A stretch of 64,000 nucleotides of DNA, from assembly GCF_040807025.1 (NCBI RefSeq), contig NC_090952.1, forward strand, positions 17,047,068 to 17,111,067, written 5' to 3'. Position 1 is the stretch's first letter. Every line of letters starts with the position of its first letter. Below the pieces are notes generated by a model. It was not told the DNA's origin. It ran no database searches and saw only the letters and a program-made list of their open reading frames with translations. The position numbers and the translations under genes are program-made. This document shows positions 1-64,000 of this stretch, piece by piece. This DNA is from Struthio camelus. Its lineage: Eukaryota > Chordata > Aves > Struthioniformes > Struthionidae.

Positions 1-25
1 ACATGCAAACAAAGCTTGGACTTAC

Positions 26-3000
26 TGGGTCACTAGTGTCTGCTGGGCCTCCTGATGTATTCAAGTGCTCAATGATGTCCTTGAGATCCTGTGCCATACG
101 CTTTAACTGAGCATCTATGTTTTCAGCCAGTTTATATCTGCAAAATGCATGGAAACCAAGGTCAGAATGTTTACAGTGAACCTCAGAAGACCTGCTCCCA
201 TTTGCAGTATCTTCAGAAGTTAGCACTCATGCCTTTCAACCAAGGCATGGCATATACATGAAAAGTACACTGTGCCAGGCATTCTATTACATAGATCAGG
301 CAACACCTAATGTCTTTCCTCTCATGATAATCTATGGAGACAGATGTGCAATATTACCAAGGGCTTTCTCAAAGGTCAATGCCAGAATTGAAGTGTCTTA
401 ACCAGCTGGTTAGTTTAAGATTCACACCTCTTGAACCAAACACTTCACCTTGCTAAGATGCAGTACTTATAACATGCTTACAAGGATGCTTGAGCTGCAC
501 AGAGCGCTTTCTGCTCTCATCACTTCTGTCATTAATCACTTTAATAGATTATGCCAAAAATAGTAGCCTTTTCCAAAACAGCTAGTTAGGCCCACATTCA
601 AAGAGCTTTCACGCTGATGAAAGGGGCTTCCCATTGCAATTCCTCCATTTCTAATGTGTAAATTGTCATGCATAAAACAGGATTACATATTTGAAAAAGG
701 CTATTGATAGTTCAATATTGTCATGCACCCCAGCTCTACTTCTGAGCAAACATCACCACACTAGTCTGCTTATCACACGTTCAAAGCACATTCGTCTTAC
801 GTTCTCTCCCTTTCTTCGTCTGCATGCTGCAAGTAGATAGTCCCACTCTGTTCCTTCACAGACTCCTCCAGAGGAGTCAGTAAGTCTTCCAGCTCTTTCT
901 GTTGCGACAGAATAAAGTCTAGTTCCTGATCCAGTCTGAAAAGAAAAGAAACATTACCCACTGAACACAATTTAGATCAGGTTTAGACACAGCATACATT
1001 CTAGGACTTGTATACAAAACCACAAAAAGATGCAAGCAAAACCATCTCAAGTGTCCATAGTTTCTTACCTCTTCTGATCAAGCTTCACTTTCTCTACTTC
1101 TCTGTGCAATGAGGTAATCTAGAAACAACACACATTTAATAATGATACCAGGAAAATTCAGAGATCAGATCATCTGGTAAAAAAAGAGTGGAGGAACTAA
1201 GATAAGCACCACGCAAATACATTAGAAACAGGTAGACATTTGTAGACTAGAATATTCAATAAAGCTTTGGTTTTGAAGGCTGAACTCTAAGGTAACTTGT
1301 TCACATAACTCAGATTTTCAAGCTCTGATGCCTAAAAATCAAGACAGATACGCATCCTATCTTTAAAAAGCAAAGAGACCCACTAGATGGCTTGCTGTTT
1401 CTGTAACACTGATGTTTTTGCTTACTTAAATTTTTAAAAGATCGGTATACCAGAGGTCACCTTACTTTTTCTCCGTTCTCTATCAATGTCCGATCCCAGG
1501 CATTAACTTGCGTAGCTTGATGAAGGAAGTGTTTCTCTTGATCTTCGAGTTCCAGACTCCACTTGTTTATCAGGCTCTCAAGCTGGGCATAAGTCATCAC
1601 TGGAGGTGCACTGAGAAGAAGCATGAGACAGTACAGAGCACAAGGTCAAAAAATAAAGGTATAAACATGACTATCTGCACTCATTTCCCCTTCCTCGGAC
1701 ACTAACATTAATATTGCTATTTGCCCATATCAAACAGTTACAAAAAACCCACTCACCTGGTTGTTGCTGTGGTTATACTAGCTGTAGAAGTCACAGCTCC
1801 AACAGTAACAGTGGTAGTTAATGGCTTAAGATTCAAAGCAAAGCTTACACTAGGAGCAGAGGAAGAGCCTGAAAGAAAAGACTCATATTAAACAACTGAA
1901 GAGGACACATCTAACAAGTCAAGAACAATTTACAGTTCTAACCCCAATGCTGCATGACATCATATGTCTAAGAAAAAGGGAACCCCATCTGAGAGAAGCA
2001 GAGAATGATGCACATCTTGACACCATTAATAGTGATGGACTTTAAATACCTGGAAATAGCTCTAGAATGTGAGATTGAATAATGTCCAGGACAAGTGCAC
2101 GCTGTCAAAGAAACACAACATTAGCATGGCCCACACCCTTTCTCCATCTCCAGTTATTTTAATACTGGATCAAATAAATCTACCAGCACACCCAGTTCTT
2201 GCCCCTGCATGATTGCTGCCACAATGCATTTTGCAGATGGATTTCTAAATTTTTTTCATGCTCTAAGGAGCATGAGTCAATACTGTCAGCCAGTCATACA
2301 GCACTTGTATCCGTTGATCTCAAACTCTTCAGTTACTCCAGAAACAAGCTTTAAAAAGATCCTGAGAGCTGGGCAGCATCCATGTTACAACACTGGAAAC
2401 ATGGGTAACTGTGGCCAGAAAAGGATGCTCATCCCTGAATCTCAACACTATGTAACAGCAAAGTCCACTGCCAGTTTTCACATGAGGGTTGCCATTTAAA
2501 CACAGCACTTCTCTTTGCATTTTAGAGGAGAGAAGTCAGTGAAATCCTTCAATCTGAGACAGGAGAAACAGCAGAATGGAAACAGAGGAAAAAGACACAG
2601 CTCTCCCTAACCCTTCCACAAGTCTTGACCTCTGCCTTCTTTCCCTTCCACCATAGACACATCTCTCCCTAGCCTCTTAAATCCACTCCATGACTACACA
2701 GGAGGGATAGAGCAGTAACTAATCTATTTTACTTGACTTACTCCAAATCAGAACAAAGTCCTAAAGGTCCTCGCCCAAGGTCTCTTTACCGCGGACGCAG
2801 ACTCTCAGAAGTTGTAATGGAATTTGGGGGACGGAAAAGGAGGATCAAACACCAAACATGTGTTGTGCTACTTTCAGTTACTGGAGGGAATTAGAAATTA
2901 GGATTTCTGTGCTGCTACATCAGCATGGCTCTTTACTACTACAGAGCACTGAAGTCAGTGTTTATTTACAGCATTTGGTTCTTACTAGTCACAGTGCTTG

Positions 3001-6000
3001 ATGCTGCAGTTGTTGTTCCAGGAACTTTTAATCCAAATCCAAGAGTTCCAAGACTGGTTGTGCCAGTGGAAGAGGCACCAACTGTAAACAGATGATAAAA
3101 GTAAGATTACCCTATTACATAAGCGCTCCCTTTGAAAAGTTATGCTCTTCCCATCTCCCCTTGATCTTTACTTGCATTAGCAATGATCACCATTTAAGTG
3201 AGGGAGCGTGCCAGCACTACATGAAGAAAGGCATACTGAAACTATAAAATAGCCAGAGTGCTCTGTGATCCATTCAGGAAGTTCTATCAACTCAGATACC
3301 AAGCTACCACCATTTCTCTTCACTTATTTTAAAGTATTCCACACTTAACTGCTATCAACTGCCAAAATAAGCAGATGATACTGGATGCTGGCAGATATGA
3401 AACGCTACCTTTGAAGGATTAGCTTCTCAGATATTATCAAAAATAAGGGTAGTCTGCATGAGTATACTTGTTAAAGCAATACAATTTCATATACTACAGA
3501 AAGCATGCTGGTTACTTCTTCACTGCCAGGAAACAGCTTACCTATTACCACATACAAATAATGGCTCAGACAGCTTGATACACTGAGTACGCCCAAAGGC
3601 TTAAAAGCATTCTTAAATACAAAATTTAAAATTAGTTTGTGAACTAGAGTAAAAATTCAACCATTGCAGAGCTACTGAAAAATTCAGCAATTTATTAAGC
3701 ATGTATGAAAGATCTCTACAAGCTACAAGTGAATACTCAAAAACTAATGAGTATGGCTTACACATAAAACTGCTGAAGGTCCTTGGGAGTAGCTACCTAA
3801 CTTCTCAGAGCTGGGTGTAAGACAGTATTATAGTATGAAATAGCTATATAACAGCTCTGCTAAGCATTGATTTTTTTGGCCATTTTGCTGTAGCTAATCT
3901 CCATAACCAAAGGAAACTGAAGTGTTTCATCTAAGCAGGTTGAAACAGACGGAAACATCTCATTATAGGTTGGAAACAAAAGCTATTAGGACTCCAACCA
4001 AACCCTACATACTACCTAAAGTCACTGGAAGACAGAATATTTCCTGCCACAAAAAATCAGTTTGCAGCAAAAAACATGCCTGTTATTGCCAGAGGAACTT
4101 GCAAATATACAGCTGTGTGAATATTTGGCTTCATCGCATTGCATCTCTACTTCCACAAGCCACTCCGCTCCTAAAGATGGGGTGTCAACATCTAACATAA
4201 GAGTCAAAGCATGACTTCCATCTGCCTTTAACATGACTCATGGCATTGTCTAGAACATAGCTAATGCACCACTAGAAAGCTCAGCTGTGGTAACATTCCC
4301 CCCCCCAAATGAACATACAGCTACAATTGCCACTCTCGCCACTCTCTGCCTGCCCACTGTGAAATTAAATATGCTTTGTTTTGTTTCTATAACTAACCAC
4401 TGAAGAAAGTTTGCCATGAAACACGAGGGGAAGGTGACAAACATCAAGAACAGCCGAATGTTTTAATGGTCTTATATTACAAGAGCATCTGAAGCTTCAT
4501 TACTGACAAGATACTAACAAGTGTCCTCATCAATTATTCCTCCAATATATTAATTCTGTAAGTGGTAACTTACGTGAGAGGCCTGTGGTGGTGGATGATG
4601 AGGTTGGTGCTGAGGAACTTGCTATAGATGCAAACAGTGTAGGCCCAGTTGAACCAAGAAGGGAAGTTGTGGTGGTAGCAGCAGTTGTAGAAGCTGTGGA
4701 TGTTACTAGAAACAGAACAGGCATAAGTCTCATACAAGCAGATCCTTGTCAGGCTCTAACACACTTCAGAAGAATCAAGCTGAGAACACGATACAAGTTT
4801 GTCCGTTTATGCTGTTTTTTTAATAGGTGCAAGAGAATTCTAAACTTTTTCCCTGTACTCTTCCTCAATTCTATCTTTTCCTAAGTACCCTTTGCACTTG
4901 CTTGTGCTTCTGTTCCATAATGCCCTGCCTGCAAAGAACTGCAGAACACCGTTCTGCACACGGGACAGTACAAGATCTAGTATATTAGATAAGATAGTTC
5001 AGTGAACTTCCACAGATTACTGATGCCACTGTAAATTCACACTAACAAATATATCCAGCCCATTTCCAGACTCCACTAGAGAGAACTAAAATCGAGATAG
5101 GCAGGAGCTTCTCTACACTTTGAGCCATTACTTCTCAAATCATTTCCTACCTCCAAGTTTGGTTCCAAATGACAGAGTGGGTGCCTGGCTTGTACTAGCA
5201 GTCAGCGTTCCCGTGGGTGCGCTAGTGGCTGCTGTTGAAGTCAATGATCCAAAGTTTAGACCTGGAACAAGAAGTAGCATAAGTAAAAGAACAAGAAAAG
5301 ACGAACCTGTTGCTACAGAGAGACTGATCACTGCATTATTCAAGTTAGTAGAGATAAGAATATCTATTAGGAAAATATTAATATTCAGTCTAACAAATAA
5401 CCTGCACTATCAAGGAAATTAACTAGAGCTAGCAAGTTCCTTTGTTACATAAAGATTTTAAAAGACAATTTTGCAATAGATTAAAAACAATTCTAACCTC
5501 AGCCCTCACTGCAGACTGATGATTCTTCCTGAGGCTTGCACTATCACCAACAAGTAAATTGAAAGTTGCAGCCTGAGTTTTTGCTGGACTTTGCAAAAGA
5601 CAGATGTGTTTCCTTGGTTTAGCAGGAGTTCAGCACCCTGGGCAGGGCCCTCCCCTTCCTACCACTCCCTACCCTGCCTCTAGGCCTCTCCACCAAATCC
5701 ACCAAAAATATTCTCCAAACACTTTGAATGTAACTGACACTTCTGTTCAGTGGCAGGTTATTTCTGCCTCAGTCTCCAAACCCCTTAAATAATATTTCTC
5801 AAACACCACTCAAGAGTCCCTATCCATAATGCTCAAGCCCTACCCACAACAGCCCAAAAAGTACTAACAACAAAGTCATTCAAAATCCTGCAAGGCAAAT
5901 TGAAACACGAGAGAATCCACTGTTACCTCTTCAGTCATTTTCCTTCTGTGCCATTTTACACTGCATCTGTCTACCTTTATCCCCTCCATAGTTTCAAATT

Positions 6001-8633
6001 CACATACACAGCCACAAAACAAAGACTGGCCATTCAGAATTTAAGGAGGCAAGACTATAAGCTACTTCATTTCAGCATTAAGATCAAATATCACAAGAAC
6101 CAGCTAGAACAAGATGCTGTTCTGAGAAACTTCCCCACATAAACAGGTGTTTTGCTTCACCAGATTGACCTAGCCAGGTGACACACTCACTCAGTTCATT
6201 TAGACATACATACAAACTCTGCCAATTGCTGCAGGGTTAAGAAACAAAAGGATGCAGGCATATCTGCTTAGGTCCTAATGGGTGCATTTTTGTGCCCACA
6301 TTATCTTAATGATCTCAAAAAAAAAAAGCATTTGATTGATAGGCAGAGTTCAATATATGTTCAAAAACATATGAGTTTAGAGACAGCTATTTCCCATGAA
6401 AACAGCCCGCCAAAGCCTAAACGGTAAGTGTTACTCCTAACTGGAGACCCTGGATAAACATCTAAAGGAAATACCAATCACAATCACCAATTCCATTTCA
6501 CATCACCAGAAGCTGAAGGGGGCTTCAGAACCTCACACTCCACCCTCCCCCAGGTGCCCTCTATGTTGGCAGGCCTCCCCATTACAGCCTGCATTTCCAG
6601 CCCAGGCACTTACCCGAGGACTGTCCCCCAAGGCTGAAGGCAGTTGCCGGCTGTGTTGTTGCTCCTAGGGTGGCAGCAGTGGTGGCAGCTGCAGCAGCAG
6701 GCGCTATTCCAAAGGTCAACCCTGTGGGCGCTGCTTGTGGGGTTGCATTGCTTACAGTGCTGATATTGAAGCTGGGCGTTCCTGCCTGAGTCGCACTGCC
6801 ACTGGAAAAATTAAACCCTCCAGTTGTCCCAGACTGAGTGGTAGTGGTGGTGGTAGTACCAGTAGAGCCAAAAATAAAGCCAGATGGAGCTGCTGCTTGA
6901 CTTGAGGGCACACTAGTTGGTGCAGAGCCACCAAACCCAAAGCCTCCTGTGATACCTGTAGCTTGAGTTGTGGTACTGCCTCCCAAGTTTAATTTTGGTG
7001 CATTTCCCCTAGAAAAAAAAAAGTAATCTATTTGAGACACATTCAGTGAACTACAACAAATCAGCTTTCTCACAGACTATTTGCTGACAGCAGAAGACAT
7101 CTTAATTGCAGAGACACATACGCTTCAGGTTCATGTTTCAAGCTAACTGCAACCCAGTTTTGGCACAGATTGTATTAGAATTCCTCTCATATGGACTTTG
7201 TCAAGTCCACTTTTACTGGACCCCTCCTTAATTACCTCCTCCCATCAAGATATTCTAAAACATTTAGGAGTGATGTAAATAAAAGTTTCTTCTCACAGAT
7301 CTTAACCATCCTTGCCACCTCTGCTTCAAACTAACACAAGACTTTTTCCAACTACCTTCCCACTGCCAGTCTCCATCCAACTCCCTTTCCAGTGCTTTCG
7401 CATGGAAAAGAGACTTTTAATTTAAAAAATAGAAACACTACAACAACAGAAGGCCTTCCTGAGCAGCAGCAGCTACATATTTAGAAAAAAAAGAAAGAAC
7501 GTAAGGTAAGAAACAAACAGTATTTTTTGAAACAGTGAAACCATTCTTTTGTATGATTTTCCATTAATATAACTAACTGTCCCAGGGACCCTTCTTAGAA
7601 ATGGTACCATTCTGTAAAGCAAAAGGAAACACTAAAAAACCCCCAAGAAGAACATCAATTACTTACCATTCTCTAGTTCCTTCCCTTTCCAAGCCACGAG
7701 GTAGATGACAAAAATAAAATCACAGTTCACACCTACACAACATCTCTTTTCCATTGCTATCAATAAAATAAGATCAAACCTTTATTCTACTTCTATTAAC
7801 ACTACCTAAAGAGCACTGCTTGAGTAAAATCAGAGCAAACAGTATTTTCCTGGGCTGTTTCATCATTCTTCTACTTCAAAATGAAAGCAATATCTGAAAG
7901 AACAGACAATTCTACAACTTCCCATTCCAAAGTTCATAGCCTCTTGAAAGGATTGAATGGCCCTGCTTGGGTAAAGAAAGATTCTGAGCATCCCCAATTT
8001 TGATCGCAAAGTAAGAGGCAGATGATGCAAGATCCCAAATTATTTTTGTTTTCATTCAACCAGCATAGACTCATGTCTCAAGAGAAATAACATTAACATA
8101 CAACTTGTAACAACAGAATAAATCACAGAATTGATTGTTCTTAATATCCCATTGAAAAGTGAACACAGACAAAGAACAGGCCTCATTAAAGGCTTTTCTG
8201 AGCATACTACATGGCAGCACAGATTCAAGCCACAACAGCAGCGGGCTCACTCTGTCCGGAGGTACTTTCCAAAACGCTTCCAAAGCGCCGGGCCGCTCGG
8301 CGGCGCCGGCGCCCCCACCCCGAGAGCGCTGGGCCGCGGGACTCACCCCAGCGAGAACACGGCGCCCGCCGGAGCCGCCGTGGCGGCGGGCTGCGCGCCG
8401 AAGCTGAAGCCGGTGGGCTGCGCGGTGGTGGCCGGCGTGCTGAGGGAGAAGAGCCCGGCCAGCTGGCTGCCGGCGGGCGTCTGCGCCGGCGTCCCGAAGC
8501 TGAAGCCTCCCGAGGCGGTGGAAGTGGAGAAGGAGAAGCCGGTCGTAGCCGTGGTGGCGGCAGCCGTCTTCGGCATGCCGAAGGTGAAGCCGCCTCCTCC
8601 CGCCGCGCCCGACCCGAAGCTGAACTGGTTCAT
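26..8633 (-). CDS. NUP62CL: NUP62-type nucleoporin (NUP62CL locus), 10 coding exons, C-terminal end outside window
   Basis: Central-channel FG nucleoporin of the NUP62-NUP58-NUP54 complex. Coding exons on the minus strand: 8347-8633, 6614-7008, 5151-5261, 4574-4705, 2986-3081, 1757-1868, 1466-1610, 1069-1118, 801-935, 26-137. All junctions are GT-AG and the phases agree, giving 525 codons here. The start MNQFSFGSG and about eleven FG motifs (FSFG, FTFG, FIFG, GFGFGG) form an S/T/A-rich N-terminal half. From about residue 385 the conserved NUP62 coiled coil follows (MTYAQLESLINKWSLELEDQ, then LDQELDFILSQQKELEDLL, then AENIDAQLKRMAQDLKDI), almost identical to human NUP62 as I recall it. The final roughly 55 residues of the family are missing because the window ends. 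Head-to-head synteny with DNAAF6 places it at the human NUP62CL position, yet unlike human NUP62CL it keeps the whole FG region. The symbol is by synteny; NUP62 would be equally fair. Confidence 0.95.
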
Positions 8634-8880
8634 GGCGACCTGCGAGAGAAGGGTCGCGTCGCCGTCAGGCCTCGGGGGGGGGGGGGGGGCGCGGCGGGCC
8701 GGGCCCGCTTACACCGCCCATCGGGCGGGGGAGAAGGGGAAGGGGTCCCGGGGAGCGTCCCGGGCCCCAGGCACCTACCGGACCGGCGGCGGCAGCCTCC
8801 CGCGCCGCGAGCTCCCGCTCCTCACGCGGCGCTCGCGCCTGCTGATGACGCTATTTACGCAGGCTTCCGGCCGATAGAGC
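8634..8880 (-). other. 5' untranslated exon and first intron of the NUP62-type gene
   Basis: On the minus strand a splice acceptor with a pyrimidine tract (CTTCTCTCGCAG) ends at 8640, so coding exon 2 has only six untranslated bases (8634-8639) before the ATG. A matching donor (CCG then GTAGGT) lies at 8778, making exon 1 about 8779-8880, non-coding, with a 139-bp first intron. The transcription start is inferred from the CpG island and is not directly visible. Confidence 0.65.
8674..8689. repeat. Homopolymer G16 (C16 on the transcribed strand) in NUP62-type intron 1
   Basis: Sixteen consecutive G. On the gene's strand it is C16, lying about 35-50 nt upstream of the acceptor of coding exon 2, so it forms part of that intron's pyrimidine-rich end. 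Its length is likely polymorphic or hard to sequence. Confidence 0.9.
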
Positions 8881-9034
8881 GTGACGCCACCGCTCTGCTA
8901 CCGCCCTTCTCCCCCACCTGCCAATCGCCGACGGGGCTCTCACCGCCCTTACAAACTATTGGCTTTTTTTGCCGCCGCTCACCGGCGACCACCTCGGATT
9001 GGCTCGCGGGGTGAGGCGGAGCGGCGGGCTCCTC
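8780..9034. promoter_or_regulatory. CpG-island bidirectional promoter between NUP62-type gene and DNAAF6
   Basis: A GC-rich, CpG-dense stretch (about 8250-9260) separates the two divergent first exons. It lacks a TATA box and holds three CCAAT boxes: CCAAT at 8921-8925 on the plus strand, and ATTGG at 8958-8962 and 8998-9002 (minus-strand CCAAT). NF-Y boxes in both orientations are typical of vertebrate bidirectional housekeeping promoters. Only a few hundred bases separate the two inferred starts. Confidence 0.8.
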
Positions 9035-9048
9035 GTTACTGCGGCAAC
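9035..9048 (+). promoter_or_regulatory. RFX X-box-like motif upstream of DNAAF6
   Basis: The sequence GTTACT-GC-GGCAAC matches the RFX X-box (GTNRCC, 0-3 bases, RGYAAC) with one mismatch and sits in a larger near-palindrome (9031-9052). RFX2/RFX3 drive many motile-cilium genes, and DNAAF6 is a dynein-arm assembly factor. Its place just upstream of the inferred DNAAF6 first exon makes a functional site plausible; binding is inferred. Confidence 0.6.
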
Positions 9049-9264
9049 GAGGGACGCGGCCGGGGCCGGGGCCGGGCGGCGGTACCGCCGGGGCCGGGGC
9101 CGGGGCCGGGGCCGGGGCCGGGGGGCGCTTCGGCCCGCTGAGGCGGCTGCTCGCTGCGTGGCGTGGGCCGGGCGGCCGCGGGAGGGCGGGGGCCTGCGGG
9201 GCGGTGTGCAGCTGGAAGCGGCCGGGGCACCGCCGGCTTCTAGCGGCGCAGAGCCGTCCAGCCC
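9049..9264 (+). other. Inferred non-coding first exon of DNAAF6 (start uncertain)
   Basis: A consensus donor (CCC then GTGAGT) begins at 9265 at the edge of the CpG island. The coding start lies in the next exon (acceptor TTCTGCACAG, exon from 10307, ATG at 10314), so an upstream untranslated exon is required. The 5' end is unknown; it may include the hexanucleotide tract. The intron 9265-10306 holds nothing else I recognise. Confidence 0.55.
9088..9123 (+). repeat. (CCGGGG)6 hexanucleotide microsatellite in DNAAF6 5' region
   Basis: Six perfect tandem CCGGGG units, preceded by a shorter imperfect run at 9060-9077 and followed by extra G. In DNAAF6 sense orientation the circular permutation is GGGGCC, the motif expanded at human C9orf72. 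Runs of four G every six bases predict a G-quadruplex. Confidence 0.9.
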
Positions 9265-10313
9265 GTGAGTGCTTCCAGAAAGTTCCGTGAAGGCCAGAGG
9301 CTGCACCGGCCTCCCGGTGCTGCTGTGGGGCAGATGTTAGACCCTGGCTGGCTGGCAGCTGTCTGAAGTGGGTGGGGAGAGCTGACCTTTCCTCGCTCCT
9401 CCTCCCCTTCAGACTTGCCCCTGGCTTCCCCTTCTAGGCCCACCGTTGGCTTTTCTGTTTTGGAGCAGGTTATTTGGTGGCTTCAGTGCTCTGTACAATG
9501 GAGATGGTTAAATCTCCTAATCTCAGAGCTGTTTGGTCAGGATGAATAGGGTTGTGCTTTAAAGGCTTTGAGATGCTACGTGAATGGGACTATATGGTTA
9601 TATGTAAATTTATTGAACTAATTGCTAAGTACAATCACTGTTCCTGGATTTGTTCCTGGATTGTGAGAACCTGGGCTAAAGGAGGATGAAAATTCTAGAT
9701 AACACAGTATTACTGGTTACAAACTGAAAATGGCTTCTCTGGAGGCAGCAACTGGCTTCTGTGGAGGCAGCTCAGATCTCTCTGCACCTCACTTCCCTGT
9801 GCTTTATGTTGTTGCAAGACATATGAGCTTGCCTCTGGCACTGTACAAAGTCCCAAGTCAGCTTGAACGTAGAGCTGGGCCTCTCCTAAGCCCCCCTGGA
9901 ATAAGGAGGCCAGAGAACCTGGTGTGAAGCCCTCTGCCTGGCTCCTCAGGGAGCCACATAAAGTCCACAATGCCAAATATGAGCATGCAGCAAGAAATTC
10001 TGCTGCCCTCAACCTGGCCACAGTAGCAGAAAATCCATGTTTGCATGGGGCTGTGCCAGAGCTAATAAGCACTGTTAGACTTTGAGCTGTCTCAACAAAC
10101 GCTTATGGAGCAAATTTGTTAATAACCTGCGCATGGATAAGGGAAAGTTGATATGTTCCACTGTACGTATGCTGGCATCTCACGTAAGCTTTAGGCCAAA
10201 GTTTATCCTTCTAAAACACAGTAGGAAGATAGTTTGCATTTGAGGAAGGACAGTCTAGAAAAGGTGTTGTTCTTTCTTCATCTGCCACTTGTTTTTTTCT
10301 GCACAGGTCAGCA

Positions 10314-13300
10314 ATGGATATGGATAGAGATGGTATTTCCTCCGTCTCTTCTCTGCAGTCCCTTGCCAAGCTACTTAGTGAAGCTCAGGAAGATGATGAT
10401 GACGACAATGACTATGGGGTGAGTCTTCCACAAGAAATGCTGCTTCTTCTACATGTTGTACCATAGTCTAACCGTGTTAACTAAGAAGCAAACTTGGCTT
10501 TTCCCAGCATGAGTAAAGAGAGAATTAAAGCCTTACAAAGTTTTGGATGGACTGAAACAGCCAGAAGGTATTTTTTGGGTAACAAGCTCCTGGGCGAGAA
10601 AATAAGGAAGATGCCCCAGGAATAGGAGAGATTGTGATCACAGAATGGGAGGAAGATTTATTTTCTCAGCCTAAAGGAAATGAGAAGATGTAGTTGAGAG
10701 AGCATTAGGTACTTCAGACTTCCCCCTACTTTTCCATGAAGGCTGCCAGAGATGAAGGCAATTACGGCTAGATACAAAGGAATACATATGAAGAAAAAAG
10801 TTGTTGTTTAACTTCTGAGCAAAGACTCAGAAATATCCAGAGACAACTGAGTGTACTAATTCTGTGTGTCAGGCACTGAAGAACTGTGGAGATAATTGAT
10901 CACTGAAGTACAATAGATATGTTGGAGATGGTAGAATAGGGAAGGGTGAGTAGTCATTCTAAGATGAATGATCTGAATGATTAATGAGAGAAATATCTTT
11001 CCATTTGTTCATATCAGTTCATCTCAGGAGTAGATGAAAATCACAGTGCCTGGAAAATGTCCTTTGTTTCCACAATATACTACTGCTGGTTTTATCTAGG
11101 TATGCGTGTGTGCTGAGGAGAAATATCTGTGTCTGTTATGCCCAGGAGGACCACAGGTGCCCCGAATTGCAATGTACAAGGCCGCAAGGAATGTTCAAAA
11201 CTCTTTGAAAAGTCTCATAGGATTTGAACAAGTCTTTTTATGAGCTGGATAACAAAAATGGCACATATCTCAGTAATCTTCCCTAACATCACTCCTCAAA
11301 GAAGAGCCAGCTGGCTGCCCCAGAAGATGTGCCCTAATAGTAGCAGTAGTAATAAACACTTAGGATGAAGCGGGTGCATTTCCTTTGAGATTTCTTTTCA
11401 GTAGAAGGTAGATGTGATCCTTCACACTCTAAACTACCCTTCAGCTCTTTTATGCTTGCTTTAAAAGGTAGTATTATTGCTGTACACCTTTGCAGTAAAC
11501 ATCCCAATTAAACAAAAAACTTGTTTACATCTTACTAATAAAATGAATAACACTTCAGAGACAGAAATGCAAAATTGCCACAAGTGATGTCAATTAAGTC
11601 TGAGTCAATCTTCTGGGTAATTTGAAATCTTTATTTTGATTTAATGTTCTGTGCATATGAGGCACTTTTATTAAAGAATCTTCATATGTATGGAAATGCT
11701 TCACATTGGCCTATTAGCACTAAATTGATTCATAATTAGAAGACAATATTGTTGCCTCATATGATTTCCAGTGTTAAAAGGAATCCAAATGCTGTGACAA
11801 GATTTGCATGTAGCACCCCTGGCTTGCTGCAATATTTTCATGGCAGGCAAAGCAGGACAGTTTTGTCAAAATGCAATGGAAACTAATACTCAAAAATTAG
11901 TGCATCTGTCTGTAAGACTGTAGTTCTGAGTTCTATTTAAACCCAATGTATCAAGGTCACTCTCTGCTAAGTCAAAGTGAGGAACAGGGCATGTTCAGTG
12001 GTTCAGTCATGAAGTTGAGAATACTTTTGGATTCTATCACTGATTTGATTGACCCTAGATAATATTTTGTATTTATTGATGTTATTGTTACTGATTTGAG
12101 CTCTGTGAAAATTAATTGAAGTTCCATTTGGCTTTTTTTGCAGCCACACTGTTCTGTTAGCACCATGGCTCCGGGTAATATTGGACCAGTAAAGAAAGAG
12201 ACCACTGGTAAGAAGAGTTGTTTATACAGTTGAGCATTCAGTCGCACATTAGCAGAATAACACAGCTGTACTAAGAGTTAACTACTGACACAGCTTGCTT
12301 CAAGAAGTGAGTGGTCACTGGCCTCTGAGACCAGTAGCACTGAGAGGGAAGTAGCACTACCGGTTTTACAATTACCTTGTAAAATACTCCTTTTTCTAAC
12401 AGCTGAAACACAAAATATGAAGGGCAACAGAAAGGGTAGCTTCAGAAGGTAGCAACCTCAGGTAGAGATGATAAACAGGGTACAGAATACAGCCTGATCA
12501 CGGGCTGAGGGCAGTCATAACTAAGCAGCGAAAAGCTCTGTATAAGAATTGCCATTGAATTGTTGATGCTCCCTTGGAGCAGACAAGGAGGATGGGCTTT
12601 GACATACCCATCCGAAAGGATCTTCAGAGAGTAAACTGCATGGAACTGAGTCCATCCTTCTCAGGAGGATGAAAAGCTACTAAGCTTACCATGGAACAGA
12701 CATACCGTATTCCCCCCAGAAGTCTCACAAGCCTATTTAGACAAAATACTGGAAGAAAAGTAAGCTTTATTCAGTGCTGCCTTCAACATGCTGAAATTCG
12801 ACAGACCAAGAGAAAAATGTATTTCAGTTTTCCTCCTCACTACACCTAGCTCTTTGCCAGGAAACCCAGGGCAGTTAAGGCACTTCATCTGACTCCAGGT
12901 GTTGGGGCAGTATATAAAAAGACAGACTTTCAAACAACAAGAATCAAAACCTTGAGGGTTCATAAATTTTTTTCAGCACCTTGGATTGTATTCAGGAAAG
13001 AAAGCAACCCAAGCATAGTCTTAGCAAAGCTGATATAACGTTCTTCCTGGAGCTAATACCATCACATAATTGGGCAACTTAGTTATGAACCATAAAAAGG
13101 TCAACAGGGACCAGGAAGTGTGTAACAAACTGTAGCAAATATAACAAAAAAGACTGTTTTTGCTTGAGAATCCAAAAATAATCAGACATCTGTCTATAAA
13201 AACTTTCAAGCTGAAGATTTACCAGCTGAATAAAAAATACATTTTTCCAGGTGGGATAGGCATAAACCATGCTATTCTGTCAGTAAACTTTAATGAGTCT

Positions 13301-16300
13301 TCAGTACCTTATCTGGGTTGTGCTCAGTGGTTAATGGTAAGAACTGGATTTATATGAGGAGAAGAGATTCTTTTGTAAACATCTCGGCTCACTTCAAATC
13401 TGCTGTCATGGGGCTTGGGAAAAGATAAATATTTCAGGTACTTCTACATATTACCCGTTTTGAAATGCTACATATTTTATGCCTGAAATCTGGATTTCCT
13501 TTACACAGAGGTTGGGTAAAGGAGATTTAAGCTTAAGAATTGAAAACATCCTCCCTTTGCCAGTTCTCATTCGTATGGTATCCAGGTGAAGGAGACTGCA
13601 ATTGTTAAAAAATCTTTGTATCAAAAAGATATATCATAACTACAGCCTAGAAAAACATATGTTTTTAGCAAACCTAGAAAAAATAGACATTCTAAAATAT
13701 GATTGTGTGATTTCCTTCTTATTATCAGTTACAGGCACTTTTCAAGTGAAATCCGAAAATACTAAAACTATTTGGAATACAGCGGAGATACCAGAGGGAT
13801 CAGAATTTGATGATACCTGGGATCCTAGAGAACAGCCAGAGTAAGTGTAAGCGAGCTGAGACTGCCTGCATGGGTTTTACATAGCTTTGATGGAAATGTG
13901 TTAAATAACATCTACTGTGTTTGAGTGAAATTCAGCCATCTGAAAAGCTTGTGTCATGGAAGGACAAAGGAATGAATACTGATTGTTGCCTTTAAAGAAG
14001 CAACAAGTGAAGAGGGATTTGGCATTCAGCTATATCTCTGCATACATTTTTTCTTGTTTGAAACTTATCACCTGTGAGGTATAGAACACGCTCTCTATTT
14101 GTGTTGTGGTCCCAATGGATGTTTTCCTCGTGCCATTTTTTCTTGACTCTTCCTCTCTCTGCTCGGGAAAGGGTGGCATGCCTCATACAATTATGCACTG
14201 CGTTGCACAGATCAGAAGAGTAAAAATCTTTGTAATAGTTCATTAGTTCAATAGTTCATAGATTAATTCATTGAAAATGGCCCAAAAGGAAAACAGATGA
14301 TTTGAGAGGTGCATCCAGAGCTATTAGATTTCTCGTTGACTGAGAGGAATTGTTACATGTGCACATGAACACTGGAGATGTGAAGAAAACTCTTGCCATA
14401 CACTTTTTCCAGCAGTATAGAGAATGACTCAATTTATTTTGCTCAATTTACTAGGAGTAATATATGTTCTAAATACAATATTTAGTTGTATTTCCTCATT
14501 AATTAAAGCTCGAGAGAACATATGATACCAGATTTTGTAGTGTTCAAAATTAGACAAATTGATTTATAGAGGAAGAAATTGAGTGTTGGCCAAATGCAAA
14601 ATAATTAACATTAGACAAGAAAACACTCTTATTCTTATGCTCCAAGAGTATCATGAATGACAGAACAGAACAGTCAGAGATGTCATTATGTGACAGTATC
14701 CTTTTCCCAAGATATTGTGTTGGTTGACTAGCTGATAAGTATCATATTCACTTAGGGATGCTTTCCCTGCTCCTGCAAAGGCTGATTAGTGAAGTAGAGG
14801 GAGTAAAATGAATACCTTGGAAGGTGGTGTGAATGTTCTACACATCTTCCAGGCAACTGTGTCATTCATGGCTCTGAAAAAAAAGCTGGTGCAGATGTCT
14901 TGAAGACTTGAAGGGAGATTGGCAAGGAGGAGAGAGAATGTGATAAGTACATGAGTACTGATAAAAAGATTTATGGTCCTTTGAGAAATACAGCCTCCTT
15001 TACTCTCCTGCCCCTTCTCCAGTGTGGTGTGAGACAACTACTTTTCTCTCTCTGTCTCTCAGGTATGAGATTTTATTCAAACAGCGGGTGGGAACAGAGG
15101 ACGTCTTCTTCGGGATGAGCAGGAAAGACCCTTCCACAGCATGCTGTGAAGACATGGTGGTATGCTGAGCCTGTATCTCCCATCCCTTCTCTGTAGCCTC
15201 TCCCTGCAGCCTCCTTCTTTCAATCTTGCTCTCTTCTCAAGACACAGAACATAAACATCAAGTTATATTGTTGCCTTTGGCCTCCTATGGGATTTTCTTG
15301 TATCTTTCCACACACTTATAGATGATATTTACCCTTGCTAATCTGAAGAACTCATGTAGCTCCTCAAGAACACCGTACTCAAAAGAGAAAGAATCAGTGC
15401 AAATGTTTCCCGCCTACAAACTTGAGGGAAATGAAAGCAGCTCCAACATGATGTGAGGGACTAGGAAGGAAGAGACAGTTTTCCTCTGCCTGCATTTATT
15501 GCAAAGTATGTGAGTTAGCAAAGTGTTGCAATACTGTGTCTTCAAAGTTACAGGTATCAGATCCTGTCCCATTACTATATAATCAGGGACTTTGCTGCTT
15601 TCTAAAATTCAGGAGAGATATAACTGCTGTATGTTTTTTCTTGCTGAAGCAAGCTGGCCTTAGAATATACAAACCCACGGGCTTTTGGTCAATGTAGAAT
15701 ACCTGTTGAGTATGTTATCAGCTCAGGATTTTGTAGAAGATAAGGTATCAATATACATCACAGAGCTATAGAAAGCAATGATTATCACTTTCTCATATTT
15801 TCTCTAATACAGATTACCTGTTCTGAATGTTGCTTTTTGACACTAGCATCAAAATGATCATGAAGACAGAAGATCTCTTATGGTTTATAGGGTTGCACGT
15901 CTAATCACAGCTTTACTTCTACTTGTCATTTCAGATTAAAATCAAACTGCCAGAGACAAAGTTCTTGGACATCACTTTAGATATCCAGGACAAGGTTCTT
16001 GACCTTCGAACCCCCCAAAAGTAAGAGAATCAGAACTGATAGAGGTGTAGTTAATATCTTGTTTCTATGGAAGTTAAACCAAGCCTTCATTAAAATACTA
16101 TCTGGAAAGCAAAGGTAAAGATGCAGATGGAATTATTAAATCCATCGGGACACAGGAGAAATAAATACAGACAAAAATAATTACAGTCCATTTTTAGGCT
16201 TGTAGTGTGCTAGGGTCAAAACCTCTGATACTGGTCTAGCAAGAATAGCCTTAAAACAGTTTTTGACTACTGAAACAGCCAGCCTTTAAGGGCCCAAAAT

Positions 16301-18246
16301 GTTTGTGACAAATTGACTGAAGTTGTGAAGGACTACTTGGGAATTTGGTTTATAAATGCTAATTTATACAAATACACAAATGAAGATGCACAAAAACGTG
16401 CAGATACAGTTTCAGAGGTTGACATTGCAATTGCATCCATGCCTGGTTATGTACACAGAGGGATGGAATTATTACAAGGTTTTCCTAAAGAGATTTCCCT
16501 TGAGTTCTTGCTTTCTGTAGGGCTGCTTCATAACTACAGCAAAGACAGCTAGAAACTGACTGACATATTCTATGACTTCCTGGGCTTCGCACAATCTTCA
16601 TGCATATTTCCCACAGCGTGGAATAGCTAATAATCACTTACAGAACCCATAGTTAGCAAAAGATGTAGCTTAATGCAGTACTGCAGATGTCGGAAAGCCT
16701 CTACATCCCTTTTTTTTTTTTTTTTTTTTGCAGTCTTACTTTTTGGTGACTCAGATCTGCCATTATCTTCTTAGTATCCAGCTGTCTCAAGTCACAAGCC
16801 TAGCAAATAAAATGTTTACTGTAAATCTAATGGATGCTTGGGGACAGTCTAAGCCAGTGCTGACTTCACAAATATAAGTGCAAATCCTGTCAGTATGAAA
16901 GAAGTAAATAAGATTTCAAGTTCTACATACCAAAAAACACTGTGTTGTCACAGGGTGGGAGGGGCTCAAAGGAACTGTTTCCAGCTCTGTAGTCCTGGGG
17001 CTGATTCTAAGCCTATCTAGTTTTAAAGACTTCCATTTTATGCCAGCTGGCTCCTTTCAGTAGGCAGGATGCAAAGGTGCTCTGACTGTACCTCTTCCTT
17101 TCAGCCATGGCTCCTGTAACACAGAGCTGAAAAGGTCTGTGAAAAAGAATCAGCATGACTCAAAACCCAATTTAAAACAACCCCCATCTATGCTACTATG
17201 TTGTCTTGCAGGGCTGTATAGTGTTTGGCTGGGCAGGTCTCTTGATTCTCAAGTCTCCTTGCTTCTATTTGCACTGTCAATAGAGCACAGGTCCATGGTC
17301 CAATAGAGCACTGGCCCATCGTTCATATTGTTAACATAAAAGCTCTGGGATAAGAGGGGAAAGAGGCCAGACTCTTTGCGTGAGCAAGTGAGTTGAGCTC
17401 TCATTAATGAAAGAGTTGATCCAAAAGGCTTACTGGCCATTCCAGGAAGAGCTTTCTGCCTACTGTAGCAAAGGACTGCAGGATGTCTCCGGAGTCCAAG
17501 ATCCAACATTTCTTTGTATATTATGTGCTACAAGTAGGGGATCACTGAATTTATCTCTAGCATAGGTGGAAAAAAAAGCCCAGAGATTTTATAACCCTAA
17601 GTCCACTCTCATACCTGCACTTTACTTTGTAGTATAGACACGCCCTTTGTGTAACTGGACTGGACAAATCCTCTAATTAGGCTGCACCAGTTAATTCTTT
17701 TTACTAGGGAAGACAAGCTGCTAAAGGCACACGTTCAGGCCTTAGGCATTATTCAATTTTTTTTCGTTTTTAAACACCAATACAACATTATCAATGCAGC
17801 TCCTCCTTCCTCTGCATTTAAAATGCAGCACTATGTAGAAGCAGAACTGTGGAGAGATCCCACAATCCATCATTGGAAACTGTTGTCATAGCCACAGCCA
17901 AGAGAAAGAAGAGAGTAGTGTTGGAAATATTCCAGGGCCTGCATAACTGTGCACTGGGTATTGCAGGTGCTCCACAACCTGTCATGAGCAGGGGAATATG
18001 CTGAATTAGTGTTTCTTGATATACTCTGATAGGTGAATTGCTAAAGTAAGTTGCAGTCCCATCTCAGTTGCTCACCCAGTCTGAGGCATCCAAACCCACT
18101 GTGTCCTGTTTTATAGGAAGCTGTTGCTGCACCTCCCCTACCCTGTGGACAGCAAGAATGGAAAAGCTCACTTCTTCTCTGAAGAGGAGATCTTGGAAGT
18201 CACCTTGAGGATGTCAAGAGAATTTGACTTCATTAATTTTGCCTGA
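10314..18246 (+). CDS. DNAAF6: Dynein axonemal assembly factor 6 (PIH1D3), complete, six coding exons
   Basis: Cytoplasmic co-chaperone that helps HSP90/HSP70 fold and pre-assemble outer and inner dynein arms of motile cilia; loss of the human X-linked gene causes primary ciliary dyskinesia. Coding exons: 10314-10418, 12144-12207, 13735-13840 (or from 13729), 15063-15159, 15935-16020, 18117-18246. All junctions are GT-AG and in phase, giving 195 or 197 residues against 214 in human. The acidic N-terminus ([13 protein letters not shown]) leads to [24 protein letters not shown] and [17 protein letters not shown]. The C-terminal PIH1/CS-like part runs through [32 protein letters not shown] and ends REFDFINFA. 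These match human PIH1D3 landmarks ([36 protein letters not shown]). A tandem acceptor (CAGTTACAG, 13726-13734) offers a two-residue V-T insertion. It lies head-to-head with the nucleoporin gene. Confidence 0.97.
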
Positions 18247-18392
18247 TGAATAGAGAGGTGGAGAAAGTTTGCAAAAAAAGATCACTGCACATTTGAAGTC
18301 TTCTCAAGACCTAATTGGTCATCAAATAGGAGATTGTTCCCCTTGAACAGTCCAGGGGGAAAATCCCTGGAGAAACTGAATGAGTCAGGAGG

Positions 18393-18398
18393 AATAAA
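18393..18398 (+). terminator. AATAAA poly(A) signal of DNAAF6 (proximal)
   Basis: AATAAA 147 bases after the DNAAF6 stop codon. A second AATAAA at 18894-18899, followed at once by the GT-rich GTGTGTT, could be a distal signal; the sequence alone does not decide between them. Confidence 0.6.
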
Positions 18399-18899
18399 AG
18401 AGAAAGGAAAAGATATATTTAAAACACGCATAGGTTTGTAAGCTGGGGCTGTCCAGCTCTTGCTCTGCTCTGGTTAACGTTCTGCTTCCTTCAGTCTGAT
18501 ACAGGCCTGGGAATCATCCATAGGAGATCACAAATTCTATAAGCCAGGGAAAGTCTTTCTGCAGTTGTGGCTGATAAGTAGCACAATGAGGCTCTGGCCC
18601 ATGACTGTGTTTCTTAGTGACTGTTGCCACACTTGCAAGTGATAATATTCCTACTTGGTCTCCTATTAGAGAAGCTGAGAACAAGGCCAGTTCAGAACTC
18701 ACTTTTAACTATTGGTGAGGAGCTCTAAGCTTTTCAGGTGTCCGTTTCCACAGCTGAAGCTCCTTTACACTGGCAGAAGAAGGTACCCTGCTATAGTTGG
18801 ACTGTTGAACAGCTCAGCTGTTTTGAACAATTTTTGACAACGTGTGGTTCAGTGTCATCTATTCACCAGCTATTCTTCTGATCTATCTTAGTTAATAAA

Positions 18900-21800
18900 A
18901 GAGTGTGTTCTAATGAACTGTTCCAGTTACCTTCAACTCTGCCTTCTCTGCATTATGTCCTGAGAGACTTCCTAGAAGTGAGGTAAGAGGAACTTTGAAT
19001 AACAAAGCATCATTTTCTTAAATGAAGCATGAAGCATGGCAGAAGCTTTTCTATGGCTTTCAGGTCCAATCTAGAACTGCACATGTGGGTAACGAAGATG
19101 TTCTTCTTTTACCAGCTGCTGGGCTAATACATTCATTTAACATTTTGTCAGTCATACAGGAAGAAAACAGATATCTGCTCAATGATCCAAATGGAAAGGA
19201 CAAGCAGGGATGTATTAAGGATGCTTAGCCAAGATCTTTGAGGCCTCTTGATAAAGTCTGTCAGTACCAATAAAAATGAGGGCAGGAGAGGACCAGGTGC
19301 CTTTGCAGACAACTTGAGCCAGGCCTAGAGTTAAGGCAGGCCTAAAGTTAAGCAGGAAAGGATGAGATGCCTTTGCAGATCTTGTCCGCACAGTGGCTTT
19401 AGTTCCAGTTCTGGGGATTTTTCTGATACATCTACCAAAGCCTGGAGCATTCTTGCTTAAAACATGGAAGACTAGGCTGACTTCCTTCAAAATCTCAGGA
19501 GGAGGGGAAGAGCAGCATAAAACAAACACCCAGAAGAGAGACTTGCTGTGGCCTCAGACTGAGCTGCACATCATGTCCCCCTTAAGTCTCCTAGGTCAAG
19601 CAGGATTTTGTTTTATTTATTTATTTATTACAAAATGTACCTAAAAGTTGAACAGTGGGCATTGCACCACTGTTCTTGTTCTTAACTCTGGAGGACATGA
19701 AACGTGTTTGTGCAGCGGCTTAGCAGCAGCAGCACTCCTTTGTCTAGTGGTGCCCTTCCTTGCCATAAGGCGCTGAGGACAGAACAAGAAAAGAGGGTCC
19801 AGGGAGGCTCTTTACCATTCCTGAGCAGTATTTGTCGTCATGACTAGAGACTGAGTATCACCTCATTACAGAATAACTCCACAGTCACCTTAAACCAGCC
19901 TTTTTCCTAGTTGCAAAAATCCCTTTGACGGAAGCCAACATTTATGGAAGCTTTTTGAGTCTTTTTCTTCATCAGCACTGGCTCCTCTCCTCTTTATAGA
20001 TCTCAGTAGGCATCCTCAGATGACTGCAGATCCCTTCTTTTTGATGTCATTTCTTTTACAGACACTTACTGTAGAAACACAAGACAGGAAAAAATACAGG
20101 AGCTGGAAGGCTCATTAGCACATTGCTGGACACTTCATTTTAATTTCTGGCAGTGGTTTCCTTCAGGTTAAATAGATCCAGAAAGTTTTGTTTACCTAAC
20201 CATACACATGCTTGTTCTCTAGTGGCTTAGAAAAAAACTAAATATTGAGACTCTTTAGAGAGTTCAGAAAATACTATTTAGTTACTTCTATACAGCACCT
20301 AATTAAAACAAAAAACAAAAAAGAAGTACAACTGATTCAGTTGTTTTAAAGTGCTGATTTCTGTGCAGAAAAAACATCAAATCTCATCAGCCTTGAGGGC
20401 GTAGCTATACTAGGATCATTTTGACACTATTTCTACAACAGTATTTTCTTCCCTAAGGTAAACTATACAAGAGAAAATGTTGCACACAGGTCTCCCCAAC
20501 AGACTTGGCCAGCAGGGCTGAATTAATCAAGGTAAGAAGGGTACAGTCTCCAACGTTACTAGCCCAGAAAAAGCCCTCAGAAGACAGGCCAAAAGTTGAG
20601 TAAAAACTGAACTTTGAATGATAGGCAAGTTCTTTCAAATTCCACTCCAACAAACAATAATCAAAACCTAGTCTGCAAATTGTTTCACAACATCACATTC
20701 AGAACAGCTAAACATCCCTCTGAAGGGTCATTCACGTGAAAGAAGCTCCTGTGCGACTTTCAGGAACACATCCTCTAGCTGTAAGGGAAATGTTTGCCTA
20801 TTTTGATCTAATTTCCACTGCCACAACAAATCAGAAAGTTTCAAAATATTCAGCGTATAAGTACTCGTCTGAGCACTTCATCTCCTTTACTTCCTCTCTC
20901 TTCTTTCTCCCTGTTCCCCTAAAACAATGCATAAAACATTTCACTATAAAGTCTGCAAATGAAACAAGTTCAAAGACAAAGCTCTCCTGAGTCTTTGACA
21001 TGTTAAAACTGCACTGGATTTAAAATTTGATTTAAACTGCCCTCTCTCCACATACAATTTAGTAACGCCAGATGTTACAAGAGAGTAATAATAAAATCAT
21101 AAACAATAGTTTGATTTCTATGGATGATCTTATCAAAAGTGCCAAATCTGAAAGTACCATTAAGGGCACAGAACTCTAGTCATATCGGACCTTTCTCTCT
21201 TTGTACCTCTACAGGTGCATGTGCAGGTTAGTGTGCACAAACCCACACGTACATTATTACTGTAAGCTAGAATTTTCATGCATAAATAAAAGGGCAGAGG
21301 TAAGACTGAGCATTCAGTCTGATCTCAATGTCCTGATTTCTAAACATTTAATTCCTGAGTTTAAATATTACATTTTTCATTAGGTTGAAAATAGTTGCTC
21401 ATTCTAATATATGCAAAATGTGGGGATATTTTTAAGGCAAATTTTTTTTTCAATTCTGTATTATGAATTCTTTGCCACCATGTGGCAGTACAGCAACATC
21501 TCTCATCACAGTTTGGATGTTTTCCAAAAACATTTAGTTTCAGAGCACCTTCAAATCTGATACTAAATATGTACTGTTAGACGTATTTCCTTTATTTGTC
21601 CACCTTTCAGTTTGTCTCAATTCAATTTTTGCAACCTTCTAAGTCCTATCCATCTAACTGTACAAGTGCATTTAGAGAATAATACTTGAGTATGTAAGAC
21701 TATAATATTCATTATTTCTATGAAGATTTCCTCTGTGTGAGGAAATAATAGTTTCCGTATGCCTCTCTGATGGTGCCAAAATCTCTTGTTGTAATTCACA

Positions 21801-21983
21801 GTTTCCAGTTTTGGCTTCCAGCCTCCTTGGCTTTATTAGTAATAAGGTGTGTACGTAGCTGTAGTTTAAGAGAAAAGAATCAGGTGAGTCTGTGTGCATC
21901 TATATAATACGTGCGTATGTATATATGTAGCTGTACTGCAATCTGGCACTATTTGGGAATGATAGGTGCCACACAGGCAAGAA
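18900..21983. other. Gene-poor intergenic stretch
   Basis: Moderately AT-rich. I see no supported exon, RNA gene or recognisable interspersed repeat; there is a short TTTA run near 19611-19627. The ORFs are short and look like chance. Confidence 0.6.
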
Positions 21984-22310
21984 TGCGACTCAGAATGGTG
22001 CAGCCCATAGAAGAGGGGTTTGTTCTGGGGTGTTCCCCAAGAGTTAAGGAACCCCTTAACGTGGTGCACCACAGCCAGAGTCACCACACCGGGTTTGCCC
22101 TCCAGTGAACCCATGAGCCCTGAGCGAACCTAGGCAGCAACACACAAGTGACGCAGCAGTCTCACACTCTAAGCACCTAGGTACTGTGGAACTTTGCACT
22201 GAGTTAGCTGTTGAACATCCATACTGTTACCTGTTGAACATGCATACTGTTATCTGTTGACCATCCTGTTGACCATATTGTTATCAGCTGAGGCCATAGG
22301 TTCTGTTGTG
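21984..22310 (+). mobile_element. LTR fossil fragment, left border of the tandem array
   Basis: This 327-bp stretch is repeated in the same orientation at 47892-48219, about 1% diverged, where it continues into an LTR-like sequence carrying a TATA-like box and a poly(A) signal. It begins with TG (21984) and is cut off at the junction with the first 5.5-kb unit. It is a broken U3-like part of an avian LTR element; I cannot name the family. The low divergence suggests an age of at most a few million years. Confidence 0.65.
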
Positions 22311-22577
22311 CGCGAGTGCAGCGTGCCTGGGAGCCAGTGCGAAAGCCCAGGGAGAAAGCGCCGGGCTGCCACGGTGTGGGGCTGTGACGGGCATCCCCTG
22401 CCCTCCCTGTCGCCGTGGCGTGATCCTGGCCAAAGCCAGGCTTGGGCCCAGCTGTGCTGGTGCTGGAGCGTGTGTGAGTGAGTGAGATGTGTGCCCCAAG
22501 GCCTGGGCGTGGGTGAGAGCAGCTCATTGAGAGGAAACACCACCCTCACACGGCGTGAGCTCTGCCTCCTCTTGACC

Positions 22578-22583
22578 TTTATT
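22578..22583 (-). terminator. AATAAA poly(A) signal, array gene copy 1
   Basis: AATAAA on the minus strand, 394 bases past the stop codon, followed about 25 nt on by a GT-rich stretch (CGTGTGAGGGTGGTGTTTCC). This is a normal cleavage-site arrangement and supports the gene's strand and 3' end. Confidence 0.75.
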
Positions 22584-22977
22584 GCCCCCGTTGCCTCCCC
22601 GTGCTGGTGGCTGTGTGCGAGGAAGGCGCCGGCCCGAGACGGAGGAGCGCGGTGCGGGCAGGCGGGGAGGAGGGCCGGTGCGGTGGCCTGGTGTCGGGGC
22701 AGGCTCTTGCTTTGCGGGCGCGCGCTGGAGCAGGCGCTGGGGCTGGGCAGCGGCAGCAGGCTCTTTGCGTGTTGTCCGGCGGAGTCGTGGGTGTGCGAGC
22801 CGGTGAGTTTGTGGGCAAAGGGGCCGGTGCTTCGCCGGGGCTCTGCTGGGCTCAGGCTGACGTGTTTTGGAGGGCCAGCGTTGCTCTCGTTGTGCCTCAG
22901 CGGCTCTGATGCCCGTTTGCCAGAGAAGGGCCCCAAAGTCGGCGTCAGCGTGCCCAGCCGCCCGGCCTGCCGCCCGC

Positions 22978-25116
22978 TCAGGCCTCGTCGCTGGTGGGTG
23001 GTTCGGGTCCGTCTGAGCCAGGCGCGCCCGCGCTCGTGTTGTGCTCGTCCCGCTCTGTGGCGCTGAAAGGGAAGCAGTGGTTGCGTGCAGTAGCTTTCTG
23101 AAGGGAATATTGCCCAGCCGCAAAGGAAAGGGAGCGGGAGACTAGGTCTGTAAGCCCACAAAGAGGCCGCCAAAGCCCGCGTGCCCTTGAAAGGGGTGCA
23201 GGATAATCTGCCAAACGTGTCTTGTGCTTTTGCGGTGGTGCGTACCTGTCCAGAGAAGCGCTTCTGCTGAAGTCGTCCGAGTCCGGCGTAGGAGGCGGGG
23301 AGAGAAGAAAAAGGCCACCGTATGGACAGTCCTCGTCATCGTCCCAGGTGCTGCAGAGCTCTATGCTTGCTGTGCTCGGGGAAGCACACCTGGAGCAGGC
23401 ACGCTGCAGGCTCGTGGGAAGCTGTGAATAATGACGACGCGTCAGGGGAGGAGCGTTATGTGGGTCCGAGTTTGACGAGGGGAAGGTTGGGAGGGACTCG
23501 CTCGGCTGGAGCGTTTTGTGCCGGAGGCAGAAGAGAACTCACCTGCTGGCAGTGGCCAAGGGTCTGCAGAGCGGATGCCTCGACGTCGTTCTCTGGAGAC
23601 CTAGGAACGGCAGAGAGAGGTGTTACTTGTCCTTTGGAGCGGAAGACTAGCAGCGCGTTGCCTTTCCGTAGGCTAAAGCCAAGCCCTTTGCGCGTCCTAG
23701 TGGGGAACGCGTCCTTTGTCCCGTTTGCCAAGGAGAGCGCCTCCGAGACTAGCAGGGCTGGGAGTCTGTGGTCAGGTATGGCGCCTGTAGAAGGGGTGAA
23801 AGTGCCAGCGTGGGAGCTTTCTGGGAAGCCTTGACAGTACAGGGAGGCTGAAGGGGAGCACTTTGTGCAGCTGCGTAAAAGCCGCTTTGCAGTTGTGCTG
23901 TTCCTTCTGCCTGGCCACGAGAGCGGCAGGGCAAGAGAGGACGCCAGCGAAGGGCGCTAGCTAGTTGGATTTAACGCGTTTAAGAGTCATGCCTGGAAGT
24001 CCTTCAGCATCTGTATTTGGGGGCCTGTTGAGGGCAGCTGTAGGCTTCCCGGCCGCTCCGAGGGGTGGCCGAGACCTGGACGGAGGTGAGCCCTTGGCTG
24101 TGGCTTTGTGCCCATGTTTGTGCTGTCCGCCAGGTGTGGAGCAGGAGGTTCAGCGCTCCCAGGGAGTTGCCCTGGGTGGAGCCTGACTCATGCTGCGAGT
24201 GGCTAAAGCTAGGGACCTGCCCACGTGGGGAGCTGCTTTGCTACCTATCCCTTGGGAAGGGAGGTGACTTTTCAAAGTTACTTTTCTTTGCCGGTCTTGA
24301 GTCGGCAGGCAAGCCAAACGCAGCACGTGAAGACGACCACAGCAGCGATGAGCGTCAGAGTGTTTGCGACGATGATGATGGCGGTGTGATTTAGAACGCC
24401 CGGGTCATCCTCTTCAAAGCCGCTGAGGAAGGTTACTGCAAAATAACGGGCAGACAGGAGAGTTTATATGAAAGGTGCGTGCTGTGGTAGGTCAGAGAGA
24501 GGAGGAGGAGGGGGAGGCTGAAGAAAGAAGAGCCCCAGCAGAGCGGCACGTGCTTTTCTGTTGTGGGGACATGATTTCCCAGCACGGGCAGGATGCCGTG
24601 CGGTGTAGGAGTTGAGGGCCGGAGCACTGGGGAAAGAGTGCCGTCCTTCTCCTCTCCCCTCTGTTCCTTGTGGTGGAGTTGCTCCTGCTGTCCTGGCGTG
24701 TCCTTGCTGCAGTGGGAAGAAGGGGGAAGGAGGAGCCTGTTGTCATCAGCAAGACGGAGAAGTGCCGGGAGGAGGGTTGGCAGGTGCTTTTGTGTCCCCA
24801 GGGAGGGCAGCATGGGAGGGCGGCGCAGGCGGCTTTGGAAAGCCGCGTCTGTGCCCGAGAGCTCCTTCTAAAGCGTGCTCGGCTGTGAAAGGGACGCGTC
24901 TGTTCTCGCGGTGCCGGCAGGTGCTCCTAGGCGCCAGCGGAAGCGCTGGCTTCCCCCTGGAAATTCCTCCTTAGCGAATGTTAGTTGGGGGAGAGGAGGT
25001 TTTACGTTGGAGCGCGTACCTTCAGACGACGCTGAAGCCTCTCTTTCCTCCGGGATGGGGAAGGCTCGTGCGAAAGCACAAAGCCAGAGGCACACCAAGG
25101 CAGAGCAGCGAGCCAT
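22978..25116 (-). CDS. Unrecognised small type I membrane protein, five exons, array copy 1
   Basis: Minus-strand exons: 25020-25116, 24282-24435, 23543-23600, 23246-23358, 22978-23062. Every intron is GT-AG and phases chain (1, 2, 0, 2) to 507 bases, 168 residues. The ATG has a good Kozak context (GACATGG). Residues 1-18 are a signal peptide (MARCSALVCLWLCAFARA). Residues 19-51 form an acidic ectodomain with N-glycosylation site NHT at 48-50. Residues 52-76 are one transmembrane helix, then RLKTGKEK, so the C-terminus should be cytoplasmic. The tail has WDDDED at 108-113, SPPPTPDSDDF at 123-133, RSAS at 135-138, and ends PPTSDEA. The exon 4 acceptor is the weak point: the stronger CTGCAG site (exon from 23350) is in frame only if exon 3 is skipped, giving 146 residues. 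Family unrecognised; SALQT after the helix recalls TMEM154, weakly. Confidence 0.75.
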
Positions 25117-25196
25117 GTCTGCTGGTACTGCCAAAGCCGGGTGCGCAAATGAGGCGCGCCGGGCAAGGGGGGCCCTGGGTTGCCCTCGCAGTGCTG

Positions 25197-25204
25197 TGAC
25201 ATCA
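25197..25204 (-). promoter_or_regulatory. CRE-like motif upstream of array gene copy 1
   Basis: TGATGTCA on the gene's strand, one base from the CREB/CREM site TGACGTCA, about 80 bases upstream of the ATG in a CpG-rich, TATA-less region. A promoter role is inferred. Confidence 0.4.
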
Positions 25205-26796
25205 CAGATGGGCGGAGAGACCTTCTGAAGGTGTCATGAGATCCTCACAACGGGCAGCTGAGCGTGCGCGCGGCCTGCTGGCTCCTTGCACCTGGCAGTG
25301 AACAACTGCGCTGTCGGTGCCGCCCGCTCGCTCTTCTCCTCTGCGCTTGTCCTTAGTGCTACTTCGTGGAGAGATGGTCTTTCACGGAGCCAGGCAGGCT
25401 GGGCAGATGAGCCTGCGCAGGGCCTGCCTAAGACTGGGGCGGGTGCAGAGAGCGAGGCTAGAAGGCCATTGGGCTCGGTGCGTTTCACGGCAGTAAAACA
25501 AGAACCGCAGTCAAAGAATAGCCCTGTAAGGGAGCGTGTGAGTGGGTACCTCTCCTTTTTCCCCCGTGCCAGGCAAACGCTTCCCTTTCCCCAAAGAAAC
25601 GGAGGCCGCGGTGACCCTCCCGTTCCTTCTCGAGCGGCCACGCTGCCCCGGCAAGGCAGTGACCCCCCGGCCGAGCCCGGCCCCTGCCCGCACAGAGGAG
25701 GCAGCAAAACAAGTCCGCCTGGAGCTTCCTGGGCTGTGAGGGAGCCTGTGGGGGAGCCTGTCCCCTGCTGACTCCCCGGGGAGTGCACAGCTGCATTCAG
25801 GGCCGCGTCTCTGGCAGGGGTGGGAAGCGAAGGGGAGCGTCTCCAGAGGGAATTGTAGCCTGTGGGGCTCGAGCGTGTCCCAGCATGCCTTCCGCCAGGG
25901 TGAAAAGGCCGCTTGGCTGTGCGGGCTGCTGCGCTCTCAGCACAGATTGCTAAGGGGAGTGTAAGTGAGAGCTATGTCGGGGGGCACCTTTACTGGTAGG
26001 AAGTCTTTGCACGTCAGGGGAGTCCAGTGGGGCCCTTTCCACCATCGCGTCCCTGTCTTGCGCCTGTGCGTGTGCTGTTGGCAGTCACGCGGGCTTTTGA
26101 GGAACAGTGCTGCGCGCACAGACAGTGCTTGCTGTGCCTCAAGAGAAATGGCTGTGGCACAGCAGGAGAGAAAGGAGCAGCTCCAGAGCTGTGCCTGGGG
26201 ACACAGGCGGATGCTGCTTGTGCCGTGGTGCGTCCAGGGGAGGGCTGAAGGGTGAGCACCTTGTCTCTGGAGCAGGGTGCAACTGAACTGGGATGTGGGT
26301 AAGGCACAATTTTGTGGGCGTGGTGACATTTGGGGTGCAGGAAGTGGGTGTAGATGCATTTATGGCCTCCTCCTGGGATGTGTGCTGCCTGGTGGTGGGC
26401 GGTGGTGGGTTATTTTTCATGTTGCGATGGCTGGAAGGAGGTCTTGTTGGTCTGAGCACTTGGAGCGCTGGTGTGGAGGCGGTGTCTAGTGAAGACACGG
26501 TCAGCAGTTGGTTTGTTGCTTGTGGAGTTGCTGCTCGCATGAGGTGAGATGCTTGAGGGCAGAGAGGTGTTCTTGCAGACTGTGAGCGCAGGGCTTGGGC
26601 TTTTCGGCTGCTTTGTGTCACAAGCAGATACCCTGAGTCTCTCAGTTGCCCTCGGGTTGCAACGCAGCGTCAGTAGCAGTGTTGTCTGGGGAGCAGCTTG
26701 TGTGAGGCCTGGCTGCCCCAAGGAAGAGTGTGCGGAGCTGCTGGAGCAGAGCTGCACGCAAAGGTTGTGCTGGAAGGCATCGAGCCCTGGAGTAGT

Positions 26797-26905
26797 AGAG
26801 GTTGGAAGGGCCACCTGGAGGCCACCGAGTGCAGTGGCCTGCCCAAAGCAGGTCTACTTAGACCGGCTGGCCTCGTGCAGTCGAGTCTCCAACTGCCTGA
26901 GTCTG
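26797..26905 (-). mobile_element. CR1 LINE 3'-end relic in unit 1
   Basis: The plus strand reads AGAGGTTGGAAGGG, then GCCCAAAGCAGGT and CTTAGACCGGCTGG. This is the reverse complement of the 3' part of avian CR1 (consensus GAGGTTGGAAGGGACCTCTGG, then CCAAAGCAGGTTCACCTAGA). It is short, degraded and GC-shifted, so it predates the array amplification. Confidence 0.7.
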
Positions 26906-28109
26906 GGAAAAGCTGGCGTTCCTTCTTCACGGCATTGCAGTCGCTGGACCGCGTGGAGACTAACAGAGGTGGAGCGTGCGCTTTCGGCTCTTTGATGGTG
27001 TGATGTGCGAGTTGGTGCAGGGAGCAACGAAGCCGCGACCTCCTTGTGGAGAGGCCCCGGTGGCGCGGACAAGCTCTGCGGCTTGGTCCTCCTTTTCTCC
27101 AAGGGGCCGGGCTCCCAAAGCATCTGTGCGAGTCACGTAAGAAATGTGACCCTTTTTGCCAGGAGATGCAGGAGCAGGGGCGCTGTGTGGGTTCAGCAGC
27201 TATTTTCGAAGCCCTGTGCAGGGGTCTTTGGTTATTCTGCCACCGTGTGGCTGAGAAAAGGCCGTGGGCCGAGGTTTCTGCAGTTGGGGATGAGAGCGCG
27301 ATTCTCCGAGCAGGACCAGCCCAGCACGTCCTGGGGGGTCTCGCAAGGGCTGGCCGTGAGGTTTGGGCCTTGGCACAGCCTGCTGTCAGGGAAAGGGGCT
27401 TTGCAGCACTGGCCCCGCGGGCACGGTGGCGGAGTGCTGGGAAGGGACCCTGGGCTTGGCTTGGCGGAGCTGGGGCCCCTTTGGCAGCCGTGTGCGTGGG
27501 GGAGGGCACGGTGAGCGGCAGAGGAGGGCTGTCAGCCTGCCCGAGAGCTGCGCGCCACCGGGGCGCAGGCGGTGGCTGTGGCAGTGCGGTGGGCTTTGCT
27601 GCCCAGGCCGCGGGCCAGAGCACCCGCTGCCTTCGGCCCCAGAGCCATGGCGGGGCTCTGGCCATGCCCCGCGCGGCTGCTGCCGAGGGGCCCTGAGGCT
27701 TGGCTGCCGGGACGCTCTCCAGCCCCGCGCTAGAAAGCCCTGGGAGGCGAGTGCTGCTCGCACGGCCGCGGGAGGTGCGGAGCACGGAAAGGCAGCCAGC
27801 TGTTGGCAGGGTCACGGTGCTTCCCCGCAATGGCAGGTGGGCACCGAGTGCAGCGTGCCTGGGAGCCAGTGCGAAAGCCCAGGGAGAAAGCGCCGGGCTG
27901 CCACGGTGTGGGGCTGTGACGGGCATCCCCTGCCCTCCCTGTCGCCGTGGCGTGATCCTGGCCAAAGCCAGGCTTGGGCCCAGCTGTGCTGGTGCTGGAG
28001 CGTGTGTGAGTGAGTGAGATGTGTGCCCCAAGGCCTGGGCGTGGGTGAGAGCAGCTCATTGAGAGGAAACACCACCCTCACACGGCGTGAGCTCTGCCTC
28101 CTCTTGACC

Positions 28110-28115
28110 TTTATT
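28110..28115 (-). terminator. AATAAA poly(A) signal, array gene copy 2
   Basis: Same signal and GT-rich downstream element as in copy 1. Confidence 0.75.
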
Positions 28116-28509
28116 GCCCCCGTTGCCTCCCCGTGCTGGTGGCTGTGTGCGAGGAAGGCGCCGGCCCGAGACGGAGGAGCGCGGTGCGGGCAGGCGGGGA
28201 GGAGGGCCGGTGCGGTGGCCTGGTGTCGGGGCAGGCTCTTGCTTTGCGGGCGCGCGCTGGAGCAGGCGCTGGGGCTGGGCAGCGGCAGCAGGCTCTTTGC
28301 GTGTTGTCCGGCGGAGTCGTGGGTGTGCGAGCCGGTGAGTTTGTGGGCAAAGGGGCCGGTGCTTCGCCGGGGCTCTGCTGGGCTCTGGCTGACGTGTTTT
28401 GGAGGGCCAGCGTTGCTCTCGTTGTGCCTCAGCGGCTCTGATGCCCGTTTGCCAGAGAAGGGCCCCAAAGTCGGCGTCAGCGTGCCCAGCCGCCCGGCCT
28501 GCCGCCCGC

Positions 28510-30648
28510 TCAGGCCTCGTCGCTGGTGGGTGGTTCGGGTCCGTCTGAGCCAGGCGCGCCCGCGCTCGTGTTGTGCTCGTCCCGCTCTGTGGCGCTGAAA
28601 GGGAAGCAGTGGTTGCGTGCAGTAGCTTTCTGAAGGGAATATTGCCCAGCCGCAAAGGAAAGGGAGCGGGAGACTAGGTCTGTAAGCCCACAAAGAGGCC
28701 GCCAAAGCCCGCGTGCCCTTGAAAGGGGTGCAGGATAATCTGCCAAACGTGTCTTGTGCTTTTGCGGTGGTGCGTACCTGTCCAGAGAAGCGCTTCTGCT
28801 GAAGTCGTCCGAGTCCGGCGTAGGAGGCGGGGAGAGAAGAAAAAGGCCACCGTATGGACAGTCCTCGTCATCGTCCCAGGTGCTGCAGAGCTCTATGCTT
28901 GCTGTGCTCGGGGAAGCACACCTGGAGCAGGCACGCTGCAGGCTCGTGGGAAGCTGTGAATAATGACGACGCGTCAGCGGAGGAGCGTTATGTGGGTCCG
29001 AGTTTGACGAGGGGAAGGTTGGGAGGGACTCGCTCGGCTGGAGCGTTTTGTGCCGGAGGCAGAAGAGAACTCACCTGCTGGCAGTGGCCAAGGGTCTGCA
29101 GAGCGGATGCCTCGACGTCGTTCTCTGGAGACCTAGGAACGGCAGAGAGAGGTGTTACTTGTCCTTTGGAGCGGAAGACTAGCAGCGCGTTGCCTTTCCG
29201 TAGGCTAAAGCCAAGCCCTTTGCGCGTCCTAGTGGGGAACGCGTCCTTTGTCCCGTTTGCCAAGGAGAGCGCCTCCGAGACTAGCAGGGCTGGGAGTCTG
29301 TGGTCAGGTATGGCGCCTGTAGAAGGGGTGAAAGTGCCAGCGTGGGAGCTTTCTGGGAAGCCTTGACAGTACAGGGAGGCTGAAGGGGAGCACTTTGTGC
29401 AGCTGCGTAAAAGCCGCTTTGCAGTTGTGCTGTTCCTTCTGCCTGGCCACGAGAGCGGCAGGGCAAGAGAGGACGCCAGCGAAGGGCGCTAGCTAGTTGG
29501 ATTTAACGCGTTTAAGAGTCATGCCTGGAAGTCCTTCAGCATCTGTATTTGGGGGCCTGTTGAGGGCAGCTGTAGGCTTCCCGGCCGCTCCGAGGGGTGG
29601 CCGAGACCTGGACGGAGGTGAGCCCTTGGCTGTGGCTTTGTGCCCATGTTTGTGCTGTCCGCCAGGTGTGGAGCAGGAGGTTCAGCGCTCCCAGGGAGTT
29701 GCCCTGGGTGGAGCCTGACTCATGCTGCGAGTGGCTAAAGCTAGGGACCTGCCCACGTGGGGAGCTGCTTTGCTACCTATCCCTTGGGAAGGGAGGTGAC
29801 TTTTCAAAGTTACTTTTCTTTGCCGGTCTTGAGTCGGCAGGCAAGCCAAACGCAGCACGTGAAGACGACCACAGCAGCGATGAGCGTCAGAGTGTTTGCG
29901 ACGATGATGATGGCGGTGTGATTTAGAACGCCCGGGTCATCCTCTTCAAAGCCGCTGAGGAAGGTTACTGCAAAATAACGGGCAGACAGGAGAGTTTATA
30001 TGAAAGGTGCGTGCTGTGGTAGGTCAGAGAGAGGAGGAGGAGGGGGAGGCTGAAGAAAGAAGAGCCCCAGCAGAGCGGCACGTGCTTTTCTGTTGTGGGG
30101 ACATGATTTCCCAGCACGGGCAGGATGCCGTGCGGTGTAGGAGTTGAGGGCCGGAGCACTGGGGAAAGAGTGCCGTCCTTCTCCTCTCCCCTCTGTTCCT
30201 TGTGGTGGAGTTGCTCCTGCTGTCCTGGCGTGTCCTTGCTGCAGTGGGAAGAAGGGGGAAGGAGGAGCCTGTTGTCATCAGCAAGACGGAGAAGTGCCGG
30301 GAGGAGGGTTGGCAGGTGCTTTTGTGTCCCCAGGGAGGGCAGCATGGGAGGGCGGCGCAGGCGGCTTTGGAAAGCCGCGTCTGTGCCCGAGAGCTCCTTC
30401 TAAAGCGTGCTCGGCTGTGAAAGGGACGCGTCTGTTCTCGCGGTGCCGGCAGGTGCTCCTAGGCGCCAGCGGAAGCGCTGGCTTCCCCCTGGAAATTCCT
30501 CCTTAGCGAATGTTAGTTGGGGGAGAGGAGGTTTTACGTTGGAGCGCGTACCTTCAGACGACGCTGAAGCCTCTCTTTCCTCCGGGATGGGGAAGGCTCG
30601 TGCGAAAGCACAAAGCCAGAGGCACACCAAGGCAGAGCAGCGAGCCAT
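28510..30648 (-). CDS. Unrecognised small type I membrane protein, array copy 2
   Basis: Same five-exon model: 30552-30648, 29814-29967, 29075-29132, 28778-28890, 28510-28594. I saw no coding-exon difference from copy 1; its private variant (28978) is intronic. Complete with its own start region and poly(A) signal, so it should be as functional as any other copy. Confidence 0.75.
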
Positions 30649-30728
30649 GTCTGCTGGTACTGCCAAAGCCGGGTGCGCAAATGAGGCGCGCCGGGCAAGG
30701 GGGGCCCTGGGTTGCCCTCGCAGTGCTG

Positions 30729-30736
30729 TGACATCA
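30729..30736 (-). promoter_or_regulatory. CRE-like motif upstream of array gene copy 2
   Basis: Same octamer and spacing as in copy 1. Confidence 0.4.
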
Positions 30737-32328
30737 CAGATGGGCGGAGAGACCTTCTGAAGGTGTCATGAGATCCTCACAACGGGCAGCTGAGCGTGCG
30801 CGCGGCCTGCTGGCTCCTTGCACCTGGCAGTGAACAACTGCGCTGTCGGTGCCGCCCGCTCGCTCTTCTCCTCTGCGCTTGTCCTTAGTGCTACTTCGTG
30901 GAGAGATGGTCTTTCACGGAGCCAGGCAGGCTGGGCAGATGAGCCTGCGCAGGGCCTGCCTAAGACTGGGGCGGGTGCAGAGAGCGAGGCTAGAAGGCCA
31001 TTGGGCTCGGTGCGTTTCACGGCAGTAAAACAAGAACCGCAGTCAAAGAATAGCCCTGTAAGGGAGCGTATGAGTGGGTACCTCTCCTTTTTCCCCCGTG
31101 CCAGGCAAACGCTTCCCTTTCCCCAAAGAAACGGAGGCCGCGGTGACCCTCCCGTTCCTTCTCGAGCGGCCACGCTGCCCCGGCAAGGCAGTGACCCCCC
31201 GGCCGAGCCCGGCCCCTGCCCGCACAGAGGAGGCAGCAAAACAAGTCCGCCTGGAGCTTCCTGGGCTGTGAGGGAGCCTGTGGGGGAGCCTGTCCCCTGC
31301 TGACTCCCCGGGGAGTGCACAGCTGCATTCAGGGCCGCGTCTCTGGCAGGGGTGGGAAGCGAAGGGGAGCGTCTCCAGAGGGAATTGTAGCCTGTGGGGC
31401 TCGAGCGTGTCCCAGCATGCCTTCCGCCAGGGTGAAAAGGCCGTTTGGCTGTGCGGGCTGCTGCGCTCTCAGCACAGATTGCTAAGGGGAGTGTAAGTGA
31501 GAGCTATGTCGGGGGGCACCTTTACTGGTAGGAAGTCTTTGCACGTCAGGGGAGTCCAGTGGGGCCCTTTCCACCATCGCGTCCCTGTCTTGCGCCTGTG
31601 CGTGTGCTGTTGGCAGTCACGCGGGCTTTTGAGGAACAGTGCTGCGCGCACAGACAGTGCTTGCTGTGCCTCAAGAGAAATGGCTGTGGCACAGCAGGAG
31701 AGAAAGGAGCAGCTCCAGAGCTGTGCCTGGGGACACAGGCGGATGCTGCTTGTGCCGTGGTGCGTCCAGGGGAGGGCTGAAGGGTGAGCACCTTGTCTCT
31801 GGAGCAGGGTGCAACTGAACTGGGATGTGGGTAAGGCACAATTTTGTGGGCGTGGTGACATTTGGGGTGCAGGAAGTGGGTGTAGATGCATTTATGGCCT
31901 CCTCCTGGGATGTGTGCTGCCTGGTGGTGGGCGGTGGTGGGTTATTTTTCATGTTGCGATGGCTGGAAGGAGGTCTTGTTGGTCTGAGCACTTGGAGCGC
32001 TGGTGTGGAGGCGGTGTCTAGTGAAGACACGGTCAGCAGTTGGTTTGTTGCTTGTGGAGTTGCTGCTCGCATGAGGTGAGATGCTTGAGGGCAGAGAGGT
32101 GTTCTTGCAGACTGTGAGCGCAGGGCTTGGGCTTTTCGGCTGCTTTGTGTCACAAGCAGATACCCTGAGTCTCTCAGTTGCCCTCGGGTTGCAACGCAGC
32201 GTCAGTAGCAGTGTTGTCTGGGGAGCAGCTTGTGTGAGGCCTGGCTGCCCCAAGGAAGAGTGTGCGGAGCTGCTGGAGCAGAGCTGCGCGCAAAGGTTGT
32301 GCTGGAAGGCATCGAGCCCTGGAGTAGT

Positions 32329-32437
32329 AGAGGTTGGAAGGGCCACCTGGAGGCCACCGAGTGCAGTGGCCTGCCCAAAGCAGGTCTACTTAGACCGGCT
32401 GGCCTCGTGCAGTCGAGTCTCCAACTGCCTGAGTCTG
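32329..32437 (-). mobile_element. CR1 LINE 3'-end relic in unit 2
   Basis: Same relic as in unit 1, copied with the unit. Confidence 0.7.
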
Positions 32438-33641
32438 GGAAAAGCTGGCGTTCCTTCTTCACGGCATTGCAGTCGCTGGACCGCGTGGAGACTAACAGAG
32501 GTGGAGCGTGCGCTTTCGGCTCTTTGATGGTGTGATGTGCGAGTTGGTGCAGGGAGCAACGAAGCCGCGACCTCCTTGTGGAGAGGCCCCGGTGGCGCGG
32601 ACAAGCTCTGCGGCTTGGTCCTCCTTTTCTCCAAGGGGCCGGGCTCCCAAAGCATCTGTGCGAGTCACGTAAGAAATGTGACCCTTTTTGCCAGGAGATG
32701 CAGGAGCAGGGGCGCTGTGTGGGTTCAGCAGCTATTTTCGAAGCCCTGTGCAGGGGTCTTTGGTTATTCTGCCACCGTGTGGCTGAGAAAAGGCCGTGGG
32801 CCGAGGTTTCTGCAGTTGGGGATGAGAGCGCGATTCTCCGAGCAGGACCAGCCCAGCACGTCCCGGGGGGTCTCGCAAGGGCTGGCCGTGAGGTTTGGGC
32901 CTTGGCACAGCCTGCTGTCAGGGAAAGGGGCTTTGCAGCACTGGCCCCGCGGGCACGGTGGCGGAGTGCTGGGAAGGGACCCTGGGCTTGGCTTGGCGGA
33001 GCTGGGGCCCCTTTGGCAGCCGTGTGCGTGGGGGAGGGCACGGTGAGCGGCAGAGGAGGGCTGTCAGCCTGCCCGAGAGCTGCGCGCCACCGGGGCGCAG
33101 GCGGTGGCTGTGGCAGTGCGGTGGGCTTTGCTGCCCAGGCCGCGGGCCAGAGCACCCGCTGCCTTCGGCCCCAGAGCCATGGCGGGGCTCTGGCCATGCC
33201 CCGCGCGGCTGCTGCCGAGGGGCCCTGAGGCTTGGCTGCCGGGACGCTCTCCAGCCCCGCGCTAGAAAGCCCTGGGAGGCGAGTGCTGCTCGCACGGCCG
33301 CGGGAGGTGCGGAGCACGGAAAGGCAGCCAGCTGTTGGCAGGGTCACGGTGCTTCCCCGCAATGGCAGGTGGGCACCGAGTGCAGCGTGCCTGGGAGCCA
33401 GTGCGAAAGCCCAGGGAGAAAGCGCCGGGCTGCCACGGTGTGGGGCTGTGACGGGCATCCCCTGCCCTCCCTGTCGCCGTGGCGTGATCCTGGCCAAAGC
33501 CAGGCTTGGGCCCAGCTGTGCTGGTGCTGGAGCGTGTGTGAGTGAGTGAGATGTGTGCCCCAAGGCCTGGGCGTGGGTGAGAGCAGCTCATTGAGAGGAA
33601 ACACCACCCTCACACGGCGTGAGCTCTGCCTCCTCTTGACC

Positions 33642-33647
33642 TTTATT
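33642..33647 (-). terminator. AATAAA poly(A) signal, array gene copy 3
   Basis: Same signal and GT-rich downstream element as in copy 1. Confidence 0.75.
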
Positions 33648-34041
33648 GCCCCCGTTGCCTCCCCGTGCTGGTGGCTGTGTGCGAGGAAGGCGCCGGCCCG
33701 AGACGGAGGAGCGCGGTGCGGGCAGGCGGGGAGGAGGGCCGGTGCGGTGGCCTGGTGTCGGGGCAGGCTCTTGCTTTGCGGGCGCGCGCTGGAGCAGGCG
33801 CTGGGGCTGGGCAGCGGCAGCAGGCTCTTTGCGTGTTGTCCGGCGGAGTCGTGGGTGTGCGAGCCGGTGAGTTTGTGGGCAAAGGGGCCGGTGCTTCGCC
33901 GGGGCTCTGCTGGGCTCTGGCTGACGTGTTTTGGAGGGCCAGCGTTGCTCTCGTTGTGCCTCAGCGGCTCTGATGCCCGTTTGCCAGAGAAGGGCCCCAA
34001 AGTCGGCGTCAGCGTGCCCAGCCGCCCGGCCTGCCGCCCGC

Positions 34042-36180
34042 TCAGGCCTCGTCGCTGGTGGGTGGTTCGGGTCCGTCTGAGCCAGGCGCGCCCGCGCTCG
34101 TGTTGTGCTCGTCCCGCTCTGTGGCGCTGAAAGGGAAGCAGTGGTTGCGTGCAGTAGCTTTCTGAAGGGAATATTGCCCAGCCGCAAAGGAAAGGGAGCG
34201 GGAGACTAGGTCTGTAAGCCCACAAAGAGGCCGCCAAAGCCCGCGTGCCCTTGAAAGGGGTGCAGGATAATCTGCCAAACGTGTCTTGTGCTTTTGCGGT
34301 GGTGCGTACCTGTCCAGAGAAGCGCTTCTGCTGAAGTCGTCCGAGTCCGGCGTAGGAGGCGGGGAGAGAAGAAAAAGGCCACCGTATGGACAGTCCTCGT
34401 CATCGTCCCAGGTGCTGCAGAGCTCTATGCTTGCTGTGCTCGGGGAAGCACACCTGGAGCAGGCACGCTGCAGGCTCGTGGGAAGCTGTGAATAATGACG
34501 ACGCGTCAGGGGAGGAGCGTTATGTGGGTCCGAGTTTGACGAGGGGAAGGTTGGGAGGGACTCGCTCGGCTGGAGCGTTTTGTGCCGGAGGCAGAAGAGA
34601 ACTCACCTGCTGGCAGTGGCCAAGGGTCTGCAGAGCGGATGCCTCGACGTCGTTCTCTGGAGACCTAGGAACGGCAGAGAGAGGTGTTACTTGTCCTTTG
34701 GAGCGGAAGACTAGCAGCGCGTTGCCTTTCCGTAGGCTAAAGCCAAGCCCTTTGCGCGTCCTAGTGGGGAACGCGTCCTTTGTCCCGTTTGCCAAGGAGA
34801 GCGCCTCCGAGACTAGCAGGGCTGGGAGTCTGTGGTCAGGTATGGCGCCTGTAGAAGGGGTGAAAGTGCCAGCGTGGGAGCTTTCTGGGAAGCCTTGACA
34901 GTACAGGGAGGCTGAAGGGGAGCACTTTGTGCAGCTGCGTAAAAGCCGCTTTGCAGTTGTGCTGTTCCTTCTGCCTGGCCACGAGAGCGGCAGGGCAAGA
35001 GAGGACGCCAGCGAAGGGCGCTAGCTAGTTGGATTTAACGCGTTTAAGAGTCATGCCTGGAAGTCCTTCAGCATCTGTATTTGGGGGCCTGTTGAGGGCA
35101 GCTGTAGGCTTCCCGGCCGCTCCGAGGGGTGGCCGAGACCTGGACGGAGGTGAGCCCTTGGCTGTGGCTTTGTGCCCATGTTTGTGCTGTCCGCCAGGTG
35201 TGGAGCAGGAGGTTCAGCGCTCCCAGGGAGTTGCCCTGGGTGGAGCCTGACTCATGCTGCGAGTGGCTAAAGCTAGGGACCTGCCCACGTGGGGAGCTGC
35301 TTTGCTACCTATCCCTTGGGAAGGGAGGTGACTTTTCAAAGTTACTTTTCTTTGCCGGTCTTGAGTCGGCAGGCAAGCCAAACGCAGCACGTGAAGACGA
35401 CCACAGCAGCGATGAGCGTCAGAGTGTTTGCGACGATGATGATGGCGGTGTGATTTAGAACGCCCGGGTCATCCTCTTCAAAGCCGCTGAGGAAGGTTAC
35501 TGCAAAATAACGGGCAGACAGGAGAGTTTATATGAAAGGTGCGTGCTGTGGTAGGTCAGAGAGAGGAGGAGGAGGGGGAGGCTGAAGAAAGAAGAGCCCC
35601 AGCAGAGCGGCACGTGCTTTTCTGTTGTGGGGACATGATTTCCCAGCACGGGCAGGATGCCGTGCGGTGTAGGAGTTGAGGGCCGGAGCACTGGGGAAAG
35701 AGTGCCGTCCTTCTCCTCTCCCCTCTGTTCCTTGTGGTGGAGTTGCTCCTGCTGTCCTGGCGTGTCCTTGCTGCAGTGGGAAGAAGGGGGAAGGAGGAGC
35801 CTGTTGTCATCAGCAAGACGGAGAAGTGCCGGGAGGAGGGTTGGCAGGTGCTTTTGTGTCCCCAGGGAGGGCAGCATGGGAGGGCGGCGCAGGCGGCTTT
35901 GGAAAGCCGCGTCTGTGCCCGAGAGCTCCTTCTAAAGCGTGCTCGGCTGTGAAAGGGACGCGTCTGTTCTCGCGGTGCCGGCAGGTGCTCCTAGGCGCCA
36001 GCGGAAGCGCTGGCTTCCCCCTGGAAATTCCTCCTTAGCGAATGTTAGTTGGGGGAGAGGAGGTTTTACGTTGGAGCGCGTACCTTCAGACGACGCTGAA
36101 GCCTCTCTTTCCTCCGGGATGGGGAAGGCTCGTGCGAAAGCACAAAGCCAGAGGCACACCAAGGCAGAGCAGCGAGCCAT
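34042..36180 (-). CDS. Unrecognised small type I membrane protein, array copy 3
   Basis: Exons 36084-36180, 35346-35499, 34607-34664, 34310-34422, 34042-34126, identical in coding sequence to copy 1 as far as I can read. About 2.7 kb of spacer, including the CR1 relic, separates its upstream region from the 3' end of copy 4. Confidence 0.75.
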
Positions 36181-36260
36181 GTCTGCTGGTACTGCCAAAG
36201 CCGGGTGCGCAAATGAGGCGCGCCGGGCAAGGGGGGCCCTGGGTTGCCCTCGCAGTGCTG

Positions 36261-36268
36261 TGACATCA
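36261..36268 (-). promoter_or_regulatory. CRE-like motif upstream of array gene copy 3
   Basis: Same octamer and spacing as in copy 1. Confidence 0.4.
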
Positions 36269-37860
36269 CAGATGGGCGGAGAGACCTTCTGAAGGTGTCA
36301 TGAGATCCTCACAACGGGCAGCTGAGCGTGCGCGCGGCCTGCTGGCTCCTTGCACCTGGCAGTGAACAACTGCGCTGTCGGTGCCGCCCGCTCGCTCTTC
36401 TCCTCTGCGCTTGTCCTTAGTGCTACTTCGTGGAGAGATGGTCTTTCACGGAGCCAGGCAGGCTGGGCAGATGAGCCTGCGCAGGGCCTGCCTAAGACTG
36501 GGGCGGGTGCAGAGAGCGAGGCTAGAAGGCCATTGGGCTCGGTGCGTTTCACGGCAGTAAAACAAGAACCGCAGTCAAAGAATAGCCCTGTAAGGGAGCG
36601 TATGAGTGGGTACCTCTCCTTTTTCCCCCGTGCCAGGCAAACGCTTCCCTTTCCCCAAAGAAACGGAGGCCGCGGTGACCCTCCCGTTCCTTCTCGAGCG
36701 GCCACGCTGCCCCGGCAAGGCAGTGACCCCCCGGCCGAGCCCGGCCCCTGCCCGCACAGAGGAGGCAGCAAAACAAGTCCGCCTGGAGCTTCCTGGGCTG
36801 TGAGGGAGCCTGTGGGGGAGCCTGTCCCCTGCTGACTCCCCGGGGAGTGCACAGCTGCATTCAGGGCCGCGTCTCTGGCAGGGGTGGGAAGCGAAGGGGA
36901 GCGTCTCCAGAGGGAATTGTAGCCTGTGGGGCTCGAGCGTGTCCCAGCATGCCTTCCGCCAGGGTGAAAAGGCCGTTTGGCTGTGCGGGCTGCTGCGCTC
37001 TCAGCACAGATTGCTAAGGGGAGTGTAAGTGAGAGCTATGTCGGGGGGCACCTTTACTGGTAGGAAGTCTTTGCACGTCAGGGGAGTCCAGTGGGGCCCT
37101 TTCCACCATCGCGTCCCTGTCTTGCGCCTGTGCGTGTGCTGTTGGCAGTCACGCGGGCTTTTGAGGAACAGTGCTGCGCGCACAGACAGTGCTTGCTGTG
37201 CCTCAAGAGAAATGGCTGTGGCACAGCAGGAGAGAAAGGAGCAGCTCCAGAGCTGTGCCTGGGGACACAGGCGGATGCTGCTTGTGCCGTGGTGCGTCCA
37301 GGGGAGGGCTGAAGGGTGAGCACCTTGTCTCTGGAGCAGGGTGCAACTGAACTGGGATGTGGGTAAGGCACAATTTTGTGGGCGTGGTGACATTTGGGGT
37401 GCAGGAAGTGGGTGTAGATGCATTTATGGCCTCCTCCTGGGATGTGTGCTGCCTGGTGGTGGGCGGTGGTGGGTTATTTTTCATGTTGCGATGGCTGGAA
37501 GGAGGTCTTGTTGGTCTGAGCACTTGGAGCGCTGGTGTGGAGGCGGTGTCTAGTGAAGACACGGTCAGCAGTTGGTTTGTTGCTTGTGGAGTTGCTGCTC
37601 GCATGAGGTGAGATGCTTGAGGGCAGAGAGGTGTTCTTGCAGACTGTGAGCGCAGGGCTTGGGCTTTTCGGCTGCTTTGTGTCACAAGCAGATACCCTGA
37701 GTCTCTCAGTTGCCCTCGGGTTGCAACGCAGCGTCAGTAGCAGTGTTGTCTGGGGAGCAGCTTGTGTGAGGCCTGGCTGCCCCAAGGAAGAGTGTGCGGA
37801 GCTGCTGGAGCAGAGCTGCGCGCAAAGGTTGTGCTGGAAGGCATCGAGCCCTGGAGTAGT

Positions 37861-37969
37861 AGAGGTTGGAAGGGCCACCTGGAGGCCACCGAGTGCAGTG
37901 GCCTGCCCAAAGCAGGTCTACTTAGACCGGCTGGCCTCGTGCAGTCGAGTCTCCAACTGCCTGAGTCTG
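37861..37969 (-). mobile_element. CR1 LINE 3'-end relic in unit 3
   Basis: Same relic as in unit 1, copied with the unit. Confidence 0.7.
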
Positions 37970-39173
37970 GGAAAAGCTGGCGTTCCTTCTTCACGGCATT
38001 GCAGTCGCTGGACCGCGTGGAGACTAACAGAGGTGGAGCGTGCGCTTTCGGCTCTTTGATGGTGTGATGTGCGAGTTGGTGCAGGGAGCAACGAAGCCGC
38101 GACCTCCTTGTGGAGAGGCCCCGGTGGCGCGGACAAGCTCTGCGGCTTGGTCCTCCTTTTCTCCAAGGGGCCGGGCTCCCAAAGCATCTGTGCGAGTCAC
38201 GTAAGAAATGTGACCCTTTTTGCCAGGAGATGCAGGAGCAGGGGCGCTGTGTGGGTTCAGCAGCTATTTTCGAAGCCCTGTGCAGGGGTCTTTGGTTATT
38301 CTGCCACCGTGTGGCTGAGAAAAGGCCGTGGGCCGAGGTTTCTGCAGTTGGGGATGAGAGCGCGATTCTCCGAGCAGGACCAGCCCAGCACGTCCCGGGG
38401 GGTCTCGCAAGGGCTGGCCGTGAGGTTTGGGCCTTGGCACAGCCTGCTGTCAGGGAAAGGGGCTTTGCAGCACTGGCCCCGCGGGCACGGTGGCGGAGTG
38501 CTGGGAAGGGACCCTGGGCTTGGCTTGGCGGAGCTGGGGCCCCTTTGGCAGCCGTGTGCGTGGGGGAGGGCACGGTGAGCGGCAGAGGAGGGCTGTCAGC
38601 CTGCCCGAGAGCTGCGCGCCACCGGGGCGCAGGCGGTGGCTGTGGCAGTGCGGTGGGCTTTGCTGCCCAGGCCGCGGGCCAGAGCACCCGCTGCCTTCGG
38701 CCCCAGAGCCATGGCGGGGCTCTGGCCGTGCCCCGCGCGGCTGCTGCCGAGGGGCCCTGAGGCTTGGCTGCCGGGACGCTCTCCAGCCCCGCGCTAGAAA
38801 GCCCTGGGAGGCGAGTGCTGCTCGCACGGCCGCGGGAGGTGCGGAGCACGGAAAGGCAGCCAGCTGTTGGCAGGGTCACGGTGCTTCCCCGCAATGGCAG
38901 GTGGGCACCGAGTGCAGCGTGCCTGGGAGCCAGTGCGAAAGCCCAGGGAGAAAGCGCCGGGCTGCCACGGTGTGGGGCTGTGACGGGCATCCCCTGCCCT
39001 CCCTGTCGCCGTGGCGTGATCCTGGCCAAAGCCAGGCTTGGGCCCAGCTGTGCTGGTGCTGGAGCGTGTGTGAGTGAGTGAGATGTGTGCCCCAAGGCCT
39101 GGGCGTGGGTGAGAGCAGCTCATTGAGAGGAAACACCACCCTCACACGGCGTGAGCTCTGCCTCCTCTTGACC

Positions 39174-39179
39174 TTTATT
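39174..39179 (-). terminator. AATAAA poly(A) signal, array gene copy 4
   Basis: Same signal and GT-rich downstream element as in copy 1. Confidence 0.75.
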
Positions 39180-39573
39180 GCCCCCGTTGCCTCCCCGTGC
39201 TGGTGGCTGTGTGCGAGGAAGGCGCCGGCCCGAGACGGAGGAGCGCGGTGCGGGCAGGCGGGGAGGAGGGCCGGTGCGGTGGCCTGGTGTCGGGGCAGGC
39301 TCTTGCTTTGCGGGCGCGCGCTGGAGCAGGCGCTGGGGCTGGGCAGCGGCAGCAGGCTCTTTGCGTGTTGTCCGGCGGAGTCGTGGGTGTGCGAGCCGGT
39401 GAGTTTGTGGGCAAAGGGGCCGGTGCTTCGCCGGGGCTCTGCTGGGCTCTGGCTGACGTGTTTTGGAGGGCCAGCGTTGCTCTCGTTGTGCCTCAGCGGC
39501 TCTGATGCCCGTTTGCCAGAGAAGGGCCCCAAAGTCGGCGTCAGCGTGCCCAGCCGCCCGGCCTGCCGCCCGC

Positions 39574-41712
39574 TCAGGCCTCGTCGCTGGTGGGTGGTTC
39601 GGGTCCGTCTGAGCCAGGCGCGCCCGCGCTCGTGTTGTGCTCGTCCCGCTCTGTGGCGCTGAAAGGGAAGCAGTGGTTGCGTGCAGTAGCTTTCTGAAGG
39701 GAATATTGCCCAGCCGCAAAGGAAAGGGAGCGGGAGACTAGGTCTGTAAGCCCACAAAGAGGCCGCCAAAGCCCGCGTGCCCTTGAAAGGGGTGCAGGAT
39801 AATCTGCCAAACGTGTCTTGTGCTTTTGCGGTGGTGCGTACCTGTCCAGAGAAGCGCTTCTGCTGAAGTCGTCCGAGTCCGGCGTAGGAGGCGGGGAGAG
39901 AAGAAAAAGGCCACCGTATGGACAGTCCTCGTCATCGTCCCAGGTGCTGCAGAGCTCTATGCTTGCTGTGCTCGGGGAAGCACACCTGGAGCAGGCACGC
40001 TGCAGGCTCGTGGGAAGCTGTGAATAATGACGACGCGTCAGGGGAGGAGCGTTATGTGGGTCCGAGTTTGACGAGGGGAAGGTTGGGAGGGACTCGCTCG
40101 GCTGGAGCGTTTTGTGCCGGAGGCAGAAGAGAACTCACCTGCTGGCAGTGGCCAAGGGTCTGCAGAGCGGATGCCTCGACGTCGTTCTCTGGAGACCTAG
40201 GAACGGCAGAGAGAGGTGTTACTTGTCCTTTGGAGCGGAAGACTAGCAGCGCGTTGCCTTTCCGTAGGCTAAAGCCAAGCCCTTTGCGCGTCCTAGTGGG
40301 GAACGCGTCCTTTGTCCCGTTTGCCAAGGAGAGCGCCTCCGAGACTAGCAGGGCTGGGAGTCTGTGGTCAGGTATGGCGCCTGTAGAAGGGGTGAAAGTG
40401 CCAGCGTGGGAGCTTTCTGGGAAGCCTTGACAGTACAGGGAGGCTGAAGGGGAGCACTTTGTGCAGCTGCGTAAAAGCCGCTTTGCAGTTGTGCTGTTCC
40501 TTCTGCCTGGCCACGAGAGCGGCAGGGCAAGAGAGGACGCCAGCGAAGGGCGCTAGCTAGTTGGATTTAACGTGTTTAAGAGTCATGCCTGGAAGTCCTT
40601 CAGCATCTGTATTTGGGGGCCTGTTGAGGGCAGCTGTAGGCTTCCCGGCCGCTCCGAGGGGTGGCCGAGACCTGGACGGAGGTGAGCCCTTGGCTGTGGC
40701 TTTGTGCCCATGTTTGTGCTGTCCGCCAGGTGTGGAGCAGGAGGTTCAGCGCTCCCAGGGAGTTGCCCTGGGTGGAGCCTGACTCATGCTGCGAGTGGCT
40801 AAAGCTAGGGACCTGCCCACGTGGGGAGCTGCTTTGCTACCTATCCCTTGGGAAGGGAGGTGACTTTTCAAAGTTACTTTTCTTTGCCGGTCTTGAGTCG
40901 GCAGGCAAGCCAAACGCAGCACGTGAAGACGACCACAGCAGCGATGAGCGTCAGAGTGTTTGCGACGATGATGATGGCGGTGTGATTTAGAACGCCCGGG
41001 TCATCCTCTTCAAAGCCGCTGAGGAAGGTTACTGCAAAATAACGGGCAGACAGGAGAGTTTATATGAAAGGTGCGTGCTGTGGTAGGTCAGAGAGAGGAG
41101 GAGGAGGGGGAGGCTGAAGAAAGAAGAGCCCCAGCAGAGCGGCACGTGCTTTTCTGTTGTGGGGACATGATTTCCCAGCACGGGCAGGATGCCGTGCGGT
41201 GTAGGAGTTGAGGGCCGGAGCACTGGGGAAAGAGTGCCGTCCTTCTCCTCTCCCCTCTGTTCCTTGTGGTGGAGTTGCTCCTGCTGTCCTGGCGTGTCCT
41301 TGCTGCAGTGGGAAGAAGGGGGAAGGAGGAGCCTGTTGTCATCAGCAAGACGGAGAAGTGCCGGGAGGAGGGTTGGCAGGTGCTTTTGTGTCCCCAGGGA
41401 GGGCAGCATGGGAGGGCGGCGCAGGCGGCTTTGGAAAGCCGCGTCTGTGCCCGAGAGCTCCTTCTAAAGCGTGCTCGGCTGTGAAAGGGACGCGTCTGTT
41501 CTCGCGGTGCCGGCAGGTGCTCCTAGGCGCCAGCGGAAGCGCTGGCTTCCCCCTGGAAATTCCTCCTTAGCGAATGTTAGTTGGGGGAGAGGAGGTTTTA
41601 CGTTGGAGCGCGTACCTTCAGACGACGCTGAAGCCTCTCTTTCCTCCGGGATGGGGAAGGCTCGTGCGAAAGCACAAAGCCAGAGGCACACCAAGGCAGA
41701 GCAGCGAGCCAT
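39574..41712 (-). CDS. Unrecognised small type I membrane protein, array copy 4
   Basis: Exons 41616-41712, 40878-41031, 40139-40196, 39842-39954, 39574-39658. Coding sequence identical to copy 1 by eye; the variant at 40574 falls in the intron between exons 2 and 3. Confidence 0.75.
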
Positions 41713-41792
41713 GTCTGCTGGTACTGCCAAAGCCGGGTGCGCAAATGAGGCGCGCCGGGCAAGGGGGGCCCTGGGTTGCCCTCGCAGTGCTG

Positions 41793-41800
41793 TGACATCA
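41793..41800 (-). promoter_or_regulatory. CRE-like motif upstream of array gene copy 4
   Basis: Same octamer and spacing as in copy 1. Confidence 0.4.
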
Positions 41801-43392
41801 CAGATGGGCGGAGAGACCTTCTGAAGGTGTCATGAGATCCTCACAACGGGCAGCTGAGCGTGCGCGCGGCCTGCTGGCTCCTTGCACCTGGCAGTGAACA
41901 ACTGCGCTGTCGGTGCCGCCCGCTCGCTCTTCTCCTCTGCGCTTGTCCTTAGTGCTACTTCGTGGAGAGATGGTCTTTCACGGAGCCAGGCAGGCTGGGC
42001 AGATGAGCCTGCGCAGGGCCTGCCTAAGACTGGGGCGGGTGCAGAGAGCGAGGCTAGAAGGCCATTGGGCTCGGTGCGTTTCACGGCAGTAAAACAAGAA
42101 CCGCAGTCAAAGAATAGCCCTGTAAGGGAGCGTATGAGTGGGTACCTCTCCTTTTTCCCCCGTGCCAGGCAAACGCTTCCCTTTCCCCAAAGAAACGGAG
42201 GCCGCGGTGACCCTCCCGTTCCTTCTCGAGCGGCCACGCTGCCCCGGCAAGGCAGTGACCCCCCGGCCGAGCCCGGCCCCTGCCCGCACAGAGGAGGCAG
42301 CAAAACAAGTCCGCCTGGAGCTTCCTGGGCTGTGAGGGAGCCTGTGGGGGAGCCTGTCCCCTGCTGACTCCCCGGGGAGTGCACAGCTGCATTCAGGGCC
42401 GCGTCTCTGGCAGGGGTGGGAAGCGAAGGGGAGCGTCTCCAGAGGGAATTGTAGCCTGTGGGGCTCGAGCGTGTCCCAGCATGCCTTCCGCCAGGGTGAA
42501 AAGGCCGCTTGGCTGTGCGGGCTGCTGCGCTCTCAGCACAGATTGCTAAGGGGAGTGTAAGTGAGAGCTATGTCGGGGGGCACCTTTACTGGTAGGAAGT
42601 CTTTGCACGTCAGGGGAGTCCAGTGGGGCCCTTTCCACCATCGCGTCCCTGTCTTGCGCCTGTGCGTGTGCTGTTGGCAGTCACGCGGGCTTTTGAGGAA
42701 CAGTGCTGCGCGCACAGACAGTGCTTGCTGTGCCTCAAGAGAAATGGCTGTGGCACAGCAGGAGAGAAAGGAGCAGCTCCAGAGCTGTGCCTGGGGACAC
42801 AGGCGGATGCTGCTTGTGCCGTGGTGCGTCCAGGGGAGGGCTGAAGGGTGAGCACCTTGTCTCTGGAGCAGGGTGCAACTGAACTGGGATGTGGGTAAGG
42901 CACAATTTTGTGGGCGTGGTGACATTTGGGGTGCAGGAAGTGGGTGTAGATGCATTTATGGCCTCCTCCTGGGATGTGTGCTGCCTGGTGGTGGGCGGTG
43001 GTGGGTTATTTTTCATGTTGCGATGGCTGGAAGGAGGTCTTGTTGGTCTGAGCACTTGGAGCGCTGGTGTGGAGGCGGTGTCTAGTGAAGACACGGTCAG
43101 CAGTTGGTTTGTTGCTTGTGGAGTTGCTGCTCGCATGAGGTGAGATGCTTGAGGGCAGAGAGGTGTTCTTGCAGACTGTGAGCGCAGGGCTTGGGCTTTT
43201 CGGCTGCTTTGTGTCACAAGCAGATACCCTGAGTCTCTCAGTTGCCCTCGGGTTGCAACGCAGCGTCAGTAGCAGTGTTGTCTGGGGAGCAGCTTGTGTG
43301 AGGCCTGGCTGCCCCAAGGAAGAGTGTGCGGAGCTGCTGGAGCAGAGCTGCGCGCAAAGGTTGTGCTGGAAGGCATCGAGCCCTGGAGTAGT

Positions 43393-43501
43393 AGAGGTTG
43401 GAAGGGCCACCTGGAGGCCACCGAGTGCAGTGGCCTGCCCAAAGCAGGTCTACTTAGACCGGCTGGCCTCGTGCAGTCGAGTCTCCAACTGCCTGAGTCT
43501 G
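43393..43501 (-). mobile_element. CR1 LINE 3'-end relic in unit 4
   Basis: Same relic as in unit 1. The partial unit 5 stops before this point and has none. Confidence 0.7.
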
Positions 43502-44705
43502 GGAAAAGCTGGCGTTCCTTCTTCACGGCATTGCAGTCGCTGGACCGCGTGGAGACTAACAGAGGTGGAGCGTGCGCTTTCGGCTCTTTGATGGTGTGAT
43601 GTGCGAGTTGGTGCAGGGAGCAACGAAGCCGCGACCTCCTTGTGGAGAGGCCCCGGTGGCGCGGACAAGCTCTGCGGCTTGGTCCTCCTTTTCTCCAAGG
43701 GGCCGGGCTCCCAAAGCATCTGTGCGAGTCACGTAAGAAATGTGACCCTTTTTGCCAGGAGATGCAGGAGCAGGGGCGCTGTGTGGGTTCAGCAGCTATT
43801 TTCGAAGCCCTGTGCAGGGGTCTTTGGTTATTCTGCCACCGTGTGGCTGAGAAAAGGCCGTGGGCCGAGGTTTCTGCAGTTGGGGATGAGAGCGCGATTC
43901 TCCGAGCAGGACCAGCCCAGCACGTCCCGGGGGGTCTCGCAAGGGCTGGCCGTGAGGTTTGGGCCTTGGCACAGCCTGCTGTCAGGGAAAGGGGCTTTGC
44001 AGCACTGGCCCCGCGGGCACGGTGGCGGAGTGCTGGGAAGGGACCCTGGGCTTGGCTTGGCGGAGCTGGGGCCCCTTTGGCAGCCGTGTGCGTGGGGGAG
44101 GGCACGGTGAGCGGCAGAGGAGGGCTGTCAGCCTGCCCGAGAGCTGCGCGCCACCGGGGCGCAGGCGGTGGCTGTGGCAGTGCGGTGGGCTTTGCTGCCC
44201 AGGCCGCGGGCCAGAGCACCCGCTGCCTTCGGCCCCAGAGCCATGGCGGGGCTCTGGCCGTGCCCCGCGCGGCTGCTGCCGAGGGGCCCTGAGGCTTGGC
44301 TGCCGGGACGCTCTCCAGCCCCGCGCTAGAAAGCCCTGGGAGGCGAGTGCTGCTCGCACGGCCGCGGGAGGTGCGGAGCACGGAAAGGCAGCCAGCTGTT
44401 GGCAGGGTCACGGTGCTTCCCCGCAATGGCAGGTGGGCACCGAGTGCAGCGTGCCTGGGAGCCAGTGCGAAAGCCCAGGGAGAAAGCGCCGGGCTGCCAC
44501 GGTGTGGGGCTGTGACGGGCATCCCCTGCCCTCCCTGTCGCCGTGGCGTGATCCTGGCCAAAGCCAGGCTTGGGCCCAGCTGTGCTGGTGCTGGAGCGTG
44601 TGTGAGTGAGTGAGATGTGTGCCCCAAGGCCTGGGCGTGGGTGAGAGCAGCTCATTGAGAGGAAACACCACCCTCACACGGCGTGAGCTCTGCCTCCTCT
44701 TGACC

Positions 44706-44711
44706 TTTATT
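44706..44711 (-). terminator. AATAAA poly(A) signal, array gene copy 5
   Basis: Same signal and GT-rich downstream element as in copy 1. Confidence 0.75.
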
Positions 44712-45105
44712 GCCCCCGTTGCCTCCCCGTGCTGGTGGCTGTGTGCGAGGAAGGCGCCGGCCCGAGACGGAGGAGCGCGGTGCGGGCAGGCGGGGAGGAG
44801 GGCCGGTGCGGTGGCCTGGTGTCGGGGCAGGCTCTTGCTTTGCGGGCGCGCGCTGGAGCAGGCGCTGGGGCTGGGCAGCGGCAGCAGGCTCTTTGCGTGT
44901 TGTCCGGCGGAGTCGTGGGTGTGCGAGCCGGTGAGTTTGTGGGCAAAGGGGCCGGTGCTTCGCCGGGGCTCTGCTGGGCTCTGGCTGACGTGTTTTGGAG
45001 GGCCAGCGTTGCTCTCGTTGTGCCTCAGCGGCTCTGATGCCCGTTTGCCAGAGAAGGGCCCCAAAGTCGGCGTCAGCGTGCCCAGCCGCCCGGCCTGCCG
45101 CCCGC

Positions 45106-47247
45106 TCAGGCCTCGTCGCTGGTGGGTGGTTCGGGTCCGTCTGAGCCAGGCGCGCCCGCGCTCGTGTTGTGCTCGTCCCGCTCTGTGGCGCTGAAAGGGA
45201 AGCAGTGGTTGCGTGCAGTAGCTTTCTGAAGGGAATATTGCCCAGCCGCAAAGGAAAGGGAGCGGGAGACTAGGTCTGTAAGCCCACAAAGAGGCCGCCA
45301 AAGCCCGCGTGCCCTTGAAAGGGGTGCAGGATAATCTGCCAAACGTGTCTTGTGCTTTTGCGGTGGTGCGTACCTGTCCAGAGAAGCGCTTCTGCTGAAG
45401 TCGTCCGAGTCCGGCGTAGGAGGCGGGGAGAGAAGAAAAAGGCCACCGTATGGACAGTCCTCGTCATCGTCCCAGGTGCTGCAGAGCTCTATGCTTGCTG
45501 TGCTCGGGGAAGCACACCTGGAGCAGGCACGCTGCAGGCTCGTGGGAAGCTGTGAATAATGACGACGCGTCAGGGGAGGAGCGTTATGTGGGTCCGAGTT
45601 TGACGAGGGGAAGGTTGGGAGGGACTCGCTCGGCTGGAGCGTTTTGTGCCGGAGGCAGAAGAGAACTCACCTGCTGGCAGTGGCCAAGGGTCTGCAGAGC
45701 GGATGCCTCGACGTCGTTCTCTGGAGACCTAGGAACGGCAGAGAGAGGTGTTACTTGTCCTTTGGAGCGGAAGACTAGCAGCACGTTGCCTTTCCGTAGG
45801 CTAAAGCCAAGCCCTTTGCGCGTCCTAGTGGGGAACGCGTCCTTTGTCCCGTTTGCCAAGGAGAGCGCCTCCGAGACTAGCAGGGCTGGGAGTCTGTGGT
45901 CAGGTATGGCGCCTGTAGAAGGGGTGAAAGTGCCAGCGTGGGAGCTTTCTGGGAAGCCTTGACAGTACAGGGAGGCTGAAGGGGAGCACTTTGTGCAGCT
46001 GCGTAAAAGCCGCTTTGCAGTTGTGCTGTTCCTTCTGCCTGGCCACGAGAGCGGCAGGGCAAGAGAGGACGCCAGCGAAGGGCGCTAGCTAGTTGGATTT
46101 AACGTGTTTAAGAGTCATGCCTGGAAGTCCTTCAGCATCTGTATTTGGGGGCCTGTTGAGGGCAGCTGTAGGCTTCCCGGCCGCTCCGAGGGGTGGCCGA
46201 GACCTGGACGGAGGTGAGCCCTTGGCTGTGGCTTTGTGCCCATGTTTGTGCTGTCCGCCAGGTGTGGAGCAGGAGGTTCAGCGCTCCCAGGGAGTTGCCC
46301 TGGGTGGAGCCTGACTCATGCTGCGAGTGGCTAAAGCTAGGGACCTGCCCACGTGGGGAGCTGCTTTGCTACCTATCCCTTGGGAAGGGAGGTGACTTTT
46401 CAAAGTTACTTTTCTTTGCCGGTCTTGAGTCGGCAGGCAAGCCAAACGCAGCACGTGAAGACGACCACAGCAGCGATGAGCGTCAGAGTGTTTGCGACGA
46501 TGATGATGGCGGTGTGATTTAGAACGCCCGGGTCATCCTCTTCAAAGCCGCTGAGGAAGGTTACTGCAAAATAACGGGCAGACAGGAGAGTTTATATGAA
46601 AGGTGCGTGCTGTGGTAGGTCAGAGAGAGGAGGAGGAGGAGGGGGAGGCTGAAGAAAGAAGAGCCCCAGCAGAGCGGCACGTGCTTTTCTGTTGTGGGGA
46701 CATGATTTCCCAGCACGGGCAGGATGCCGTGCGGTGTAGGAGTTGAGGGCCGGAGCACTGGGGAAAGAGTGCCGTCCTTCTCCTCTCCCCTCTGTTCCTT
46801 GTGGTGGAGTTGCTCCTGCTGTCCTGGCGTGTCCTTGCTGCAGTGGGAAGAAGGGGGAAGGAGGAGCCTGTTGTCATCAGCAAGACGGAGAAGTGCCGGG
46901 AGGAGGGTTGGCAGGTGCTTTTGTGTCCCCAGGGAGGGCAGCATGGGAGGGCGGCGCAGGCGGCTTTGGAAAGCCGCGTCTGTGCCCGAGAGCTCCTTCT
47001 AAAGCGTGCTCGGCTGTGAAAGGGACGCGTCTGTTCTCGCGGTGCCGGCAGGTGCTCCTAGGCGCCAGCGGAAGCGCTGGCTTCCCCCTGGAAATTCCTC
47101 CTTAGCGAATGTTAGTTGGGGGAGAGGAGGTTTTACGTTGGAGCGCGTACCTTCAGACGACGCTGAAGCCTCTCTTTCCTCCGGGATGGGGAAGGCTCGT
47201 GCGAAAGCACAAAGCCAGAGGCACACCAAGGCAGAGCAGCGAGCCAT
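45106..47247 (-). CDS. Unrecognised small type I membrane protein, array copy 5
   Basis: Exons 47151-47247, 46410-46563, 45671-45728, 45374-45486, 45106-45190. The 3-bp insertion near 46630 lies in its first intron, so the frame is kept. About 625 bp of upstream sequence remains before the array ends, so any promoter lying farther out would be missing from this copy alone. Confidence 0.75.
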
Positions 47248-47327
47248 GTCTGCTGGTACTGCCAAAGCCGGGTGCGCAAATGAGGCGCGCCGGGCAAGGG
47301 GGGCCCTGGGTTGCCCTCGCAGTGCTG

Positions 47328-47335
47328 TGACATCA
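47328..47335 (-). promoter_or_regulatory. CRE-like motif upstream of array gene copy 5
   Basis: Same octamer and spacing as in copy 1; retained in the truncated unit. Confidence 0.4.
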
Positions 47336-47891
47336 CAGATGGGCGGAGAGACCTTCTGAAGGTGTCATGAGATCCTCACAACGGGCAGCTGAGCGTGCGC
47401 GCGGCCTGCTGGCTCCTTGCACCTGGCAGTGAACAACTGCGCTGTCGGTGCCGCCCGCTCGCTCTTCTCCTCTGCGCTTGTCCTTAGTGCTACTTCGTGG
47501 AGAGATGGTCTTTCACGGAGCCAGGCAGGCTGGGCAGATGAGCCTGCGCAGGGCCTGCCTAAGACTGGGGCGGGTGCAGAGAGCGAGGCTAGAAGGCCAT
47601 TGGGCTCGGTGCGTTTCACGGCAGTAAAACAAGAACCGCAGTCAAAGAATAGCCCTGTAAGGGAGCGTGTGAGTGGGTACCTCTCCTTTTTCCCCCGTGC
47701 CAGGCAAACGCTTCCCTTTCCCCAAAGAGACGGAGGCCGCGGTGACCCTCCCGTTCCTTCTCGAGCGGCCACGCTGCCCCGGCAAGGCAGTGACCCCCCG
47801 GCCGAGCCCGGCCCCTGCCCGCACAGAGGAAGCAGCAAAACAAGTCCGGTTGGAGTTTCCAGTGCTGTTTACAAGCGCAGACAGGGAAGCA

Positions 47892-48718
47892 TGCGACTCA
47901 GAATGGTGCAGCCCATAGAAGAGGGGTTTGTTCTGGGGTGTTCCCCACGAGTTAAGGAACCCCTTAATGTGGTGCACCACAGCCAGAGTCACCACACTGG
48001 GTTTGCCCTCCAGTGAACCCATGAGCCCTGAGCGAACCTAGGCAGCAACACACAAGTGACGCAGCAGTCTCACACTCTAAGCACCTAGGTACTGTGGAAC
48101 TTTGCACTGAGTTAGCTGTTGAACATCCATACTGTTACCTGTTGAACATGCATACTGTTATCTGTTGACCCATCCTGTTGACCATATTGTTATCAGCTGA
48201 GGCCATAGGTTCTGTTGTGTAACTGTGGTCTGGCACGTTCGAATGAATAATAAGCTAAGCCCAGGAAGGATAAAAGAAAGCCAGCCACATACCTCTGTGT
48301 GGACTTGAACTCACCGTCAGCGGGCCTGCGGACCCAACAACCCACTCATCAGCTGTGACGCCCTTGATGCCAACTGCTGGGAAGAACATGAATCACCTTG
48401 GTTCATCTTGAGTGTGGTGAGAACAATCCAGGGAAAACTATACTAGAGGGGTGGCCCATAAGGACAAGGAAGGGTGAGAACAGTCATTGTACTGTGTATC
48501 CGTGGCTTAACCAGAGCTCTGCTATGTGTATTGTATTTTTAGTTCTTTACTATGTTTTTTAGCTTTGCTATACCTGTAGATTGTCTGGTGTTAATTGTTT
48601 AGTGTTGTGCCATGTCCGTCAGATGTGTAGAACCGCTTAGCTCTAATAAATTCTCCTACTTGATCAATGATGATCTCTCGAGTTCAGTGTGACTAACCTC
48701 GAATCCGAAAGAATTTCA
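47892..48718 (+). mobile_element. LTR fossil, right border of the tandem array (probably full-length LTR)
   Basis: About 827 bp from TG (47892) to CA (48718). The first 328 bp match the left border fragment. Beyond that come a TATA-like GATAAAAG near 48269 and AATAAA at 48645-48650 followed by a T-rich stretch, the U3-R-U5 order of an LTR. The ends are approximate and no clear target-site duplication is visible. I recognise no coding parts. The family is unnamed; low divergence from the left copy suggests a young fossil. Confidence 0.65.
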
Positions 48719-49136
48719 GATGCCCCTCTATTGGCACATCACTGTGAACAAAACCACCTTGAATGAAATGGTGAATAGGCTACATCCTGCTAATGCAATA
48801 TAGTCCTTGTCTCAAATAGGCCCAGTAGGAACCCATCCCACAACTTCCGCCAGTCTTCTGCAGAGAGGGGAAGCGTAGATTCCCTTAACCAGAGATGCTT
48901 TACACCATATTTCTTGCAGATATTTTCCTCTCAGCAGTCCTGGCCTTGAAATAAGTGTTAGAACTTTTCTCCTCGCTCCTTGTTTGAACAGCACATTTCC
49001 ACACCACCAGCACTTGAGAGTCGCTTAGATACTGATTACGTTTGCTCAAGGGCCAAGCAGTCCTTCGTAGCACAGTTTCTGCCAGAATTCCATCGCCTGG
49101 TCAAACCAGTCACTGAATTCAATTTGAAGTTACAGG
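48719..49136. other. Ambiguous exon-like patch next to the right LTR
   Basis: Both strands read as protein-like at the right end. On the plus strand, an acceptor-like CCACACCACCAG near 49010 opens LESRLDTDYVCSRAKQSF, then VAQFLPEFHRLVKPVTEF, ending at a donor CAG-GTAATG (49136/49137). On the minus strand the same DNA reads DWFDQAMEFWQKLCYEGLLG then a stop. It could be a lone host exon, a retroelement relic or chance; I cannot assign it. Confidence 0.3.
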
Positions 49137-52100
49137 TAATGATATTTAGCTCTTGAGCATTTTCAAGCTCTTAAGTGCCAAGAAACAGTATCATGATTAT
49201 CAATAACTTAAGTAGTTTTATGATAAACGTCACCTAAGTAGTTCGCCTGAGCTGTTAGTATTGTTGTATGTTAATTGCTTTGCTGATACCTAAATTCATT
49301 TTATGGAAATGGAGAAAAAAATTAAAGTGTCTTAAGGATACAGGGATGCAAGTTCTGTATATAATCCTGAACAGCCTCTCCATAAACTAGAAGTGATCTA
49401 AAATATTCCTAAGTCTTCCCAATAAACAGTAGGTCTCTTACAGCTTTTACTTTCTTCCCTACCAAAGATAGGCCTAGCTTTATTACTTCTAAGAACAGTG
49501 GTTACAACTGTATTCTAAATGAACAAGAAACTTTGAACAAGAAAATTGTTGAAATAAGTACATCGTCTCACAGGTTGCCACAGAAACTACAGTAGAGTTT
49601 ATGTTGTTTTTCTGATTTATATTTTTTTTAATAAAGACAAAACTATACAAGCTACTGAGAACCTTACTTTGGTTAAAATAGTGTATTTTCTTTTTAAGAA
49701 CATGAGCTGAATGGCAAACGATTCATTACAGTCAAGCATTAGGAAGCTACGGATTGCCAACAGTTCCCCACCGTTTGACTTGTATGTTACTACCATAATA
49801 TTATCACCTGTTTTTAAATACTATTTAAATAATTGGCAAATTATTTTATTTTTGTTTGACATAAATGTATTGACTAGTTATATAGTGAAAAGTGAAGAAT
49901 TAGGGAAGACAGAACATGGCTGCTCTGAAACCTAGCCCTGACATTAACTTAGTTCTTGCATACTTGGAACAGCAGAAATGACACGTGTTCTTCTCTTCTT
50001 CACCGTCACAGCACGGTGAAGAAAATTTATCTGAAGATAAATTTTTTTCTAAATAATTGTGACTCCAGCAGCTCCCAACATAATTGACATCTATAAATGG
50101 AAGCCTTTTCTATCACAAAATTGCAAAACGATTGAATGGGTATACCTTATAAAATAATGATTCCTAACACACCCCTCTTCATCTTCAAAACACATATCTA
50201 AGCATACAAAATTTCTATCGCTCTTAAGGACTAAATGGAAGAATACAGTCTCTAGTTTTATACACATTAATTTTTATAATACAATAATAAATACAGAAAC
50301 TGAGAACTTCATATAGGAAAAGGAGTTAGTTAACCTTTATTTAATTTCTCCATAGTCCCAAGCTTGACAGACGTAGAAAAATATTCTGGAAGTCTAGTAG
50401 ACAAATTTACCAGTGCTAAATAGCCCTTTACTCTGACCATTTGGGCCATTCTAGATACATTTGTACAAGCATTATTTCATTTTTTTTTAATGAAAGGTTT
50501 TGCCAAACTATAAACAATAAGCTACAGAGAAAAAATCTTGAACCACCAAAGCATGCACATGAAGATATCTTCCAAAACTTTAAAATTTAAAAAAAAGAGA
50601 ACAAAACAACCTTGACACACATTAGAGGAGGAAACAATTTACAATAATTTTAGGGAAAAAATAATTAACTAAAGGCAACTCAAAGCAAATTTGTAAACTA
50701 TCTGTGGATAAGTTAAAATATCTATGGCACAAATTTTCACAAAAAATTAAGGCAAGACCAATATTTTATATAAAAATAGCTGACAGGCTTCTAAAGGAGG
50801 AAATAAGCATTTCTCATGATGACTCTGTTAATGCAAGATTATAAATACCCTTATATATACAGACAAAAAAAAAAAAATCAATACAAACGTATGGAACATT
50901 TCACTAGGCATCCATCTTTCAAATAAGCCAAGATTGGTATGTCCTGGCCTATACTGGAGGTACTTCAAGATTTATAGTAGTTTCCTTGCTACACATACTG
51001 ATACAAATAATAAAAATGCAATATAAATATTGATTTTCACAGAGAAATTCAGTAACACACTCAGGTTACAAAGCTTGCCAAACTGGCCCAGAAATAAATC
51101 ATACTAGTTTCAAGACAGATTATTATCTTATGCTCTGTAGGTTAATGAAAACATCCAATGTATACAATAATGTTTAAACTTCCAGAAAATCATTTTTTAA
51201 TCAAACTGATGCCCTTAAGAGTAACTGAAATGGAAATTATCATAGCTGAAGACTCATTATCTCTTCATCAACACAGCAGTTTATATGCCAAGATTACTTA
51301 GAAATATCTTTGTTATGGGCATTTTGATGTATTTTCAAGCTAAAACTTACCAGTTTTGTAAAGAGTTAATCTATAATCAATATTTATATTGATGTATTTA
51401 ATTTCAAAACTACATAATCAAATAGTAAGACTTACAAAAATGAGAGAAAAGCAAATCTATTTTAGAAGAATTACATTAAGATTTTAAGTGAAAATACTTT
51501 TGAAGATGCTAATATGATGATCAAGTTCAGTTTATCTGTGCACATTATGAATATGCATGTGGAATGTTCACACATTCTCAGTAATTCTTAGAAATAATCA
51601 TAGCAGTTACATGATTTCTATTAGAGAGTACAATTTATCCCCACAGTCGATTTGTCATGACTTTATTATAAACTTTACTTCACAAAATTTGAAAATAAAA
51701 TGGAAGTTGTTGTCTAAGGTGAAGAAATTTTTCAGTTTATTTTCACATTTTTGAATATCCCTCTGCCCCCAAATCATCCGCCCCCCACCAACCCCCAACT
51801 GAAACGCCTGATTGAACTTCAGTCCTTCCCTGCATCTGTTTGAACAGGTTTGTAGAGTCTACAAACCCTCCCAATTTCAGCCCTCCCAATTTCAACCCTC
51901 CACATTTCGTAGCAAGAGATGTGATGGGGGAAAACTATAGGGACTTTTTTTCTCTTAGACATGAACTTTACTACAAAATAGGGTCTACATTTTCATTTAA
52001 ACCTTAGTTTGCTATTGAGTCATTTTAATTTAATGCTTGCTTATAAGCGCATCAAAATTGTTCCTATAAAGTCTCTACACGTATTATGTAAAAAACAAAA

Positions 52101-55100
52101 GGTGAAGGAAAAGCTGAAACAAAAATATGAGGACATATTTATGAAATGCATTAACTCTTGGAAAATGTGAAATCCTGTCCCTTTTTGTTGCTTTGCTGAG
52201 ACTCATTATTCGACTCCTCTCTCTCATAGAAGTTAATGTGTTGTACTGAGAAATGTTAGGACAATCCTTTAGTACCAGAGTTTTTCTGATATCCATTATT
52301 ACAATAGTTGTACCAGAATAGCACAGCTAGCCCATTTACCACCACTTCACCCTTGAGCCTAGTAATATTTATCACCCTTAACATGTGCTATTCTTTCCTC
52401 CCCAATATCATATCTTTATTTAGTTCCTTATCAATAGTTTGTGTTTTTAAGAGAAATACATAAAATAAAAAAAAAAAACTGAACGTATCACAATCTTAAC
52501 TAAAAAATAAGCACAAAATTGAAGAATGTGTATTGGAAATAATTTATTGCCTATAAAAACAGTAAAAAATGTTAAAGTTCACATTTTTGTGTGGTTTTAA
52601 AGGTGGTGTTACGTTTCAGAGGTAGTGTGTGTAAAGTTTAATACAGAATTTGAAAAGAATTATTCACTTAGTTCAGTAATACAGTATAATGCTCACTATA
52701 GCCAAAGCACTGACCTGAAACCATTTTCTTCACAGGAACATTCTTAAGAATCTGTCTTGAAGATGATGGCTTATTTGTTTAAAAACAACAACCACCACCA
52801 CATGCCAAAGTTTCTTCTCTTTTTGTTGTCTTCTGAGCAAAATGCCAGCTGCTGGCTTACAGAGAAAAATACTTTTTAGTCAGAATAAAACCCTATTCTG
52901 CCTGCCATGGAAAGAACCAATTTTATAGTATCACTATTTTTTTTTTTTTTTTGGCTCATAACTTAAGATTTAACATTTGACCACTGTGCTGAAATATGGA
53001 TTGGGCAGACAAGTCAAACACCATAAAACAGCTTCATTTTTTCCCCTAAAACTAGCTAGAGTTTTCTCACAAACCATTGATCAGGCATCCCACAACTGAT
53101 CAACTTACTAATTGTTACTAAGATTTTGTGCAGAAAAAGCACAGTCTTGAAACGGAAGTTGAATATTGGAGATCTGCCAGTCCCTATTACGTGTAAAGCA
53201 GCCTCATACTCCAGTGGCTGACCTGAAGGATCTGGGCAGTAGGACTGGAGGTAGTAAATTAAACTTTTGGTTGTAACATTACAAGTTATTAATTCATGTT
53301 TCAGATATTCTGTTTAGCATTCCATTTACGCACATTATTTTGTTTCCTTATTTTATCAATATCCTGAGACCAACAGTCAGCTATAACTAAGTACCTATAG
53401 AAAAGTTAGTGCTGTTCAATGTTTTCTTTTTAATGTTATTAATACAGTAGTGCAATAGAGATCCAAAATTAGATAGTTGATCAATTTTAAGCAGTGATTT
53501 CCACAACAAAGATGTTCATGATACTGTTGGTTTGTTCTGTCATTCATTCCAACTGTAAAACCACAACAGTAGATATCACTGTCTCCACTTGGTGAACAGA
53601 CTTGATGAGCTGCTTCCCAATTTAAGATAAAAATATAAGCTAATACATTCCTTTTTTGCTCAGAGGACTGCAAAGCCCAGGATCTGCTTGTCATTTTGAG
53701 AATTTTTATTGCCTTAGTGAAAAACATGCTTAGAAAGATTAAAGTGCGGTGCTGCTCTGAGAGCCAAGTACTCAAGAAAACTGACACTTGTATAGCGCAT
53801 CTGTTCTTCACGTACTTTTAAAAATCAAATCTGCCAAAATTTACCTATTAGAATATTTACTATTACTCACTCCTGTTAGAGCTACAGGCTTGACACAAGT
53901 ATCATCTGCAGGAAAATGAAGAGAGGCATAGCTTCAGGAAACAGCTTTCTTAAGTATCAGCAAGCTTGCTAGCATCAAAGAGTTTCATTGCTCCCAAAGG
54001 GGAGAGAGCATCCTCTTTCTGTTTTAAAGTGTCTGTTCTGAACTACTTTTTTCCGCTTTGGTGTCTTCAGAAAGACATACTTAATCATTCATATTCCAAT
54101 AGACGCATTAGGAATAAACAGCGCCTGGGAAGTCATCCTTCATGGACAAAGCAAGTCAGAGTCTTAGCAGAAAGATGATAAAAGTGTCAATACCTGGCAC
54201 TTCTGCTGTAGCGGTTATTTAAATTACTGATCCAAAATAGTGAAATAGCAAGGAGCCTTATTTCTTTCATGGTAACACAGCACAGTATTAACCTTATCTG
54301 TCATGGAAAGTCTATGCAAATGATGAATTAGCATTTGATGGGTGCTTTTTTTTTTAAATCCTCCTGTGAACAGAGGAAATAATCATAGACCAAAACCCTA
54401 AATATGTCAAATACCATGATAGCCACCACTGTCACCTTCCATCATCTGGAGAACTTTCAGAATTTCATCTGGAAATTAGTATCCTGGTGATGCTTATTAG
54501 AATTCGGTGAGTCTCAGTATAGTTACTGTGACACAATTTTAAAGAAATATGGCAACAAAACCAAATGCTCTCATATTGTCCTAAGGTCCAGTTAAACCGA
54601 TACGAGTTACATGGATTTGGATGGAAACTGCAAACTTGATTAGCATATTTAGTTGTCTGTTGGGAAACAAACAAACCAAAAAAGCCTTAAATTACAAAGC
54701 CATGAGCTACATGTGTGGTGCTAGTCTGAAGTGCAATATTTAGATATGTATTTTCACAACTTCAGGATGCTTAACTGCTGTTATGATACACAGTCTATAA
54801 GCAAGTGTGCTGATTTTCAGCCTCTGTACTGGAAAACTGTTGTTGCTGCAACATTTTAAATAGCGAGCAATGGTAATGAATCAAGTTTTTTTTTTGTTTT
54901 ACGTATGACAGGAAGTATATTCTAAAATTAAGAATAAAAACACAGAACAACTGTATAGTATTATCTGATACAGCATTTTGTTATATAGGAGCGTAATTTA
55001 TACTCTTTGTTCCTGAATATTCTGTAGTATTATCAAATGTTTCAGGGTATGCAGACATGACTACTTTACTATGTGTTTTGTCTTGTAACCCTACCATGAG

Positions 55101-56169
55101 AAAAGGACCAAAGAAAAACATGCTCAAGCTGCAATTCATATGGAGGATTCCAGCTTCCTTGAGCAAAGGGACTCTTATATAGTTGTTTAAATCTCATGGT
55201 GGTTCATTCAAAGTGAATCCATTCAATTTGTTTGTATATCAAGTAAAAGCAAGACAGAACAAAAAATGAATTATCATCAACAATGACAATTCTCTTGTAA
55301 AAAGGTGAGAATTGCAGCAACTTAACTGACCATGAAATCAAGAGCTCTCTATTAAGAGTACCTTGCCTTTTGTCACAAAAATTTAAGTGGAAGCAACAGG
55401 AAAATAGGATCTGAATAGTAGGAAGTCACAGTACTTTTTTTTTTTTTTAAATTTCAGCAATGATTTTTTCAGAGACGGTGCAGAGTTGCAGTTGAGCTCT
55501 AGCTTACATTGGAGGGATAGTACTGTGATCTTTGCTCACAAACCTTAAGTAATTTTAGATTGGCGGTCATTTCAACAGGCATGTAAAATACTGCTCTCCC
55601 TCTGAATAAGGATGCGTCTGCCAGTCAGAATGTGACATTACAGCTAAGGTATTGAGAGATGAGGAACCACTTACATACTGGTTACACAAAGTGCTGTTTC
55701 TATCTCTTCAGATTCTATTTTGAGTTTTAATGCCCTAGCCTCATAACACAGCCCCAACAGTTTGTTTTCTGTAGGGCTACTCTGTAGAATACGTGGGAAG
55801 ACTTTTTGCAGACTACAAATTAACTGAATTGTGCAGTAATTAGGAACAGTGGAAAAAAAATTATTTTTAATACAGCTTTTAAAATCATTACTATCCTTTG
55901 TGCAGCCGACATTTAACAATGTTGTTAAAAGCTCCCCATGCCCAAGGACAACACAGAAACACAGGGGGAAAAAAAAAGAAAGAAAAAGCTCACTATAAAT
56001 AATAAAAAAGAAAGAATTGCAAAAGCAATTAGGGAGGAACAGAACAGAAAGAGTGAAATAAAGTCATTAGTGAACATCAGATCACTATTAAAGTACTTTT
56101 TTTTTTCTTTGATTTTTGGGTTCCCCCCTCCTAACACACTGAACTTTCTCAGCTACACCCTGGACTTCC

Positions 56170-56201
<32 letters not shown>

Positions 56202-57562
56202 TGTTTTTGTTCAAATAGACTCAGAATAGTCCCACTGAAATTAATGGGATTACTTACTGTACTACATGAATAACAATTCACCAGAGTAAATTATTACTTG
56301 ATATAAAATGGAAAGATCAGGCTTAATACAAGATTCCAAGAGTATCTGTTGCAAAAATGCTTGCTGAGGAATATTCAGATTAGAAGTTATAAAGCATTAA
56401 TAATATGGGCATACACCTACATGCCCTACTAAATTTATCTGAATGTGCCTGCATATCTATTTATTCAGATGAGTAAGGGGATTCAATGTGAACAACAGCT
56501 GGGAAAGAATAAATTCATTTCAGCCCCTGGCTGCAATTAAGCTCACAGTTCAAAAATGACAATTGTATTACAGTTTTCGCCAAAAAAATTTGTCAGATGG
56601 AGCTGCTTCCAAAACAGGTCACATTTGGAAGATTTTTCAAAGCTCAATTTGAAACACCCTAAAACACTTCGGGATACAATGACAGCTGTGGCTTTATGAC
56701 ACTGTATTGCTAAAACTGGAGAAAAGTTTATGGAAAAATACTTAACTGATACTTAAAACTTACTGAACAGAACTTTAGCATTCAGACTTTGACAAATAAA
56801 AACTGTAACTACATTCATAAAACTCTAAATAGTAGCGTAAACATATGTAATCCCATTGCTATGGTGAAAATATCAGAAAGTCACGCTCTGCAGCTATCGA
56901 GCTTACAGTATGAATCTAATTTGGTACAAAACTTAATGATGTCTCTGTATATTAATAATTTATTGATGATAATTCAAATTATTTGGTTAGCCTTTCAAAG
57001 TTTTTTCACTTATTTTGGTCAGAAAACAGAAGATTCAACAATTTGCAGTTACATAAGGAAAAGCACTTTAGTTTAATTTCAGATTTCCAAAGGGGTTCAA
57101 GGACAATTCATAAAAAGCCCATTTTCCTATCTGGATTCCCAATTTTTAGTCCACCTACCTGAGCGAGAACTGAGGAGGGTGAATCTACAATAAACAGGAC
57201 CAGTGAGTTTCATATAGCAAGCAACTCAGAAAAATTACCTAGGTGTATAACAGGACATGTGTTTTCCATTCTTAGACCGCTGCTCAAAAAGACTGCGCTA
57301 CAGAGCAAGAGTTATTCTGGAAAGTCAGAAGTTATCCTGCTAAAAATGAAACCTTTCCTCACACAGTTCTTTCATTTACCACAACCAACATTCCAAATTT
57401 TTGTCATTGCAAACTGCAGCCATTACATATGACAGTCATCCTTCAGCAAGGTCTGCTTCACCTTGGGCTTTTTTTGTTTTTTGACTGAAGAACACTGGAT
57501 AACAAAAAGCTGTTCTCAAAACCTACATGTTAGGCAGTCTTTTTTTTCCTTGTCAATAAAAA
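49137..57562. other. AT-rich gene-poor stretch
   Basis: No supported exon or RNA gene. A 15-bp CCCTCCCAATTTCAG motif is repeated about three times at 51866-51908, and T24 lies at 56170-56193. The right end may be 3' UTR of the minus-strand gene ending at 57563; no convincing AATAAA appears close to its stop on that strand. Confidence 0.5.
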
Positions 57563-60500
57563 TCACAAACTGTCTGAGGCATTTTTCTCCGATAAAGACG
57601 ACAAACTGAATGAGGTATCATCAGGCTCTGGGGATGCATGATTGAAATCCATTTCTTCTAATTCAGGAGGTAAGTCTGACAGCAGTGCCTATAATTAAAA
57701 AGTATTAAAATACAGTACTTAACTATATGTTTTTTGTCAACGTTCAAATGTCTTTGTAAAGTGAATGAACGTTCTTGAGCTTTTTAATCAGTGCTGATAT
57801 AGAATGAGTAAAAAGAGAAGGGGTCAGTACTGATAGATATTGAAAGGATAAACATACTGTCCAATATGAAGTATCTTAAAACAATCTCCAGCGTTCCCTA
57901 AGTTATGCTGGATGTGGTTCAAAACATTTTTCCCCACAAACTGGACAAAACAATGTTCTATATTCATTTATTTTACTCAAGTTTTTTTTAACATGCAAAA
58001 GCTTTTATATATGTATAATTTATAGAACACTGAGTGTGCCGGAGATAAAGACTAGATTCTGCACACAAGATTAAAATTTTAAGTTGTTTTATTAAATTTT
58101 ACCTCAAAGACTAAGTTTCCTCCTTTATATTCAGTTCATGTGGTTTTATGAAGAACAGTTTATGAAAGAACAACTTTAAGCCAAATTTAGGTTGAATATA
58201 AAATGCTCTAAGTTTCTTTATTACAGTTTATAGTTCCTAGTTTTAACATGTGGCAAACTGCAGATCGTAAAGGTGAAAGGCGAGGGGAAAAGCAACAAAA
58301 CCCCTTCCCAAATAAAGCAAAAAACATTATTCACACAAGACATAATCCAACCAAATATTAAACAAATGCTAACAACTTGAAGTTCTTTAAAAGGGCAGCT
58401 ACGTATTAAAGGCAGTGTACTAAAACTGAAGAAACCTGGCTTTTATTCCTAGAGCTGTCTTAGGCCTTACAACAGACAAGTCAAATGCCTTCAGTGTACA
58501 CTGCTGCATTGGTTCCTCCTTTGTAAAGGTAACATTTTTAATATGCTGTTTGTTTAGACTGCAAGATCTTTTGTTTAAAGTTCAACTTTTCTTGTGTCCA
58601 TAAGAAGTTCAGCAGAATGCTGCCCTGCTCATAATTTCAGCCCCTGGGCACTATGGAATAGAAATAAGAAAATGATAGAATACTTTGACATTATTAAAGC
58701 CTACTTCGAGACCTACCTGCTGCTGTTCTTTATCATCTGATTTAATAGCAAGTATCAAACTCCGAGTAAATGTCTGTAGTTCAAAATACTTCTGTTTGTG
58801 ATTCTCCAACTCATTTTCAATGAATCTGACTTCTTCATTCTGTGGGGGAAAATTACATACAGTGCTGGAAATAATAAATAGCACTGAATCATTTTAATAA
58901 CATTTAAATATACTTATATTAAAATTAAATATTTTTACTTAAAAGGAGTAATGAATTTATTATGATTTCTGGCAAAAACAATATTAAATAAAGCCCAAAA
59001 TTCTAGAATTGTAGAATTCTGGAAAAATGCACACAGATTTTTAGATAAGAGTTTTTTGATGGACCACCAATAACATCACACTAAAACTGCAGTGCCTAAA
59101 AAAAAAAATGCATATGCCAGTTCTTTTTTCATTACCCTGCATAAGACATATTTAACAGCAAATCATGTTACACACAGACAAGGCATTTCAAAATTACTGC
59201 ACACCGTTAAAGCATTAATGACTTGGGCCAATGTTTACATGACCATTAAAAGCACTGCTTTTTATTCTATAAGGGTGACCTCCAATTCCATTTTAAAATA
59301 AAGAAAAACAAAAGCTAGGTCTCTTTCCAGAAAAAAGTAATCTTGAAAAGGCAGACTGACCATTAGAAGAGATAGCAACTAAATTCTGTTACTACAGCAG
59401 AATGCTTAACACTAAGACCAGGGAAAAGAACTTAAGAATTCTTCACGGCCACCAGATTAAAATAAACTATCCTCTACTGCAACTGAGTTTGATGTATATC
59501 ATTGAAGAGTCAGCTGACCAACCTCTCCAAGATCCCTAGGGTTACAGAAAGAATGGGAATAAATTTATAAAATAGGAATATACTTGTAATAGAAAATAAT
59601 CAGATCACATGGGAAATTTGGAAGGATGATGCTTTAGATTTACTCCCCACATTCAGTGATGTATTGATAAAATATTTACCATTCTGTTTTTTTGCAATCA
59701 ATCCCTACATGGAAATAATAAAATGGTATGAATCCTAATTAGTAATTTATGTCATCTGGGATGCAAGCTCTTGCCTGCCCCACTTCTGTGTTTCTGCAGG
59801 GACCTGGATGGTTATCAGGTGCCCCCATCACTTTCTCCCCGCAACATGCTGCAGCTGGGTCTCTCAGCAGGGAGGTGCTTCATACTGGCAGATGTAAAGC
59901 CAGTAGGACTCAGGTTTTCTCTCACAGGACATCAGTTTTTTTGTGGCTGTTACTGAACAGTATTTTAAACTGTGTATGTGACATGACCAATATTTTTCTT
60001 GAGAATTTTATGTACATATTAGAAGGAAGTCTATGACCTCACTCATGACTCTACCATTAAGAGAGGAAATCTTTACTATCCCAGACTTTTCCCTAGGAAA
60101 AGAAATGTCCATCTGCCTCACAAACCAAGGCAGACCTACTCTGCAACCAGGTCACCCACTCATTACCAGGACTGTGCAGTTGCCAAGCCAATCCCAAATC
60201 CCTCTGCCGCTACTGCTAAACATGCAGAAGTGCACTTCTATGTATTGTACCATCCATTCCCAGGGTTGAAATCTCAGATAAGACACAGAAGTCTTCAGTG
60301 TATGACTGATATTAAATATCATGTGAAAGAGCTGGTGTTTTTTTTCCCCCCGCTTTCAGTTTCCAGTTCCCCATAGCTTTATACCAAAGCACAACCAATA
60401 AATAGCTGAGGGAGAGGCAGCAAAGTTATCACCCAATCTTGTTCCTTCCGCTGGCTTCAGCAATAGAAGAAACTTATTAACATTTCAAAAAAACCTGTTT

Positions 60501-63031
60501 ATAAGATTTCTAACTGTACTGGCAGAGAAATATGAACAGCGTGTATACTGTGGACAAAAAGGCATATTTCCAACTTTTCTATAAATACACGTCACTGTAT
60601 TTGCAAATGATTTTGTTGATACAGAGATAAACTTCTTGATTAAAAATTCAGGTCTGTCTGCTACTTCAGTTTATTCCAAATATCTCCTCTTCTTCAAACT
60701 TATCAACTGACTGATATGTAAGACTGACTGATAGATTTAGCACTGCTAAAGCAAAGTTTTCTCTGGTTATTCACCTTTTCAAAGATCATGTAAGCTAAAT
60801 ATTGAGTTTGCTTTCAAGATCAAAATCACTATGCATTTTTGCAAAAGGTATCCATACAACGGCACTGAATTCACACCCTCCATAAGATGATAAAAACATA
60901 CGAATAAAGAAATTGTTAGGGATACACAAAGACATTATCACAGAGAAAGTAAGCATTTATAGGCTCCCAGCTACCTCACAACTAAGGGTTCCATTTGCTT
61001 GTCTCTGATATCCCCGGTAAATTCAAGACAGCTTAATTAGAAATAGTCAATACAGAGTAAACTCTAAGCTAAAGTTTATGACCTAGCTTATCCTGTGGTA
61101 AATTATGTGCCCCCATACTCCATACCCTGTTGCATAAGAGCTCACCTAAAATCACCCATGTTGCTCACATGTATACCTGAAATCCTGTCATAGAAGACAA
61201 AACTAGAAAAATGAAAGGGTAAAAATCTCCTGTGAATGTTCTCATGAGTACTTGTAAAACTGCATTACCGTAATCTAGCATCTAGATTTGAGATTCTGAT
61301 TTGCAGCCAGTTCTGATTTTGTGCAGGTTTCCTGTCCTGGTGAATACATTACAGTATTCTGACAGAAGAAAAGACCAGATATTTTATCACTATTTCCTCT
61401 TGCCATATTGAATGGAAATGAGAATTAAAAGAAAAAAACAAAACAAAACAAAAACCCCAAAACACACTCTATAACTTGGGTTTGACTGCATAACCATATG
61501 ATTAATTAGGTTGGCAGTGATAAGTGTAAAACATTCCTTGATGGCTGGTTTGGGTAGCAGCAAATAACTGCAGAAGCAAATTTCAAAAGCAAACTTTACC
61601 AGTTGGCATTTCATTTTAACAATGATGAAAATATTTTTATAATATAGAACTGTGCTCCAACATTCACATTTGCTAGACTGGCTGAAATTCAAATTTAGCT
61701 GCCATGAGAAGGTGACACCATGATGAATCAGAGGATTTGTAACAAGCCTATAAACATGTACTTTTTTAATCTGAAAAACCTGACGTTCCTTAAGAAAAAA
61801 AAAAAAAATAGAAATCACCATACTGTTTCAGGTTATAACAGCTCTGAGAATAAGAGAGAAATATTTGGGCTGTGACTTTGAGGCTTGCTGAAAATCTAGT
61901 CTTCATATTTTTTAAATTAAAATATCTCCTTTCATGAAATAACGGCTTAATGGATTTATTACAGATGTAAACTTACAAACTGCCTATTTAGCAAGGGATT
62001 TTGTGCAGTAAAAGATGGAATACACATTTATGCAGAAAATGCATAGCCACAAAAACCAATCACTTCTGTCAAACAACAAAACAACAAACAAGGTTCTGTA
62101 GGGCACGCTGTCACAACAAGCCTTTCAGTTTGGTGACAGGTGACATTAAGAAAAGGTCATTCTCTTATCCATATTCATTCTGCCCTTACCAGGAAAACAC
62201 TGCTTGAGGGATTAGTTTTTGTTCTGCAAAAGATAATCTATTTATTATTTCGGTAACTGGTTATTGTTAGTAGAATATGCCTATTTTGTAAATAAGAAAG
62301 TCAGTTACATACATTAAAAACATGCTCAAAATACAATACAGAACTTGGCAACTTAGTTCTGAGACCAATAACACACATAACTTTTAGCATTTGGCAGAAG
62401 ACAGTGGCTGCCAGGTATCCAACTGCTCATATCCAGTCCTGCAGGATACAATGCTTGTGTTCTGCACTACAATATTAGAGCTACTACTTTCTCAGCTCCC
62501 CCTATTTTGTTAGGGGATTCTAGCTGTTATTATTTCTTTCCAGAGCTGGCAGCATCCCACCATATGTTAAAAGCATTCCATAACACTCCAGAGAACAATT
62601 ATGGCACTGAGTGCAAGTTTCATTTTAGACACTAAATAAATTGTTTTCGTTTGGGACACTTGGTGAGAGCTGCAGATGGCTACACTTAGAGTAACGCAGC
62701 TGCTCTGTAGAGATGAGACATTTCCTGCCTCCCTCTGTGTTGAAACACAGATAAGCTGACTGCAGATGGGATGAGACTGCTTGGCATGTGACTGAAGGGG
62801 ACAACGTGCTGCACCGCGGCTACCTGAAGAGAGCAGAAGAGCTCCAGGCTCCCACACACTCCTGTGCTCAATTCCTCGCACATAAACCTGTTCAAATTTT
62901 CTGTGAAGGACTGTCTTGTTCACTATTTCATGGCCTAAATTACTTACCTTATAATCCAAGAGGGAACTCATTTGATCCACTTCAGAATTACTTATCATAT
63001 CACTTTCTTCATCATCTATAATTTCTATTTT
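57563..63031 (-). CDS. 3' end of an unrecognised gene, last three coding exons
   Basis: Minus-strand exons 62948-63031, 58717-58839 and 57563-57688, each with AG acceptor and GT donor (the last with a stop). All are phase 0, encoding 28, 41 and 41 residues. The first is acidic (KIEIIDDEESDMISNSEVDQ). The second is charged and helical, likely coiled coil (NEEVRFIENELENHKQKYFE, then LQTFTRSLILAIKSDDKEQQ). The last starts ALLSDLPPELEEMDFNHASP and ends in a Ser-rich, acidic tail (DTSFSLSSLSEKNASDSL). No enzyme motif or membrane segment is visible. Upstream exons lie beyond 64000. I do not recognise the protein and assign no function; the frame, phases and codon content make a real gene very likely. 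Confidence 0.85.
58840..62947 (-). other. Large intron of the unrecognised minus-strand gene
   Basis: A 4.1-kb AT-rich intron between the 28-residue and 41-residue exons. It contains short A-rich simple repeats (near 61433-61460 and 61795-61809). I see no further exon or RNA gene. Confidence 0.6.
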
Positions 63032-63458
63032 CTGAAACAGAAGTAGATGGTTCACTCCAAATATTCTAATTTATAGATTACAGCAACAAACAACAATCCT
63101 TATCTCAAACTGACAGGTAAGGAAGAAGGTAGTAGGGTTTTTTTGCCTGCTCATGAGAAATTTTGAGTTCTGGAGCCCCCCATTAGATGGCAATCATGCA
63201 CCTCAGCCCTAGGAGCTCTAGGAAGACTCCAGACTGGAACTGTGTATACACAGACCTGAGACAGTTGCTGCCATGGTGACTCAGGCTGTTTACAGAGGAG
63301 AAGCTACATGCCACCAGGCTTTTGGCAATTAAATTGCATATCGTATCTCATTACATCCTGCAGAAGCCTGCATTTATTCCATAAGCCTTTTGTTAAAGAC
63401 ATCCTAGAGGGCCAAGCAGAGTAAGAAAGTTTATTCCTCTGGAATTAGACAGGGAAAG

Positions 63459-63566
63459 AAAAAAAAAAAACCAACCAACCAACCAACAACAACATTACGG
63501 CAAATGACTGGCAAGTCCTAAGGGACCTACTTCTTGCCTTAAAAAAATAAATAAAATAAAATAAAA
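63459..63566. repeat. Simple repeats: poly(A), (CCAA)n and (AAATA)n
   Basis: A poly(A) run at about 63459-63470 followed by CCAA tandem units (63471-63486), and an A/TA-rich run at 63541-63566. They lie in intron or upstream sequence of the minus-strand gene; nothing else is recognised from 63032 to 64000. Confidence 0.8.
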
Positions 63567-64000
63567 GCCTCTCCTTTGGTCTATTTTTGGCCAAAGCGCA
63601 AGTAAAATGCCCTGAAGAGTAGAGGACATTGGGACATTGATATGACAGACAGTTTCAAATGCGTGTGTATATACATATATACACCCACACACAGATTTTA
63701 ATTTAATTCACAAGAGTTATTAGGAGCTTTATTGGGTTCCTAGAGATATCTAAAATACAATGTTAAAGGCCAACCTAAATGCTGTTTGAAACTTGGAAAT
63801 ACATTATAATCACATCTCAACTTTTAAAACATTCCCTTTAAACTACTCAGCACTTGTGTGTTTTGGTTTTTTTCCCCCAACAAAAAACCTTGATATGTGA
63901 GAGAATTATGTTAAAACATACTGTGATAGGAGAACACACAAAAGTTATAAATCTTTAGAGCACCTATGAGGGTTTTTTTAATTCATATCTAAATTAGATT

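Follow-up and report, generated by a model that had tools for sequence, protein, structure and literature searches.

We describe here a tandem array of GC-rich units in the genome of the ostrich, Struthio camelus, and favour, with some reserve, the reading that each unit carries an intact minus-strand gene for a membrane protein, that this gene was amplified in tandem, that the array was inserted into an LTR-like repeat and that its units have been homogenised. The gene is most likely a real and recently amplified one without a recognised family. The window, by which we mean the whole stretch of 64,000 nucleotides that was analysed (C11:17047068-17111067, in a genome of 1.45 Gb and 262 contigs), contains the array at 22313..47868 (no strand assigned), with four full units of 5,532 bp, starting at 22313, 27845, 33377 and 38909, and a partial fifth unit (44441-47868). 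These units lie head-to-tail at a spacing of 5,532 bp and the full ones are 99.9-100% identical, with two, four and six mismatches to unit 2, our reference, in the remaining full units and 11 mismatches in 3.4 kb in the partial fifth, where six lie in a cluster at the end. Five whole exon sets lie in the window, a "whole gene" per unit being a description that depends on the gene model. In 2-kb steps the GC content is 60-67% in the array and 31-43% in the flanks, bar one CpG-rich step at 8001-10000, and the observed/expected ratio of CpG, taken in 500-bp steps, is 0.39-0.88 over 22001-28500 and 0.06-0.36 in the four steps immediately to the left; an Rfam scan of the window gave no structured-RNA family at the gathering score.

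Each 5.5-kb unit would constitute a complete minus-strand gene, with at least two strong exons and probably five, and would carry its own CRE-like promoter element and poly(A) site. An earlier model reading of the letters (the sequence-only reading) had proposed five minus-strand exons with GT-AG borders and a spliced frame open over 168 residues, and these are present in all five units, each predicted exon recurring, identical in every letter, in five copies across the window, with exon 2 at the low coordinates 24282, 29814, 35346, 40878 and 46410. In unit 1, exon 1 (25020..25116, minus strand, as are all the exons below) supplies the ATG and a signal-peptide-like start and has a donor of 8.2 bits; exon 2 (24282..24435) encodes an acidic stub, an NHT sequon and a membrane segment between an acceptor of 10.6 and a donor of 7.5 bits; and exon 3 (23543..23600) has an acceptor of 9.0 bits and a donor, CAG/GTGAGT, which at 13.4 bits is the strongest on the minus strand of the unit. 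The start of exon 4 is where the earlier reading needs amending, by 63 nt: the acceptor that it chose, at 23358, scores -10.8 bits, whereas that at 23421 scores 6.5 bits, keeps the frame and adds 21 residues to give 189, and exon 4 thus probably starts at 23421 (23246..23421, donor 7.5 bits). Exon 5 (22978..23062), with an acceptor of 6.6 bits and a weak coding score, ends in TGA. The other four gene copies, all on the minus strand and intact in their five exons, occupy 28510..30648, 34042..36180, 39574..41712 and 45106..47247. The same reading had framed the gene with a CRE-like element and with an AATAAA plus GT-rich element, and both are found, the former as TGATGTCA (25197..25204, minus strand), starting at 25204, 88 nt upstream of the ATG, and the latter as an AATAAA (22578..22583, minus strand) about 395 nt beyond the stop codon, the sole one in the unit when both strands are considered, with a GT-rich stretch about 26 nt past it; together, these signals give the unit the appearance of a gene complete in itself. 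On the minus strand of the unit five donors reach 7 bits or more, all within the 2.1-kb gene and four of them those of the sequence-only reading; the plus strand has nine, scattered over the unit.

The exon chain was scored with a purpose-written gene finder that combines splice, start and codon scores and makes no use of topology, its matrices and human codon table having been shifted in weight toward codons that end in G or C. For a single unit, the model that it built on the minus strand comprised exons 1-3 at 25.4 bits and was closed by a 6-nt terminal exon that we regard as an artefact, while a plus-strand gene was rejected at a best score of 10.2 bits, near the simulated mean (10.1-10.6). 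Not one of 2000 simulated sequences, drawn from second- and third-order Markov models of the unit on both strands (500 each), reached 25.4 bits, their maximum being 20.8, so that by this test the gene model exceeds chance. When given a stretch of two units, the finder returned exons 1-3 of one unit followed by exons 2-3 of the next. A high score does not by itself prove a gene, since CpG-rich islands also score high, on either strand. Across a control set of 20 strand-stretches from ten loci, the four best scores were 108.6, 41.2, 27.2 and 26.7 bits and the next 22.8, and the four above 25 bits correspond to what we take to be, respectively, an ARF-type GTPase, a phosphatase, a CR1 reverse transcriptase and RBM41 exons. 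Among 12 strand-stretches of the window flanks, only the two strands of 5533-11064 exceeded 25 bits (51.0 and 51.6); this stretch contains a NUP62-like exon, and its opposite-strand score is presumably a false positive from the CpG-rich island. The finder also gave 107.4 and 86.1 bits on the two strands of 3001-9000 and 53.0 on the minus strand of 9001-15000. Elsewhere on the contig, near C11:16.507 Mb, a score of 34.7 is without explanation. Since GC is evenly high along the unit and the strand opposite the gene scores much as the simulations do, the island fault does not obviously apply to it, the weight of the score nevertheless being limited.

How many of the five exons are used is the point on which the best-surviving alternative turns, namely a shorter product, held to be unlikely, of two exons and 84 residues that ends at a TAA right after the membrane segment, with exons 3-5 as noise or as a rarer isoform. 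Such a product is possible because an in-frame TAA (24278-24280) overlaps the exon-2 donor, and exons 1-2 alone score 21.4 bits, against the simulated maximum given above (the forced model ended about one base before the TAA, which hardly affects the score). Exons 4 and 5 do lower the score, the five exons as first drawn giving -1.0 bits when forced and the five with the acceptor at 23421 giving 7.3, but the splice sites of exon 3 are good, the model of exons 1-3 with its tiny terminal exon rises to 25.4 bits, in every one of the five exons the predicted frame outdoes the other two same-strand frames in codon score, and the AATAAA lies beyond exon 5. From the splice and forced-model scores we grade exons 1-2 as strong, exon 3 as good and exons 4-5 as plausible.

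For the five-exon gene that we prefer, the product would be a small single-pass type I protein with a cleavable signal, an acidic stub, one glycosylation sequon and one membrane helix, and with an acidic cytoplasmic tail provided that exons 3-5 are used. The sequence-only reading had likewise predicted a small type I membrane protein, and a multi-exon gene that would encode one is well supported for exons 1-3, with their signal-like start, short acidic stub with a single NHT sequon and predicted membrane segment, while exons 4-5 are plausible but weaker, the scores dropping there. Judged by hydropathy alone, the maximum over 9 residues is 2.7 at the N terminus and that over 19 residues is 2.5 further on, and of the 105 residues in the predicted tail 20 are acidic and 4 basic. 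The pairing of a signal-like start with a strong membrane segment was met in 1 of 72,061 simulated windows; it occurred in none of 237 unspliced windows of the unit and, in the AT-richer flanks, in 4 of 1306 windows. This rarity, together with the failure of all 2000 simulations to reach the observed score, argues against a reading that we hold to be improbable, in which the unit is a non-coding GC-rich macrosatellite whose exon chain arose by chance, or whose gene no longer makes protein. The codon signal is mixed in this respect: the predicted frame is enriched in G at its first codon position (0.38) and in C at its third (0.46), which is coding-like, but of all 50-codon windows in the unit the one with the highest score (0.427) is a plus-strand window antisense to exon 2, the best on the minus strand reaching 0.334, and in exon 1 one antisense frame slightly exceeds the predicted one (0.02 vs -0.03). 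A macrosatellite would also suit amplified GC-rich DNA without a known homologue, and, as transcribed strands usually show a bias toward G and T, the greater richness of the plus strand in G+T points to the strand opposite the gene.

The amplification is wider than the five-fold one first proposed, for the five copies in the window stand but genome searches bring the total to at least seven, at two sites, the further two lying at C11:16520702-16530786, 0.54 Mb away. The corrected 189-residue frame and its GT-AG borders are kept in 7/7 copies, which counts against a non-coding satellite, weakly so at about 99.5% identity between the arrays (26-30 mismatches over 8.9-10.1 kb between the window and the second site). 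There are 32 variant columns among the seven copies; the two that fall within the corrected exons are private to the second site and change residues (R to C and A to S), a nonsynonymous pair that fits the macrosatellite reading, and no selection signal is seen either way among the seven copies from these two variants. Units are closer to each other within an array than between arrays, with the partial fifth unit as the exception, and such likeness, in units that lie head-to-tail with a whole predicted gene in each, is the arrangement of an amplified gene; unequal exchange or conversion may since have held the units near-identical. The LTR-like repeat does not border the second array, which has other start and end points within the unit than the array in the window. 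A 70-bp match to the unit, at 84%, lies immediately right of the second array.

The array in the window is directly bordered on both sides by 342-bp copies, 98% alike, of a repeat family dispersed in the genome (40 of 437 candidates scored), which we call LTR-like from its length, spread and look, without a family match. Besides the window pair, the other 38 of the 40 scored are all at most 83% alike, and 13 of the 40 lie on contig C40 and 12 on C18. On the left stands roughly the first 350 bases of the repeat (21960..22310, plus strand) and on the right a longer piece (47878..48749, plus strand) whose first 342 bases match 21970-22310 at 98%; compared with eight fetched relatives, the left piece aligns from 21955-21970 to 22276-22310 and the right piece from 47878-47882 to 48726-48749. 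When the array flanks are joined, all eight relatives align unbroken across the join, which indicates that a single element was split by the array with 342 bp duplicated. That the array is instead the interior of an endogenous retrovirus between its two LTRs is very improbable. One repeat family does flank it directly on both sides with pieces 98% alike, but no complete LTR was found on either side: the left piece ends near base 350, the right piece lacks the first bases, and the two, overlapping by 342 bp, add up to a single split element. In 8/8 fetched relatives the repeat runs on without a break, and the predicted gene contains introns. We therefore keep to an insertion, a feature absent from the sequence-only reading, in which a tandemly amplified gene would have entered, as an array of units, an LTR-like repeat next to a NUP62CL-like gene, at a date of perhaps a few million years ago, and duplicated 342 bp of its target. 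Once about 13 doubtful bases at the start are set aside, 3 substitutions and one gap separate the duplicates and, with the neutral rate in birds assumed to be near 2e-9 per site per year, these substitutions would perhaps place the insertion on the order of 2 million years ago, with a wide error.

To the left of the array lies what we take, from reading the translations, to be an RBM41 / NUP62CL-like gene pair. Pfam gave no names for the flanking genes, returning only endonuclease domains in one stretch, which we take for CR1, and CR1-like elements are presumably present in the region. NUP62CL is one of many genes in a quail copy-number list, and the literature search returned nothing on FET1 or on the pairing of NUP62CL with RBM41. 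Searches with the 168-residue form of the protein gave a single Pfam match at E <=1, TrbK (0.12, 12.8 bits, the cut-off being 23.9), and no significant relative in the PDB (best E 1.4). Among viral contigs, 8 stretches fit a pattern and 0 were confirmed, and in a genome search for diverged paralogues 35 of 37 rows were the five exons of the seven copies, the other 2 being weak (E 2.33 and 4.79). Small single-pass type I proteins, those of the FXYD type among them, have a signal, a short acidic stub and one membrane segment, and the predicted protein shares this layout, its one Pfam match being the sub-cut-off TrbK.

Arrays of comparable build are known from birds. The HINT1W array of the chicken W has a 5,648-bp unit with a complete gene, 52 tandem copies, 53.6% GC and two clusters (PMC9974502). 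The present array resembles it in having a tandem unit of similar size, a complete gene (predicted here), raised GC and two clusters, but in place of 52 W copies of a gene for a known protein there are seven copies found on contig C11, with an unrecognised protein and 60-67% GC, and the array is inserted in a dispersed repeat, unlike HINT1W as described there. The same source reports testis-biased multicopy genes within satellite-like DNA on chicken dot chromosomes (PMC9974502). Like these, the genes predicted here are amplified and embedded in satellite-like DNA; unlike them, as far as they are described there, the array lies inside a 29.8-Mb contig, between AT-richer flanks. Since a gene in a satellite-like unit is thus already known in birds, the surprise is limited. 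The likeness extends in architecture to the human macrosatellites D4Z4/DUX4 and CT47, in which each unit has a gene and, as here, is GC-rich, kilobases long and occupied by a single small gene.

The leading functional suggestion, still a tentative one, is a germline role in which copy number raises dosage, the two grounds for it being the analogy with other bird amplicons and the CRE-like element. It is more doubtful whether these copies represent a bird membrane-protein gene family new to description, which would have escaped annotation through its short, GC-rich exons, would have been mobilised in the last few million years, as a whole array, into an LTR-like repeat of a dispersed family, and would be amplified for dosage, possibly in germline conflict. 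If the gene is transcribed, it would be a whole gene that homology did not recognise, in at least seven near-identical copies, that apparently spread as an array and not singly. Because of the split repeat the event can be dated more readily, and related birds can be scored for a precisely defined empty site, which would open the age, expression and copy number of this young amplified gene to direct tests.

Besides the array in the window (22313-47868), the same contig carries a second one 0.54 Mb away, which runs from L008:8703 to L009:8787 in the two fetched stretches covering it (G000:C11:16520702-16530786 in the genome searched), comprises about 1.8 units with end points differing from those of the window's array, and holds two copies of the predicted gene, both intact. 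Directly to its right, 70 bp (L009:8831-8900) match the unit near 22607-22674 at 84%, and further short matches, to another part of the unit, are found on contigs C8, C11 and C40.

The plus strand of the window's array is rich in G and T throughout, with a GC skew of approximately +0.15 to +0.21 in 2-kb steps, and this strand is opposite to that of the predicted gene. The array is enclosed by a dispersed LTR-like element, split into pieces at 21960-22310 and 47878-48749, and the target duplication at the insertion is 342 bp, which seems long for such an event. Of the copies of this element that were scored (40 from 437 candidates), 13 are on contig C40, by inference perhaps the W chromosome. 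On another contig (G000:C18:2607040-2640832), seven occurrences, each at 77%, are spaced ~5.57 kb apart, which suggests a further tandem array, one that would carry the LTR-like element itself.
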